A stretch of 64,000 bases of DNA from Methylobacterium tardum (GTDB lineage: Bacteria; Pseudomonadota; Alphaproteobacteria; Rhizobiales; Beijerinckiaceae): assembly GCF_023546765.1 (NCBI RefSeq), contig NZ_CP097484.1, positions 186,001-250,000 on the forward strand, in the 5' to 3' direction. The stretch's first letter is position 1. Every line of letters starts with the position of its first letter. This document shows positions 1 to 64,000 of this stretch, in pieces. The position numbers were made by a program, and so were the translations under genes. The notes under the pieces were generated by a model that was given only the letters and a program-made list of their open reading frames with translations, did not search any database and was not told where the DNA came from.

Positions 1-938
1 GTCTCACGGGCCAGCCGTGCGACGAGCCCCGCATCGCCGCCGGGCCCCTGGAAGCGAATCCGCAACACCGGTGCGCGGCCCGGGCGCGGCGCGGCGCCGA
101 TCCGCGCGGCAAGGCCCGGCGGCAAGGCGAGCCCGGTCTCCGTGGCCAGAAGACGACGGGTGATGTCGGATCGCGGCCGGGTGAACACCTCGAAGGCCGA
201 ACCAGCCTCTACGATGGCGCCGCCCTCGATCACCGCAACCTCATCGGCGACCGCCCGGATCACCGACATCTCATGGGTGATCAGGACAATCGTGAGCCCG
301 AGGGTCGCGTTGATCCGCTTGAGCAATGTCAGGATCGACCGGGTTGTCTCGGGGTCGAGCGCCGATGTGGCTTCATCCGAGAGCAGAACCTCCGGCCCGG
401 TCGCGAGCGCCCGCGCGATCCCGACCCGCTGCTTCTGCCCGCCCGACAGCTCGGCCGGATAGCGGTCCGCCTCCGCGTCGAGGCCCACCAGCGCGAGAAG
501 CTCCGCGACCCGCTCGCGGATCGCGCCGCGTTTCCAACCCGCGAGTTCCAGGGGCAGGGCGACATTGTCGGCGGCGCTGCGTGACGAGAGCAGGTTGAAA
601 TGCTGGAAGATCATGCCGACCCGGCTCCGGACCGTGCGCATCTCCCGCTCGGTCAGCCGCGAGACCTCCACGTCGCCGATGAAGACGCGCCCGCTGCTTG
701 GACGCTCCAGGCCGTTGATGAGCCGGATCAGCGTCGACTTGCCGGCACCGGAGCGCCCGATAATCCCGTGGATGGTACCGGCCTGCACGGCGAGGTCGAC
801 GTCGGCGACCGCCGTGATCGGGTCCGCACCGCCCGGGACCGGATAGACCTTCGACACCTGCTCGAATCGAATGAGCTTTGCGCCGGCCTGGCGATGTGGC
901 GGCGGCGATACGGACGCGTCCAAACGGGTCTCCCTCAT
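1..938 (-). CDS. metN: Methionine-type ABC importer ATPase MetN (3' end outside window)
   Basis: ATP-hydrolysing subunit of a D/L-methionine importer acting at the inner face of the membrane. The reading frame is open from an ATG at 938 to the left edge (about 312 residues visible; the family is usually near 340, so the end lies outside). Walker [10 protein letters not shown] is at residues 61-69, the ABC signature LSGGQ begins at about 164, and Walker B followed by DEATSALDP comes near 185. The last visible part begins the ligand-sensing NIL domain typical of MetN. It follows metQ on the same strand after a 276-base gap holding a hairpin; a metI permease is expected next, outside the window. 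Methionine as substrate is inferred from MetQ and the NIL-type C terminus. Confidence 0.88.
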
Positions 939-1064
939 CGGGACCCGCCGGCCCGCGACACGTCGAGAAGGTTGGGCTTTGTTTATCCGGGAGCCGCTTG
1001 CGCAGGGTCAAGGCGAGCAAAGGCCAAAGCTTACCGGCGCGCAAGATCAGTCCCTCTGATCAAC

Positions 1065-1101
1065 CGATCTTTTGGAGAACAATCTCCTCGTCGTAAGATC
1101 G
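1065..1101. promoter_or_regulatory. Nested inverted repeat between metQ and metN
   Basis: Outer arms CGATCTT (1065-1071) and AAGATCG (1095-1101) enclose a second stem, GGAGA/TCTCC. No T-run follows on the minus strand, so it is not a standard terminator. It sits between the binding-protein gene and the ATPase gene, where a stem-loop could stabilise the metQ transcript or be an operator. Function is inferred only from position. Confidence 0.35.
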
Positions 1102-1214
1102 TGGCGGCTTTTGAGGCTCAATCCGATCTCGCGCACTGATAGGGGTTTCTGTCGTCCTACGATCGAAATCATCCGAAGCCGCGGATCAGGCTACAGCGAG
1201 CCTAGGGGCTGTCG

Positions 1215-2009
1215 TCACGCGGCCCGGACTGGGATGACCGATCCCTTGTAACGATCCTGGATGAAGCGGGCGACTTCCGCCGAGGTCAGCAGCGAGGCGA
1301 GGCGCTGGATCCGCCCATCCTTGGCGAGGGCCTGCGTCGAGACGAGGACGTTGGCGTACGGATTGCCCTCGGCGCGTTCGAGCGCCAGCGAATCGCGGGC
1401 TGGGACGAGGCCGTATTCCAGCGCGTCGTTGCCGTTGATGACCGCGAGCGCGACATCGTCCAGGGAACGGGGCAGTTGCGACCGCGCGACCTCGACAAAC
1501 CGCAGCTCTTTCGGATTGTCTGCGATGTCCTGCAGGGTGGCGAAGGCCCCCGCGTCGCTGGACCGAAGGCGGATCAGTCCGTTCGCCTGGAGGAGCTTCA
1601 ACCCGCGCGTGAAGTTGGTCACGTCGTTCGCGACGGCGACTTGGGCGCCCTTGGCCACCTCCGCCAGCGTCTTCACGCGCCGCGCGTAGATTCCGAGCGG
1701 CTCGACATGGACGGTGGCGACCACCGCGAACTGAACTCCCAGTTCCGCCTCCTCGGCGCGGAGATAGGGAACGTGCTGGAAGAAATTGGCATCGGCATCG
1801 CCGTCCCGCAGGAGCGCGTTCGGCCGGACGTCGCCGCTGATCTCGATCACCTTCAGGGGAAAGCCCGGAGCGAGCGCCCCGGTGACGTATTGCAGGATCT
1901 CCGCATGCGGCACCGATGAGGCAATCACCCGCAAGGGAGCCGCCGCCAGAGCTTTGGTCGCCGACAGTGCCAGCGCTCCAGCCAGGACCGAGCGTCGCGT
2001 CGTCATCAT
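1215..2009 (-). CDS. metQ: MetQ/NlpA-family methionine-binding protein
   Basis: Periplasmic substrate-binding component of the importer, 264 residues, the usual family length. It begins with a twin-arginine-like signal (TTRRSVLAGAL) ending near AAAPLRV and has no lipobox cysteine, so the mature protein is probably soluble rather than a lipoprotein as in Escherichia coli. The NLPA signature NFFQHVPYL and the following YARRVKTLAEV segment are present. Start at 2009 is supported by GAGGTATCG just upstream; a second ATG follows immediately. metN lies downstream on the same strand. The C-terminal half (VPARDSLALERAEGNPYANVLVS) matches the lobe that closes over the amino acid. Substrate preference cannot be read from sequence. 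Confidence 0.88.
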   Translation of the reverse strand: MMTTRRSVLAGALALSATKALAAAPLRVIASSVPHAEILQYVTGALAPGFPLKVIEISGDVRPNALLRDGDADANFFQHVPYLRAEEAELGVQFAVVATVHVEPLGIYARRVKTLAEVAKGAQVAVANDVTNFTRGLKLLQANGLIRLRSSDAGAFATLQDIADNPKELRFVEVARSQLPRSLDDVALAVINGNDALEYGLVPARDSLALERAEGNPYANVLVSTQALAKDGRIQRLASLLTSAEVARFIQDRYKGSVIPVRAA

Positions 2010-2477
2010 CGATACCTCGTTCTTGTTGAGAGCGGTGTCGGAGGTTGGAGGCGATCAGACGGCCGGGTCGGCCAGGATCGCCGGCCGGTGCTGGATCGGA
2101 TGATCAAGCGTGAGGGCGCAGCGTTGCATCCGGCCGGACAGCGGATCGATGCCGGCCATCGTGCCGCGGCTCTCGGGGCCCGTGATTTGGCGCAAGGCGC
2201 GGGAGGCGGCTTCACAAGACGGAACGGACACGCAACCCTCCAACCGGCGCCCGCGCCGATCTGTGATGGGAATACGGTCACGATAGGCCGCCCGAACGGG
2301 AATGTGCTCCCAAATTAGGCCGGATCGGCAGACAGCTTCGCTCCCAGCCGCCAGGCTCGGAGTGCGAACCGGTCGCCGATGACTGAGGCTCAGGCGCGTG
2401 GCGGCCGGAGAGTCAGCTCCGCCGAGGTATCGAGGCCGATGAGCAGACCTCGGGGCCGCCGCGCGGCCGGACCGCTC
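2010..2477. other. Gene-poor stretch upstream of metQ
   Basis: No convincing coding sequence. It should hold the metQ promoter and leader on the minus strand. The leader is rich in short GC palindromes but I could not fold it into a known SAM or cobalamin riboswitch consensus. A 62-codon minus-strand frame (2055-2243, TTG start) exists but has no recognisable features. Confidence 0.5.
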
Positions 2478-2570
2478 TCAAAGCGGACGGCTCCGACGCT
2501 CCTGCAGCCACAGAAGCCCGGCCACGCCCATCCACGGGCAAACGAAGACGATGAAGGCGAGCAGCCCCAA
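2478..2570 (-). CDS. Candidate 30-aa single-pass membrane protein
   Basis: A 31-codon frame starts at TTG (2570) with GGGAGG six bases upstream; an in-frame TAG lies just before it. The peptide starts MGLLAFIVFVCPWMGVAGLL and ends with a basic tail (QERRSRPL): one hydrophobic helix of about 20 residues and a positively charged C terminus, the normal shape of bacterial small membrane proteins. It follows the 72-aa frame on the same strand by 30 bases, suggesting a two-gene unit. No family recognised. The non-ATG start and short length keep confidence moderate. Confidence 0.4.
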   Translation of the reverse strand: MGLLAFIVFVCPWMGVAGLLWLQERRSRPL

Positions 2571-2600
2571 GGCAGACCTCCCGGCAGACTACGAATGACC

Positions 2601-2819
2601 TCAGAAAACGTCGGCGGACTTGGCGGGATCCCGTTGACCCGCGACCGCGCGGGCTTGGCGCGCCATGGCGATCAGCTCGGCGGCGGTGAGGCCGCGCGGC
2701 GGCAGCGCCGGAACCGGATCGATTGCCCGCAGCGGCCGCGGTGCCGGAGGGAGCGCCGCAGCGCGTCCCGGCCAGAGCCGCTTGAGTCGTCCAGCCTTCC
2801 GCACGGTTTGATCCACCAC
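2601..2819 (-). CDS. Small hypothetical protein, 72 aa
   Basis: Starts at GTG 2819 with AGGAG eight bases upstream. The first half is basic and proline-rich (KAGRLKRLWPGRAAALPPAPRPL); the second half holds one predicted amphipathic helix (TAAELIAMARQARAVAG). No transmembrane segment or known domain. It precedes the 30-aa membrane peptide. A competing frame in the same region is less likely because it lacks a matching ribosome-binding site. Function unknown. Confidence 0.4.
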   Translation of the reverse strand: MVDQTVRKAGRLKRLWPGRAAALPPAPRPLRAIDPVPALPPRGLTAAELIAMARQARAVAGQRDPAKSADVF

Positions 2820-2996
2820 GCATTCATCTCCTGCAAACCACGTCCGGCTACGGGTAGGTGAGAGCCACGCGCTGGGTAAGCCTGAGCGGAACAGGGGTGA
2901 GTCCGAGCCCTGGCGTGAGCGGTATGCAATCGACCCTGGGCGGGACCGGCCGTCGCCCTACGGCTAAGCTTTTTGCCGCCGCGGCGGACCTGCTGG

Positions 2997-3284
2997 TCAG
3001 TGATCCGTGGTCCCGGCCGGGCTGCCGGCGCCGCCGCCCATGGAGCCGCCGGTGCCGCGCGGATCAGTGGTGCCCTCGCGCGGCCGACCCTTCGCGCCTT
3101 CTGCGCTTCCGGTGTTCGGCTGGCTGCTGGCGTCGCTCCGGGCCCCCGCATCTTGGGCTCCGGTCGGACTGCCGCTCATGCCGGCGCCCCCGCCGGCAGC
3201 GCCGCCCTGCGCACAGGCTGTGTGGGAGCCGCCGATGAGCAGCAAGGCGGCAGCCAGGACCGTGCACACCTGTTCGGCCTTCAT
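2997..3284 (-). CDS. Small secreted Gly/Ala-rich protein, 95 aa
   Basis: The frame could be opened 31 codons earlier, but the ATG at 3284 begins an obvious Sec signal peptide (MKAEQVCTVLAAALLLIGG, cleavage near TACAQGG), so this start is chosen. The mature part, about 70 residues, is low-complexity Gly, Ala, Ser, Thr and Pro with scattered acidic and basic residues, probably disordered in the periplasm. No known domain. Such small secreted repeats are common in Methylobacterium-type genomes; no function can be given. Confidence 0.55.
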   Translation of the reverse strand: MKAEQVCTVLAAALLLIGGSHTACAQGGAAGGGAGMSGSPTGAQDAGARSDASSQPNTGSAEGAKGRPREGTTDPRGTGGSMGGGAGSPAGTTDH

Positions 3285-3617
3285 GGGGTACTCACGCTTC
3301 GATGAGACGAAGGTCTCTTGTGAGATTATCCGACAAACCGGAGTTTCGGGATGTCGTTCCCAAGCACACAACGACATTGGCTTGCAGGTCTTCCGCGGGC
3401 TTGGTGCCCGATGGAGAAACTAATCTTTGTTAAGCCGACGCTGTCGGGCAAGGAATCGCGTGAAGCGCCTGCGGAGGCCATCACCTCACCGAGGTGGATT
3501 GCAGGTTCTTGAGCGACGGCACGTGTCCGAGATCCCGAATGTGGCATTCCGCATCGTCCGATCGGCCCGCGACCAGACGGTGCTGTCGTCTGCCCGGCTC
3601 CTCTCAGCGGCTGGGCT
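3285..3617. other. Intergenic stretch without a supported gene
   Basis: Lies between the small secreted protein and the 3' end of the RND adaptor, both on the minus strand. Overlapping frames on both strands lack family features and ribosome-binding sites. The part next to 3284 should carry the promoter of the small secreted protein; nothing else recognised. Confidence 0.5.
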
Positions 3618-4835
3618 TCATTCCGCTGACGCGGTCCGCGGCAAGGCGGATTCACCGGCGATCTGGACCACGTCGCCGGAACTCAGGAATTCCTGCGGAT
3701 TGTCGATCAGACGCTGTGCCAGGGTCACGCCGCTCTGGATCTCCACGTCGTTGCCGAGGTTGCGGCCGAGCTTGACCGTCCGCAGCGCGACCCGATGATC
3801 GTCCTGCACCTCAGCCACCTGGGTGCCGTTCTTGGTGAAGAGCAGCGCCGTCGTGGGGATCCGCAGCGTGTCCGGGTTCGACAGGACGTGGAACTGCACC
3901 TCCACGAAGGCTCCCGGCCAGAGCGCGCCGTCGGGGTTGTCGGCCTGCAGCTCGACCAGACCCTTGCGTGAATCCTCCGCGACCGCGTTGGCCGTCGACG
4001 TCACCTCGGCGGAGAACGCGGCGTCCTGCCCGGGAACGTGCAGGGACGCCTTCAGTCCCGGCTTCATGACCGCCAGGAATCCCTGCGGCACGTTCACGTA
4101 GACGCGCATCCGGTGGATGTCCGAGACGCGGAACAGCGGCCGCCCCGACGTGCCGCCGGCGGTCAGGAGATCGCCGATATCGACGGCGCGTGCGGTGACG
4201 ACGCCGTCGAAAGGTGCTTTGATCTGTTTGAACCGCGTCAGCTCCTCCAGGCGGCTCACGACAGCCTGTTGGACAACGAGGTTGGCCTTGGCGACGGACA
4301 GCGCCGCCGCCCGCGAGGCCGCGGTGAAGCGGTCGGTATCGCCCCGCTCCTCGCTGGACCAGCCCTGCGTGACGAGGCGGGCGGTGCGCTTGTTGGTGGC
4401 GTCACTGAGATCCGCGTTGGCCTGGGCCTGCTGGACGGCAGCCTGGAGCTGGACCAGCGTCGCCCGGGCCTCGGCGAGCTGCTGATCGAGATCCGGCGCC
4501 GAGATGTCGGCCAGCACCTCGTCTTTGCGGACGCGGGCACCGATATCCTTGTGCCACGCCGTCACGTAGCCGCTGGCGCGGGCGTAGAGCGACCCCGTGT
4601 AATAGGCGTTCAGGGTGCCGGGTAGCGACAGCTCCTGGTCACGCGGGCCACGCTGGGCCTGGACCACCCGGACGGTCGGAACGGCCTGCCTCTCGGTCCA
4701 GGCCTCGACCTCCTGCATGCCCTTCGCGCGGTCGGCGATGCCGGAATAGGCCAAGGCCGCGGCGCCCGCCGCGACGCCGAGCAGGAGCACGACGACCTTG
4801 CGCTTGGAGGGCGTTGGCGTCTCGACGGGGTCCAT
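3618..4835 (-). CDS. RND efflux periplasmic adaptor (membrane fusion protein)
   Basis: Links an inner-membrane RND pump to an outer-membrane channel. 405 residues: an N-terminal membrane anchor (about residues 12-30, VVVLLLGVAAGAAALAYSG), a lipoyl-type half motif (ARASGYVTAWHKDIGARVRKDEVLADI, about 85-112), a long alpha-hairpin rich in Ala, Gln and Leu (about 115-200), the second lipoyl half (IKAPFDGVVTARAVDIGDLL), then beta-barrel and membrane-proximal domains. The pump gene lies 12 bases upstream on the same strand, so the two form an operon. No outer-membrane factor is present nearby, so a TolC-like partner must be encoded elsewhere. Substrate unknown. Confidence 0.9.
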   Translation of the reverse strand: MDPVETPTPSKRKVVVLLLGVAAGAAALAYSGIADRAKGMQEVEAWTERQAVPTVRVVQAQRGPRDQELSLPGTLNAYYTGSLYARASGYVTAWHKDIGARVRKDEVLADISAPDLDQQLAEARATLVQLQAAVQQAQANADLSDATNKRTARLVTQGWSSEERGDTDRFTAASRAAALSVAKANLVVQQAVVSRLEELTRFKQIKAPFDGVVTARAVDIGDLLTAGGTSGRPLFRVSDIHRMRVYVNVPQGFLAVMKPGLKASLHVPGQDAAFSAEVTSTANAVAEDSRKGLVELQADNPDGALWPGAFVEVQFHVLSNPDTLRIPTTALLFTKNGTQVAEVQDDHRVALRTVKLGRNLGNDVEIQSGVTLAQRLIDNPQEFLSSGDVVQIAGESALPRTASAE

Positions 4836-4847
4836 ATGTGATCCAGC

Positions 4848-7800
4848 TCAGACGGACGGAGAGGGAAGAGCACCGGGGAGCGACGCAGCCGCCGGGCCGC
4901 GCGCGCGGCCATGCACCATGGCGAAGACGACGGGGACGAAGAACAGCGTCGCCGTGGTGGCAAAGAGCAGGCCACCGATCACGGCGCGGCCGAGCGGCGC
5001 GTTCTGCCCCGGCTCGATCGCCATCGGGAGCATGCCGATCACCATGGCGAGCGCCGTCATGATCACCGGTCGCAGCCGCGTCGCGCCGGCCGCCAGGGCG
5101 GCGTCGAGGGCGCTCAGGCCCTCCGCGAGCTGCTCCCGGGCGAAGCTGATCACCAGGATCGAGTTGGCGGTGGCGACGCCCATGCACATGATCGCGCCGG
5201 TCAGCGCCGGGACGGAGACGTGCGTCTGCGTGACGAACAGCATCCAGACAATCCCGGCAAGCGCGGCCGGCAGCGCCATGATGATGACGAACGGATCGAG
5301 CCAGGATTGAAAGTTGATCACGATCAGCAGGTAGATGAGCACGATCGAGAAGCCGAGGCCGATCAGCAGCTGCTGGTAGGCGTTCGACATGGTGACGACC
5401 TGGCCGCGCACCGCGACGGTCGAGCCCTTCGGCAGCGCGCCCTTCGTCTCGCCGATGATCCTCTGGATGTCCGCCGCCGTGCCGCCGAGGTCGCGGCTCT
5501 GCGCGGCGGCGAGGATGTTGACCGTTCCCATGACGTTGTAGTGCGTCACCACCGCGCTCAGCGGCTCGGGCGAGATGGTCGAGAGGCCGCCGAGGAGCTG
5601 CTCCGAGCGGGCGGCCGTGATCGGCAGGTTGTTGAGGTCGCCGAGCGTGTCGATGGAGTATTGCGGCGTTTGGACCGAGACCGGGTAGGAGACGCCGTTG
5701 CGCGGGTCGAGCCAGTAGGTCGGCGCCGTCTGCGTACTGCCCGAGAGGCTCGCCTGGACGCTGGTGGCCGCGTCGCCCTCTGTGAGGCCGACGACGCCGG
5801 CCAGCGCGCGGTTGAAATCGACCCGGAGCGCCGGACCCTTCGACTGCTCCTGGATCCGCGCATCGGCGACGCCGGCGACCCGGCGGATCCGCGACAGCAG
5901 CGTGTACGCGTAGGCACGGTTGCCGTCGATGTCGTGGCCGGCGATCTGCACGTCGAGAGCTGCGGGCGAGCCGAAGTTGAGGATCTGGCTGACGATGTCG
6001 GCCGGCAGGAACGAGAAGGTCACGCCGGGGAATTCCCGCGGCAGGCGGCTGCGCAGGTCGCGGGTAATGGCGTCGGCGGGAACCTCACCTTCGGCCAGGG
6101 TCACCAGCATGTCGGCATCGAACGTGCCGATCGTGCCGCTGTTGCCGTACGAGATGTTGATGCCGCTGATCGGCAGGCCGATGTTGTTGACGACGCTGGT
6201 GACGCGCCCGGGCGGCAGCAGCGCGCGGACACGGTTCTCGATCCGCCCGGTCAGCGCCGTCATCTCCTCGATGCGGGTGCCGGTGGGCGCGCGGACATGC
6301 ATGCGCAGGGCGTCGGATTCGATCGACGGGAAGAAGTCCCGGCCGAGATAGGGCAGCAGCCCGAAGGACAGGCCGACGACGAGCAGGAACCCACCCGCGA
6401 ACAGGCGCCGGTTCGCCAGCGCAAGCGCCAGAAGGCCGAGATAGCCCCGGCGCAGGCTCTCGAACCGCCGTTCGAAACCCCTCTGGAACCGCCCGAAGAA
6501 ACCCGGCTCCGCGTGAGCCCCGTCCCCGTGGGCATGCTCCGTGAGGAGGTAGCGCGCCAGGGTCGGCACCACCGTATAGGTCAGCGCGTAGGATGCGATC
6601 ATCGCGAACACCACCGCCATGGCGAGCGGCCGGAACAGGAAGCCGGCCACCCCGCCGAGCGCCAGCAGCGGCGCGAAGGCGATGCAGATGCAGAAGAGCG
6701 CGATGGTCGCCGGCGGCATGATCTCCTGCGCGCCGCGGGTGATCGCCGTGACGATGTCCTCGCCGAACTCCTCCATGTGCCGGTTGATGTTCTCGATCGT
6801 CACCGTCGCATCGTCGACCAGGATGCCCACCGCCAGCGCGAGGCCGCCCAGCGTCATGACGTTGATGGTCTGGCCCAGGACCGACAGGGCGATCAGCGAG
6901 CAGAGTACCGCCAGCGGGATCGATACGGTGATGATCAGGGTCGAGCGCCAGCTGCCGAGGAAGACCAGGATCATGAAACCGGTGAGCGCGGCGGCGATGA
7001 GGCCCTCGCGCACCACGGCCACCACCGACTCCTTCACGAAGCCCGACTGGTCGGCCACGTATTTCAGGTCGACGCCGGCGGGCAGGGTCGCCTGGATGGC
7101 CGGCAGCCGCGCCTTCACGCCGGCGATGATGTCGAGGGTCGAGGCATTGCCGATCTTCAGGACCGACATCAGCACGCCCTTCTTGCCGTCGAGCTGGACG
7201 ACGTTGGTCTGAGGCGGCGAGCCGTTATGTACATGGGCGACATCGCGCATGAACACGACCGCGCCGTTGACCACCTTCACCGGCAGGTCGTTGAACGCGT
7301 CAATCGTTTTGGGCGAGTCGTTCAGGTCGATGATCCACTCGTAGCTGCCGATCTTCTGCGTACCGACCGGCGTGATCAGGTTCTGCCGGGCGAGCGCCGC
7401 GCCGACGTCGGCCGCCGACAGCCCGTGGGCGTGAAGCGCCGACTGGTCGAGGTCGATCTGCACCTGCCGCGCCGCGCCGCCATAGGCGTAGGGGAGCTGC
7501 GCCCCTGGCACTGTGGCGAGCTGGGGCCGGATGAAGTTCATCGCGAGGTCGTTGAGAGCGGATTGCGAGAGCGTGTCGCTCGACAGGGCGAGCTGGATGA
7601 TCGGCACGCTCGACGCGTTATAAGCCAGCATCAGGGGCGGCGTGATGCCCGGCGGCAACTGCTTCAGCTGCGTCTGCGAGATGGCGGTGACCTGGGCCTG
7701 GGCCGCGGTGATGTCGACGCTCGGCTGAAAGTAGATCTTGATGATCCCGTAACCCGGGACCGATTGCGATTCGATGTGTTCGATATCGTTGACGGTCGTG

Positions 7801-8081
7801 GTCAGCGAGCGCTCGAAGACCGAGACGATCCGGCCCGACATGTCTTCAGGCGGAAGCCCGGTATACTGCCAGACGACGCTGATGACCGGGATGCCGATGC
7901 TCGGAAAGATGTCGGTCGGCGTCCGGAAGATCGACAGGACCCCGAAGATCAGGATCAGGATCGACATCACGACGAAGGTATAGGGGCGCAGAAGCGCGAG
8001 TCGGACGATTGCGGCCATCGTTGGAGACTTGTCCGCGTCACGATCTGGGGATGAAGCCGGGGCTTCGCTCACCACCCGCAT
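4848..8081 (-). CDS. RND-family efflux pump, inner-membrane permease
   Basis: Proton-driven exporter of about 1,055-1,077 residues with the duplicated RND plan: 12 membrane helices and two large periplasmic loops. The N terminus of helix 1 (ALLRPYTFVVMSILILIFGV), the paired proton-relay aspartates in LVDDATVTIENINRH (near residue 420) and FPSIGIPVISVVWQYTG are classical. In helix 10 the AcrB lysine motif KNAIL is replaced by ANSIL (near residue 972), so the relay lysine is missing; this is a recognised variant subgroup. The ATG at 8081 lacks a ribosome-binding site; the internal ATG at 8018 (MAAIVRLALLRPY) is an equally likely start. Operon with the adaptor downstream. Exported substrate unknown. 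Confidence 0.9.
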   Translation of the reverse strand: MRVVSEAPASSPDRDADKSPTMAAIVRLALLRPYTFVVMSILILIFGVLSIFRTPTDIFPSIGIPVISVVWQYTGLPPEDMSGRIVSVFERSLTTTVNDIEHIESQSVPGYGIIKIYFQPSVDITAAQAQVTAISQTQLKQLPPGITPPLMLAYNASSVPIIQLALSSDTLSQSALNDLAMNFIRPQLATVPGAQLPYAYGGAARQVQIDLDQSALHAHGLSAADVGAALARQNLITPVGTQKIGSYEWIIDLNDSPKTIDAFNDLPVKVVNGAVVFMRDVAHVHNGSPPQTNVVQLDGKKGVLMSVLKIGNASTLDIIAGVKARLPAIQATLPAGVDLKYVADQSGFVKESVVAVVREGLIAAALTGFMILVFLGSWRSTLIITVSIPLAVLCSLIALSVLGQTINVMTLGGLALAVGILVDDATVTIENINRHMEEFGEDIVTAITRGAQEIMPPATIALFCICIAFAPLLALGGVAGFLFRPLAMAVVFAMIASYALTYTVVPTLARYLLTEHAHGDGAHAEPGFFGRFQRGFERRFESLRRGYLGLLALALANRRLFAGGFLLVVGLSFGLLPYLGRDFFPSIESDALRMHVRAPTGTRIEEMTALTGRIENRVRALLPPGRVTSVVNNIGLPISGINISYGNSGTIGTFDADMLVTLAEGEVPADAITRDLRSRLPREFPGVTFSFLPADIVSQILNFGSPAALDVQIAGHDIDGNRAYAYTLLSRIRRVAGVADARIQEQSKGPALRVDFNRALAGVVGLTEGDAATSVQASLSGSTQTAPTYWLDPRNGVSYPVSVQTPQYSIDTLGDLNNLPITAARSEQLLGGLSTISPEPLSAVVTHYNVMGTVNILAAAQSRDLGGTAADIQRIIGETKGALPKGSTVAVRGQVVTMSNAYQQLLIGLGFSIVLIYLLIVINFQSWLDPFVIIMALPAALAGIVWMLFVTQTHVSVPALTGAIMCMGVATANSILVISFAREQLAEGLSALDAALAAGATRLRPVIMTALAMVIGMLPMAIEPGQNAPLGRAVIGGLLFATTATLFFVPVVFAMVHGRARGPAAASLPGALPSPSV

Positions 8082-8504
8082 TCAGCATTTTGCATTCATC
8101 TGATCAATAGGGCAATTTGATGACCTGCCCAGCGTAATCCGGATAGAAACGTTCCGAGACAAATTTTCTATACTTTGCCTATGCGGCCATAGTAACGCTT
8201 CGCACGATATTACATGGTCGAATTGGCTGATGCACCATAGCACATGCCACTATCCATGCTGCAAGCTTGTATAGAGCAGCGATTTACGCGACGGTCGGAT
8301 CTGATATCGTCGGCCTCAGCGCTCAGCGATCGTGGTGTGTTCGGGGGATGCCGTTGTCCTGACATACGCGGCCAATCCCGACGGTCGAGACGCGCAGCAA
8401 ACCGAGGCGCGTCGCACTGCTTGGCGGCAGAGGACGGGCGATTGCCTCGAATCGACATAGTGGACACGCGATCCCTGGTGGCCGGACCGGACCGCAAGAT
8501 GCGT
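8082..8504. other. Intergenic stretch, locally AT-rich
   Basis: Between the pump gene start and the 3' end of the broken glycosyltransferase, both on the minus strand. The first 150 bases (about 8090-8240) are clearly richer in A and T than the flanks and should contain the pump promoter. No gene, repeat or RNA recognised. Confidence 0.5.
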
Positions 8505-9674
8505 TCACGCTGCGGCAAATTCCCAGCACGGCCAGAACTCGGCGCTATAGGGCGATTGCTGACACCCCCAGGCGGGATCGACCATCTTGGCCAAGGCCTC
8601 GCGCGCGAGGCCGGCAATCCGCGTCCGGACATCCGGCGGAATGTTCGCTTGATCAAGAATGTCCAGGCAAGTGGAGAAGCAGGCGCGGTATTGCCCCGTA
8701 TTGAATGCACTCACCGCGTACTCATCGCGCAGGCCATACGAATAGATCCAGTTCTGTAAAAACAAGGCCTCGCTGGGCGCCTTCAGGTGCAGGGCCTGCT
8801 GCGCGTAGAAGAAGGCATTGGCGTGCTGGCCACGTTGCCGGAAAAAGAAAGTGGCACCGTGATGAGCTTCGGCCCGGTGCGGGCAGACCGAGATCGCGCG
8901 GTCGAAGACGGCCCGGATTTCGTCTTCAGGATCTTTGAGGGAGTGCTTGAGTTGAGCGGCGCTCAAAAGACTAATATAAACCTCTTCTTGCCAGAAGCCC
9001 AATTCGGCACGCTTTGAATAAAACTCGATGGCCTTGCGAGGCTCGTCGCTGTCGCGATAGCTCTGCGCGAGATAGAAGGTATACCGGGCGATCAGAAACG
9101 GATCTTTTTCCGTATCGAGCGCCTTCCTGAGGATCTCGGCGTCGCGCCGATACGTTGACGCATCGCGGTGGCGTGCGCCGTCTTCGCCGCGACGCATCAC
9201 CAAGGGCATCGGCTTCGTCCAATAGACATCTTTGCTGTCGATAAACTCGTGCAACACGCCTCGTTAGCACCAACTCAGAGCGTTGCTGACCAACTGAATG
9301 CGCGCGTACTCCGTGTGGCGATCGGAAATCGTAAAGCTATAACTGGGAATATCGAGCTTCGGGATCGTAAAGCCGGGCGGAATCACCAGTTCGTCATCGG
9401 CGTCGATGATCAGCGAGTAGGTGCCGTGAGGGCGCGCCAAGGCAAGCGCTTCGCTCCTGTTGTGGGCGAAATCGACCCAGGGTCGCTCCACGAGCCTGCC
9501 CGGCAGATCTGCCATGGCCGAGCGGATCACATCCTGCGTCCCATCGGTCGACCCCGTATCGGCGATCACCCAGTGATCAATGATCGGCCGGACGGAATCG
9601 AGGCAACGCCGTATGCAATGCGCTTCATTCTTGACAATCATGGAAAGACATATCGTCTGACCAGACGTATTCAT
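8505..9674 (-). pseudogene. Family 2 glycosyltransferase with TPR-like C-terminal region, interrupted by TAA
   Basis: Residues 1-136 (start 9674) are a GT-A glycosyltransferase: SMIVKNEAHCIRRCLDSV, IADTGSTDGTQDVI and the metal-binding DADDEL at 91-96. After SWC a TAA occurs (9264-9266), and the same frame continues as RGVLHEF, the conserved W-x-x-x-G-V-x-HE segment of this family, then about 250 residues of TPR-like helices (ARYTFYLAQSYRDSDEPRKAIEFY). A single change of a Tyr codon (TAC or TAT) to TAA explains it. Not a frameshift: both parts share one frame. A TTG at 9257 could restart the TPR part alone. Codons and flanks are AT-richer than neighbours, suggesting acquisition. Would decorate a surface glycan if intact. 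Confidence 0.75.
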
Positions 9675-10117
9675 GGCAATATGCTCCTAGAGCAAAGGTC
9701 CGAAAATGCTACCAGCACGCCCAAACTGCGCCATTAACCCAAAACCGCCTCTTCCGCAAAGGAGACATTGATCAATTATTACAGCAAGACGGATTGGTAT
9801 GCCCGCTTGATGACTTTATTGTATCAGATGTTTGCGATCAAAACGCCTTTTGTAAAACTATCGGGAGGATGCAAAAATATATATTGACGCAAATTGTTTG
9901 AGGTTATCGCCTCACGTGTCGAGCGTGCTTGGTTAGGGATCCGTCACCGCTGACGGGACAGTCTGAGCTTCCAGGTCTGCCATACGCCGAGCAGGTTCAG
10001 CAGCGGCAGGTACCGTCGCGGCGAACGGCCTGCGGTCCCGCCGGTTCATCGCACGGGGCGCCGTTCCTCGGACAGCAATCCGATCCGGCGCAGGGGCGAT
10101 CACGCGGCTCGCGTACC
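9675..10117. other. AT-rich intergenic island
   Basis: A long run of AT-rich sequence (roughly 9740-9910) contrasts sharply with the surrounding GC-rich genes. It contains no plausible gene and separates the minus-strand glycosyltransferase from the plus-strand reductase, so it should hold divergent promoters. The reductase frame can be opened to 9929 but that N-terminal part has no family similarity. Confidence 0.5.
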
Positions 10118-11194
10118 ATGATCGAGGAGAGCGAAGTGACGACAGAGAACTCTGGGACAGCTTTGGTCGCGGGCGCCAACGGCATCATCGGAAAAGCGCT
10201 GATGGAAGAACTCAGCGCCCGCTCCGATTGGACGGCCCGCGCGCTGTCGCGACACCCGCACCCGGCAGCCGGTGCCATCGCGGCGGATCTCACCGATGCC
10301 GGCGCGACCCGCGCGGCCCTCGCGGCGGCCGGCGACACCACGCATCTCTTCTACGCCGCCCTGGCGCCTCAGCCGAACCTGGCCGAGGAAAACCGGGTCA
10401 ACGGGGCGATGCTGCGCAATCTGCTCGACGGATTAGCGGCCGTGAATGCACCATTGCGGCGCGTCGTCCTGTATCAGGGCGCGAAGGTCTACGGAGTCCA
10501 TCTCGGACCCGTGCCATCGCCCTTCTACGAGGACGAAAATCCGCGTCATATTGGCCCGAACTTCTACTTCACGCAGGAAGACGAGCTGCGGGCCCGTGCG
10601 ACACGTGGCGGTTCGAGCTGGTCCATCCTGCGCCCGGACGTGGTGGTCGGCGACGCGGCCGGCAACGCCATGAACATCGCCATGGTGATCGGCGCCTACG
10701 CGGCCCTGTGCAGGGCGGAAGGCGCGGCCTTCCGCTTTCCCGGTCCGGCCCATGTCTACGAGGGTGTCTTCGCGCAGGTCACGGATGCCCATGCCTTGGC
10801 GCGGGCCAGCCTCTGGGCAGCGACCGCGGAATCCGCACGCGATCAGGCCTTCAACTTCGTGCACGAGCCCTTCCGCTGGCGGCGCCTCTGGGAGAAGCTC
10901 GCCGCCGCGCTGGATCTGCCCATCGGACCGCCGGTGCCGATGCGCCTGGCGGTCCATATGGCCGACAAGGCGCCGGTCTGGAATCGGCTCGTCGCCGAGC
11001 AGGGCCTGAGCGCCATGCCCTACGAGCGCGCCGTCGGTTGGGGCTTCGGCGACTTCGTGTTTCACAGCGCCTTCGATCTCGTCTCCGACATGGGCAAGAT
11101 CAGGCGGGCCGGCTTCGGCGAGAGCGTGGACAGCGCCGCAGCCCTGCTGTTGGCGATCGGCCGCCTCCAGGCGGCGCGGGTTCTGCCGCGCTGA
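10118..11194 (+). CDS. NAD(P)-dependent SDR reductase of the PRISE (progesterone 5-beta-reductase/iridoid synthase) type
   Basis: 358 residues from the ATG at 10118, chosen because the Rossmann motif GANGIIGKAL (about residues 16-25) then sits near the N terminus. The region YQGAKVYGVHLGPVPSPFYEDENPRH and NFYFTQEDEL is diagnostic of PRISE-type short-chain dehydrogenases, where the lysine and tyrosine of the classical triad are rearranged and the late Tyr serves catalysis. SSWSILRPDVVVG follows as usual in extended SDRs. Known members reduce activated C=C bonds of enones; the bacterial substrate is not known. It stands alone between an AT-rich island and a histidine kinase on the same strand. 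Confidence 0.8.
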   Translation: MIEESEVTTENSGTALVAGANGIIGKALMEELSARSDWTARALSRHPHPAAGAIAADLTDAGATRAALAAAGDTTHLFYAALAPQPNLAEENRVNGAMLRNLLDGLAAVNAPLRRVVLYQGAKVYGVHLGPVPSPFYEDENPRHIGPNFYFTQEDELRARATRGGSSWSILRPDVVVGDAAGNAMNIAMVIGAYAALCRAEGAAFRFPGPAHVYEGVFAQVTDAHALARASLWAATAESARDQAFNFVHEPFRWRRLWEKLAAALDLPIGPPVPMRLAVHMADKAPVWNRLVAEQGLSAMPYERAVGWGFGDFVFHSAFDLVSDMGKIRRAGFGESVDSAAALLLAIGRLQAARVLPR

Positions 11195-11347
11195 CGCAAC
11201 GTCGGCGGAAAACGGGACGGGTCATCGGCCCGCACCTTAATCGATGCAGTTGACCGACCCTGATCAAGGCGTGAAGCTCGCGTGAGCAATGCGCCTATTG
11301 TTTGAGCCGAACGCATCCTCGTGGCTCTTCGCGCGGAGAAGGCCAGA

Positions 11348-12061
11348 ATGGCAGAGGGATCCGATATCGCGGCTCGCATGGTGCGGCTCGAGGCGGACAA
11401 CACGCGGTTGCGCCGCCTGTTGGATGAGGCGGGCGCGCCGGACGGGCTCCGACACGGCCTGCGCGACACGATGGCGATGCTTCGGGCGGTTCTGCGCCTG
11501 TCGGCTGAGACTGCAGACAGCGTCGAGAACTACGCGACTCATCTCGAGGGTCGGCTCGACGCCATTGCGCGCGTCCGGGTCACCGCCGACACCTTCGGCG
11601 AGGTCAACCTGCACACCGTGATCTCGGATGAGCTGATGATCCACCTCATCCGCGAGGGCGAGCAGGCGGCGCTCGACGGGCCGGCGGTCCGGCTCAGGCC
11701 GAAGGCCGCGCAGCTGGTGGCGCTCGCGGTCCACGAGCTCTGCAGCAACGCGGTCGAGCATGGCGCCTTCGGCCTCGCGGAGGGCGGGGTCGAGGTCCGC
11801 TGGTCCGTCGACGGCGCGACACCCGCCGGGGAGCTGACGCTCGTATGGAAGGAGACGGGCGGCGCGGGGATCGGGCCGCCTGCACGGCAGGGCTTCGGGA
11901 TGCAGGTCCTGACCGAGATGCTGAGCTATGAGTTGGGTGCCAAGGTCGATCTCGCCTTCGAAGCCGATGGCTTACGGTGCACCGTCCGGTTCCCGCTTAC
12001 GCCGCGGGTCGGACACGTCGTGGATGAGACCGACTTCGAGGAGAACGGCGAGCCAGGCTGA
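11348..12061 (+). CDS. HWE-family histidine kinase, soluble, without sensor domain
   Basis: 237 residues from the ATG at 11348 (GAGAAGG upstream; a GTG at 11321 is in frame but less well placed). A short coiled coil (about 10-30) leads to the phosphoacceptor helix with His36, but the usual H-R-x-K-N is H-G-L-R-D here, so the conserved Asn is Asp. The ATPase part has the HWE hallmarks: HELCSNAVEHGAF (N box), LVWKETGG (the W-x-E element) and RQGFGMQVLTEML. No PAS, GAF or receiver domain and no membrane segment. Next to a chemoreceptor gene on the opposite strand. Input and partner regulator are unknown; autophosphorylation may be weakened by the H-box change. Confidence 0.8.
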   Translation: MAEGSDIAARMVRLEADNTRLRRLLDEAGAPDGLRHGLRDTMAMLRAVLRLSAETADSVENYATHLEGRLDAIARVRVTADTFGEVNLHTVISDELMIHLIREGEQAALDGPAVRLRPKAAQLVALAVHELCSNAVEHGAFGLAEGGVEVRWSVDGATPAGELTLVWKETGGAGIGPPARQGFGMQVLTEMLSYELGAKVDLAFEADGLRCTVRFPLTPRVGHVVDETDFEENGEPG

Positions 12062-12093
12062 GACGGCCGGCGCGCCGTCCACGCGCGGCGTCG

Positions 12094-13576
12094 TCAGCCG
12101 ATCGCCCGCGAAGCTTCCCGGACCTGACGCGTCGCCCGGTCGACGCGAACGCTCGCCTCGGCGATCGTGTCCATGCCGGACGCGATCGTGGAGACGCCGT
12201 GCGACGCCGTCTGCATGCTGCCGGACATCTCACGCGTTACCGCGGACTGCTCTTCCACTGCCGCCGCAATGGTCGGCGAGACCTCGTTCAGCGTGCGGAT
12301 CGTGCCCTGGATGACGCCGATCGCGTCCACGGCCTCGCGGGTCGCCGACTGGGTGGAGGCGATCTGGCTGCGGATCTGATCCGTCGCCCGGCCGGTCTGC
12401 TCAGCGAGGGTCTTCACCTCACTGGCCACGACCGCGAAACCGCGGCCGGCTTCACCGGCGCGGGCCGCCTCGATTGTGGCGTTGAGCGCGAGCAGGTTGG
12501 TCTGGGCGGCGATGCCGGAGATCAGGCCGACGACATCGCCGATCTGGGTCGCCTGCTCGCTCAGCCCCGCTACGATCCGTCCCGTGTGCTGCGCTTGATC
12601 GACCGCCTGTCCGGCGATCTCCGCCGCGTGGCTGACCTGCTGGCTGATCTCCCCGACGGACACGGACAACTGCTCGGCACCCGAGGTGACCGACCGGATC
12701 TCGTTCGAGACACGTCCGACCGTTTCGGCGGCGTGATTTGTCTGCCGCGTCACGTCCTCGACGGCGCGTCCGATCGCGTCGAGATCGTCGCCGATCGCGC
12801 GCTGCGCTTCGGCCCGGCGCTGCCGCTCGTGGACCTGCGCGGTGATGTCGGTGGCGAACTTGACGACCCGGACGGGGCGTCCGTCCGCGTCGGTGATCGG
12901 GTTGTAGGTAGCCTGGATCCAGATCTCGCGACCGCCTTTGCCGGTGCGCCTGAACGCGCCGGACTGGAACTCCCCGCGGGCGAGCGCGGCCCAGAACGCG
13001 CGATAGGCCTCGCCCGCTCGCTCGGCCTCGCCGACGAACAGGCTGTGGTGCCGGCCGACGATCTCTTCCAGGCGGTAGCCCACGGCATCGAGGAAGTTCT
13101 GATTGGCGCTCAGGATCGTTCCGTCGAGCGCGAAGGCGATCACCGCCTGCGAGCGGTGGAGCGCCGCGATCTGGCCTTCGAGATCGAGGGAGCGAAGCTT
13201 GTGCGCGGTAATGTCGGTGGCGAACTTGACGATCTTGACCGGCTTGCCCGAAGCATCGAGCACGGGATTGTAGGTGGCCTGGATCCAGACCTCACGGCCA
13301 CCCTTGGCGATCCGCTTGTACTCGGCGGTCTGGAACTCACCGCGCCGCAGACCCTCCCAGAATGCGCGGTAGGCCGCGCTCTCGCGCTGCGCCGGTTCGG
13401 AACAGGCTGTGATGACGGCCGCGAATCTCATCCAGGGTGTAGCCCATCGCGGCGAGGAAATTCGCGTTGGCGTCCAGGATGGTTCCGTCGAGCGCGAATT
13501 CGATTGTGGCGAGCGACCGGCTCAAGGCGGCCAGCTTGGCATACTGATCCCGGCGGCCCTTGAGGCGCTCGAACAT
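12094..13576 (-). pseudogene. Soluble PAS-PAS methyl-accepting chemotaxis protein, frameshifted as read
   Basis: From ATG 13576 (GGGAG six bases upstream) residues 1-59 start the first PAS domain and end at GRHHSLF; the frame then breaks and resumes two bases out of register with [17 protein letters not shown], near 13400. Restoring two bases gives 494 residues: PAS 1 (about 20-130), PAS 2 (about 145-250, an internal near-duplicate with [13 protein letters not shown] in both), then the signalling domain containing the conserved hairpin tip ([31 protein letters not shown]). No transmembrane helix, so a cytoplasmic receptor, likely sensing redox or a bound cofactor through PAS. PAS 2 has the matching length through the lesion, which favours a two-base loss over a one-base gain. 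Confidence 0.8.
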
Positions 13577-14103
13577 GATGTTCTCCCTGTGCGCAACCCG
13601 CTGGTGCGACGAAAGCGCGCCTTGACGGTTGCGGCGTAATTGCAAGCCGCTCGAAAAAAGCTATCTATGTTAGCGAGTTCGATATCAGCTTTACTGAAAC
13701 TCTTCTTCAGTTCGATCTACGGCGATTTTCTTTCCTAACTGTTAAAGCGGCTCTCGACTATCTTGATTTTAGTAATTCCGGCCGCACGTGCAGAAATCAA
13801 CGTGACCAATTCGTCACTCATCCAGCGATTGCATTATTTTATCTTAGGTTGGTCCCACCCACTACCTCGGGTTGGTGTCGGACGGACGCTCTTCGTGTGG
13901 GCTGACCAAACTAGTACCGCCCCCAATACCGGTCGCTACTTTGCAGTTTTTCATTCATGTTCCGCAGATTGAAATAGTAAGTTCGACAATCGATATTTTG
14001 GCCGCTTCTCCGATAGCACCCTGAAAACAGCAGACACGGTTTGAGCCGCTGAATGATTGTATGCCGATCAATTATTTGTGTGCTCGAAGTAACGCATCGG
14101 TGA
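13577..14103. other. AT-rich intergenic island
   Basis: Roughly 13640-14100 is markedly AT-rich and lies between the 5' end of the chemoreceptor gene and the 3' end of the uricase gene, both on the minus strand. A 69-codon plus-strand frame (13763-13972) has a poor start and no features. It must include the chemoreceptor promoter; otherwise nothing recognised. Possibly remnant acquired DNA. Confidence 0.5.
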
Positions 14104-14946
14104 TCAACCGCCGCGGCTGACTGTCGCCTCGATCCGCCCGTAGGGTTGGTCGGTCGGCAGGAAAACGGTCCCGGGATTGTCCAGGCTGAAGGCTGTCAGG
14201 TCGACGGGAATGTAGTGCTTGTTCGGCATCACGAAGGTGATCTCGCTGATGTCCTGCACGGCTGCGAGCGCGGCCTCGCCCATCCTGTACATACTATCCT
14301 GCACGCCGCGACTGTAAGTAGTACCGAAGACGGCCAGCAGCGTCGCGAGGATCCGCGCATTCGCGGTTTCGCACGCGGCGGGCACGGCCGCCCACGTCCA
14401 AGTCGCGTCCATGCTGGTGGCCGCGATGCGGTCCGTGGTGTCCGGCAACGTTCGGTACTGGTCGGCGACGAAGCCGGTCCAACCCGACTGCGTGGTCTTC
14501 ATGAAGGTATAGCCGCGCAGGCCGGAACGCAGGGTCGATCCGGCCCGGTCGGCCACGAGCGCGACGAAGCCGACGCCGTTCCCATCCCGCGTGAAGGTAT
14601 GGCCGTGCGGTTGACCGTCGATGCTGTGGCGCAGCCAGCGCGTTTCCTCGGCCTCAATCGCGACCATCTCGATTTGCGGGTAGGTGTCGAGCAGAACCCG
14701 CGCGACGGCGGCGACGAACGCCTCCTTGTCGAGGGCAAGATTCCGGGCCGCCGTGACGTTGACGATGTTCTTGATGCTGTCGGTGGCGATGCAGGCGCGG
14801 TTGTCGCCCTCGGTCCAGGCGGCATCGAAGCGGCCGGTCAGCATCACCGAGAGGGTCAGCTCGCGCGGCGTATGGTGGTCGCCGTCGCGGGTGAGACGCA
14901 TCACCCGGACCTGCTCCTTGCCGTAGCGCGACGCGATCAGGGGCAT
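14104..14946 (-). CDS. Urate oxidase (cofactor-independent uricase)
   Basis: Oxidises urate with O2 to 5-hydroxyisourate and H2O2, in the cytosol. 280 residues, close to family length. The catalytic Lys is in YGKEQVRV (Lys10) and the catalytic Thr in IATDSIKN (Thr55); NKHYIPVDL near the C terminus supplies the active-site His. Divergent from the molybdenum hydroxylase, purine permease and guanine deaminase genes, so the block forms a purine-degradation pathway. No hydroxyisourate hydrolase or OHCU decarboxylase gene is in the window. The divergent promoter region (14947-15116) has no clear operator that I can recognise. Confidence 0.92.
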   Translation of the reverse strand: MPLIASRYGKEQVRVMRLTRDGDHHTPRELTLSVMLTGRFDAAWTEGDNRACIATDSIKNIVNVTAARNLALDKEAFVAAVARVLLDTYPQIEMVAIEAEETRWLRHSIDGQPHGHTFTRDGNGVGFVALVADRAGSTLRSGLRGYTFMKTTQSGWTGFVADQYRTLPDTTDRIAATSMDATWTWAAVPAACETANARILATLLAVFGTTYSRGVQDSMYRMGEAALAAVQDISEITFVMPNKHYIPVDLTAFSLDNPGTVFLPTDQPYGRIEATVSRGG

Positions 14947-15116
14947 AGGGGGTCTCCGGGAAAGGCGATGGGCGCCGTCCAGCTTAGGGCGGGACCGTCC
15001 GCGGGTCCAAGATCCATGTGCCCGGGGGCAGGACTGGGATGACTTGACTGCGGCGGCGCACCGGCAGCCATATCGCGGGGCTGAAGCCCACCGGTCATCC
15101 GGCAGACGAGCGGGGA

Positions 15117-15950
15117 ATGGACCTCAACACGATTGAGACGGTTCTCCGGCCGCGCAGCCGGTCCGACTTGCCCGCGTGGCGGGCCGGCGATGCGTGCCTC
15201 GCGGGCGGGACATGGCTGTTCTCCGAGCCGCAGGTTGAAACGCGGCGCCTCGTCGACCTCGCGAGCCTCGCGTGGCCGCCGCACGCGATCGACACGGACG
15301 GTCTCGTTCTGGCCGCCACCTGCACCTTCGCGCAGCTCGACCGCCTGGACCTGCCGCAGGCCTGGATCGCGGCACCGCTTGTCGGGCAATGCTGCCGCGC
15401 CCTGCTCGGCTCGTTCAAGATCTGGAACACCGCCACTGTCGGCGGAAATCTCTGCCTCGCGCTGCCGGCAGGGCCGATGATCGCGCTCGCCACCGCGCTG
15501 GAGGCCACCTGCGCGATCTGGTCCGCGGATGGCGGCGCGCGGCACGTGCCCGTCGAGGACTTCATCCTCGGAGCCCAGCGCAATGCCCTGAAGCCGGGCG
15601 AGATCCTGCGCAGTCTGTCGATGCCGGCCGCCGCCCTGATGCGCAAGACCGCGTTCCGGCGGATCAGCCTCAGCCCGAACGGGCGGTCGGGGGCTCTTCT
15701 GATCGGGACACGGGATCCAGCCGGCGGCTTCGCGCTTACCGTCACCGCGTCCGTGCGGCGCCCGGTACGTCTCGTCTTTGCCGGCCTGCCCGAGCGCGCG
15801 GAGGTCGTGACCGCTCTAGAGCAGGCGATCCCCGACGCCCTCTACCATGACGACGTCCACGGACGGCCGGACTGGCGCCGCCACGTCACCCGGCACCTCG
15901 CCGGCGAGATCCGCGACGCGCTCGCGGAGGACACGGGCCGATGCGGCTGA
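15117..15950 (+). CDS. Molybdenum hydroxylase FAD-binding subunit (xanthine dehydrogenase type)
   Basis: 277 residues of the CO-dehydrogenase/xanthine-dehydrogenase flavoprotein fold. The FAD segments are [12 protein letters not shown] (about residues 24-35) and [18 protein letters not shown] (about 108-125), the second being the family signature. It transfers electrons from the Fe-S clusters to NAD or another acceptor. Its last 10 bases overlap the start of the next gene, which carries the Fe-S and Mo domains, so the two are translationally coupled and form one enzyme. Purine specificity is inferred from the neighbouring uricase, permease and guanine deaminase. Confidence 0.87.
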
Positions 15951-18685
15951 CCGTCAACGGCCTCGCCCAGGAGCGCGAGCCCCGCCCGGGGCAATGCCTG
16001 CGCACGTATCTCCGCGAGGCGGGCTGGTTCGGCGTGAAGAAGGGCTGCGACGCGGGCGATTGCGGCGCCTGCACCGTCCATCTCGATGGCGAGCCGGTCC
16101 ATAGCTGTCTGATCCCCGCCTACCGCGCCGAGGGGCGGAGCGTGACGACGATCGAGGGCCTCGCGGGTCCTTGCCGTCCGGAGGAGACCGAGCCGACATC
16201 GTTCCATCCGATGCAGGCGGCCTTCCTGGCAGCGCAGGGCTTCCAGTGCGGGTTCTGCACCCCGGGCATGATCATGACGGCTGCGGCCCTGAATCAGGGC
16301 CAGAGGCAGGATCTCGGCACCGCCCTCAAGGGCAATCTCTGCCGCTGCACCGGCTACCACGCCATTCGCGACGCCATTGCGGGAGCCGGGCACGCGGTGG
16401 CAGCGGGGTCCGACCTCCACCCGGTCGGCCAGAACGTGGCCGCGCCGGCCGCGCCGCTCGTGGTGTCCGGGCGGGCCCGCTTCACCCTCGACGGGCCGCC
16501 GACCGATGCGCTGCATCTGAAGGTCCTGCGCTCGCCGCACGCCCATGCCCGCGTCGTGGCGATCGGCGACGCGGCGGCGCGCGCCGTCCCGGGCGTGGTC
16601 GCGGTGCTGACCCATGCGGACGCGCCGCCGGGCCGGTTCTCCACCGGCCGCCACCAGGATCCGCGGGACGACGCAGCAGATACCCGCGTCCTCGACCCGA
16701 TCCTGCGCTTCGTCGGGCAGCGGGTCGCGGCCGTGGTCGCCGAGACCGAGGCCGCCGCGGAGGCCGGCTGCCGGGCCCTGCGCGTGACCTACGAGGTCCG
16801 CCCGGCGCTCCTCGACCCCGATCGCGCCCTGGCGGACGACGCGCCGTGGGTCCACGATCCGCGCGACCGGCCGGGTGAGGACGCCCGGCCGCACGGGCTT
16901 CACCCGAACCTCGCCGCGGAGGTGCACGGCGAGGTCGGCGATGTGGAGGCGGCCTTCGCTGCGGCCGATTTCGTCTACACGGACACATTCCATTCGCAGC
17001 GCGTCCAGCACGCAGCCCTCGAGACGCATGGCTGCCTCGGCTGGCGTGCCGAGGACGGGCGCCTGACGCTCCGCACGAGCACGCAGGTCCCGTTCCTGAC
17101 TCGCGACGCCCTCTGCGACCTGTTCGGCCTTGAGCGGGACGCGGTGCGTGTCCTGTGCGGCCGGGTCGGCGGCGGCTTCGGCGGCAAGCAGGAGATGCTG
17201 ACCGAGGATCTCGTCACCCTGGCGGTCCTGCGGACCGGCCGTCCGGTGCGCTGGGAGCTAACCCGCCAGGAGCAGTTCACCGCGACCACGACCCGCCACC
17301 CGATGCGCGTGGCCGTGAAAATCGGCGCTCGCCGGGACGGGACCCTGACGGCGATCAGCCTCGACGTCCTGTCCGACACGGGGGCCTACGGCAATCACGC
17401 GGGCGGCGTGATCCACCACGGCTGCAACGAGGTTCTGGCCGCCTACGCCTGCCCGAACAAGCGGGTCGACGGCTACGCGGTCTATACTCATACGCTGCCA
17501 TCCGGCGCCTTCCGGGGCTACGGCCTCAGCCAGACGATCTTCGCCCTCGAATCCGCGCTGGACGAGGTCGCCCGCGGCCTCGGGATCGATCCGTTCGCCC
17601 TGCGCCGGATCAATGCCGTGAAGCCCGGCGACGCCATGGTCTCGAACAGTCTGGAGCCGCACGACGTGGTGTTCGGCAGCTACGGCCTCGACCAGTGTCT
17701 GACCCTGGTCGAGGACGCCCTGCGGGCCGATCCCGGGCCGGAGCCGGAGCCCGGCTGGCTCAGCGGGACCGGCATGGCGATGGCGATGATCGACACGATC
17801 CCGCCCCGTGGCCATCACGCCGACGCGCGGGTCAGCCTCGACGCCGACGGGCACTACACCGTCCGGGTCGGCACGGCCGAATTCGGCAACGGCACCAGCA
17901 CGGTGCACCGGCAGATCGCGGCCTCGGCGCTGAACGTCGCCCCGGAGCGCGTGCGCGTCGCCGGCGCGGACACCGATGCGGTCGGCCACGATACAGGCGC
18001 GTACGGCAGCACCGGCACGGTGGTGGCGGGCCTCGCGACGCTCCGCGCCGCCGAGGCGCTCGCGACAGGGATCCGGGCGCGGGCCGCGGACATGTCGGGT
18101 ACGGCCCCGGAGACCTGCCGCCTCACCGGCGAGACCGTGGTGACGGCGAACGGATCGCTTCGGCTCGCGGCTCTCGGCCCGCTCGACGCGCCGGGCCGCG
18201 CGGACGGCACGCCGCGCTCGGTGTCGTTCAACGTTCAGGGCTTCCGGGTCGCCGTCCACCCGGTCAGCGGCGAAGTCCGGATCCTGAGGAGCGTCCACGC
18301 CGCCGATGCCGGCCGCGTCATCAATCCGATGCAGTGCCGCGGCCAGGTCGAGGGCGGTGTCGCGCAGGCGATCGGCGCGGCGCTCTACGAGGATGTCCGG
18401 ATCGACGCGACGGGGCAGGTCGTGACACAGGCGTTCCGCGACTACCACATCCCGGCCTGCGCCGACGTGCCGGACACCGAGGTGCTGTTCGCCGAAACCC
18501 ACGACAGCGTCGGCCCGCTCGGCGCCAAGTCGATGAGCGAATCGCCCTTCAATCCCGTCGCGGCGGCGCTCGGCAACGCCATCCGCGACGCGACCGGCAT
18601 CCGGCTCACCGCTACGCCCTTCGCGGCCGACAGGATCTACCGGGCCGTGGCGGCCGGACGAGGCGGGGGTCAGGAATGGACCTGA
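15941..18685 (+). CDS. Molybdenum hydroxylase with fused [2Fe-2S] and molybdopterin domains (probable xanthine dehydrogenase)
   Basis: 914 residues. A plant-type [2Fe-2S] domain (Cys36, 41, 44 and 56 in [16 protein letters not shown]...HSC), a helical [2Fe-2S] domain (QCGFCTPGM and [11 protein letters not shown], about 103-146), then the molybdenum subunit from about 165: [15 protein letters not shown] (substrate Arg) and [17 protein letters not shown] with the catalytic Glu. In bovine xanthine oxidase a second substrate Glu follows GGK; here it is Gln, so the purine contact differs. Typical bacterial XdhA carries Fe-S plus FAD; here Fe-S is fused to the Mo chain instead. Oxidation of (hypo)xanthine to urate is the likely role, feeding the uricase. 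Overlaps both neighbours by 10 bases. Confidence 0.85.
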
Positions 18686-20021
18686 AGCGCGACGTGGCTC
18701 CGCCGGCCCCGGGCGCTTCCGGATTTCTCGAGCGCACCTTCCGGCTCGCCGAGCACGGCACGAGCGTGCGCACCGAGCTGCTCGCCGGCCTGACCACCTT
18801 CCTGACGATGGTCTATATCGTCTTCATCAATCCGAGCATCCTGGCGGATGCCGGCATGCCCCGAGGCGCGGTCTTCGTGGCCACCTGCCGGTGGCGGCGC
18901 TCGGCTCGATGATCATGGCGCTCTACGCCAATTATCCGATCGCCCTCGCGCCGGGGATGGGACTCAACGCCTACTTCACCTACGTCGTGGTGCAGGGCCT
19001 GGGCTTCTCGTGGCAGGCGGCGCTGGGCGCGGTGTTCATCTCCGGCCTGTGCTTCCTGGTGGTCACGCTCACCGGCCTGCGGGCGCTCATCGTCGACGGG
19101 ATCCCGTCCTCGATGCGCATCGCCATCACGGTGGGCATCGGTCTGTTCCTGGCGATCATCGCGCTCAAGAACGCCGGCCTGGTCGCGGCGAGCCCGGCGA
19201 CCTTCGTTACCCTGGGCGACCTGCACAAGCCCGAGGCCATTCTGGCGGTCATCGGCTTCCTGATGGTCGCCGTACTGTCCGCCCGGAAGGTGCGGGCGGC
19301 GCTGCTCTCCAGCATCCTGACCGTGACGGTGCTGAGTTTCGTCTTCGCGGGCAACACCTTCCAGGGCATCGTCTCCCTGCCGCCCTCGCTCGCCCCGACG
19401 CTGTTCGCCCTGGACATCACGGGTGCCCTTTCGGCAGGGCTGCTCAATGTGATCCTGGTGCTGTTCCTCGTCGAGCTGTTCGACGCCACCGGCACGCTGA
19501 TGGGCGTGGCGGGCCGCGCCGGGCTGCTGACCGAGGGCCGGATGCGCCGTCTCGACCGGGCGCTGATGGCCGATTCCGCCGCGGTCTTCGCGGGCTCGCT
19601 CCTCGGGACATCGAGCACCACCGCCTACCTCGAGAGCGCCTCCGGGGTGGAGGAGGGCGGCCGCACCGGCCTGACCGCCGCGACGGTGGCGGTGCTGTTC
19701 CTGGCCTGCCTGTTCTTCGCCCCGCTGGCCGCCGCGGTCCCGCCCTACGCCACGGCGCCGGCCCTGTTCTACGTGGCCTGCCTGATGCTGCGCGAGCTGG
19801 TGGAGCTCGACTGGGACGATCTCACCGAGGTCGTGCCGGCCTGCGTGACGGCGCTGCTGATGCCCTTCACCTACTCGATCGCCACCGGCGTCTCGTGCGG
19901 CTTCATCACCTACGCGGCGCTCAAGCTCCTCGCCGGCCGCGCCCGGGACGTGAAGCCGATCGTCTGGGTGATCGCGGCCGTGTTCCTGTTCAAGTTCGTC
20001 GAGACCGGCGGGGCCCATTGA
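18676..20021 (+). CDS. NCS2/AzgA-type purine permease, frameshifted as read
   Basis: Proton-coupled uptake of guanine, hypoxanthine or xanthine. The N terminus (ATG 18676, overlapping the previous gene) reads [25 protein letters not shown]...GAVFVATC, then the frame is lost at 18888-18890 and continues one base out as [27 protein letters not shown]. Adding one base gives 448 residues, the normal length, with about 12-14 membrane helices and [13 protein letters not shown] and [20 protein letters not shown], both AzgA hallmarks. The family sequence requires C-L at the break, which restores a CCTGG. Ends in TGATG with guanine deaminase. More likely a sequence error than decay. Confidence 0.82.
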
Positions 20022-21390
20022 TGGCCGGCGCCGCCTCCGCCCAGCCGATGCGGTCCGCAGCCTTGCGGGGACGCGCCGCGAGCCTCACCGGAAACCCGTT
20101 CCTGGCCGAGGGCTGCCTGCATCACATCGAGGACGCGCTGATCCTGATCGAGGGCGGCCGGATCGCGGCGTTCGGCCCCTACGCGGACACGATCGGCCGC
20201 GTGCCCGAGGGCGTGCCGGTCACGGAATACGCGAACGCCCTGATCCTGCCGGGCCTGATCGACACGCACGTCCACTATCCGCAGCTTCAGATGATCGCGT
20301 CGTACGGCGAGCAGCTGCTGGCCTGCTCGACAAGTACACCTTCCCGGCCGAGCTGGAATTCGCCGATCAGGCCCATGCCGAGCGGGTCGCGAAGCTGTTC
20401 TTCCGCGAGATCCTGGGCGCCGGCACAACCACGGCGGCGGTCTACTGCACGGTCCATCCCGGCTCGGTGGAGGCGTTCTTCGCCGAATCCGAGCGCTTCA
20501 ACACCCGGATGGTCGCCGGCAAGGTGCTGATGGACCGCAACGCCCCCGCGGCCCTGCTCGACACGGCCCAGCGCGGCTACGACGAGAGCCGGGCCCTGAT
20601 CGCGCGCTGGCACGGGCGGGGCCGCCAGCTCTACGCCGTGACGCCGCGCTTCGCCCCCTCCTGCACGCAGGCGCAGCTCGACGCCGCCGGCGCACTGCTC
20701 GCCGAGCATGATGGTCTCTTCCTGCAGACCCACCTGTACGAGACCACCGACGAGGTCGCCTGGGTGATGGACCTGTTCCCGGATCGGGCGAGCTACCTCG
20801 ACGTCTACGCCCGCGCGGGACTGGTCGGGCCGCGCTCGGTCTTCGGCCACGCGATCCATGTCGGCGAGGACGATCTCTGCACCTGTCACCAGGCGGGGGC
20901 GGCGCTCGCCCATTGCCCGACCTCGAACGGCTTTCTCGGCAGCGGCCTGTTCCGCCTGTTCGACGCGCAGGATCCGCGGCGGCCGGTGCGGGTCGGCCTC
21001 GGCACGGATGTCGGGGCCGGCACGACCCTGTCGCTGCTGAAGACGCTGGGCGACGCCTACAAGGTCGCCGCCCTGCAGGGGACCAAGCTCGACGCGCTGC
21101 GGGCCTTCTGGCTCGCCACCCTGGGCGGGGCGGAAGCCCTGCGCCTCGACGACCGGATCGGCCGTATCGCCCCGGGCTACGAGGCCGATCTCTGCGTCCT
21201 CGACCTCGCCGCGACCCCGCTCCTCGGCTTCCGCACCGGGACCTGCCGGGACATCGAGGAGCTGCTCTTCGTCCTGATGATCCTCGGCGACCACCGCACC
21301 GTGCGGGCGACCTGGGTGGCCGGCGAATGCGTCTACGACAACCGGCGCACCGGCGATCCGCTGCGCTACCCGCCGGTCACCGCCGCGTAG
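20021..21390 (+). CDS. Guanine deaminase, frameshifted as read
   Basis: Zn-dependent amidohydrolase converting guanine to xanthine. From ATG 20021 (inside the stop of the permease) the N-terminal part carries the metal motif LPGLIDTHVHYPQ and ends in GEQLLA; at 20324-20325 one base is missing from GCCTGGCTC and the frame shifts, resuming as LDKYTFPAELEFADQ. The rest is intact: LQTHLYETTDEVAW, FGHAIHVGEDD, AHCPTSNGFLGSG and GLGTDVGAGTTLSLLKT. Corrected length 456 residues. The required W-L at the break recreates CCTGG. Last gene of the purine operon; its 3' end overlaps the convergent PtsN-like gene by 25 bases. Confidence 0.85.
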
Positions 21391-21812
21391 AGGGCCGCCG
21401 CGTCCCGGGCGCCGCGCAGCGCCGCCGCGGTCTCGGGATCGCGCAGACGCCGCGCCACGCAGGCGAGGGCGTTCAGCGGCTCGTGCCGGGCGGGCGCGGG
21501 CAGGAGCAGCAGGAAGACGAGATCGACCGGGTTGTCGCCGACCGCCTCGAAATCGATCGGCTCGCGCAGGCGGGCGAGGATCCCGTACGGCCGGGAGACG
21601 GCCTCGAGCCGGGCATGGGGCAGCGCGATGCCGTCGCCGATCCCGGTCGAGCCCAAATGCTCACGTCGGGCGAGCGCCGGCAAGATCGCGTCCGGGCCGA
21701 TGCCGAGGGCCGCCGCGGCGCGCCGGGCCAGGTCTTCGAGCAACGCGTTCTTGGTGGCGGCGCGGAGGCCGACGAGTACGTCGGACGGCGCGAGGAGTTC
21801 GTCCACCGTCAT
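21366..21812 (-). CDS. PtsN-like EIIA domain protein (nitrogen-PTS type)
   Basis: 148 residues of the mannitol/fructose-type EIIA fold, phosphorylated on His66 in GIALPHARLE; STGIGDG before it and VDLVFLLLLPA after it are family typical. In E. coli the unphosphorylated PtsN binds KdpD and stimulates its kinase. Here the gene sits 45 bases behind kdpE on the same strand, so a role in potassium control is a reasonable inference. A rhizobial housekeeping ptsN is normally beside rpoN, not here, so this is probably a second copy. Overlaps guanine deaminase tail to tail. Confidence 0.82.
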   Translation of the reverse strand: MTVDELLAPSDVLVGLRAATKNALLEDLARRAAAALGIGPDAILPALARREHLGSTGIGDGIALPHARLEAVSRPYGILARLREPIDFEAVGDNPVDLVFLLLLPAPARHEPLNALACVARRLRDPETAAALRGARDAAALYAAVTGG

Positions 21813-21857
21813 CGCGCGGGGCTGCCGGTGCTCAGAAGCTTCATCCGATCCTCGGGG

Positions 21858-22580
21858 TCAGGGCGCGGCCGCGCCGTCGGCGGCGCGCGGCGCCGGCTCG
21901 TCGTCGGGCGCGCGCAGGCGGTAGCCGACGCCGGTCTCGGTCAGCAAGATTCGGGGACGCTCGGGATCCGCCTCCAGCTTCTGGCGAAGCTGGCGCACGT
22001 AGACGCGCAGGTATTGCGGGTCGGACGAGGACGAGACCGAGCGCATGAGCTGGGCGTGCGTCAGCACCTTGCCGGCATGCAGCACCAGGACGCGCAGGAA
22101 ATCGTATTCCCGGGGTGTCAGCTTCACCTCGGCTTCGTCGATCTTGACGATGCGCCGGATCAGATCGACCGAGAGGTTGTCGACGCGGAAGATCGGTCGC
22201 TCGCCCCGGGCGGCGAGCTGGTGCCGCATGGCGGCACGCAGGCGCGCCAGAAGCTCCGCCATGCCGAACGGCTTGGTCACGTAGTCGTTGGCACCGAGAT
22301 CCAGCGCCTCGACCTTGCCGCCCTCGTCGTCGCGGCTCGACAACACGACGACGGGCAGGTCGGGATGACTCGCCCGAATCGTCCGCAGCAGGTCGTGACC
22401 GCGCATGTCGGGCAGGCCGAGGTCGAGGATCACCAGATCGACGCCCTCGCGGCCGAGCAGCGCCAGGGCGGACCCAGCATCGGGCGCTTCCAGGACGGCG
22501 TAGCCCTGCGTGGCGAGGCCCATGCGCAGGAGCTTGCGGATCGGCGGCTCGTCGTCGACGACCAGAACCTTCGGACTCAT
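21858..22580 (-). CDS. kdpE: KdpE, OmpR-type response regulator of the kdp operon
   Basis: 240 residues. Receiver domain with acidic pair Asp9-Asp10, phospho-acceptor Asp53 ([13 protein letters not shown]) and the conserved Lys in YVTKPFG near 104; then an OmpR/PhoB winged helix ([19 protein letters not shown]...[13 protein letters not shown]). Activates kdpFABC when phosphorylated by KdpD. The start codon overlaps the kdpD stop (ATGA), so the two are translationally coupled. The short Ala/Pro tail after [12 protein letters not shown] is not part of the fold. Confidence 0.93.
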
Positions 22581-25303
22581 GCGGCGATGTCCCTGGGCGC
22601 GCTGCGGGCGGGAACCGGCAGAGCGATGGTGAAGCAGGCGCCGCTTCGGTCGCGCCGGTTCGCGGCCGTGACGGTCCCGCCCATCGCCTCGACGAAGCCG
22701 CGGGAGATGGCGAGCCCCAGCCCGGTTCCGGCCCGGACCCGGTCGCCCTTCCGGACGCGGTAGAACTTGTCGAACACCCGCTCGACATCCGCCTCGGGCA
22801 GGCCGTCGCCCTCGTCCAGCACGGCGATCCGGACCCGGTCGCCCTCCCGCCGCGCTCGGACCGTCACGGTCGAGCCTCCGGGCGCGTATTTCGCGGCGTT
22901 GTCGAGGAGGTTGACCAAAACCTGCTCGAACAGGACCGGGTCGAGCGCCACCGCCGGCAGGTCGGGATCCACCGCCACGGCGACGCGGTGGTCGGCGAGG
23001 ATCTTCTGCGTACGGCGCAGGGCGGTATCGATGGTCTCGGCCACGTCCTGGGCGGAGAGGTTCGGCGCCACCGCGCCGGCCTCCAATCGGGTCATGTCGA
23101 GAAGGTTCGCGATGAAGCGGTTGAGCCGCTCCGACTCCTCGATGATCGTCGCCAGCAGCTCCGCCTTCGCGTCCGCGGGCAGCGCCGCCTCGAGGTCGCG
23201 CAGCGTGCTCGCCGCGCCCAGAACCGAGGCGAGGGGCGTGCGCAGGTCGTGGCTGATCGAGGTCAGCAGCGCCTGGCGCAGGCGGTCCGTCTCCGCGGCG
23301 CGCTCGGCCCGGTCGAGATCCTCCACAAGCCGAACCCGCTCGATGGCGAGCGCGCCCATGTCGGCCAGGGCGTCGAGGAGGCGGCGGCCCTCCGGCGACA
23401 GGATCGGTCCGGTGCCGTCGGAATCGAGGCCGATCACCCCGATCGTACCGCGCCCGGTCCGCATCGGCAGGAACAGGCGCTTGGCGCCGGGCAGCGTGTC
23501 GGCGCCGCGGCCCGCGGGCCGGTCGTTGGCGAAGGCCCATTGCGCGGCCGCGAGGTCGGCCTCGCCGAGCATGTCCTCGGGCGGGTAGCCGGCCCGGACC
23601 GTCACGGCCTGGCCTTCGGGCAGCAGGAGGACCACGCGCACCTTCAGCATCGCGGCGACCTGGGCGCAGGTGGCCCAGAGCACGTCGCCGAGGGTCCCGC
23701 AGGCGGCGAGCTTGCGCGAGAAGCCGAACAGCCGCTCGGTGGCCCGCGCGCGGCCCTGGCTGACCACCGCCACCCGGCGAGCGCGGGCGGCGAGATTCGA
23801 GACCAGCACCGCCACCAGCGTGAACAGCAGGAAGGCGGCGACGTTGGTCGGGTCGGCGATGGTCAGCGTGTAGACCGGCGGCAGGAAGAAGAAGTTATAG
23901 GCGAGCGAGCCCGCCACCACGGCGGCGAGGGCCGGCCCGAGCCCCCAGCGCACCGCGACCGCGACGACAGCGGTCAGCAGGAAGAGATCGGCATTCTCGA
24001 CGCCCGCATAGGGCTGGGCGAGGATCGCCGCGCCGAGTCCCGCGGCGACCGCCGCCAGGGCGATGACATAGGGCCGCGCCTCGAAGCTGGACCGCGGAGC
24101 GGCCAAAGCCACGGCGCGGCGCGGCGGCGTCTCGGCCGGCACGGCCTCGCCGGGGACCACGTGCACGCTGATATTGCCGCTGCGCCGCACGAGATCGTGC
24201 ACCACCGAGCCGTTCACGAGCTCGAACAGCCACGACCGGTTCGCCTTGCCGACGACGATGTGGTTGACGTTGGCGGAGCGTGCATAGTCGAGCACGTCGT
24301 CGGCGATCCGGCGTCCGCCCGGCAGGGTGACGGCGTCGCCGCCGAGCCGATCGGCGAGCCGCAGGGCCTCGGCGATGCGGTCGCGCTGCACCTCGTTCAG
24401 GGCGGCCGCCCGCGCGCCCTCGATCGAGAGCGCCGTCCAGGGTGCGTGCAGGCGGTCGGCCAGGCGCTTTGCGTAGCGCACGAGGCCGGAGGAACGCGGA
24501 TCCTCGTTCACGCAGACCAGCACGCGCTCACCGGCGGCCCAGGGGCCCGCGATGGCGTTGGCCCGCATATGGCTGAGGAGCTCGTCGTCGACGCGATCGG
24601 CGGTGCGCCGGAGCGCCAGCTCGCGCAAAGCCGTCAGGTTGCCGCGGGAGAAGTAATGCTTCAGGGCGCGCTCGGCATGGGTCGGGACGTAGACCTTGCC
24701 GTCCTTCAGACGCTGAATCAGGTCGTCGGGGTTGAGGTCTACCACCTCGATGTCGTCGGCCCGGTCGAGGACGCCGTCCGGCACCGTCTCGCGCACCCGG
24801 ATGCGGGTGATCGACGCAACCACGTCGTTGAGGCTCTCGACGTGCTGGATGTTGAGCGTCGTCAGGACGTCGATGCCGGCATCGAGCAATTCCTCGACGT
24901 CCTGGAAGCGCTTCGGGTGACGCGAGCCCGGCGCGTTGGTGTGGGCGAGCTCGCCGACCAGCACCAGAGCCGGCCGGCGGGCGAGCAGCGCGTCGAGGTC
25001 CATCTCCTCCAGCACGGTGCCGTGATACGGCACCGCCCGACGCGGGATCATCTCGAATCCGTCGAGCAGCGCCTCGGTCTCGGCGCGGCCGTGCGTCTCG
25101 ACCACCCCGACCACGACGTCGAGCCCGGCCTTCAGCCGGGCCCGGCCGATGGTCAGCATCTCGTAGGTCTTGCCGACGCCGGGGGCGGCGCCGAGGAAGA
25201 CCTTGAGCCGGCCGCGCGTCCGCTCCTCCCGGCGCACCGCTTCGAGCAGGGCATCGGGCGAGGGACGGGCAGGGTCGCGGCCGGTCTCGGGCATGATCGC
25301 CAT
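22577..25303 (-). CDS. kdpD: KdpD, potassium-sensing histidine kinase
   Basis: 908 residues from ATG 25303 (a second in-frame ATG at 25294 is possible). The frame stays open to 25489 only by reading through an intergenic repeat, so that extension is rejected. Order: KdpD N-terminal domain with Walker [10 protein letters not shown] (38-46); universal-stress-like domain ([21 protein letters not shown]); four membrane helices (about 400-500); GAF-like region; HisKA with [15 protein letters not shown]; HATPase with [13 protein letters not shown] and [18 protein letters not shown]. It senses low potassium and phosphorylates KdpE. A family A repeat separates it from kdpC. Confidence 0.93.
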
Positions 25304-25338
25304 CTTAGCAAAACGCCGCGGCCAGCGCGGAATCGTCG

Positions 25339-25429
25339 CGTCATTGCGAGCAAAGCGAAGCAACCCAGGGCAGCGGGACGCCGGTGGACGTGGCGCTGCT
25401 GGATTGCTTCGCTTCGCTCGCAAAGACGA
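25339..25429. repeat. Dispersed palindrome, family A copy 1
   Basis: About 90 bases. Left arm GTCATTGCGAGCAAAGCGAAG and right arm TTGCTTCGCTTCGCTCGCAA are near-perfect inverted repeats round a variable GC-rich centre. Lies between kdpC and kdpD, both on the minus strand, and would form a long hairpin in the transcript. Related copies at 28310 and 37829. Confidence 0.8.
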
Positions 25430-25554
25430 AGCGGAATTAGCAACACGCCGTTTCGAGGTCCGTCCAAGCGATTGAACCTCACGCGCCATGTCCGTCAGGC
25501 CAATCGACAGCGATCCGGTCTGACGGGGTGTTCCGACAGAATGTCAGACTCGCC

Positions 25555-26160
25555 TCAGCGAGCGGCGAGCCCGTCGACCGCCAAGTTCAGCGCCAGGACG
25601 TTGACACGCGGCTCAGCCAGAATACCGAGCATGCGGCCCTCGATGCGCGACGTCACGAGGTCGCGCACGCGCTCCTCCGGGATGTTGCGGGCCTTGGCGA
25701 CCCGGGGAACCTGGAAGTAGGCGGCCTCGGGCGAGATGTCCGGGTCGAGGCCGGACCCGCTGGTCGTCACGAGGTCGACCGGCACCGGGGCATTCGCGTT
25801 CTCGGCCTTGAGCGCATCGACATCGCCCTTCACCCGCTCGGCCAAAGCCGCGCTTGTCGGGCCGAGATTCGAGCCGGAGGAATTGGCCGCGTTGTAGGGC
25901 GCCGGCACCGTCTTGGAGGCGTCAGCGGGATCCGGCGCCGTCGTGGCCGAGGGCCGGCCGTGGAAGTAGCCGGCACTGGTGAAGGTCTGGCCGATCAGGC
26001 TTGAGCCGATCACCGCGCCGTCGCGCTCGATCAGGCTTCCGGCGGCCTTGGCGGGGAAGATCGCCCCCGCGAGGCCGGTCATGGCGAGAGGGTAGGCGAG
26101 GCCGGTGATCACCGTCAGCGCGGTGAGCAGGACCAGGGCGGGGCGAAGCTGTCTGAGCAT
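25555..26160 (-). CDS. kdpC: KdpC, potassium-ATPase accessory subunit
   Basis: 201 residues; one N-terminal membrane helix ([23 protein letters not shown], about 7-29) and a periplasmic domain with [34 protein letters not shown] and [17 protein letters not shown], all KdpC signatures. Binds KdpA and raises potassium affinity of the complex. 22 bases behind kdpB; followed by the family A repeat before kdpD. Confidence 0.94.
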
Positions 26161-26182
26161 GGCGGGTCTCCGTGGGACCGGA

Positions 26183-28273
26183 TCAGGCGAGGTGGAGGGC
26201 GCTGACGGCGAGGTCGATCGCCTTGATGCCGACGAAGGGCACGAGGACGCCGCCGAGCCCGTAGATCAGCAGGTTCCGGCGCAGCAGCGCGGCCGCGCCG
26301 ACGGCGCGGTAGGTGACGCCGCGCAGGGCCAGCGGGATCAGCGCCACGATGATCAGCGCGTTGAAGATGATCGCTGACAGGATCGCGCTCTGCGGCGAGG
26401 CGAGGTGCATCACGTTGAGCGCCTGCAGCTGCGGGTACAGCCCCAGGAACATCGCCGGGATGATGGCGAAGTACTTCGCGACGTCGTTGGCGATCGAGAA
26501 GGTCGTGAGCGCGCCGCGGGTCATCAGCAGCTGCTTGCCGATGCCGACGATCTCGATGAGCTTGGTCGGGTCGCTGTCGAGATCGACCATGTTGCCGGCC
26601 TCGCGGGCCGCCACCGTGCCGGTGTTCATGGCGACGCCGACGTCGGCCTGGGCCAGCGCCGGGGCGTCGTTGGTGCCGTCGCCGCACATGGCGACGAGCT
26701 TGCCCTGCGCCTGCTCCTTGCGGATCAGCGCGAGCTTGTCCTCCGGCGTGGCCTGGGCGAGGAAGTCATCGACGCCGGCCTCGGCGGCGATCGCCGCCGC
26801 GGTCATCGGGTTGTCGCCCGTGATCATCACGGTGCGGATGCCCATCTGGCGCAGTTCCGCGAAGCGCTCGCGGATGCCGCCCTTCACGATGTCCTTGAGG
26901 TAGATCACGCCGAGCAGCCGCCCGTCGCGGGCGACCGCCAGCGGCGTGCCGCCGGCCTTGGCGATCGCCTCCGCGATGGATCGGATCTCGGTCACGAATC
27001 CGCTCTCGGCTTCCGGACGGAACGCCAGGGCAGCGTTGGAGCCGTGGGTGGCCATGGGCTGCGCCGACACGGAAGCGATGACCGAATCTACCGCACCCTT
27101 GCGGATGGACGAGCCGTCCAGATCGACGCCGGACATGCGCGACTGGGCGGTGAACGGCACGAAGGTGGCGTTCAGCGCGGCCATGTCGCGGGCCCGGAGC
27201 CCGTACGTCTCCTTGGCGAGCACCACGATCGAGCGGCCCTCCGGCGTCTCGTCGGCCAGGGAGGCGAGCTGCGCCGCATCGGCGAGGTCCCGCTCCGACA
27301 CGCCGGAAACCGGGCGGAACTCCGTGGCCTGCCGGTTGCCGAGCGTGATCGTGCCGGTCTTGTCGAGGAGCAGGGTGTCGACGTCGCCCGCCGCCTCGAC
27401 GGCGCGCCCCGACATGGCGAGCACATTGAAGCGGACAAGCCGGTCCATGCCGGCGATTCCGATCGCCGAGAGCAGCGCGCCGATGGTCGTCGGGATCAGG
27501 GTGACGAACAGGGCGACGAGGACGATCACCGGAATCGCGCCGCCCGCGTAGCTCGCGAAGCTCGGGATCGAGGCCACCGCGAAGACGAACACGAGCGTCA
27601 GGCCGGCCAGCAGGATGTTGAGGGCGATCTCGTTCGGCGTCTTCTGGCGCGCGGCGCCCTCGACCAGGGCGATCATGCGGTCGACGAAGGTCGAGCCCGC
27701 TGCCGCCGTGATGCGGACCTTGATCTGGTCGGAGAGGACCTGCGTGCCGCCGGTCACCGCCGAGCGGTCGCCGCCGGATTCGCGGATCACCGGGGCGGAT
27801 TCGCCGGTGATGGCGGCCTCGTTGACGGAGGCCACGCCCTCGATCACCTCGCCGTCGGAGGGGATCAGGTCACCGGCCTCAACCAGCACCACGTCGCCGA
27901 CCTTCAGGGTCGTGCCCGGCACCGTCTCGTAGGCGAGGCCCTGGCCGGTGAGGCGCTTGGCCGTCATCTCGGTGCGGGTCCGCCGCAGGCTGTCGGCCTG
28001 GGCCTTGCCGCGCCCCTCCGCGAGGGCCTCGGCGAAGTTGGCGAAGATCAGGGTGAACCACAGCCAGAGGATGATCTGGCCGGAGAACGCGAGGTCGCTG
28101 CCGCCGGTGAGGAGGTCACGGGCGAACAGCACGGTGGTGAGGAGGGCCACGACCTCGACCACGAACATGACCGGGTTTCGGATCATGGCGCGCGGATCGA
28201 GCTTTCGAACCGAGCCGAGGAGGGCCGGCCCGACCAGGGCGGCGCTGAACAGGGATGATGTCTGACGCGACAT
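26183..28273 (-). CDS. kdpB: KdpB, P-type ATPase subunit of the high-affinity potassium pump
   Basis: 696 residues, normal length. TGESAPV (actuator), [13 protein letters not shown] (phosphorylated Asp near 309), [22 protein letters not shown] and [20 protein letters not shown] (phosphorylation domain), with seven membrane helices. Hydrolyses ATP to drive potassium through KdpA. A family A repeat lies immediately upstream between it and the 62-aa membrane protein gene, and kdpC follows after 22 bases. Confidence 0.95.
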
Positions 28274-28309
28274 GGGAGATGTCCGGAGGAGAGATGGAAG
28301 AGAGGCTGC

Positions 28310-28401
28310 CGTCCTGGCGAGCGGAGCGAAGCAATCCAGAGCCGCGCTGTGTCCGGAGGCGTCGAGCCGCCGTGGGACGCTCCGCTGCGCTCGTGATGAC
28401 G
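28310..28401. repeat. Dispersed palindrome, family A copy 2
   Basis: Degenerate copy: left arm CGAGCGGAGCGAAGCAATCCAG, right arm GACGCTCCGCTGCGCTCGTGATGAC. Sits in the 138-base gap between the 62-aa membrane protein gene and kdpB, inside the kdp operon. The kdpB ribosome-binding site lies just downstream of it on the minus strand. Confidence 0.7.
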
Positions 28402-28411
28402 GCAGAGAGGC

Positions 28412-28600
28412 TCAGCCCACGACGCCGAGGGTCAGCGCGTAAGCCGCCAGCAGGGCGAATCCGCCGAGCAGGACGACGCCGAGGAGCGCCAGCACGAGAT
28501 CGGACGTCCGCACCGCCTGGGCGCGGTCGCTCCGCCGCGGCTGCCGGTGCAGCACGAGGTGATGGCGCGGCAGGCGCCGGGCGGGGAGGGCGCGCGGCAT
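28412..28600 (-). CDS. 62-aa single-pass membrane protein between kdpA and kdpB
   Basis: ATG 28600 lies one base after the kdpA stop codon (TGA-G-ATG), so it is translationally coupled to kdpA. The first 45 residues are strongly basic (MPRALPARRLPRHHLVLHRQ...), the C terminus is one hydrophobic helix (LVLALLGVVLLGGFALLAAY). Not part of the textbook kdpFABC order. It may be a modified accessory peptide of the pump or a regulator of it; no known domain. Position and coupling make it a real gene with fair probability. Confidence 0.6.
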   Translation of the reverse strand: MPRALPARRLPRHHLVLHRQPRRSDRAQAVRTSDLVLALLGVVLLGGFALLAAYALTLGVVG

Positions 28601-28601
28601 C

Positions 28602-30317
28602 TCAGCCCCCGGTCGCGAAGGTCTGGCCGGCCGCGCCCGCAAGGTGCTCGACCACGGGGCCCAGCGCCAGGGACGGGAAGAAGGTCAGGCCGCCGATGAT
28701 CAGGATCACGCCGACCAAAAGCCCGACGAACAGACCGCCATGGGTCGGGAACGTGCCCGCCGAGGCCGGGACCCGCTTCTTCGCGGCGAGCGAGCCCGCG
28801 ATGGCGAGCACCGGGATCTTCACGAAGAACCGCCCCACCAGCATGCCGATGGCAAGCGTGCTGTTGTAGAACAGCGTGTTGGCCGTGAGCCCGCCGAAGG
28901 CCGAGCCGTTGTTGGCCGCCGCCGAGGTGTAGGCGTAGAGGATCTCGGTGAAGCCGTGCGGGCCGGCATTGGCCGGGCCGGCGAGGCCCGCCGGCAGGAC
29001 GGTCGCCAGCGCCGTGAAGCCCAGCATCATCAGCGGAAGGCAGAGGATGCCGAGCATGGCCATCTTCACCTCCTTCGCCTCGATCTTCTTGCCGAGGTAT
29101 TCAGGGGTGCGGCCGACCATCAGGCCCGCCACGAAGATCGCCACGATCACGAAGATCAGCATGCCGTAGAGGCCGGCGCCGACACCGCCGATAATGATCT
29201 CGCCGAGCTGCATGTTGAGCAGCGGGATCAGGCCGCCGAGCGCCGTGAACGAGTCGTGCATGGCGTTGACCGCGCCGCAGGAGGCCGCGGTCGTGATGAC
29301 GGCGAACAGCGCGGAGGCCGCGATGCCGAAGCGGGTCTCCTTGCCCTCCATGTTGCCGCCGGTCAGCCCGAAGCTGTTGAGGACGGAGCTGCCGCTGGCC
29401 TCAGCCCAGTAAGTGACGGCGACGCCCGCGAGGAACAGGATCCCCATGGCGCCGAGGATCGCCCAGCCCTGGCGCTCGTCGCCGACCATGCGGCCGAAGA
29501 CGTTGGAGAGCGCGGCGCCGATTACGAAGATCGAGACCATCTGGACGAAGTTCGACAGGGCAGTCGGGTTCTCGAACGGGTGCGCGGCGTTGGCGTTGAA
29601 GAATCCGCCGCCATTGGTGCCGAGCATCTTGATCGCCACCTGGCTCGCCACCGGTCCGAGCGCGATCGTCTGCTTGGCACCTTCCAGTGTGGTGGCGTCG
29701 GCGTAGGCACCGAGCGTCTGCGGAATCCCCTGCCAGACCAGGAACAGCGTGTAGGGGATGCAGATCGGCAGCAGCACGTAGAGGTTCGCGCGGGTCACAT
29801 CGACCCAGAACGAGCCGATCGTGCCGGTGGAGGCCCGGGCGAAGCCCCGGATCAGCGCCACCGCCACCGCGATGCCGGTCGCCGCCGACAGGAAGTTCTG
29901 GTGCGTCAGCCCCAGCATCTGGGTCAGGTACGACAGCGTGGTCTCGCCGCCGTAGGACTGCCAGTTGGTGTTGGTGATGAAGCTGGTCGACGTGTTGAAC
30001 GCGAGGTCCGGCGCCACCGCGGACTGGTCGGCCGGGTTGAGCGGCAGCACCGCCTGCAGCCGCAGGATCGCGTAGAGCACCGCGAAGCCCAGCACGTGGA
30101 ACAGGATGACGGCGCCGGTATAGGCGAGCCAGTGCTGCTCCTGACGGTCATCGATGCCCGACACGCGGTAGAGCCCGCGCTCGACGGGGCCGAGCACGGG
30201 CGACAGGAAGGTGCGCTCTCCGGTGAAGACCCGGGTCATGTACGATCCGAGGGGCTTCACGAGCGCCAGAACGACCGCGCAGTAGAGCGCGATCTGGATC
30301 CAGCCGTTGAGGTTCAT
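28602..30317 (-). CDS. kdpA: KdpA, potassium channel-like subunit
   Basis: 571 residues with about ten membrane helices. Selectivity-filter-like loops are visible: [34 protein letters not shown] and [13 protein letters not shown]. Binds and conducts potassium into the KdpB chain. Start [13 protein letters not shown] at 30317, 22 bases behind kdpF. Followed directly by the 62-aa membrane protein gene. Confidence 0.95.
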
Positions 30318-30339
30318 GGGGAGGTCCGTGCGCAGCCGC

Positions 30340-30429
30340 TCAGAACCGCTCGGGGCGGACGAGGGCGTAGGTGAGGTAGACGAGGAGGCCGGCGGTGACG
30401 CAGGCGCCGAGGGCGAGGTCGAGGCTCAT
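30340..30429 (-). CDS. kdpF: KdpF, small stabilising subunit
   Basis: 29 residues: [20 protein letters not shown] followed by YALVRPERF. The length, single hydrophobic helix and the [11 protein letters not shown] ending match KdpF, a peptide that stabilises the KdpABC complex. It starts 11 bases after the stop of the preceding 27-aa peptide and ends 22 bases before kdpA, all on the minus strand. Confidence 0.85.
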
Positions 30430-30440
30430 GGCGGCCTCGC

Positions 30441-30524
30441 TCACAGCCGCTCGCAAGCCGCGGCGTAGCCGGCCGCGGCAGCGAAGAAGGCGAGTCCCCC
30501 CGCGAGGAAGACGATGTCGAGCAT
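30441..30524 (-). CDS. 27-aa hydrophobic peptide leading the kdp operon
   Basis: ATG 30524 opens 27 codons beginning MLDIVFLAGGLAFFAAAAGY and ending AAACERL: one membrane helix with a short charged tail. It is the first frame of the kdp transcript and precedes kdpF by 11 bases. The shape is like KdpF, so it could be a second stabilising peptide. No family name that I can assign with certainty. The hydrophobic, uninterrupted frame and exact operon spacing support it. Confidence 0.6.
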   Translation of the reverse strand: MLDIVFLAGGLAFFAAAAGYAAACERL

Positions 30525-30636
30525 GGTGGTCGGGTCCGGTTCGGCGGACCGGCCGCGGAGGCTCCGCGATCGGTTCCGGCCAACCCGGACAGTGGCCCCG
30601 AACCGCGTTAGGGTTCGAGGCGGGGACGGGGCGGAT

Positions 30637-30644
30637 CTTATAAG
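30637..30644. promoter_or_regulatory. CTTATAAG palindrome upstream of the kdp operon
   Basis: An 8-base perfect palindrome inside a small AT-rich patch in otherwise very GC-rich sequence, about 110 bases before the first kdp peptide. It could be a -10 element or part of a KdpE site; known KdpE boxes in E. coli are T-rich direct repeats, so the match is weak. Confidence 0.25.
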
Positions 30645-30777
30645 GGTGGCATTAGGATTGGGCCGTGCCGACCGTCCCTACCGGCCGCGCGAAGCACGTC
30701 GTCGGCGCACGTGATGTCGGCGCGGGCCTCGGTGAACGGCCCTCCGGCAGAAACCTGATTGACGCGCCCGGTCGTTC

Positions 30778-31827
30778 TCAGCTTCCGGGGAGATCGTGAA
30801 CCTCGCCGAAGAAGAACTCTTTCCAGCTGGTCGGCTTCTGCTTAATGTAGCCGGCGCGCGAGAAGAACTGCGCGGCCGGGAGCAGGTTTTGCGGCGCCGC
30901 GGAGAACACCATGCCGGGCCGCGCGATCAGGGCCGCGAGGGCGTCCGCCGAGATGCTCTCCTTGTTGACCTCCAGGTAGATCCTGGCCGCGGCCGGCTTG
31001 TCCGTGTCGATCAGGGCGATGGCCTCCTTGATCGCGCCGACGAACGCCGCGATGACCTTCGGATTGGCGTCGTGGAAGGTCGTCGTGCTGTAGACGCAGC
31101 CGTTGGTCAGGGGGCCGCCCATCACCGCGACCGAGTCGAGGACCTCGTGGACGCCCGACATGGCGAGCTCCTGGTCCTGATACGGCGGCTGCGAGAAGTG
31201 CGCGGTGACGCCGTTGTTCTTGTTCTGGAGCGCGATCATCGCGTCGGGATGCCCCATGCCGACGGTCATCGCGTTGAACTTCTCCAGGGCGCCGGCCCCG
31301 AACTCCTTCTCGACGGCGATCCCCAGCACCACGGGCTGCGTTCCGACCCGGATGGTCGGGACCGCGATCCGGTCGGCCGGTCCGAAATCCGCCAGCGTCT
31401 TCACGTTCGGGTTGTTGGTGACGAGCTTCATCGGCAGGGCGCCGGTCGCCACGACACCCTTCACTCGCCCGCTCGTCTTGCCCCACATGATCAGCATGTT
31501 GGGACCGCCGCTGATCACCATGTCGACGCCGCCGGACAGCAGCGCGTCGTTGCTGGCGCCGCCATTGGTCAGGCGCGTCCACGTCACCCGGAGGTTGTCG
31601 ATCCCGGCAGCCTTGGCGTGCTTCTCCACGAGGCCGAGCTTCTCGGCGATCACGGCCGGCAGGTAGGACAGGCCGGGCTGCTTCGCGATACGCAGCTCGC
31701 CCGCCTCGGCGCGCGCGGCGCCCGACCGGATCAGAGGCGCTCCGAAGGCGGCGGCCGAGAGGCCGGCCCGGAGGAGTGTCCGCCGGGTGGAGCCGCAACG
31801 ATCTGTCTTGGTGTCGCCGGAACGCAT
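30778..31827 (-). CDS. NitT/TauT-type ABC transporter solute-binding protein
   Basis: 349 residues with a twin-arginine signal (STRRTLLRAGLSAAAFGAP, cleavage near ARAEAGEL) and a periplasmic binding fold of the SsuA/TauA class: LRIAKQPGLSYLPAVIAEKLGL, GGASNDALLSGGVDMVISGG and FGPADRIAVPTIRVGTQPVV. GAGG lies five bases before the ATG at 31827. No permease or ATPase gene accompanies it, so its partners are elsewhere. Ligand (sulfonate, nitrate, aromatic or other) cannot be read from sequence. Ends about 250 bases from the kdp start. Confidence 0.82.
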   Translation of the reverse strand: MRSGDTKTDRCGSTRRTLLRAGLSAAAFGAPLIRSGAARAEAGELRIAKQPGLSYLPAVIAEKLGLVEKHAKAAGIDNLRVTWTRLTNGGASNDALLSGGVDMVISGGPNMLIMWGKTSGRVKGVVATGALPMKLVTNNPNVKTLADFGPADRIAVPTIRVGTQPVVLGIAVEKEFGAGALEKFNAMTVGMGHPDAMIALQNKNNGVTAHFSQPPYQDQELAMSGVHEVLDSVAVMGGPLTNGCVYSTTTFHDANPKVIAAFVGAIKEAIALIDTDKPAAARIYLEVNKESISADALAALIARPGMVFSAAPQNLLPAAQFFSRAGYIKQKPTSWKEFFFGEVHDLPGS

Positions 31828-32327
31828 GCAGCCCTCGTCTCGGAAGGATGATCCAGCCGGTCTCGCCGGCCCAATGGCGTCCTGACGCTACTGCATAAGG
31901 GCAACGGCGGGTAGGCGGATGCTGTATTCAGATGAGACAGAAGGATCGGTGTCGCGTGTGCAGGCCGCAGGGCGGCCCGAGGCGGAATCCGGTCAGAGCG
32001 TTTGGCGCGTGTGACGCGCTCCGCTCGCAAAGCACGACGCGGCCGCGAGCACGTCATTCCGGGACTGCGCAGCAGGGCCCGGAATCCAGAACCGTCGACG
32101 ACGCCATGCTGCGCACGCGTCGCGGTTCTGGGTTCCGGGCTCGCCTGCGGCGCCCCGGAACGACGGCGTTCGGTTGGCCTCGGCCCCCGAAGCGCACCCT
32201 GTGCCTTGAACGCGGAAGGGCCGACTTGCCGCGAGGAGCAAGCCGGCCCATCGATCTCCCGTAAGGGGCTACCGGTCACCGTCGGGCAGCGCGGTCACCG
32301 CCCCGCCCGAGGGCACCGATATCCGGT
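31828..32327. other. Intergenic stretch with repeat remnants
   Basis: No gene. Holds a family B palindrome (32052-32165) and, just before it (32017-32038), a lone right arm of family A (CGCTCCGCTCGCAAAGCACG). The part next to 31827 carries the promoter of the binding-protein gene; the part next to 32328 is the nrdJ 3' flank, where I saw no strong terminator. Confidence 0.6.
32052..32165. repeat. Dispersed palindrome, family B copy 1
   Basis: About 114 bases. Outer arms CGTCATTCCGGG and CCCCGGAACGACG; inner arms CCGGAATCCAGAACCG and CGGTTCTGGGTTCCGG are near-perfect inverted repeats. Intergenic between nrdJ and the binding-protein gene. Four further copies occur in this window. Confidence 0.85.
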
Positions 32328-35300
32328 TTACGAGCAGCCGGTGGTGCTCCCGCAGGTGTCGCACTTCAGGCAGGTGCCGTTCCGGACCAGCGTGAAGTTC
32401 GCGCATTCCGGGCAGGCCTCGCCGACGTAGCCCTTCATCTTCGCCTCGGCACGGCGGTCGGCGACCGTCCGTTCCGCCTTGGCGAAGGGGAGGGAGTCGG
32501 CGATCGTCTCGGCCTGTCCGGCCAAAGCCGGCTCGGCCTTCAGCGCCGTGCTGCCGCGGATCGCGTGGACCGTGCCGCCGGCCGGGGCCGACTGGCCGGC
32601 GCTCGCCGCACCGACACCCAGGTTGCCGCCGGCCGGGCCGCCCTGGATCAGGGTGAGCCGATCGGCCGAGCCGCGGAGCAGGCCGCGGGAGACGACCGAG
32701 GAGGCCGGCGCCGGCTTCGGACCCTCACGGGTCGTGTCGCCGCTCTCGCCGCCGCCGATCACCGTGCCGCCGATCTCGGCGGGGCTGACATGGGCGAGGT
32801 CGGCGCGGCCGAGATACGAGACCGCCAGCTCGCGGAACACGTAGTCGAGGAGCGAGGTCGCGTTCTTGATCGCGTCGTTGCCCTGGACGAAGCCGGCCGG
32901 CTCGAACCGCGTGAAGGTGAAGGCCTCCACGTATTCCTCCAGCGGCACGCCGTACTGGAGGCCGAGCGAGATCGCGATGGCGAAGTTGTTCATCAAGCTC
33001 CGGAAGGTCGCGCCTTCCTTGTGCATGTCGATGAAGATCTCGCCGAGGCGGCCGTCGTCGTACTCGCCGGTGCGCAGGTAGACCTTGTGGCCACCGACGA
33101 CCGCCTTCTGGGTGTAGCCCTTCCGGCGGGCCGGCAGCTTCTCGCGGGAGCGGATCCGCTCGACGCGCTCGATCACCCGCTCGACAATCTTCTCCGCGGC
33201 CGCGGCGGCCTTGGCGGCGGCCGGTGCCTGGATCAGGGCCTCGATCCCCTCATCCGCCTCGTCGTCCTCATCGGAGATCAGGGCGGCGTTGAGCGGCTGC
33301 GACAGCTTGGAGCCGTCGCGGTAGAGGGCGTTCGCCTTGAGGGCGAGGCGCCACGACAGCAGGTAGGCCGCCTTGCAATCCTCGACCGTGGCGTCGTTCG
33401 GCATGTTGATGGTCTTGGAGATCGCCCCCGAGATGAAGGGCTGCGCCGCCGCCATCATGCGGATGTGGCTCTCGACCGAGAGGTAGCGCTTGCCGATCCG
33501 GCCGCACGGGTTGGCGCAGTCGAAGACCGGGTAGTGCTCGACCTTGAGGAAGGGCGCGCCCTCCAGGGTCATCGCCCCGCAGATATGGGTGTTGGCGGCC
33601 TCGATCTCCTTCTTGGAGAAGCCGAGGAACGGCAGCAGCTCGAAGGTCGGGTCCGCGAGCTTCTCGGCCGGGACCTTCAGGGTCTGGGTCAGGAAGTCGT
33701 CGCCGAGCGTCCAGCGGTTGAACACGAACTTGATGTCGAAGGCCGACTTGAGGCCCTTCTCCACCGCGGCGATCTTCTCGTCGGTGAAACCCTTGGCGCG
33801 CAGCGTCGTCGGGTTGATGCCCGGCGCCTGGCCCATCGAGCCGTGGCCGACCGCGTAGGCCTCGATCTCGGCGATCTCGGATTCACGGTAGCCGAGCGCC
33901 CGCAGGGCGTCCGGAGCGGCTTGGTTGATGATCTTGAAGTAACCGCCGCCGGCGAGCTTCTTGAACTTCACCAGGGCGAAGTCGGGCTCGATGCCGGTGG
34001 TGTCGCAGTCCATCACGAGGCCGATCGTGCCGGTGGGCGCGATCACGGTGGCCTGCGCGTTGCGGTAGCCGTGCTCCTCGCCGAGCTTCAGCGCCCGGTC
34101 CCAGGCGGCGCGGGCATGGTCGCCCAGATCCGCCTGCGGGATGTTGGCGTGGTCGAGGGCGACCGGCGCCACGTTCAGGAACTCGTAGCCCTCGGTTTCG
34201 CCATGCGCGGCCCGGCGATGGTTGCGGATGACCCGCAGCATCGCGTCGGCATTCTCCTCGTAGGCCGGGAAGGTGCCGAGCTCTGCGGCCATCTCGGCCG
34301 AGGTGGCGTAGGCGACGCCTGTCATGATCGCGGTGAGCGCGCCGGCCAGCGCCCGGCCCGCGTCGGAATCGTAGGGCAGGCCCATGGTCATCAGCAGGCC
34401 GCCGATATTGGCGTAGCCGAGACCGAGCGTCCGGTACCGGTAGGACAGCTCCGCGATCTCCTTCGACGGGAACTGCGCCATCATCACCGAGATCTCGAGC
34501 ACCACCGTCCAGAGGCGGTTGAGGTGCTCGAACGCCTCCACGTCGAAGCGCTTGGTCTCCCGGTCGTACATCGTCAGCAGGTTCGCCGAGGCGAGATTGC
34601 AGGCGGTGTCGTCGAGGAACATGTACTCGGAGCACGGGTTCGAGGCCCGGATCCGCCCGCCCGCCGGGCAGGTGTGCCAGTCGTTCATCGTGGTGTTGAA
34701 GTGCAGGCCCGGATCCGCCGAGGCCCAGGCGGCCTCGCCGATCCGCTCCCAGAGGTCGCGGGCCTTCAGGGTCTTGGTGACCTTGCCGGTGGTGCGGGCC
34801 TGGAGGGACCAGTCGGCATCCGCCTCGACGGCGCGCAGGAAGTCGTCGGTCAGCGAGACCGAGTTGTTGGAGTTCTGGCCGGCCACCGTGAGGTAGGCCT
34901 CCGAATCCCAGTCGGTGTCGTAGACGGGGAAATCGATCTTGGTGAAGCCCTGGCGGGCGAACTGCACGACGCGCTTGATGTAGGCGTCCGGCACCGAGGC
35001 GCGGCGGGCGGCCTTGATCTCGCGCTTGAGCGCCGGGTTGCGCTCGGGATCGAAGCAGGCGTCGCCTTCGGCCTCGCACTGGGTGCAGGCCTTCATCACC
35101 AAGTTCAGGTGCTTGGAGACGACCTTGGAGCCGGTCACCAGGGCGGCGACCTTCTGCTCCTCCTTCACCTTCCAGTCGATGAACGACTCGATATCCGGAT
35201 GGTCGATATCGACGATCACCATCTTGGCGGCGCGGCGCGTGGTGCCGCCCGACTTGATCGCGCCGGCCGCCCGGTCGCCGATCTTGAGGAAGCTCATCAG

Positions 35301-36058
35301 GCCGGACGACTTGCCGCCGCCGCCGAGCTTCTCGTTCTCGCCGCGCAGCATCGAGAAGTTGGAGCCGGTGCCCGAGCCGTACTTGAACAGGCGCGCCTCA
35401 CGCACCCACAGGTCCATGATGCCGCCCTCGTTCACGAGGTCGTCCTGAACCGACTGGATGAAGCAGGCATGCGGCTGCGGGTGCTCGTAGGCCGAGGCCG
35501 ACTTGGTCAGCACGCCGGTCTGCGGGTCGCAGTAATAGTGGCCCTGGCTCGGGCCATCGATGCCGTAGGCCCAGTGCAGGCCGGTGTTGAACCATTGCGG
35601 CGAGTTGGGCGCCACCATCTGGCGGGCGAACATGAAGCGCAGCTCGTCCATGAACGCCGAGGCGTCGTCCTCCGACGAGAAGTAGCCGCCTTTCCAGCCC
35701 CAGTAGGTCCAGCAGCCGGCGAGCCGGTCGAAGACCTGCGTGGCCGAGGATTCGGAGACGAAGCGCTCGTCCTCCGGCAGCTCGGCCAACGCCGCCTCAT
35801 CCGGCACGGAGCGCCAGAGGAAGGACGGGACCGCGTTCTCCTCGATCTTGCGCAGCCGCGCCGGGACGCCCGCCTTGCGGAAGTACTTCTGCGCGAGCAC
35901 GTCGCTCGCCACCTGCTCCAGCTCTCCGGCACGTCGATGCCGTCGAGGCGGAAGACCACCGACCCGTCGGGGTTGCGGATCTCGCTCAGCGCCTTGCGGA
36001 ACGGGATGCCGGCGTAGGGCGACTGGCCGGCCGTGGTGTAGCGACGCTCGAACCGCAT
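32328..36058 (-). CDS. nrdJ: B12-dependent class II ribonucleotide reductase NrdJ, frameshifted as read
   Basis: Reduces ribonucleotides to deoxyribonucleotides with adenosylcobalamin, oxygen-independent. Start ATG 36058 (GGGAGAGGTG upstream) gives [20 protein letters not shown]...IDVPESWS, then one base is lost near 35915; the rest resumes as [18 protein letters not shown] and is intact. Corrected length 1,243, as expected. Visible: [50 protein letters not shown] (catalytic Cys region), [33 protein letters not shown], and a C-terminal Cys cluster CPEC...[13 protein letters not shown]. The family requires S-Q at the break, recreating CCAGG. A true knockout would be hard to survive unless another RNR exists, so a sequence error is likely. 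Confidence 0.88.
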
Positions 36059-36573
36059 GAAACACACCTCTCCCGACGAGACACGACGGTCCCGTACCCG
36101 CGCGAAGCGGGGTCTGTGCCCAATATTGGGATTCGCGCCCGAACACGCCCGGCAGGGGGTCGTGGCTCGGTCTCACGAACGAAATCTAGGAACGGTCGCC
36201 CCTGACCAACGCACCACAATCCAGGGGTGCGACCGATGCAGGGAGATTACCGCCGCCTTTGCTCTCACGTCAACAAGTGGTGTTCGGCACGCTTGTTCCC
36301 CGCTAGATGTTGTGCCGGCTCGCAAAAGCCTGTGGATATCGTCCGCGGCGCGGATAAGTGTCCTTCCGGCTTTCGGGAATCGGATCGGGAAAATTTTAGA
36401 TTCACAGGGGCCGGCGAGCGTTTTTTCGGGAACCTTGTAGCGATCCGTCGATGCGCCCTGAAGGCGTTGCCGGGGAGCGACACTTCCGTCAGCCCGCTGG
36501 ACTCGCGCGCGCGCGGTCACCATAACGGCGCCGAGAAGCGCCTCCGCGGCGCGGCACGATTTCGGGATCGGCG
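36059..36573. other. Divergent promoter region of nrdJ and the NDUFA12-like gene
   Basis: 515 bases without a supported gene. It carries the nrdJ promoter on the minus strand and the promoter of the plus-strand gene. A perfect palindrome lies near nrdJ, and a DnaA-box-like CTGTGGATA occurs near 36331. Overlapping frames on both strands lack starts and features. Confidence 0.5.
36119..36130. promoter_or_regulatory. CCCAATATTGGG palindrome upstream of nrdJ
   Basis: A 12-base perfect palindrome about 60 bases before the nrdJ start. Its AATATT centre recalls NrdR boxes, which are 16-base AT-centred palindromes found in pairs before nrd genes, but the flanks differ and I see only one copy. Candidate operator only. 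Confidence 0.35.
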
Positions 36574-36990
36574 ATGGCGCTGAAGGACACTTTGCTGCGC
36601 GTCTTCACGTGGTGGAACGGCCAGACCGTCTCCCTCGCGCTCCAGACCGCGCGCACCGGCATCTTCGTCGGCGAAGACGAGTTCGGGAACAAGTACTACA
36701 AGGCCGAGGGCGCCCTCATCGACCGCTCGGTCGGCTCCGAGCGGCGCTGGGTGGTCTATAATGGCTACGCCGACGCGTCGAAGGTGCCTCCGGGCTGGCG
36801 CGGCTGGCTCTGCCACAACGTCGATCTCGCCCCGAGCGAGGAGAACTACCAGCCGAAGGCGTGGCAGAAGCCGCACATCGAGAATCAGACCGGCACGCCG
36901 AACGCGTACCGGCCGGCGGGTTCGCAGCTGTCCTGGGGGCAGCGGCCGGCGGCTACCGGCGACTACGTCTCCTGGACGCCGGGCGAGTAG
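36574..36990 (+). CDS. NDUFA12/B17.2-like NADH:ubiquinone oxidoreductase accessory subunit
   Basis: 138 residues. Motifs GIFVGEDEFGNKYYK, ERRWVVYNGYADASKVPPGW, LCHNVDLAPS and the C-terminal KPHIENQTGTPNAYRPAGS are diagnostic of the NDUFA12 family, a supernumerary complex I subunit shared by mitochondria and alphaproteobacteria. It binds the peripheral arm and is not catalytic. The DUF2155 gene follows on the same strand after 126 bases, the usual alphaproteobacterial neighbourhood with aat, accC and accB. Confidence 0.92.
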   Translation: MALKDTLLRVFTWWNGQTVSLALQTARTGIFVGEDEFGNKYYKAEGALIDRSVGSERRWVVYNGYADASKVPPGWRGWLCHNVDLAPSEENYQPKAWQKPHIENQTGTPNAYRPAGSQLSWGQRPAATGDYVSWTPGE

Positions 36991-37116
36991 AGGGCGCGAC
37001 ACCGGCCTCCGGCGCCCTTTTGCCGCCACCGTTCCGGTGTTCATGGCGGGCCAATCCCGATCGTCCGCCGCGCAACTGAAGGCGCGGCCGGCCACCCTCG
37101 TCTAGGGGTCCGAGCC

Positions 37117-37776
37117 TTGAGCCGCATCACCGCCCTCGCACGCCGCGCGCTCATGTCGAGCCTCGCGCTCGCCCTCTGCGCGGGCCCTGCCGCCGCCGAC
37201 AAGATCAAGAACCCGACCGCGGTGTTCTCCGGCCTCGACAAGATCACCGGCCGGATCGTCTCCTTCGAGGTGGCGGTGGACGAGACGGTGCAGTTCGGCG
37301 CCCTGCAGCTGACCCCGCGGGTCTGCTACACCCGCCCACCGACCGAGAGCGCCAAGACCACGGCGTTCCTGGAGGTCGGCGAGGTGACCCTGGACAACAA
37401 GTATCGCCGGATCTTCACCGGATGGATGTTCGCGTCGAGCCCGGGCCTGCACGCGATCGAGCACCCGATCTACGACGTGTGGCTGGTCGATTGTAAGGGC
37501 GGCAGCGACGTGATCGCCGAGGCCAAGGAGCAGGAGGACGTTCCTGCCATGGCGGCAAAGCCCGAGAAGACCAAGCGCCCGAGCAAGGACGCCACCAAGA
37601 CCGCGCAGCAGCTCAACGCCGCCGGCCAGGTGGATGTGGAGGCGCCACGCGGCGTGCCGGTCCAGCCCCGCCAGAAGCCCTCGCGCAAATTCTTCCCGTC
37701 GAACGAGGGCCCCGCGGCAGCTCCGCCGCCTCCGCCGCAGCAGCCGCAGAACCTGTTCGACGCGCTGTTCCGCTGA
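37117..37776 (+). CDS. DUF2155-domain secreted protein
   Basis: 219 residues from TTG 37117 (AGGGG eight bases upstream); ATG 37153 would shorten the signal peptide, so TTG is preferred. Signal peptide cleaved near AAADKIK. The DUF2155 core is about residues 30-125: LDKITGRIVSFEVAVDETVQFGALQ, CYTRPPTE and TGWMFASSPGLHAIEHPIYDVWLVDC. The last 90 residues are Lys/Pro-rich and probably disordered (PPPPPQQPQNLFDALFR). Found in alphaproteobacteria beside NDUFA12 and aat; biochemical role unknown, probably periplasmic. Confidence 0.85.
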   Translation: MSRITALARRALMSSLALALCAGPAAADKIKNPTAVFSGLDKITGRIVSFEVAVDETVQFGALQLTPRVCYTRPPTESAKTTAFLEVGEVTLDNKYRRIFTGWMFASSPGLHAIEHPIYDVWLVDCKGGSDVIAEAKEQEDVPAMAAKPEKTKRPSKDATKTAQQLNAAGQVDVEAPRGVPVQPRQKPSRKFFPSNEGPAAAPPPPPQQPQNLFDALFR

Positions 37777-37828
37777 GGCGCGATCAGACCGCGTCCGGTT
37801 GAAGGGGGCGGGCGGCTTCAGCCGCTCC

Positions 37829-37919
37829 GTCATCACGAGCGCAGCGAAGTGTCCGAGGGCAGCGCGCCGGCGACCAGCGTGGTGCTGCCTGGATTGCTTC
37901 GCTCTGCCTGCAAAGACGG
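37829..37919. repeat. Dispersed palindrome, family A copy 3
   Basis: Left arm CGTCATCACGAGCGCAGCGAAG, right arm GGATTGCTTCGCTCTGCCTG followed by CAAAGAC. Sits between the convergent DUF2155 and aat genes, where it may also serve as a two-way transcript end. Sequence closest to copy 1 in the right arm. Confidence 0.75.
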
Positions 37920-37985
37920 CGGAGCCGACGCCATCGACTCAAATCGGCAGCTCACTGTCCCGCCTTTGGCGCGTGCGTTCGAAGG

Positions 37986-38654
37986 CTAGGTGCCGCCCAG
38001 CGCGTCGAGCACCTGTCCGCCCGTCACCGAACCGTCTCCGGGCCAGACGTTCCAGTCGCCAGCCTGGTCGAGGGCCTCGGCCAGCCGCCGCTTGTAGACG
38101 TGGCGCGGGAGTTCCTCGGCGCCGAACTGCGTGAGGTGCTCGGTGACGAACTGGGTGTCGGCAAGCCGGTAATGCCCGGCGCGCAGGCGTCCCATCAGGT
38201 GGACGAGGGCGACCTTTGAGGCGTCGCGCACCTCGTGGAACATGCTCTCGCCGAAGAAGGCCGCGCCCAGCGATACGCCGTACAGGCCGCCGACCAGGCG
38301 CCCTCCGGCATAGACCTCCACGGTGTGGACATAGCCGAGATCGTAGAGGGCGCCGTAGAGTTCGCGGATGCGCCCGTTGATCCAGGTGCGCTCGCTGTCC
38401 CGGCGGGGCGCGGCGCAGCCGTCGATGACACCCGCGAAGTCGGTGTCGCACCGAACCTCGAACTGGTCCAACCGGACGGTCCGGGCGAGGCGCCGCGAGA
38501 CCCGGAAACCGTCGAGGGGCAGGACGCCGCGCGCCTTCGGCTCGACCCAGTAGAGGGTCGGATCCTGGGCATCCTCGGCCATCGGGAAGATGCCCGCCGC
38601 GTAGGCCTTCAGCAGGATCTCGGGGGTGATGTCCACGCGGGTGGGATCATGCAT
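37986..38654 (-). CDS. aat: Leucyl/phenylalanyl-tRNA-protein transferase
   Basis: 222 residues. Transfers Leu or Phe from tRNA to proteins with N-terminal Arg or Lys, marking them for ClpS/ClpAP. Typical: [71 protein letters not shown] and [21 protein letters not shown]. 66 bases downstream of accC on the same strand. Confidence 0.93.
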
Positions 38655-38720
38655 GGCGTCAGTGTCGCGCGCGGCCGGCCCGAAGGCCAGAGCCCGCGGC
38701 CGCCGCAGGCTCCCGCGGCC

Positions 38721-40073
38721 TCAGACCTTCATGCCCCCATCTTCCAGGAAATGCTCTAGCCAGTGGATGTCGTAAAGGCCGTTCTGCACGTCCGGGTTGC
38801 GGACAAGGGTCCTGAACAGGGGCAGCGTCGTGTCGATGCCGTCGATGACAAACTCGTCCAACGCGCGGCGCAGGCGCATTAGGCACTCGTTGCGGGTGCG
38901 GCCGTGCACGATCAGCTTGCCAATCAGCGAGTCGTAGTTCGGCGGGATCCGGTAGCCCTGGAACGCCGCGGAATCGACGCGGACGCCGAGGCCGCCCGGC
39001 GTGTGATAGTGGGTGATCTCGCCGGGCGAGGGACGGAAGGTCTCCGGGTGCTCGGCGTTGATCCGACACTCGATGGCGTGGCCCTCGACCTTGATGTCCG
39101 CCTGGCTCACCGAGAGCGGGCCGCCCGAGGCGACCTGGATCTGCTCGATGACGAGGTCGATCCCGGTGATCATCTCGGTCACCGGATGCTCGACCTGGAT
39201 CCGGGTGTTCATCTCGATGAAGTAAAACCGCCCGTCCTCGTACAGGAACTCGACGGTGCCGGCGCCCAGGTAGCCGAGCTCCTTCATGGCGTTGGCGCAG
39301 ATGCCGCCGATCTCGGCGCGCATCGACTCATTGAGCGCCGGCGAGCCGCCTTCCTCCCAGACCTTCTGGTGACGGCGCTGGAGCGAGCAGTCGCGCTCGG
39401 CAAGGTGGACCGCACCGCCGCGGCCGTCCCCGAGCACCTGCACCTCGATATGACGGGGCTTCTCGAGGTACTTCTCGAGATAGACCGCGTCGTCGCCGAA
39501 CGCGGCCTTGGCCTCGGATTTGGCCATGCCGATCGCCTGCTCCAACTCGGCCTCGGAGCGCGCGACCTTCATGCCGCGTCCGCCGCCGCCCGCAGCCGCC
39601 TTCACCAGGACCGGGTAACCGATCTCGGCGGCCACGCGCTTGGCGGTATCGGCATCCTCGACGCCGCCTTCGGATCCCGGCACGCACGGGATGCCGAGCT
39701 TGAGTGCCGTGCGCTTGGCCTCGATCTTGTCGCCCATTGTGCGGATGTGCTGGGCCTTGGGGCCGATAAAGCCGATCTGATGATGGGCCAGCACCTCGGC
39801 GAAGCGGGCGTTCTCCGACAGGAAGCCGTAGCCAGGATGAACCGCGTCCGCGCCGGTGATCTCGCAGGCCGCGATGATCGACGGGATGTTGAGGTAGCTG
39901 TCGCGGGCGGCCGGCGGCCCGATGCAGACGCTCTCATCGGCCAGACGCACATGCATGGCGTCGGCATCGGCGGTGGAGTGGACCGCCACGGTGGCGATCC
40001 CGAGCTCCTTCGCCGCCCGCAGGATGCGCAGGGCGATCTCGCCGCGGTTCGCGATCAGGATCTTGTCGAACAT
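38721..40073 (-). CDS. accC: Acetyl-CoA carboxylase biotin carboxylase subunit
   Basis: 450 residues, ATP-grasp fold. Carboxylates biotin on AccB using ATP and bicarbonate, the first step of fatty-acid synthesis. N-terminal [22 protein letters not shown] loop [24 protein letters not shown] and the catalytic [14 protein letters not shown] are present. Follows accB by about 105 bases on the minus strand and precedes aat. Confidence 0.95.
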
Positions 40074-40178
40074 CGGACCCGTTAGGGCGTCCTGGCGATC
40101 CCGGACCGCACAGGATGCTCTATCCTCTTGTTAAGCGGCGTCTTCCAGGACTGAGCGATGATCGGCCCAGCGGACGTC

Positions 40179-40655
40179 CTAGCTGATGACGAGCAAGGCC
40201 TCGCCGAACTCGACCGGCTGGCCGTCCTCGGCGAAGATGGCGCTGACCGTGCCGGCGCGGGGCGCCACGATCTCATTGAAGGTCTTCATCGCCTCGATGA
40301 GCAGCAGCTTGTCGCCGGCCTCGACCTTTGAGCCCACATCGGCGAACGCCTTGGCGTCGGGCGAGGGGCGCAGATAGGCGGTCCCGACCATCGGCGACGG
40401 CACGGTGCCGGGCTGGGACCGCGCCGGCTCGGCTGGGGCGAGGGCGGACGGCGCCGCCGACACAGCGGCAGGAGGGGGTGCCATGGCCGCGACCGGCGCG
40501 GGCGCCGCGACCTGGACGCTCACGGGTTCGAGCCGGCGCGCCACGCGGATGCGCAGATCGCCCTTCTCGACCTCGATCTCGGACAGACCGGTCTCGGTGA
40601 CGAGGTTGGCGAGCTCGCGCACGAGCTCGGGATCGATAGCGTCGTTCTTTGGCAT
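40179..40655 (-). CDS. accB: Acetyl-CoA carboxylase biotin carboxyl carrier protein
   Basis: 158 residues. N-terminal helical part ([21 protein letters not shown]), a flexible Ala/Pro linker (about 48-85), and a biotinyl domain with [15 protein letters not shown] and the biotinylated Lys124 in [10 protein letters not shown]. Carries carboxybiotin from AccC to AccAD. First gene before accC on the same strand. Confidence 0.94.
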
Positions 40656-40806
40656 CCGGCCTACTTCGTCTCGCGGCGCGTCAGTCCGTCCAACCGAGTC
40701 GGCGCTGGACCGCGGCCCTGCGGCTGGCGGCTCTTAGACGAAGGCGCCCCGCCGCGACAAGGCTGCACGCGACGCCTTCTCGGGTCCAGCGGCCCGGATC
40801 GTCAGC

Positions 40807-41589
40807 TCAGCAGGAAGCGTGGCCGCACTGGCGCACGTCGGCGATGGTCTTGCGCATCGGCTCGACGCCGACGGCTCCCGGGATCACCTCGTCACCGATG
40901 ATGAAGGCCGGCGTGCCGGACAGGCCCAGACGGTCGCCGAGCCCCCGGTTCTCGCTCAGCGCGGTCTTCACCTCGGGGGAGGCCATGTCCTTCTGGAGCT
41001 TGGTCGTGTCCACGCCGAGATCCTTGGCGACCTGGATCGCCCGGGCGCCATTCACCCGGCCCTTGGTCTCCAGGAGCTTCTGGTGGAACTCGAACAGCTT
41101 GTCGCCCTTGAGCTGCTGGCGGACCGCGATCGCCACCTGGCTGGCCTCAAGCGATTCCTGGCCGAGCACCGGGAAGTCCTTGATCACCACCCGCAGCTTC
41201 GGGTCGGACTTGATCAGCGCCTGAACGTCCCCGAGCGCCTTGCGGCAGTAGCCGCAATTGTAATCGAAGAACTCGACCATGGTGACGTCGCCCGAGGGAT
41301 TGCCGGCGACCACGTCGTGGGGGCCGTTGAGGAGCGCGTCGCGCGACTCCTTGAGGGCGGCGGCCTGGGCGAGGCGCTGCGTCTCGGCCTGCTGCTTCTC
41401 GGCCTCGGCGAGGGCCTCCTGAAGCACCTCGGGGTGCTTGATCAGGTATTCCTTGACGATCGCCTCGATGCCGGCGCGCTGCGCATCCGTGAAGGGCGCG
41501 GCGGGCGGCGCCGCATTCTGGGCGAGTGCCGGGACGGCGACGAGGCCGAGCGCCAGGGCCAGCGCGGGCAGGGGGCGGATGAAGGGCAT
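40807..41589 (-). CDS. DsbA/Com1-like periplasmic thiol:disulfide oxidoreductase
   Basis: 260 residues from ATG 41589 (GAGGA upstream; seven earlier codons rejected). Signal peptide cleaved near ALAQNAAPP; a helical N-terminal segment (AQRAGIEAIVKEYLIKHPEVLQEAL) typical of the Com1/ScsC-like group; thioredoxin domain with active-site CGYC (Cys112, Cys115) in FFDYNCGYCRKAL and cis-Pro in SGTPAFIIGDEVIPG. The tail ends RQCGHASC, adding two cysteines not in the core fold. Forms or isomerises disulfides in periplasmic proteins. The first gene leftward of a family B palindrome. Confidence 0.9.
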   Translation of the reverse strand: MPFIRPLPALALALGLVAVPALAQNAAPPAAPFTDAQRAGIEAIVKEYLIKHPEVLQEALAEAEKQQAETQRLAQAAALKESRDALLNGPHDVVAGNPSGDVTMVEFFDYNCGYCRKALGDVQALIKSDPKLRVVIKDFPVLGQESLEASQVAIAVRQQLKGDKLFEFHQKLLETKGRVNGARAIQVAKDLGVDTTKLQKDMASPEVKTALSENRGLGDRLGLSGTPAFIIGDEVIPGAVGVEPMRKTIADVRQCGHASC

Positions 41590-41979
41590 GGATCCTCGCT
41601 TGCGCGGCAAGCCGGCCCGCGCGTGGCGCGAGCGGTAGGGGCTGGGTTAGGCGTTTTCGCGGCGCTCGGTCAATTCCAGCCAGTGCCGCGGTCTGCGGCG
41701 CGCCGGTTTGCGAGGCCGGATGAGCCGGTGCGGATTTTGCCCACAGACACATCCGTCATCCCGGGGCCGCGGAGCGGAGCCCGGGATCCAGAGCCGCCGA
41801 CGCGTCAAGGGCTGGCACAGCCTGCGCGTCTGGATTCCGGGCTCGCCTGCGGCGCCCCGGAAAGACGGTCCTGACCCAGGAGGGTTTCTGCCGGCATCGG
41901 GCCTGGCCTCGGCTTGAGGTAGGGACCGCGAGGGTCTAACCCCGAGACCCCGGCTTCGCCCGGCGCAGAGCAGAGCCCC
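41590..41979. other. Divergent intergenic region with family B palindrome
   Basis: Separates the minus-strand dsbA-like gene and the plus-strand aminotransferase gene, so it holds both promoters. Most of its middle is the family B repeat at 41754-41867. No gene recognised. Confidence 0.55.
41754..41867. repeat. Dispersed palindrome, family B copy 2
   Basis: Outer arms CGTCATCCCGGGGCCGC and GCGCCCCGGAAAGACG; inner arms GGGATCCAGAGCCGCC and GTCTGGATTCCGGGCTC. Same length and plan as the other four copies; lies between divergent genes. Confidence 0.85.
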
Positions 41980-43133
41980 ATGACCCCGATTTCCCGGCGG
42001 GCCGCCGCCGTCCAGCCGTTCCTCGCCATGGACGTCATGGCCGCCGCGGCCGCCAAGGCGCGGGCGGGCGACGACGTGGTGCGGATGGAGGTCGGACAGC
42101 CCTCGGCGCCGGCGCCGCGCGCGGTGATTGCGGCCGCGCAGGCGGCTCTCGCCACCGGCCGCGTCCCCTACACGGAAGCCCTCGGCCTTCCCGCCCTGCG
42201 TGAGCGGATCGCCCGCGACTACGCCGAGCGGCACGGTGTCCCGGTCAGCCCGGAGCGGGTGGTGATCACCACCGGCTCATCGGCGGGCTTCGTGCTGGCC
42301 TTCATGAGCCTGTTCGATGCTGGCGCCCGCGTGGCGGTCCCGCAGCCGGGCTACCCGGCCTACCGGAGCATCCTGGCGTCCCTCGATCTCGTGCCCGCCC
42401 CGATGGTCCTGCGCGCGGAGGACCGCTTCGCACCGACCGCCGCGCTGCTGCGCGAAACGCACGCACGGGAGCCGGTGGCCGGCGCCCTGGTGATGAGCCC
42501 GGCGAACCCTTCGGGCACCGTGATCACCGAGACCGCCTTGCGCGATCTCTGCACGGCCGCGCACGCGCTGGGCCTGCCCCTGATCTCCGACGAGATCTAT
42601 CACGGCCTCAGCTACGGCGTCCCCACGGTGACGGCCCTGCGCTTCGACCCCGACGCCGTGGTGATCAACTCGTTCTCGAAGTACCATTGCATGACCGGCT
42701 GGCGGGTCGGCTGGATGATCGTGCCGGAAGCGCTGGTCCGCCCAATCGAGCGGCTGGCGCAGAATCTCTACATCTCGGCCCCCTACCTGTCGCAGATCGG
42801 CGCCCTGGCAGCCTTCGACGCGACGGACGAACTCGATGCGGTTGGCGACGGCTACGCACGCAACCGCGCGATCCTGCTGGACGCTCTGCCCGGCCTGGGC
42901 CTCGGCCGCGTGCACCCGGCCGACGGCGCTTTCTACCTCTACGCCGACGTCTCGGACCTCACCAACGACGCGCCGACCTTCTGCCGGCGGATGCTGGACG
43001 AGGCCCTCGTCGCAGCAACTCCGGGTCTCGATTTCGACCCGGAGCTGGGCCACCACCACGTCCGGTTCTCGTTCGCCGGCTCGGAAGCCGAATGCCGCGA
43101 GGCGGTGGCGCGACTCCGGACCGGCTGCGCTGA
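41980..43133 (+). CDS. Class I/II PLP aminotransferase, C terminus frameshifted as read
   Basis: Fold-type I aminotransferase, about 384 residues after correction. Motifs: VRMEVGQPSAPAP, ALGLPALRERIARDYAERHG, VITTGSSAGFVLAF, MSPANPSGTVI, LISDEIYHGLSYG and the PLP Lys in NSFSKYHCMTGWRVGW. The frame as read runs on to 43869 across the antisense of gph, giving a meaningless 240-residue tail. Restoring one base near 43120 (ARLRT-W-L-R) ends the gene at 43133, four bases from the gph stop, and recreates CCTGG. Amino-acid substrate unknown; closest by motif to aspartate/aromatic-type enzymes. Confidence 0.85.
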
Positions 43134-43137
43134 CCGC

Positions 43138-43833
43138 TCAGGCGTCCACCGGCACGAGCGCGCCGACTGCCTCGGGCAGCTGCGAGAAATGCTCGATCAC
43201 CCGGTCGGGCCCGAGTTCGGTGACCGGCCGGTCGGTGTAGCCGAAGGTCACGGCGACCACCGGGATGCCGGCGGCCTTGGCGGTGTCGATGTCGGTCCGG
43301 GAATCGCCGACCATCACGGCCCGCGCCGGGTCGCCTCCGGCGCGCGCGATCGTGTCGGTAAGGTGCCGCGGGTCGGGCTTGAACTGCGGAAATGTATCGC
43401 GGCCGCAGATCGCCGCGAACCGGTCGCCGATCCCCAGGATCCTCAGCAGTTCCACCGACTGGCCCTCGTACTTGTTGGTGCAGACCGCGAGGCGGAAGCC
43501 CGCCGCCTCCAACGCATCGAGCGCCTCGACCACGCCCGGGTACAGGTGAGAGGTGTCGGCAAGGTGCTCGCCGTAATGGGCGATGAAGGCGTCGAACAGC
43601 CGGTCGTGATCTTCCGGGGAGAGCGCGCGGCCTTCCGCCTCGAAGCCGCGCCGAATCAGCGCCTTGGCGCCGGCACCGATCAGCCCGCGCGCCTGCGACA
43701 GCGGCAGTTCGGCCAGCCCCTCCCGCTTCATCAGCACGTTGAGCGTGCCGATCAGGTCGCCTGCGGTTTCCGCGAGGGTTCCGTCCAGGTCGAACACGGC
43801 GATCGGCGGGCGGGTCGTCGGTTCGGCGGACAT
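43138..43833 (-). CDS. gph: Phosphoglycolate phosphatase-like HAD hydrolase
   Basis: 231 residues from ATG 43833 (the 28 codons further upstream have no family features). HAD nucleophile motif FDLDGTLAETAGDL, motif II CTNKYEG, motif III Lys in FKPDPRH and motif IV GDSRTDIDTAKAAGIP. Dephosphorylates 2-phosphoglycolate, a by-product of DNA repair and, in C1-growing bacteria, of glyoxylate metabolism; other small phosphates are possible. Convergent with the aminotransferase, separated by four bases. Confidence 0.87.
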   Translation of the reverse strand: MSAEPTTRPPIAVFDLDGTLAETAGDLIGTLNVLMKREGLAELPLSQARGLIGAGAKALIRRGFEAEGRALSPEDHDRLFDAFIAHYGEHLADTSHLYPGVVEALDALEAAGFRLAVCTNKYEGQSVELLRILGIGDRFAAICGRDTFPQFKPDPRHLTDTIARAGGDPARAVMVGDSRTDIDTAKAAGIPVVAVTFGYTDRPVTELGPDRVIEHFSQLPEAVGALVPVDA

Positions 43834-44184
43834 TCTGAGGGGACTCCTGCTGGCTGGCGCCTTCGCTAACGGGGCCTGCAAATGCGGGCAAGCCGGCGGA
43901 CGGAATGGCAGAGACACCGTCGGCTCCCTGCTTCACGCGTCGCAGTAACCCGTCATTCCGGGTCGCCGCAGGCGAGCCCGGAATCCAGAACCGCGAACGT
44001 AGCCGGATTTTGCACGCGGAGCGCGTTTGGATTCCGGATTCCGCTGCGCGGCCCCGGAATGACGGCAGAGATTGGATCACAAGGCAGGCCGCGGGACCTG
44101 AAGCGGTGCATCCCTCGGCCGCATGCCCCAGACTCGCCCGAAAGCCCAGCGACATGCACGGCAGACCAGCCCCCGGGACCGCCG
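43834..44184. other. Divergent intergenic region with family B palindrome
   Basis: Between minus-strand gph and the plus-strand 154-aa gene; contains the family B repeat at 43951-44064 and the two promoters. No gene recognised. Confidence 0.55.
43951..44064. repeat. Dispersed palindrome, family B copy 3
   Basis: Outer arms CGTCATTCCGGGTCGCCGC and GCGCGGCCCCGGAATGACG; inner arms CCCGGAATCCAGAACCGC and GTTTGGATTCCGGA. Lies between divergent gph and the 154-aa gene. Confidence 0.85.
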
Positions 44185-44649
44185 ATGAAACCGTCTCTGT
44201 CCATCCTGGCGATTTGCGCCGCGCTTCACGCCGTGCCGGCCGCCGCGACCTCCTTCGAGTTCGTCCCCGCGCCGCAGACCGACCTCAACCGGATGTACCG
44301 CGTCGACAAGGTTACCGGCGAGGTGACCTCCTGCCAGTACGGCCTCCAGGAATCGGCGGGCGGCATCGGCCAGACGGTCTGCTTCGGGGCCGGCGAGGGC
44401 GCCGGTCCGCAGACCCCGTCCGAGTACGGGCTGGTGGCGAGCCGGCACACCCGAGAGGCCGGCGTCTTCCGGGTGAATTACAGGACCGGCGAGATGAGCA
44501 TCTGCTTCGTGCTGGTGAAGAAGGAGCAGGTCGTCTGCACCCAGCAGGGCAAGCCCGGCGCCGACGGCGCGTCCGACGCCCCCCTGACCGGGCCGGCGCC
44601 CGGCCGGGCCGGAGCCAGCGCGACGCCGACACAGGGCGGCCGGCCGTAA
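44185..44649 (+). CDS. Hypothetical secreted protein, 154 aa
   Basis: ATG 44185 opens a signal peptide ([20 protein letters not shown], cleavage near AAATS). The mature part has two similar halves: [20 protein letters not shown] and [20 protein letters not shown], each a beta-strand pair with R-x-x-x-x-TGE-x-x-x-C, followed by a Pro/Gly/Ala tail. Four cysteines could form two disulfides. No named domain known to me. Between gph and rpiA. Confidence 0.65.
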
Positions 44650-44779
44650 CGCGCCATCGTCGCCTCCGGCGTTCCGGTCGGCCGTGTCACGTGCTACGGG
44701 CCGACGAACCTTCGGGGAAAGACCTTCAGCCCATGACGCGCCATCGTTCGATCCGTCCCGCCAAGCGGGCGCTCCCCCG

Positions 44780-45493
44780 GTGAGCGGGCCGGACCTCCGC
44801 CGGGCCGCGGCGGCCCGCGCGCTCGACCTCGCCGAGCCCGGCATGCGCCTCGGGCTCGGCACCGGCTCGACGGCCGCCGCCTTCGTGGCGCTGCTCGGCG
44901 AACGGGTCCGCGGCGGGCTCGACATCGTCGGCGTGCCGACCTCCGAGGCGACGCGGGTGCAGGCCGAGGGGCTCGGCATCCGTCTTGCCACCCTCGACAC
45001 TATGCCCGAGCTTGACCTGACCATCGACGGCGCCGACGAGGTCGACGATCAGCTGCGGCTGATCAAGGGCGGCGGCGCGGCGCTCCTGCGCGAGAAGATC
45101 GTCGCCTGCGCGAGCCGCCGCATGGTGGTCATCGCCGACGCCGCCAAGCGGGTCAGCCGGCTCGGCGCCTTCCCGCTGCCGATCGAGGTCAATCCCTTCG
45201 GCCTCACGGCCACCCACCGCGCGGTCGAAGCGGCGGTCGCGGCTGCCGGCTGCGCGGGCGAAGTCCGGCTGCGCCGCCATGCCGACGGCAAGCCTCTGGT
45301 CACCGACGGCGGGCACCATATCCTCGACGCCCATCTCGGCGCGATTCCCGACCCGGAAACGCTCGGCGCGGCGCTGTGGTCGGTGCCGGGCGTGGTCGAG
45401 CACGGCCTGTTCATCGGGATCGCCGATGCCGCCATCCTGGCGGCCGCGCGGGACGGACAGGCCGAGGTCACCGTTCTCGGCAGCCTCGCCTGA
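44780..45493 (+). CDS. rpiA: Ribose-5-phosphate isomerase A
   Basis: 237 residues from GTG 44780. Interconverts ribose 5-phosphate and ribulose 5-phosphate in the pentose phosphate pathway. Signatures: [43 protein letters not shown], and GGHHILDA. The frame could be extended upstream to 44684 but the family starts at this point. A 16-codon frame (ATG 44733) ends with its TGA overlapping this GTG (GTGA), which might couple translation. DUF2059 gene follows. Confidence 0.92.
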
Positions 45494-45536
45494 GGCGCCA
45501 CCCTCCTCGCAGGCCCTCCTCGCAAGAAAGTCCAGC

Positions 45537-46112
45537 ATGTCCCGACGCCTCACCGCCGCGCCCAGCCTCGCGCTCGGCCTCGCGCTTCTGGCACTCCCCC
45601 ATGCGGCCGTCGCCCAGGCCAACAAGGGCGGCGCGGCCAAGCCGGCTGCGCAGCCGAGCACGCCGGCCGCCAACACCCCGGCCGCTCCGGCCTACACGCC
45701 GAGCCACCTCGCGCTCGCCCGCGAGGTGATGCTCAGCTCCGGCATCGCCCGCTCGTTCGACTCGGTGCTGCCCGCCTTCGCCGACCAGATCCGCAAGCAA
45801 TCCGTCACCCGGCCCGAGCTGGCCAAGGATCTCGACGAGGTCCTGGCCTCGCTGCAGCCGGAAATGGAGCTGCAGAAGCAGCGGATGATCGACATCGCGG
45901 CGCGGACCTACGCGGCGAAGTTCTCGGAGGCCGAGCTGAAGGAGATCGCGACCTTCTTCCGCTCGCCCGCCGGCAAGCACTACGTCGAGGCGCAGCCGCA
46001 GCTGCTCGACGAGATGGTGCAGGAGATGCAGGACTGGACCCAGGACGTCTCCGAGTACGTCATGGTCCGCGTGCGCGCCGAGATGGGCAAGCGCGGGCAC
46101 CAGATGCAGTGA
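45537..46112 (+). CDS. DUF2059 secreted protein
   Basis: 191 residues from ATG 45537. Signal peptide cleaved near AVAQANKGG, an Ala/Pro linker, then the DUF2059 helical domain: ALAREVMLSSGIARSFDSVLPAFADQIRKQ...FSEAELKEIATFFRSPAGKHYVEAQPQLLDEM. Conserved in alphaproteobacteria between rpiA and gor. Likely periplasmic; function unknown. Confidence 0.88.
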   Translation: MSRRLTAAPSLALGLALLALPHAAVAQANKGGAAKPAAQPSTPAANTPAAPAYTPSHLALAREVMLSSGIARSFDSVLPAFADQIRKQSVTRPELAKDLDEVLASLQPEMELQKQRMIDIAARTYAAKFSEAELKEIATFFRSPAGKHYVEAQPQLLDEMVQEMQDWTQDVSEYVMVRVRAEMGKRGHQMQ

Positions 46113-46154
46113 GGGCGGCCGCTCCCGGGGGCGGATCGCCGTGACGACGACCCG

Positions 46155-47375
46155 ATGAGCGCGGCGGCCCGGCTCTACGCGGCCGGCGGGGTGCTCCTCG
46201 CCGTCATGCCGCTCGCGATGGTGCTCGCCAACCGCTCCAGCCCGGCCGTCGTCGGGCTGGCGGCGCTCGCCTTCCTGGCCGGCCGATGGGTCGAGGATCG
46301 CGTGGCCCTGCGGGCGCATCTGCTGGCGCCGCTGGCGACGCCCCTGGCCGGAGCCGCGCTCGCTTTCCTCGCCTGGGCGCTCGCCGCGCTCGCCTGGAGC
46401 CCGTTTCCGACCGTCTCCCTGCGGGTTCTGGCCGAGTTCCTGCCGACCCTGCTCGCCGCCTACCTGCTGGCCTGCACGGCGCCCGGCCGCATCCCGGCCT
46501 TCGCGCCCCGGCTCGCGGCGGCGGCGCTCGCCCTCGGCGGCGTTCTGATCGCCGTGGACCTCGCCGCGGATCTCGCCCTCGAACGGGCCCTGGGACGGCG
46601 GGTCGCCGCCTTCGTGCACAACCGGCCGGCGCTGACCCTCGATCTCGTGGCCGGCCCGGTCGCCCTGGTGCTGTGGCGCAGGGGTGCCCGCTTGTGGGCA
46701 GCGGCGGCGCTCGCCTTCGCGGCGCTGGGCGTGCTGCGCTCGATCAGCGGGGCCGCGCAGCTCGGCCTTCTCGCGGGCGCCGCGATGTTCGTCGCGGCAA
46801 GGCTGCTGCCGCGGCGGATCGGCCTCGAGTTCGCCGGCCTCGGCCTCGGGCTCGCGGTGGCGCTGGCTCCTGTGGAAGGCGACCTGCTCGCCCGGATGAT
46901 GCCGGAGGCGGCCCACGAGCGCCTGGTGCAATCCTCGTCCCGGGCGCGGGTCGCCATCGCCCGCAGCTTCGGGGCGGCGGTGGCTACGGATCCCTGGCGC
47001 GGTGCGGGCACCGGCACCAGCGCGCGCTTCGCCGAGACGCCGGTCGCTGAGAGCCTGCCGGCCGAGATGCGGGTGCTCCTCGGCGTCGGCCATCCGCACA
47101 ACAGCTTCCTCCAGGTCTGGGCCGAGCTGGGCCTGCCCGGCGCGGTCCTGGCCGCGCTCACCCTGATGCTGATGCTCGCCCGCGTGGCGCGGCTGGACCA
47201 GCCGGACCGGGCGGTGGCCCTCGGCCTCGTCGCCTGTGCGGCCGCGATCGCCTTCGTGGAGCATAACGGCTGGGCCGCGTGGTGGACGGCGGGGCTCGGC
47301 GCTGCCATCTCGTGGCTGCGCGAGGCCGCCCGGCCGCGCGCGGAGACGGCATCCGGGAAGGACGGTCCGGCATGA
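46155..47375 (+). CDS. O-antigen ligase/polymerase-like membrane protein
   Basis: 406 residues, about 10-12 membrane helices. The loop before the last helices carries RVAIARSFGAAVATDPWRGAGTGTSARFAETPV and VGHPHNSFLQVWAELGLPGAVLAAL, with the H-N-x-F-L-x-x-x-x-E-x-G motif of the Wzy_C/WaaL superfamily. Members join or polymerise glycans on the outer face of the inner membrane. Overlaps gor by four bases. No LPS gene cluster nearby. Confidence 0.78.
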   Translation: MSAAARLYAAGGVLLAVMPLAMVLANRSSPAVVGLAALAFLAGRWVEDRVALRAHLLAPLATPLAGAALAFLAWALAALAWSPFPTVSLRVLAEFLPTLLAAYLLACTAPGRIPAFAPRLAAAALALGGVLIAVDLAADLALERALGRRVAAFVHNRPALTLDLVAGPVALVLWRRGARLWAAAALAFAALGVLRSISGAAQLGLLAGAAMFVAARLLPRRIGLEFAGLGLGLAVALAPVEGDLLARMMPEAAHERLVQSSSRARVAIARSFGAAVATDPWRGAGTGTSARFAETPVAESLPAEMRVLLGVGHPHNSFLQVWAELGLPGAVLAALTLMLMLARVARLDQPDRAVALGLVACAAAIAFVEHNGWAAWWTAGLGAAISWLREAARPRAETASGKDGPA

Positions 47376-48754
47376 GCGATTTCGACGTCGACCTCTTCGT
47401 CATCGGCGGCGGTTCGGGCGGGGTCCGGGCGGCGCGGATCGCGGCGGGCTACGGGGCCAAGGTGATGCTCGCCGAGGAGTACCGGGTTGGCGGCACCTGC
47501 GTGATCCGCGGCTGCGTGCCCAAGAAGCTGATGGTCTATGCCGGCCGCTTCGCCGACGAGTTCGAGGACGCGGCCGGCTTCGGCTGGACTTTGCAGCGGC
47601 CGCGCTTCGACTGGAGCGTGCTCAAGAACCGCCGCGACGCCGAGGTGACCCGGCTCGAAGGCATCTACGACGCCAACCTGATCCGGGCCGGCGTGGAGAT
47701 CGTGCCCGAACGCGCCGTGATCGAGGACGTGCACACCGTGCGCCTGCTGAAATCCGACCGGCGTGTCCGGGCGGAGCGGATCCTCGTGGCCGTCGGCGCA
47801 CATCCGCTCAAGGAGCCGGCCGTCCCGGGCATCGAGCTGGCGATCACCTCCAACGAGGTGTTCGAGCTAGAGCGCCTACCGGAACGCATCCTGGTGATCG
47901 GCGGCGGCTACATCGCGGTGGAGTTCGCCGGCGTGTTCGCGGCACTCGGCAGCCGCACCACCCTGCTGCACCGGGGCGACAAGCTGCTGCGCGGCTTCGA
48001 CGACGAGGTCCGCGACGCCCTTGCCGAGGCCTACGGACGCCGCATGGACCTGCGCCTCGGGCGCAACCTGACCCGCATCGAGCGGCAGGCCGGCGGCCTC
48101 TGCGCCCGGCTCGGCGACGGCAGCACGATCGAGGCCGACCAGATCCTCGTCGCCACCGGCCGGCGGCCGAACGTCGCCGGGCTCGGCCTCGACCGGGTCG
48201 GCATCGAGACGGATGCCGCCGGCGCGATCCCGGTGGACGCCTACTCGCAGACCAAGGTCCCGTCGATTTACGCGGTCGGCGACGTCACGAACCGCGCCAA
48301 CCTGACCCCGGTGGCGATCCGCGAGGGCCACGCCTTCGCCGACACGGTCTTCGGCGGCAAGCCGTCCTGCGTCGATCACCGCCTGATCCCGACGGCGGTG
48401 TTCTCGACCCCCGAGATCGGAGTCGTCGGCCATACCGAGGCGGCCGCCCGCGAGGTCTACGGCAAGATCGACGTCTACAAGGCCCGCTTCCGACCTATGA
48501 AGGCGACGCTGTCGGGCCGCGAGGAGCGGATCCTCATGAAGGTGATCGCCGATTGCGCCAGCGACCGCGTGGTCGGCGTGCACATCTTCGGCCACGATGC
48601 CGGCGAGGTGATCCAGGCGGTGGGGATCGCGGTGACCCTGGGCGCCACCAAGGCCGATTTCGACCGGACCATCGCGGTCCACCCGACGGCAGCCGAGGAG
48701 CTTGTGACCATGCGGGTTCCGGAGGTCACCAAGCATCCGGTCGGCGTCGGCTGA
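47372..48754 (+). CDS. gor: Glutathione-disulfide reductase
   Basis: 460 residues from ATG 47372, overlapping the previous stop. FAD motif LFVIGGGSGGVRAARIAAGYGAKV, redox cysteines Cys43 and Cys48 in GGTCVIRGCVPKK, NADPH motif VIGGGYIAVEFAGVFAALG, second FAD site YAVGDVTNRANLTPVAIREG, and the catalytic His-Glu in VHPTAAEELVTM. Reduces glutathione disulfide with NADPH in the cytosol. Confidence 0.93.
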   Translation: MSDFDVDLFVIGGGSGGVRAARIAAGYGAKVMLAEEYRVGGTCVIRGCVPKKLMVYAGRFADEFEDAAGFGWTLQRPRFDWSVLKNRRDAEVTRLEGIYDANLIRAGVEIVPERAVIEDVHTVRLLKSDRRVRAERILVAVGAHPLKEPAVPGIELAITSNEVFELERLPERILVIGGGYIAVEFAGVFAALGSRTTLLHRGDKLLRGFDDEVRDALAEAYGRRMDLRLGRNLTRIERQAGGLCARLGDGSTIEADQILVATGRRPNVAGLGLDRVGIETDAAGAIPVDAYSQTKVPSIYAVGDVTNRANLTPVAIREGHAFADTVFGGKPSCVDHRLIPTAVFSTPEIGVVGHTEAAAREVYGKIDVYKARFRPMKATLSGREERILMKVIADCASDRVVGVHIFGHDAGEVIQAVGIAVTLGATKADFDRTIAVHPTAAEELVTMRVPEVTKHPVGVG

Positions 48755-48809
48755 GGTCTCCGCGGCGGCCAGGCCTCGACGCGGTGCCCGACCGAGCCAT
48801 ATCAGGGGC

Positions 48810-49127
48810 ATGGGCAAGCAGGGCGCAGGCAAGGGACGAGGCGGGGACGACGCGCATGCGCGCAGGCAGGCGATTATTGACGGCCTGCTCGCGGACGCGC
48901 TGCGCCCGGCATTCCATCGCCCGCCGAGCCACGACGCGCTCGCGGCCGATATCCGCCGCGCCATCGACCGGCTTCTCGCGAAGGCGGAGGCGCAGCGGAG
49001 CCGCAACCTGACCTACGACGATCTGGAAGAGGCCCTGCCGCCGCGCGACGTCTCGGCGGAAGACCTCGAGGCGATCTTCTGGATCCTGGCCGAGCATGGC
49101 ATCGAGGTCGAGGACGGCGAGGCCTGA
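48810..49127 (+). CDS. Small protein with a stand-alone sigma-70 region 1.1-like domain
   Basis: 105 residues from ATG 48810. The C-terminal half, NLTYDDLEEALPPRDVSAED plus LEAIFWILAEHGIEVEDGEA, matches region 1.1 of primary sigma factors (YVTYDELN-x-x-LP-x-x-x-x-S-x-E-x-I-E-x-x-x-x-x-L-x-E-x-G-I-x-V). In RpoD this acidic helix bundle occupies the RNA polymerase DNA channel. Here it is alone, with a basic N-terminal helix (ALAADIRRAIDRLLAKAEAQR) instead of sigma regions 1.2-4. Could be an RNA-polymerase or sigma modulator; function unknown. Between gor and DAHP synthase. Confidence 0.65.
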   Translation: MGKQGAGKGRGGDDAHARRQAIIDGLLADALRPAFHRPPSHDALAADIRRAIDRLLAKAEAQRSRNLTYDDLEEALPPRDVSAEDLEAIFWILAEHGIEVEDGEA

Positions 49128-49242
49128 CGCCGGGGCGCGCCTGCCCCCGGTTTCCGGCACTCGCAACTCCGCGGGAACCTCTCTATAAGCCGCGCTTCGC
49201 GCACGAGGCGCGATCGCACGAAGGGGTGCGCGGAGAGAGGTC

Positions 49243-50625
49243 ATGGGCGAGCGTTGGACACCGAAGAGCTGGAGGCATCTGCCGATCGAGCAGGTCCCCA
49301 CCTATCCGGACGCCGCTGCCCTCGGTGCGGTCGAGACTCAGATCGCGAGCTTTCCGCCGCTCGTCTTTGCCGGTGAGGCCCGCAAGCTGAAATCGGCGCT
49401 CGCGCGCGTCTCGGAGGGTCAGGCGTTCCTTCTCCAGGGCGGCGACTGCGCCGAGAGCTTCGACGAGCACTCCGCCGACAACATCCGCGATTTCTTCCGG
49501 GTGTTCCTGCAGATGGCGATGGTGCTCACCTTCGCGGGCGGATCGCCCGTGGTGAAGGTCGGGCGAATCGCCGGGCAGTTCGCCAAGCCGCGCTCCTCGC
49601 CCACCGAGACCCTCGAGGGCGTGAGCCTGCCGAGCTACCGGGGCGACATCATCAACGGCATCGGCTTCACCGAGGAGTCGCGGATCCCGGATCCGCGCCG
49701 TCAGCTCGAGGCCTACCGCCAGTCGGCCGCGACCCTCAACCTGCTGCGCGCCTTCGCCACCGGTGGCTACGCCAACCTGGAGAACGCGCATCGCTGGATG
49801 CTGGGATTCGTGAAGGATTCGCCGCAATCCTCGCGCTACCAGGATGTCGCCGGCCGGATGACCGACGCCCTCGATTTCATGCGGGCGATCGGCATCAATC
49901 CGGAGACGCACCCGGAGGTGCGGACCACCGACTTCTACACCAGCCACGAGGCCCTGCTGCTCGGTTACGAGGAGGCGCTGACCCGCGTCGATTCGGCGAC
50001 CGGCGATTGGTACGCGACCTCCGGGCACATGCTGTGGATCGGCGACCGCACCCGGCAGCCGGATCATGCCCACGTGGAATACGCCCGCGGCATCAAGAAC
50101 CCGATCGGCCTGAAGTGCGGCCCGTCCATGAAGGCGGACGGCCTGATCCGGCTGATTGATCAGCTCAACCCGGAGAACGAGCCCGGGCGTCTGAGCCTGA
50201 TTTGCCGGTTCGGGGCCGACAAGGTCGGCGATCACCTGCCGGCCCTGATCCGGGCTGTCGAGCGCGAGGGGCGCAAGGTGGTGTGGATCTGCGATCCGAT
50301 GCACGGCAACACGATCCCGGCGGGCCGCTACAAGACCCGGCCGTTCGAGCGCGTCATGCAGGAGATCGAGGGTTTCTTCGGCGTCCATCGGGCCGAAGGC
50401 ACCATCGCGGGCGGCATCCACCTGGAGATGACCGGCAAGGACGTCACCGAGTGCACGGGCGGCGCCCGGGCGCTGACGGCCGACGACCTGCAGGACCGCT
50501 ACCACACCTACTGCGATCCGCGCCTCAACGCCGAGCAGGCGCTGGAAGTCGCGTTCCGCACGGCCGAGCTGGTCAAGGCCGAGCGCAGCCACGTGGAGCG
50601 CCCGCGTCTCGACGCGGCGGAGTAG
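49243..50625 (+). CDS. Class II 3-deoxy-D-arabino-heptulosonate-7-phosphate synthase
   Basis: 460 residues, ATG 49243. Condenses PEP and erythrose 4-phosphate, the first step of the shikimate pathway. Plant/actinobacterial-type class II signatures: [80 protein letters not shown] and WICDPMHGN. Monocistronic by position. Confidence 0.94.
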
Positions 50626-50680
50626 GTCGCCATCCACCGAAGCGGGTGATGTTCGCACCGGACTTCGGGAAGGCCACCCT

Positions 50681-50792
50681 GTCATCCCGGGGCCGCGCAG
50701 CGGAGCCCGGGATCCACAGCCGCCGCGGTGCCAGATAGGGCATCGGTTGCGGTTCTGGTTTCCGGGCTCGCCTGCGGCGCCCCGGAAAGACG
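50681..50792. repeat. Dispersed palindrome, family B copy 4
   Basis: Outer arms GTCATCCCGGGGCCGCGCAG and CTGCGGCGCCCCGGAAAGAC; inner arms GGGATCCACAGCCGC and GCGGTTCTGGTTTCC. Lies between the convergent DAHP synthase and GGDEF-EAL genes. Confidence 0.85.
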
Positions 50793-50871
50793 GCGTGGAA
50801 GGCTCGGCTGAAGTCGACATTCCCTGAACCCGTCGACCAGGTTCGTTCCAGTCCAGACCGCCGTGAACGTG

Positions 50872-53754
50872 TCAGGCGATGGCCCGGCTGTTGCCGTTCC
50901 AGCGGCGGATCACGTCGGCGACCTCCGAGACCGGGACGGGGCGGCTGAACAGGTAACCCTGAACCTCGTCGCAGCCCTCCGCGCGAAGCTGGGCGAGCTG
51001 CGCCTCGGTCTCCACGCCCTCGGCGGTCGTCGTCATGCCGAGGCTGGCGCCGAGCCCGATCACCGCGCGGACGATGAAGTCCGTCCCGTCCTTGATGCAA
51101 AGGTCGCGCACGAAGGACTGGTCGATCTTGATCTTGTCGAAAGGGAAGCTGCGCAGGTAGCTGAGCGACGAGTAGCCGGTGCCGAAATCGTCCATGGCGA
51201 CGCGGACACCCAGCGCCTTCAGGCTGTGCAGGATCGCCGTCGTGGACCCGGGATTCGCGACCAGCACCGATTCGGTGATCTCCAGCTCCAACCGCCGGCC
51301 CGGCAGGCCGGTCCGCCGCAGGGCCTCCCGGACGGCCGTGACGAGGCTCGCCGACGTGAACTGCACGGCCGAGACGTTGACGGCGACCTTGAGCCCGTCC
51401 GGCCAGTGGGCGGCCACCTCGCAGGCGCGGCGCAGGACCCATTCGCCCAGCGGCACGATCAATCCCAGTTCCTCCGCGATCGGGATGAACTCGGCCGGCG
51501 AGATGAAGCCGCGGACCGGATGGTTCCAGCGCAGCAGGGCCTCGAACCCGCAGACCCGGTCGGTGTCGAGGCTGTAGATCGGCTGGTAGTAGACCTCGAA
51601 GGCTTCCCGGGTCAGCGCCTCGCGCAGGTCGCGCTCGAGGAGCCGGCGCGCCTGGAGACGGGCGTCCATCTCGGGCTCGAAGAACCGGAACGAACCGCGC
51701 GCCTCGGTCTTGCCTCGGTCGAGGGCGACCTCGGCATTCTTCAGGAGCTTGTCGCAGCTCGTGCCGTCGCTCGGCGCCAGGGTGATGCCGATGGTCAGCC
51801 CGACGCTGACCTCGTGGCTGCTCAGGCTGTAGGGCGCGCCGACCACCTCGATGATCCGGCGCGCCAGCACCGCCGCGTCCTCGGGCCGGTCGATGCCGCG
51901 CTGAACCACGATGAACTCGTCGGCACCGAGCCGGGCGACGCAATCGATCTCGCGCACGCAGGCGGTCAACCGGTTGGCCACGGCGGCGAGCAGCTCGTCT
52001 CCGACACCGTGGCCGAGGGTCTCGTTGACGGGTCGGAAATCGTCGAGATCGATGGCGAAGACCGCGAAGCCGTAGTCGCGCCCGGCCTGGGCGACCGCCA
52101 TCTCGATCTGCTGGCCCAGGGCCACCCGGTTCGGCAGCCCCGTCAGCATGTCGTGATGGGCCAGGAAGGCGATGCGCGCCTCGGCGCGACGGCGCTCGGT
52201 CACGTCCTCATAGGTAGCCACGAAGCCGCCATCGGCCGTCTCGCGCCGATCAATGGCGACGATCCGGCCGTTGCTGAGTTCCTGGAAATGCGTCCGCCAG
52301 GCGCCGTTGTGGAAGGCTTCGCGCTGCTGCCGAAGCAAGGTGTCGAGGTCGCAGCCCGGATGATTGCCGGCCACGAGGCTGGCCCTCATGACGTCGAGCG
52401 TCGTCATCCCGGGCACGATCGCGCGCGGAGACAGGCCGTAGATCTCGCTGTAGCGCCGGTTGACCACCATCAGGCGGTCCTGCGCGTCGTAGAGGCAGAG
52501 CCCCTGGGACATATTGTCGAGGGCCGCGTCGAGGCGGAGGTTCGTTTGCGTCAGGCGGTCCTCCTGCTCCTTGAGCAGGCTGATGTCGCTGCAGACGGCG
52601 ATGAAGCCGCCCCCCTGTGTCGCGCTGCGACTCACCCGCAACCAGCGACCATCGGCCAGCTGGATGTCACCGTCCTGGGCCAGCGCCCGGACGCAATCCT
52701 CCAGCGGCTCCGAGCCGTTGCTCGCCGATCCGCCGGCCAGTCGCGCCAGGGAAGTTCCCGCCTCGATGGCTGCACCGAGCCCTTCGAAAAACCGCAGGGC
52801 TTGGTCGTTGGCGAGGGCGATGCGGCCGGCCGCGTCGACCACCACGACACCCTCGCGCGATGTCTGGAGCGCGTCCGTCACCAACGCCTCGGCGACCCGG
52901 CGCTGGCTGACTTCGCGGGCCATCATCGCCTGGATGTTGTCGCGCATGACCGCCATGGAGCGAAGCAGGCTGCCGAGCTCGTCGCGCCCCCCGGCCAGGA
53001 TCCGATCCTCGAGGCGGCCGCTGGCGATGCGCTCCGCCGCGGCGGAGGCGGCGGCCAGAGGCCCTGTGATGCGGCGGTTGAGCAGCCACGCGATCAGCCC
53101 GCAGATGACGACCGCGAGGGCCGCCGCGATCGCGTTGACCTGCATCTCCCGAGCGACGAGGACGCGGGCCGCCTGCCGGAAGGTGAAGCCGTCACCCGCC
53201 GTGTAGTTCACCAGCAGATCGATCTGGTTGTCGACCGCGTGCGCCTGCTGATCCAGCTCGTCCCACCGTGCTGACACGGCTGTGGCGGGATTCAGAGTCC
53301 GGCGCATCTCCTCCCAGGCGGCCACGCCCGCCTGAACCGCGCCGGCGGTGCGTACGGCCCGGTCCGACTGCGAGCGCTCCACCGCGATCGTCAGATCCTC
53401 GGCCAGCGTGGTGGAGAGTTCCGCAATCTCGGCGTCAAGCTTGGCGGCCTCTGCCGCATCGTGCGCATGCATCCGGCGCGCGAACACGGTCCGCATCTTG
53501 GCGAAGTCCGCTGCTGTCGCCCGCGCATAATTGATGGACATCAGCGATTCGTCGTAGGTGCGGTTGATCAGCGTGCCGATGTGCGAGATCGCCACCACCG
53601 CGTAGAGCCCGAGCAGGCCCGACAGCAGGCTCATGCACAGGAAGGCCACGAAGATCCGGCCGCGGATCGTCGTGAAGAAGCCCAGGAGGCCACGCGCCGC
53701 GTACGACAGCCCTGCTCGTGTCCGATCGTCAGTCGCTGTCTCGGGGTCTCGCAT
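50872..53754 (-). CDS. Membrane receptor with HAMP, two PAS, GGDEF and EAL domains (cyclic di-GMP)
   Basis: 960 residues. Membrane helix 1 (about 34-55), periplasmic four-helix-bundle sensor (56-205), helix 2 (about 206-224), HAMP (225-280), PAS (about 295-395), PAS (405-520), GGDEF (525-690), EAL (700-950). The cyclase motif reads GADEF (610-614) instead of GG[D/E]EF, but the inhibitory RxxD site (REID, 601-604) is kept five residues before it. The EAL part is complete: FEALLRW, VNVSAVQF, ITESVL, DDFGTGYSSL, KIDQSFV and AEGVE. So phosphodiesterase activity is likely; cyclase activity is possible but weak. Alone on the minus strand. Confidence 0.9.
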   Translation of the reverse strand: MRDPETATDDRTRAGLSYAARGLLGFFTTIRGRIFVAFLCMSLLSGLLGLYAVVAISHIGTLINRTYDESLMSINYARATAADFAKMRTVFARRMHAHDAAEAAKLDAEIAELSTTLAEDLTIAVERSQSDRAVRTAGAVQAGVAAWEEMRRTLNPATAVSARWDELDQQAHAVDNQIDLLVNYTAGDGFTFRQAARVLVAREMQVNAIAAALAVVICGLIAWLLNRRITGPLAAASAAAERIASGRLEDRILAGGRDELGSLLRSMAVMRDNIQAMMAREVSQRRVAEALVTDALQTSREGVVVVDAAGRIALANDQALRFFEGLGAAIEAGTSLARLAGGSASNGSEPLEDCVRALAQDGDIQLADGRWLRVSRSATQGGGFIAVCSDISLLKEQEDRLTQTNLRLDAALDNMSQGLCLYDAQDRLMVVNRRYSEIYGLSPRAIVPGMTTLDVMRASLVAGNHPGCDLDTLLRQQREAFHNGAWRTHFQELSNGRIVAIDRRETADGGFVATYEDVTERRRAEARIAFLAHHDMLTGLPNRVALGQQIEMAVAQAGRDYGFAVFAIDLDDFRPVNETLGHGVGDELLAAVANRLTACVREIDCVARLGADEFIVVQRGIDRPEDAAVLARRIIEVVGAPYSLSSHEVSVGLTIGITLAPSDGTSCDKLLKNAEVALDRGKTEARGSFRFFEPEMDARLQARRLLERDLREALTREAFEVYYQPIYSLDTDRVCGFEALLRWNHPVRGFISPAEFIPIAEELGLIVPLGEWVLRRACEVAAHWPDGLKVAVNVSAVQFTSASLVTAVREALRRTGLPGRRLELEITESVLVANPGSTTAILHSLKALGVRVAMDDFGTGYSSLSYLRSFPFDKIKIDQSFVRDLCIKDGTDFIVRAVIGLGASLGMTTTAEGVETEAQLAQLRAEGCDEVQGYLFSRPVPVSEVADVIRRWNGNSRAIA

Positions 53755-53966
53755 CGCACCGGCCGCCGCGTCACACGTGCGGTGACATGTAATTGCTACA
53801 TGTTAAGAGGCGATTAGCCCGAGGCTTTCCGAATTGGATTCAACCGCGACCGCGAACTTCGGTAAAGGGTCGTCGGATACGTTCGATCTACGACATATCA
53901 CGCATACGGAAAATGATTTCTCAATGAAAAGTCGGCTAGGCTGATCCTCAGAACCCGAGGAATAGC

Positions 53967-54347
53967 ATGTTGGCCAATCAATTCCGGTTCTTTGTTTCCC
54001 CCCGGCTCTCGCGGAGAGCGGTGCCCGTTGTGTCGGCGCTGGCCCTCGGGGTGGGGTGCGGGTTGCTGCTGGCCGGACAGATCCAGGCCTCGGCGATCGC
54101 TGTCTCGCAGAAAGGCCGGATGTTCCATCCCGGCAACCTCGCGGTCACCCGCGGCGAGACGGTGACATTCGTGAACGACGACAGCGACCTGCTGCATCAT
54201 GTCTTCGTCGAATCCGACACGTTCAGCTTCGATTCCGGGGACCAGGAACCCGGCAGCCGAACGCCGGTCACCTTCACCGAGCGCGGCACGTTTCAGGTGC
54301 TCTGCGGCATCCATCCCAAGATGAAGCTGGTCGTCCGGGTGGATTGA
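53967..54347 (+). CDS. Periplasmic cupredoxin (plastocyanin-like copper protein)
   Basis: 126 residues, ATG 53967 after GAGGAA. Membrane or signal segment at 17-40 (AVPVVSALALGVGCGLLLAG), then a cupredoxin fold: FHPGNLAVTRGETVTFVNDD, His in DLLHHVFV (77 or 78), and the C-terminal ligand loop CGIHPKMKL supplying Cys113, His116 and Met119. A type 1 copper electron carrier. Convergent with the orphan RND adaptor. Partner enzyme unknown. Confidence 0.85.
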   Translation: MLANQFRFFVSPRLSRRAVPVVSALALGVGCGLLLAGQIQASAIAVSQKGRMFHPGNLAVTRGETVTFVNDDSDLLHHVFVESDTFSFDSGDQEPGSRTPVTFTERGTFQVLCGIHPKMKLVVRVD

Positions 54348-54363
54348 GGCGGCAGGGCCGCGA

Positions 54364-55638
54364 TCAGCGCTGGGCCGAGCGCAGCGGTGCTGCCTCCGGG
54401 TTCGACTTGAGCCGCTCGATCGCCTGGCCATCCCGAAGTTCGGGCGCCGGGCTGTAGATGATCTGGCTGTCGGCCGGCAGACCGGATTCAAGCTCCAACG
54501 TCCGCCCGAGATCGCGCTGGACCTGGACCGTCCGCCACTTCACCCGGCCGTCAGGGCCCACCTCGGCGACCTGCAGGCCGTTGCTGTTGAACACGGTCGC
54601 CTCGGCCGGGACCGCCACGCTGGGCGCTTTGCGCGGGATTTTCAGGGTCACGTAGGCGTAGAGCCCGGCCCGCAGCAGGCGGTCGGGATTGGGCACATCC
54701 ACCTGCGTCGTCAGGGTGCGCGAGGCGGCGTTCAGGGCGACCGAGCTGCGCTCGACGAACCCGCCGAAGGTCTTGCCCGGCATCTGGGGAACCGTGATCA
54801 CCGCCTGAACGCCGGGCTTCACGCCGACCGCGTCGTTCTGCGGGACATTCACGGTGATGCGCAGGGTATTGTCCTGGTCGATGCTGAGAAGCGGCGTGCC
54901 ACCGTTATCAGCCCGGACCAGATCGCCGACATCAACGTTTCGGACCGTGACCACGCCGTCGAACGGCGCGACCACTCGCTCGAACGCCGTCAGCGCCTTC
55001 AGCCGGTCGGCGACGGCCTCCTGAGCCTTGATGTTGGCGGTCGCGACCTTCACGCCGGCCTCGGCGGCGGCCAGCGTCGCCGCCTGGGATAGCACGCCCG
55101 CCTGCGCGTTGTCGGCGTTCTGCCGGGACGCCCAACCCTGGACGGCGAGCGTCGTGGTCCGGTTGTTGGTGAGGTTGGCGAGATCCACGTTGGCGCGCGC
55201 CTGCTCGACCTGAGCCTGCGCCTGAAGCAGCTGTGCCTTCAACTGGCCGACCTGAGCCTCGGCCTGGGCGAGCTGCTGGTCGAGGTCGGGCGCTGCGATC
55301 CGCAGGAGCAGGTCGCCGCCCTTGACCCGCGAGCCGATATCGACGCGGCGCTCGGCGATGTAGCCGGTGGCGCGGGCGGCGATCGCCGCCGTCGTGAAGG
55401 CCTGCATCTCACCGGGTAGCACGAGATCGAGTGGGCCCTCGGCCCGCTCGGCCGTGACCGTGCGCACCTGCGGGACCAGATCCCTGATCGCCTCCAGCGT
55501 CGCGGTCGCCTCGGCATCCCGCTGCCAATGCCCGTAGGCGCCCCAGGCGAGGAGACCCGCTCCGGCGAGCACGACGAGCAGGAACGGCAGCTTGCCGGGC
55601 GGGGGCGGAACATCCTCGCCCGCGTCGTGCGCCTTCAT
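54364..55638 (-). CDS. Orphan RND efflux adaptor (membrane fusion protein)
   Basis: 424 residues from ATG 55638; the open frame continues much further upstream but that part is a shadow of the neighbouring membrane-protein gene. Anchor helix (about 17-36, LPFLLVVLAGAGLLAWGAYG), lipoyl halves around AARATGYIAERRVDIGSRVKGGDLLLRI and VAPFDGVVTVRNVDVGDLV, a Gln/Ala-rich hairpin between them, beta-barrel with VNVPQNDAVGVKPG. Same domain plan as the adaptor at 3618-4835 but no pump gene is adjacent, so it must work with a pump encoded elsewhere. Confidence 0.85.
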   Translation of the reverse strand: MKAHDAGEDVPPPPGKLPFLLVVLAGAGLLAWGAYGHWQRDAEATATLEAIRDLVPQVRTVTAERAEGPLDLVLPGEMQAFTTAAIAARATGYIAERRVDIGSRVKGGDLLLRIAAPDLDQQLAQAEAQVGQLKAQLLQAQAQVEQARANVDLANLTNNRTTTLAVQGWASRQNADNAQAGVLSQAATLAAAEAGVKVATANIKAQEAVADRLKALTAFERVVAPFDGVVTVRNVDVGDLVRADNGGTPLLSIDQDNTLRITVNVPQNDAVGVKPGVQAVITVPQMPGKTFGGFVERSSVALNAASRTLTTQVDVPNPDRLLRAGLYAYVTLKIPRKAPSVAVPAEATVFNSNGLQVAEVGPDGRVKWRTVQVQRDLGRTLELESGLPADSQIIYSPAPELRDGQAIERLKSNPEAAPLRSAQR

Positions 55639-55730
55639 CGATCGGCTCTCCGCCCGGACCCTCGGCCGGGACTCGCAACGTAGCGGCCTCGGAGCAGCCC
55701 CGCCAGAGTGGGCTTTGGCCGCATCGCCCG

Positions 55731-56435
55731 CTAGGTGAGCCGCGGCCCCGCCGCGAGCGCGCGCCGGCTGAGCCGCTTGTGCAGGTGGACCATCAGGGCG
55801 ATCCCGAACAGCGGAGTCAGAAGGTTGAGGATCGGCACCACCATCATGGCGGCGAGCAGGCAGCCGGCGCCGAGCGTCCGGACCGCGAAGACGCGGCGCA
55901 TCTCGGCCGCCTCGGGGAGAGGCCGGAACCGGGCGGCCGCCATCTCGAAATACTCGCGGGCGAGCAGATAGGCGTTCGCCCCGAAGAAGGCCGCGATGCC
56001 GATGACCGGAACGAAGAAGATCACCAAAGCCGCGAGGTTGACGAGGAGCGTCACGCCCGCGAAGCGCACAGCGTAGAGCATGGCGGTGCCGAAGGGCATG
56101 GCCCGGCCGGGCGGATCGTCGGGGAAGTCGGTGCGCTCGACGATCTCGGCCGCATCGCCGAGGAAGAACCCGGCCACGAGGATCGAGACCGCCGGCATCA
56201 GGTAGGCCAGCACGACCACGAGGCCGAAACCCGCCAGGTAGTAGGCGAGGCTGTCGAGGATCGGGTACTGGGCTGAGATGTGGTGGCTCGCCTGGAACAG
56301 CTGGATCAGCCGGGTCAGCCCGAGCCAGACCAGGGCCAGGAGGCCGAGCGTCAGGCCGAGGGACTTCCAGAGGATCGCCCGCATGGGCGGCGAGAAGGTT
56401 TGGCGCAAAGCCGCCGCGGCGGACTCGGCGAGCAT
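55731..56435 (-). CDS. CysZ/EI24-like membrane protein
   Basis: 234 residues from ATG 56435 (the 29 codons upstream have no features). EI24/CysZ-type pattern: SLGLTLGLLALVWLGLTRLI, LAYYLAGFGLVVVLAYLMPAVSILVAGFFL, RFAGVTLLVNLAALVIFFVPVIGIAAFFGANAYLLAREYFEM, and a final hydrophobic pair. CysZ transports sulfate in enterobacteria; whether this one does is unknown. It is divergent from the amine oxidase and 92 bases from the orphan adaptor. Confidence 0.82.
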   Translation of the reverse strand: MLAESAAAALRQTFSPPMRAILWKSLGLTLGLLALVWLGLTRLIQLFQASHHISAQYPILDSLAYYLAGFGLVVVLAYLMPAVSILVAGFFLGDAAEIVERTDFPDDPPGRAMPFGTAMLYAVRFAGVTLLVNLAALVIFFVPVIGIAAFFGANAYLLAREYFEMAAARFRPLPEAAEMRRVFAVRTLGAGCLLAAMMVVPILNLLTPLFGIALMVHLHKRLSRRALAAGPRLT

Positions 56436-56560
56436 CGGGCGATAGGTCCGGCCTGCGCCGGTCGCGGCGCGGCTGCGTTGTGAAACGGGGCGGCACCGGG
56501 CGCAAGGTCGATGCCGTCGCAAGGGCGCGGGTACGGGGAAGACGTGTGCAGGATGCAGCG

Positions 56561-57898
56561 GTGACGGTCACGATCCCATCGGCTCCCAGCGCGCGGAGCG
56601 CGGATCCGCCACGCGGGCCGGCCTACCGGCCGCGGCTCGCGCCGTTGCCCGCGGCGCCGGAGGTGCTGGTGATCGGGGCGGGGGCGGCCGGGATCGGCGC
56701 GGCCCGGGCGCTCGTCGCGCGGGGCGTCCCAGTTGCGGTGTTGGAAGCGCGCGACCGGGTCGGCGGTCGTGCCCACACGGTGTCGCTGCGCGGCCATGCT
56801 CTCGATCTCGGGGCCCATTGGCTCCATGCGGGCCCGATCAACCCGCTGGTGGCGCTAGGCCGGGCGCGCGGGGAGCGGCTGCGCCGGGCGCCGCAGGACA
56901 GCCATGTCTGGGTCGATGGCCGTCGCGGGCGGGCCGACGAGGTGCGGGCCAATGGCCGGGCGTTCGCGCGGGCCGACCAGGCGATGACCCGCGGCGCCGC
57001 GCAGCCCGGCGCCGACCGGCCGGCGCGCAGCGCGCTGCCGCCCGGGCTCGGGCCCTGGGGGTCGCGGGTGGCGCAGGTGCACGGGCTCGTCTCCGGGCGG
57101 CCGCTGGACGAGGTCTCGCTCCACGACTTCCCGAGCCTGGAATACAGCGACAATTTCTTCCTCGCCGACGGCTACGGCAGCTATCTCGCCCGCCTCGCCG
57201 ACAAGCTGCCGGTGGCGCTCGCGACGCCGGTCACGCGGATCGACTGGTCGGGCGGTCGCGTCCGCGTCACCGCTGCGGACGGTGCCGTGCATGCGGCCCG
57301 TGCGGTGATCGTCACCGTGCCGATGATGGTTCTGCGCGACGGGCCGAGCTTCACGCCGCCTCTGCCGAACGCGGTCCGCGCCGCGATCGACGGCTTCACC
57401 ACGGGCATCTACGAGCACGCGGTGCTGCACTGGCCGTCGAGCCCTTTCCGGGGCCGCGACCGGCTGGCGGCGATCCACGGACGGCGGCACGCGCCGCCCG
57501 GACTGCTCACCCGGATCGACGGCACGCCGTTCCACTATTACGAGCTCGATCTCCACGAGGCCGCCGCCATCGATGCGGCCGGGTCGGGGCCGGACGGCGT
57601 TCGCCGGCATGTCCGCGCGGTTCTGGCCGACCTGTTCGGCCGGGCGCGGCTGCGCGACCTGACGATCCCGGCGGTGAGCACGTGGCGCCACGACCCATGG
57701 TCCCGGGGATCCTGGGCCGTGGTCCCGCCGGGCCACGCGCCGGCGCGGCACTTCCTGCGCGAGCCCCTCGGTGACACGGTCTGGTTCGCCGGGGAGGCGC
57801 TGTCGCGCGAGCAGTGGGGCACGGTGGGCGGCGCCTACGAGGAGGGCACCCGCGCTGCCGAGGCCGTCGCCGAGCGTATCCGCGCGGGCACAGCCTGA
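56561..57898 (+). CDS. FAD-dependent flavin amine oxidase family protein
   Basis: 445 residues from GTG 56561 (AGGAT upstream), chosen since the frame upstream lacks features. Dinucleotide-binding GxGxxG: VIGAGAAGIGAARALVARG, followed by LEARDRVGGRAHTV. C-terminal FAD contact TVWFAGEALSREQWGTVGGAYEEGTRAAEAV. The family includes monoamine and polyamine oxidases and demethylase-like enzymes; substrate unknown. No signal peptide visible. Promoter shared with the CysZ-like gene. Confidence 0.83.
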   Translation: MTVTIPSAPSARSADPPRGPAYRPRLAPLPAAPEVLVIGAGAAGIGAARALVARGVPVAVLEARDRVGGRAHTVSLRGHALDLGAHWLHAGPINPLVALGRARGERLRRAPQDSHVWVDGRRGRADEVRANGRAFARADQAMTRGAAQPGADRPARSALPPGLGPWGSRVAQVHGLVSGRPLDEVSLHDFPSLEYSDNFFLADGYGSYLARLADKLPVALATPVTRIDWSGGRVRVTAADGAVHAARAVIVTVPMMVLRDGPSFTPPLPNAVRAAIDGFTTGIYEHAVLHWPSSPFRGRDRLAAIHGRRHAPPGLLTRIDGTPFHYYELDLHEAAAIDAAGSGPDGVRRHVRAVLADLFGRARLRDLTIPAVSTWRHDPWSRGSWAVVPPGHAPARHFLREPLGDTVWFAGEALSREQWGTVGGAYEEGTRAAEAVAERIRAGTA

Positions 57899-57985
57899 GA
57901 TGCGCACGCCCGTCCGGCGGCCGAGCGGCTTGCCGCAGCCGGGCAAGACGGGCATCCCCCGGACACTTCGCTTCAGGGGGCGGCC

Positions 57986-58609
57986 ATGGATTGGATCGAG
58001 GGGATCGGCTACCTCGGCACCGTATTGACCATCTCGGCCACCGCGATGAGCACGATGATCCCGCTGCGGATCATCTCGCTCTGCGCGAGCTGCGCGGTGA
58101 TCACCTACGGGATCCTGATCGGCAGCATGCCGGTCGTGCTCACCGAGCTGATCCAGATGCCGTTCAACGCGTACCGGCTCTGGCAGATGCTCCGCCTCGT
58201 CCGCGACGTGGAGACGGCCGCCGACGGCGACCTGTCCCTTGAGTGGCTGCGGCCGTTCGGCTCGCGGCGCCCGTTCGGGATCGGCGAGGTGGTGTTCCGC
58301 AAGGGCGATACCGCCGACGAGATGTACTACATCGAGAGCGGCGCGTTCCGGATCCCGGAAGTCGGCATCGAGATGCGCAAGGGCGGCATCGTCGGCGAGC
58401 TGGGCCTGCTGGCGCCGGGCAACGCACGCACCGCCTCCCTGGTCTGCGTGGAGGCCGGCCACGCGCTGTGCGTGTCCTATTCCGACGTCAAGCAGCTCTA
58501 TTATCAGAACCCGGAATTCGGCTTCTACTTCCTGAAGCTGACCAGCGAGCGCCTGTTCCAGAGCGGCCAGCGCTCGCCGGAGCCCGCGACCGCGGCCGAC
58601 ACCCTGTAG
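57986..58609 (+). CDS. Membrane protein with C-terminal cyclic-nucleotide-binding domain (Popeye-like layout)
   Basis: 207 residues. Two to three hydrophobic segments in the first 75 residues (GIGYLGTVLTISATAMSTMIPLRIISLCASCAVITYGILIGSMPVVL), then a cNMP-binding fold from about 95: GEVVFRKGDTADEMYYIESGAFRI, GGIVGELGLLAPGNARTASL. The phosphate-binding cassette GELGLL...ARTASL is kept. No effector domain follows, unlike CRP. This three-helix plus cNMP arrangement is that of Popeye-domain proteins. Ligand (cAMP or cGMP) unknown. Confidence 0.78.
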   Translation: MDWIEGIGYLGTVLTISATAMSTMIPLRIISLCASCAVITYGILIGSMPVVLTELIQMPFNAYRLWQMLRLVRDVETAADGDLSLEWLRPFGSRRPFGIGEVVFRKGDTADEMYYIESGAFRIPEVGIEMRKGGIVGELGLLAPGNARTASLVCVEAGHALCVSYSDVKQLYYQNPEFGFYFLKLTSERLFQSGQRSPEPATAADTL

Positions 58610-58628
58610 GGGCGCCGGCCCACTCCGG

Positions 58629-59627
58629 TCAGAGCATGCTCGGCAGGATCCGGTCCGGCGGCCGGTGGCCGTCCATGAAGGTCTTGATGTTGATGATGAC
58701 CTTCTCGCCCATATCGGTGCGGCTCTCGTAGGTCGCCGAGCCCATATGCGGCAGCAGGACCACCTTGCCCTGGCGGGCGAGCTTGACCAGCCGCGGGCTG
58801 ACCGCAGGCTCCTGCTCGAACACGTCGAGGCCGGCCGCCGAGATCTCGCCACCCTCGATCAATCGGGCCAGCGCGTTCTCGTCGATCACCTCGCCGCGGG
58901 CGGTGTTGACCACGACCGCCTCGGGCTTGAGCAGCTTGAGCCGCCGCGCCGACAGCAGATGGTAGGTCGCCGGCGTGTGCGGGCAGTTGACCGACACGAT
59001 GTCGACCCGCGCCAGCATCTGGTCGAGGGATTCCCAGTAGGTGGCGTCGAGCGCGCTCTCGATCGCCGCCGGGACGCGGCGCCGGTTGTGATAATGGACC
59101 TGCAGGCCGAAGGCCCTGGCGCGCTTGGCCAGCGCTTGGCCGATCCGACCCATGCCGACGATGCCGAGGCGCTTGCCGGTGATCCGCCGGCCGAGCATCC
59201 AGGTCGGCGACCAGCCGGTGGTCCACTCGTCGTCCGGAATGATCCGCGCGCCTTCAGTGACCCGGCGGGCCACGGCGAGGATCAGCGCCATCGTCATGTC
59301 GGCGGTGTCCTCGGTCAGCACGCCGGGCGTGTTGGTGACCGTGATGCCCCGCTCCAGCGCTGCCGCCACGTCGATGTGATCGACGCCGTTGCCGAAATTG
59401 GCGATCAGGCGGAGGTTCGGGCCGGCCTGGGCGATCAGCCCGGCATCGATCTCGTCGGTCACGGTGGGGACGAGCACGTCGGCCTCGCGCAGGGCCGACG
59501 CCATCGCGTCCGGCGCCATCGGCGCGTCCTCGGAATTGAGCCGGACGTCGAACAGCTCGCGCATCCGCGTCTCGACGGCATCCGGCAGGCGCCGCGTCAC
59601 GACCACCAGCGGCTTGCGCTTCGACAC
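58629..59627 (-). CDS. NAD(P)-dependent D-2-hydroxyacid dehydrogenase (glyoxylate/hydroxypyruvate reductase type)
   Basis: 332 residues. NAD(P) motif LGIVGMGRIGQALAKRARAFGL with NRRR next to the nucleotide strand, favouring NADPH; catalytic Arg in NTARGEVIDENAL, Glu in FEQEP and His in LLPHMGSATYES. Reduces glyoxylate or hydroxypyruvate to glycolate or glycerate; in C1 metabolism this feeds the serine cycle, but the dedicated hydroxypyruvate reductase is usually a separate gene. Convergent with the cNMP-binding protein gene. Confidence 0.88.
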   Translation of the reverse strand: MSKRKPLVVVTRRLPDAVETRMRELFDVRLNSEDAPMAPDAMASALREADVLVPTVTDEIDAGLIAQAGPNLRLIANFGNGVDHIDVAAALERGITVTNTPGVLTEDTADMTMALILAVARRVTEGARIIPDDEWTTGWSPTWMLGRRITGKRLGIVGMGRIGQALAKRARAFGLQVHYHNRRRVPAAIESALDATYWESLDQMLARVDIVSVNCPHTPATYHLLSARRLKLLKPEAVVVNTARGEVIDENALARLIEGGEISAAGLDVFEQEPAVSPRLVKLARQGKVVLLPHMGSATYESRTDMGEKVIINIKTFMDGHRPPDRILPSML

Positions 59628-59915
59628 GTCTCTCTCCCCGTCGGCCCCGCGGCCCTGATTTCAGCTCGTGTCCGGCGGCTCGGGCCCGGACCGCTTCCCG
59701 CAAGCGTCCGTTAACCGAACTCGGCCAGACAGGATCGATCACGAGGCGCCGGTCCCGGAGCCTGTTTCGACCCATCGGCCTCTCTACCAGAGGTGGGCCG
59801 GAACACAATCGGAAGCCGGCCCGGCCCGCTTGCCGAACGCGTCCCGCATGCCGAACGCGTCCGCACGTGGCATGGCCGGCGCCCACCATCGTCACGTCCG
59901 GAGCGGGATTGGACC

Positions 59916-60479
59916 ATGCGCGTGTCACGCCTCACCTTCGCCGTCGCGGCGCTGCTGTTGGGCAGTCCCGCGACCGTCACCGTGGCCGCGCCATCCGCCC
60001 CGCCCGAGGCGGGCGTCGGGCCGGTCACCAAGCTGCCGCTGCCGCGCTACGCGAGCCTCAAGACCGATCGCGTCAACCTCCGCGAGGGTCCGTCCAAGGA
60101 TCACCGCACCCTGTGGGTGTTCCAGCGCGCCGGATTGCCGGTAGAGATCGTCGGCGAATTCGAGACGTGGCGCCGGATCCGGGATTCGGAAGGGACCGAG
60201 GGCTGGGTGCTGCACTCGCTGCTCTCGGGACGGCGCACCGCCATCGTCAATGCCGGCCCCGACAAGGGGGCCGAGAAGGCGGCCGTCTCGCTGCGCACCC
60301 GCGCCGATGACGGCGCCGAGGACGCGGCACGGCTTCAGACCGGCGTAATCGGCAGCGTGAAGAACTGCACCGGGACATGGTGCCGCCTGATCGTCGCCCT
60401 CCCGAACAAGCGGGATGTGGACGGCTACATCCGGCAGAACCGCCTCTGGGGCGTCTACCCGAACGAAGTGGTGGAGTAG
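59916..60479 (+). CDS. Secreted SH3-domain protein
   Basis: 187 residues from ATG 59916, where a signal peptide starts (MRVSRLTFAVAALLLGSPAT, cleavage near VAAPS). Two bacterial SH3-like repeats: VNLREGPSKDHRTLWVFQRAGLPVEIVGEFETWRRIRDSEGTEGWVL (about 48-95) and a second, SLRTRADDGAEDAARLQTGVIGSVKNCTGTWCRLIV. Such proteins bind peptidoglycan or surface ligands. Common partner of the hydroxyacid dehydrogenase gene in Rhizobiales. Function not established. Confidence 0.83.
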   Translation: MRVSRLTFAVAALLLGSPATVTVAAPSAPPEAGVGPVTKLPLPRYASLKTDRVNLREGPSKDHRTLWVFQRAGLPVEIVGEFETWRRIRDSEGTEGWVLHSLLSGRRTAIVNAGPDKGAEKAAVSLRTRADDGAEDAARLQTGVIGSVKNCTGTWCRLIVALPNKRDVDGYIRQNRLWGVYPNEVVE

Positions 60480-60564
60480 GGGTTTTCAGGCGAGTGCGGG
60501 CGGTCTCGTTCCGGACGCGACGACCGCCGATTTCTCGAAACCCGGCGCTCGCCCGTCAGCACCG

Positions 60565-60679
60565 CGTCATCCCGGGGCCGCGCAGCGGAATCCGGGATCC
60601 ATAAACACAGGTCGCTCAAAGTCTTGCACGCGTCGGCGGCTCAGGATTTCGGGCTCGCCTACGGCGACCCGGAATGACG
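60565..60679. repeat. Dispersed palindrome, family B copy 5
   Basis: Outer arms CGTCATCCCGGGGCCGCGCAG and CGACCCGGAATGACG; the inner arms are more diverged than in copies 1-4. Lies between the convergent SH3-protein and irr genes. Confidence 0.8.
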
Positions 60680-60748
60680 CGGCGATTGAACGGCCGTCGA
60701 ATGACCGCCGGAGAAGGACGCGCCGAAGACCAACGGCGCAACCTCCGT

Positions 60749-61264
60749 TCAGCTCTGGCGGCGACCGGCCGGCCGGCTACGGCGCAGGCGGACGATGACC
60801 TCGACGCCGGCAATCTCCATGCCCTCGGGCGCCTCGGGAAGCGAGTCGACCGTGATGCCGCAATCCGGCATGTCGATCACCTGGCTCTCGTCCTCGAGAT
60901 AGAAGTGGTGATGCTCGCTCGGGTTCGTGTCGAAATAGGCCTTCGACCCGTCGAGCGCGAGCTGGCGCAGAAGCCCGGCCTCGGTGAATTGGTGCAGCGT
61001 GTTGTAGACGGTCGCCAGCGACACCGGCACCTTGGCGCGCATGGCCTCGTCGTAGAGCATCTCAGCCGTCAGGTGGCGGTCACCCCGGCCGAACAGCAGC
61101 CAGCCCAGGGACAGACGCTGCCGCGTCGGCCTCAGGCCGGCGCGACGCAGGCGGTCGCGCAGGTCGGACAGCGGGCAGCCGCGGCGCGGAGTCCCGTTGG
61201 GCTCCAGCTGGGGGGCTGGGACCCGGCCGTTGAAGACGGCCTGGAATGGCACCGATTCGGACAT
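60749..61264 (-). CDS. irr: Iron response regulator Irr (Fur family)
   Basis: 171 residues from ATG 61264 (the earlier frame is untranslated region). Rhizobial Irr: N-terminal heme-binding Cys30-Pro31 in RGCPLSDL, GLRPTRQRLSLGWLLFGRGDRHLTAEMLYDEA (winged helix), KVPVSLATVYNTLHQFTEAGLLRQ, and the HHH motif at 118-120 (SEHHHFYLED). Represses heme and iron-storage genes at low heme and is degraded on heme binding. Divergent from fabA, a conserved arrangement. Confidence 0.93.
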   Translation of the reverse strand: MSESVPFQAVFNGRVPAPQLEPNGTPRRGCPLSDLRDRLRRAGLRPTRQRLSLGWLLFGRGDRHLTAEMLYDEAMRAKVPVSLATVYNTLHQFTEAGLLRQLALDGSKAYFDTNPSEHHHFYLEDESQVIDMPDCGITVDSLPEAPEGMEIAGVEVIVRLRRSRPAGRRQS

Positions 61265-61467
61265 CGCTGGACTGAACGCTCGACTGGGGGCCTGAAGGAA
61301 CGGACTTCCATTTAGTATATTGAAGTGGTCAGGCTGTCGCAACCCGAGCGTCGCCGCACCCCTGCCGGGGCGGTTGATGACTTTAACGGTGCGTCGCCCC
61401 GTGCTAACCCGCGCGCCGAACGACCGGGCGCGCATCGTCCGACAGATCCGAGGAAACAGCCGCCTAC
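61265..61467. promoter_or_regulatory. irr-fabA divergent promoter region
   Basis: About 200 bases. Contains an AT-rich TTTAGTATATTGAAG at 61311-61325 in otherwise GC-rich DNA. The first half, TTTAGTA, resembles one arm of an iron control element (TTTAGAA-N3-TTCTAAA), the second half does not. Could be the irr -10 region or a degenerate operator. Confidence 0.35.
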
Positions 61468-62004
61468 ATGCCGCCAGACGCCGAGACACCCGTGCAGAGC
61501 GCGAACCGCCGGTCGCACTATTCCTACGAGGATCTTCTGGCCTGCGGGCGCGGTGAACTCTTCGGACCGGGCAACGCGCAGCTGCCGCTGCCGCCGATGC
61601 TGATGTTCGACCGGATCACGTCGATCGCGACCGATGGCGGCGCCCACGGCAAGGGGCACGTCACGGCCGAGCTCGATATCCGACCCGACCTCTGGTTCTT
61701 CCCCTGCCACTTCCAGGGCGATCCGGTGATGCCGGGCTGCCTGGGCCTCGACGCGCTGTGGCAGATGCTCGGCTTCCACCTCGGATGGCTCGGCTCGCCC
61801 GGCCGCGGCCGCGCCCTCGGGGTAGGCGAGGTCAAGCTCGCCGGGCAGGTGCTGCCGTCGATCAAGAGGGTGGTCTACAACGTCGACGTGAAGCGCGTCC
61901 GGCAGGGCAAGCTCGTGCTCGGGATCGGCGACGGCTGGCTCGAAGCCGATGGCGAGCGCGTCTACCAAGTGCAGGACATGCGGGTCGGCCTGTTCCAGAG
62001 CTGA
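61468..62004 (+). CDS. fabA: FabA, 3-hydroxydecanoyl-ACP dehydratase/isomerase
   Basis: 178 residues. Hot-dog fold with active-site His81 and Asp95 in [25 protein letters not shown]. Dehydrates and isomerises the C10 intermediate, the branch point to unsaturated fatty acids. RBS GAGGAAA upstream. fabB follows after 139 bases and fabI after that on the same strand. Confidence 0.95.
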
Positions 62005-62143
62005 GCAGGCTCCGCGAGGCTGCGGTTTACGGCTCGGCTGCAACGCCGAGCGCTTTCGGCTGTTGAGATTGTGTCCGCGTCACCTTAGCTGACCGGAACG
62101 CGGCACGGGCAACCGAAGCCGCGACGGAGGTAGTGTCACCATC

Positions 62144-63370
62144 ATGCGCCGCGTCGTCATCACCGGGATGGGCATCGTCTCATCCATCGGCAACAACACG
62201 CAGGAGGTGCTCGCCTCCCTGCGCGAGGCCCGCTCGGGCATCGCGCGTGACGCCAGCTACGCCGAGCACGGCTTCCGGAGTCAGGTCTCCGGGGCGCCGA
62301 CCCTCGATCCGGAGGGCGTGGTGGACCGGCGCGCCATGCGCTTCCACGGCGGCGGCACCGCCTGGAATCACGTCGCCATGGATCAGGCGATCCAGGATGC
62401 GGGCTTGGATCAGGGCGACATCTCGAACGAGCGCACCGGCATCATCATGGGCTCTGGCGGCCCCTCGACCCGCGTGATCGCCGAGGCCGCTGCGACGGCC
62501 CGCGAGAAGGGCCCGAAGCGCATCGGCCCGTTCGCCGTTCCCAAGGCGATGTCGCCGACCGCTTCGGCGACGCTGGCGACGTGGTTCAAGATCCGCGGCG
62601 TGAACTACTCGATCTCGTCCGCCTGCGCGACGTCGAACCACTGCATCGGCAATGCTGCCGAGATCATCCAGGGTGGCCGGCAGGACATCATCTTCGCTGG
62701 CGGCTGCGAGGATCTCGACTGGACCCTGTCGGTGCTGTTCGACGCGATGGGCGCGATGTCGTCGAAGTACAACGATACGCCCGCCCGCGCGTCGCGTGCC
62801 TACGACGCCAACCGCGACGGCTTCGTCATCGCGGGCGGCGCCGGCGTGCTGGTGCTTGAGGAGCTGGAACACGCCAAGGCCCGCGGCGCGCGAATCTACG
62901 GCGAAGTGGCAGGCTACGGCGCCACCTCGGATGGGCACGACATGGTCGCGCCGTCAGGGGAGGGCGCCGTGCGCTGCATGCGTCAGGCCCTGGACGGGCT
63001 GAAGGGGGCGCGGATCGACTACATCAACCCGCACGCCACCTCGACGCCCGTGGGCGACGACAAGGAGATCGAGGCGATCCGCGAGGTGTTCGGCCGCGGC
63101 GAGGCCTGCCCGCCGATCTCGGCCACCAAGTCGCTGACCGGCCATTCGCTCGGAGCGACCGGCGTGCAGGAAGCGATCTACAGCCTGCTGATGATGAACA
63201 ACGGTTTCATCTGCGAGAGCGCGCATATCGACGAGCTCGATCCCGCCTTCGCCGACATGCCGATCCTGCGCAAGCGCCGGGACGACGCCAAGCTCGGTCA
63301 CGTGCTGACCAACTCGTTCGGCTTCGGCGGCACCAACGCGACGCTGGTCCTCAAGCACGTCGACGCCTGA
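62144..63370 (+). CDS. fabB: FabB, 3-oxoacyl-ACP synthase I
   Basis: 408 residues. Thiolase-like fold; catalytic triad Cys161 in SSACATSNH, His297 in [12 protein letters not shown] and His333 in [11 protein letters not shown]. Elongates the unsaturated intermediate from FabA, so fabA and fabB together define the anaerobic unsaturated-fatty-acid route. A rho-independent terminator lies downstream, before fabI. Confidence 0.96.
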
Positions 63371-63427
63371 CAGAGCGGCATCCGGAACCGCCGCTCGAGA
63401 GCGGCGTTTACCGGATGTTGAGAGGCG

Positions 63428-63514
63428 ATGGTGGCGATGGGGACCTTCATCTTCGGAACTTTAGGTGGGCTGGTGATCGCCGGTTGCGCCGCGATCTACG
63501 CCGGCAGACCCTGA
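63428..63514 (+). CDS. Candidate 28-aa membrane peptide between fabB and fabI
   Basis: ATG 63428 opens MVAMGTFIFGTLGGLVIAGC plus AAIYAGRP: a single hydrophobic helix. AGAGG lies too close for this ATG, but fits the next start codons (GTG 63431 or ATG 63437) of the same frame. It ends 61 bases before the terminator at 63575, so it would be the last gene of the fabA-fabB transcript. No family known. Confidence 0.35.
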   Translation: MVAMGTFIFGTLGGLVIAGCAAIYAGRP

Positions 63515-63574
63515 TCGAAGAGGCGCAGTCCGAAACGGACGGGCATTTCTGAGCCCATCCAGCACCTCGTGAAC

Positions 63575-63602
63575 GCCCCGCCCGAACGGCGGGGCTTTTT
63601 TT
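63575..63602 (+). terminator. Rho-independent terminator after fabB
   Basis: Perfect 8-base stem GCCCCGCC/GGCGGGGC with loop CGAAC, followed by seven T. Ends the fabA-fabB transcript or attenuates read-through to fabI, whose ATG is 136 bases downstream. The strongest intrinsic terminator I saw in the window. Confidence 0.85.
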
Positions 63603-63737
63603 GGCCGCTCGCGGGGCTCGGCCGGTTTGGATCGAGCGGCGAGCCGCGCTAAGGCACGCTGTCGCGGTTCGGTCGTTCCGGTCGTGGCCCGTCCCGGTGT
63701 CGTCGGGGCGGCGTCCTCGTTCGAGATGTGAGTCGGC

Positions 63738-64000
63738 ATGACGGGTTTGATGGCGGGCAGGCGCGGCCTGATCATGGGTGTCGCCAACGATCACTCGATC
63801 GCCTGGGGCATAGCCAAGGCTCTCCACGACCAGGGCGCTCAGCTCGCCTTCACCTACCAGGGTGACGCCCTGGGCCGGCGCGTGGCGCCGCTCGCCGCGA
63901 AGCTCGATTCGGACATCGTCCTGCCCTGCGACGTGGAGGACCTGGCCTCCGTGGACGCGACCTTCGAAGCCCTGGACGCGCGGTTCGACGGCGGCCTCGA
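63738..64000 (+). CDS. fabI: FabI, enoyl-ACP reductase (3' end outside window)
   Basis: ATG 63738, frame open to the right edge (87 residues). GLIMGVANDHSIAWGIAKAL is the FabI nucleotide-binding signature with the S-x-x-x-G variant, followed by LAFTYQGDALGRRVAPLAA and LPCDVEDLASVDATFEAL, both typical. Reduces enoyl-ACP in each elongation cycle with NADH. Because of the terminator before it, it may use its own promoter. Confidence 0.92.
   Translation, partial: MTGLMAGRRGLIMGVANDHSIAWGIAKALHDQGAQLAFTYQGDALGRRVAPLAAKLDSDIVLPCDVEDLASVDATFEALDARFDGGL

Follow-up and report, generated by a model that had tools for sequence, protein, structure and literature searches.

Frame breaks and one-sided base changes at two seven-base motifs in a Methylobacterium tardum assembly, probably caused by DNA modification

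DNA modifications can leave their mark on long-read consensus sequences. In a nanopore assembly of Klebsiella pneumoniae, about 70% of consensus errors fell in Dcm motifs (PMC6591954), and in five Listeria isolates modifications that had not been learned by the base-caller led to 1,533–5,670 mismatches at GCAGC or GCTGG, as described with Modpolish (PMC10687267). A/G and C/T ambiguity has also been reported from many species, with the shared minimal motif RA/TY (PMC11610573). Independently of such errors, RCCWGGY has been mapped as a 5-methylcytosine (m5C) motif in 'Pseudomonas maltophilia', where FspEI fragments covered 5,805 of 10,467 sites (PMC8112702).

The M. tardum assembly described here resembles these cases in part. 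As with the Dcm errors, base losses are concentrated at an m5C motif, with homopolymers next; unlike them, they are restricted to RCCWGGY and make up a minority of all losses, on a platform that is presumed (PMC6591954). The motif is identical to that of 'Pseudomonas maltophilia', in which methylation was measured, while in M. tardum it is predicted from the losses (PMC8112702). As in Listeria, many lineage-specific mismatches centre on one short motif whose enzyme is unclear, but the motif is TCGACGA instead of GCAGC or GCTGG, and it came to light through one-sided differences to a relative, without reads (PMC10687267).

Five frame breaks in the window

The window, meaning the whole 64,000-nucleotide stretch analysed (C1:186001-250000), has a G+C content of 69% and is part of a 6.94 Mb two-contig genome, which is 99.9% complete and serves as a public reference. 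The original prediction held that five genes here change frame through lost bases, two in a chemoreceptor and one each in a permease, a deaminase, nrdJ and an aminotransferase, and that all five sites look like damaged CCWGG pentamers, with another repair possible at the chemoreceptor. Comparison with relatives bore out the breaks and their sizes, every one being a loss of bases:

13397..13401, minus strand: chemoreceptor break; 2 bases lost; the best alignment gives TCGACGA in 4/6 relatives and CCWGG in 0/6
18887..18892, plus strand: purine permease break; 1 base lost within RCC-GGY; RCCWGGY in 2/7 relatives, absent in 5/7
20321..20326, plus strand: amidohydrolase (guanine deaminase) break; 1 base lost at RCCWGGY, which is intact in 4/4 relatives
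35911..35916, minus strand: nrdJ break; 1 base lost at RCCWGGY, intact in 9/12 relatives, with CTTGG in the other 3
43120..43125, plus strand: aminotransferase break; 1 base lost within RCC-GGC; RCCWGGY in 2/7 relatives
32331..36185, minus strand: nrdJ main frame, class II B12-dependent ribonucleotide reductase

Profile families agree with these names (MCPsignal/PAS for the chemoreceptor, Xan_ur_permease for the permease, Amidohydro_1 for the deaminase, the class II B12-dependent reductase for nrdJ and Aminotran_1_2 for the aminotransferase), and in the main frames of the permease, amidohydrolase and nrdJ the profile match begins late, as expected from a lost start. The claim about CCWGG stood for four breaks, which fit more narrowly RCCWGGY. 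In the permease and the aminotransferase just two of seven relatives each carry RCCWGGY, so the fit rests on the flanks of the host's own sequence (RCC-GGY); the TGG codon at the aminotransferase break is kept in 7/7 relatives. The chemoreceptor had been thought repairable to CCWGG, and we dismissed it as such a site, as TCGACGA stands there in the relatives. Nor are the five breaks a full list: the window also holds 18 central-base changes at TCGWCGA, as well as other indel differences that include losses in G/C runs.

Base losses at RCCWGGY

The best reference found was the congener G010, a single contig about 92% identical to the host, with an alignment spanning 734 kb, or ~11% of the host genome. 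Counting was limited to isolated gaps of 1–2 bases whose flanks each matched at 24/30 bases or more and which had no neighbouring gap within 90 columns. Gaps of three bases, longer ones and crowded ones fell away, the last group including the aminotransferase break itself. This filter left 106 isolated losses in the M. tardum assembly and 56 in G010, which is a weak control for the errors. Host losses overlapped CCWGG in 17 of 106 cases where 2.6 were expected (p 2e-9), as compared to 2/56 in G010, a difference that reaches a p of only 0.02. Among 5-mers at losses CCWGG ranked second to CCCCC; among 7-mers GCCWGGC ranked first (12 observed vs 0.27 expected, p 2e-16).

Flank and 7-mer scans narrowed the motif from general CCWGG to RCCWGGY: 16 of 426 RCCWGGY sites (3.8%) in the G010-aligned 734 kb were lost in the host, against one of 2,456 other CCWGG sites, where the loss falls in a C run. 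Within the motif, losses struck 12/221 GCCWGGC sites, 4/158 ACCWGGC/GCCWGGT sites and 0/47 ACCWGGT sites; GCCSGGC was hit at 1/958. Given the spared ACCWGGT, it is also possible that the target is GCCWGGC plus the mixed sites instead of full RCCWGGY; a literature search for GCCWGGC found no mention of it. G010 lost 0/392 RCCWGGY sites under the same filter, and had a single one-base loss there when unfiltered. Flanks compatible with RCCWGGY surrounded 14/82 one-base losses in the host vs 4/49 in G010, and the RCC-GGY form itself 10/82 vs 0/49. At one-base losses with a CC-GG junction, 11 had lost A/T and 9 C/G (p 0.06), a preference that is weak because run shrinkage adds C/G losses. Centre substitutions at RCCWGGY were only weakly one-sided and did not enter the argument. 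We also considered avoidance of GCCWGGC as a host signal and set it aside, since the word is rarer than expected in the two genomes alike (0.61 and 0.69).

Motif-bound losses are a minority in the host (13/56 in ORFs), and those fitting no class form the largest group of ORF losses in both genomes (host 33/56, G010 11/19). These 33 unclassed ORF losses, the 3.8% rate at RCCWGGY, the untouched ACCWGGT sites, the weak A/T preference at CC-GG junctions and the single unfiltered G010 loss at RCCWGGY all count against the explanation that we prefer, to which we give a probability of about 0.85. It holds that the breaks are not mutations but arose in the consensus of a long-read assembly, probably from nanopore data, through two modifications, at RCCWGGY and TCGACGA.

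According to the original prediction, Dcm-like methylation would affect all CCWGG; a form of it that fits the losses would have the base-caller fail chiefly where the flanks are RCC..GGY. Every motif loss is indeed a CCWGG, and Dcm sites are the classic example of such errors (PMC6591954). Errors of the Dcm type would be expected regardless of flanks, however, and 16/426 vs 1/2,456 is not such a pattern; errors tracking RCCWGGY are what we find. RCCWGGY is moreover known as a separate motif (PMC8112702), and methylation of CCWGG leaves TCGACGA unexplained. We regard this version as unlikely. A comparison of E. coli K-12 J53 with MG1655 gave no control for a flank bias of Dcm, the two being identical over 40.7 kb apart from an insertion in J53.

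One-sided changes at TCGACGA

The chemoreceptor break belongs to a motif that the single-motif view had missed. At the 523 TCGWCGA sites of G010, the host reads the central A as G at 81 and the T as C at 71, and it also has a single base inserted at six sites and two bases lost at one, which is the chemoreceptor break. In the reverse direction, the centre differs likewise at 2/330 sites. Expressed as A>G at TCGACGA, 152/411 flank-matched sites (37%) are changed vs 2/259 in reverse (p 1e-42), and in a substitution scan over 1,464 7-mer contexts the next p besides TCGACGA and its mirror row was 8e-5. By subtraction, CGACG in other contexts changes at ~4% both ways; the rate at TCGWCGA is nine times that of its neighbours. 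One-base variants of TCGACGA reached at most 13/492 vs 5/524, and none of the bases within nine positions outside the motif mattered at p < 0.1. CGTCCGA was enriched on the G010 side and looked like G010 errors; 5/6 of these sites lie in open G010 frames, so we rejected that view and read them as extra host bases at TCGTCGA. Within the window, the changed sites are:

5449..62558: TCGWCGA in G010, TCGSCGA in the host, at 18/47 aligned window sites
TCGSCGA motif starts, first nine: 5449, 12273, 16563, 23562, 23685, 24951, 30803, 37376, 40228
TCGSCGA motif starts, last nine: 40339, 44829, 48111, 48546, 54090, 56155, 56425, 62478, 62552

Relatives place the change in the host. A relative could be compared at 8 of the 18 sites, and in 7/8 every relative has A or T (19/19 at 37379, 9/9 at 44832); at 12276, one of four relatives has C. 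The share of W among TCGNCGA is 523/1,403 in G010, like that at the loci of other congeners (270/727, or 0.371, from overlapping loci with some sites counted twice), and 330/1,482 in the host, unlike them.

Inside 585 reference ORFs, identified from length and GC3, 116/116 changes of the TCGWCGA centre are nonsynonymous, as are 361/365 of the possible ones; ordinary A>G/T>C differences comprise 4,211 synonymous and 1,080 not (80% synonymous). They arise without regard to what the protein does: with all 116 nonsynonymous where 361/365 possible ones are, no purifying selection is visible. Such one-sided, motif-bound differences that ignore coding effect are what modification errors would be expected to leave. 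Gene decay, by contrast, would show no motif bias and would fall on dispensable genes; we found a GCCWGGC bias, and nrdJ is the only locus with PF02867 matches in the genome, in a search that covered this reductase family and not classes such as NrdD. The lesions are present in the deposited sequence, and modified bases can act as mutational hot spots, so that decay or a lineage-specific mutator at the two motifs might be proposed. With 37% of TCGACGA sites changed regardless of coding effect, and with conserved genes struck, including the only PF02867 reductase and a ccrM-like gene in which TCGTCGA is kept in 6/6 relatives, we consider true mutation extremely improbable. As had been predicted, sequencing error, and not gene decay, almost certainly accounts for the five frame breaks. 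A long-read consensus without full polishing, the presumed origin of the assembly, matches this picture.

Could a base-caller err in such contexts, for example symmetric G/C-rich words, with no modification at all? Losses in runs of at least four are commoner in the host (23 vs 12 in G010), and the freedom of G010 from the errors controls for this only weakly. On the other side, two exact, centre-symmetric 7-base motifs resemble enzyme recognition, words that differ from TCGACGA by one base are hardly affected, GCCSGGC is spared, and one of the motifs is a known m5C motif (PMC8112702). We find purely contextual error quite improbable. That a blind scan landed on a published m5C motif seems to us the best argument for methylation in the host. 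Two modifications unlearned by the base-caller would then distort the signal, each at its own 7-base motif: m5C at RCCWGGY, probably set by the sole C5-methyltransferase, would cause one base, sometimes two, to be dropped, and a modified TCGACGA would often cause its central A/T to be read as G/C, sometimes with a base inserted or two lost. TCGACGA does not conform to the RA/TY ambiguity motif (PMC11610573), which counts against this explanation.

Candidate enzymes and consequences

A Dcm-like methyltransferase had been expected. A PF00145 search found one C5-cytosine methyltransferase gene in the genome (C1:2178399-2179774). Its coding sequence is divided between two frames; a Vsr gene lies upstream of it, and a NOV_C protein is encoded downstream on the other strand. 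The expectation was right as to a C5-methyltransferase. The gene has a Vsr partner, as in E. coli, where dcm adjoins vsr, an arrangement that favours methylation of all CCWGG. The expectation was not borne out as to the motif, which is RCCWGGY. The two Vsr proteins are 38% identical, and in BLASTP against E. coli Dcm only the catalytic motifs and weak pieces align, which tells somewhat against methylation of all CCWGG. As the single enzyme of its kind found, the host C5-methyltransferase is probably the writer of RCCWGGY.

A close counterpart is encoded on an Azospirillum ramasamyi plasmid (NZ_CP029836.1), with a DUF3883 protein and Vsr nearby, neighbour types similar to those of the host. The two host frames are collinear with that enzyme (65% identity over 397 aligned residues, variable region included, and 58% over 102). 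The Azospirillum gene is annotated as one frame, whereas the host copy changes frame at a G/C run, GGGGGTCCCCC, which makes a further read error the probable cause; the split frame nonetheless counts against our preferred explanation. G010 has no match to the host C5-methyltransferase, and 3/12 congeners tested have only partial, weak ones. Candidate writers of TCGACGA comprise five N6/N4 methyltransferase loci (C1 near 1155602, 1420321, 1480897, 3123103 and 6401663), of which one resembles ccrM; a pair of long N6-methylase ORFs, one type IIG-like, may be added to them. A literature search on TCGACGA and methylation gave no apparent DNA-modification motif among the matches listed, which does not establish its absence from print.

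If the aligned 734 kb are typical of the genome, the whole assembly would hold ~1,400 (1,437) false substitutions and ~150 (151) false deletions at the two motifs. As the errors cluster at two probably modified DNA words, many amino-acid changes in the assembly would be false as well: within the aligned ORFs, each of the false substitutions alters a residue. Annotation of this genome would thus yield false pseudogenes and false missense changes, errors of a kind that completeness scores fail to reveal. It is this bias, too, that points to two candidate modification motifs with no recourse to raw data. On balance, we lean towards regarding TCGACGA (TCGWCGA) as a modification target not yet on record, beside RCCWGGY methylation, and public assemblies made from long reads only may be minable as an archive of such motifs, by finding, from sequence alone, the 7-mers whose differences to a close relative all run one way.

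Losses and centre changes

Across the 734 kb alignment with the congener genome G010, 33 losses in ORFs of the present genome, as compared to 11 in G010, lie outside both RCCWGGY and TCGWCGA and outside runs of at least 4; a third class of error may be hidden among these 33. Substitutions at the centre of GCCWGGC were also found in the window:

7647, 25140 and 61797: GCCWGGC in G010, GCCCGGC in the present genome

Over the same 734 kb the one-sidedness of such changes between the two genomes is weak, and errors are therefore not separable from true changes.

A ccrM-like gene

L272:905-2242 (not in the window; around 577815-578485 of C1 in the genome): ccrM-like adenine methyltransferase, domains N6_N4_Mtase and RAMA

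The frame of this gene is broken in two, at or next to a C6 run, and the gene additionally carries one TCGSCGA call at a place where 6/6 relatives have TCGTCGA.

Candidate writers

C1 near 1480897 (L277): very long N6-methylase ORF, 1,045 aa
C1 near 1420321 (L278): very long N6-methylase ORF, 1,409 aa
L001:745-3891 (C1 near 2.178 Mb): group of genes for a C5-methyltransferase, a Vsr protein and a NOV_C (DUF3883-like) protein

Both long ORFs are possible writers of TCGACGA; the 1,045-aa ORF matches type IIG restriction-methyltransferases. The genes of L001, a grouping with similar neighbours on an Azospirillum plasmid, perhaps form a restriction-modification island.
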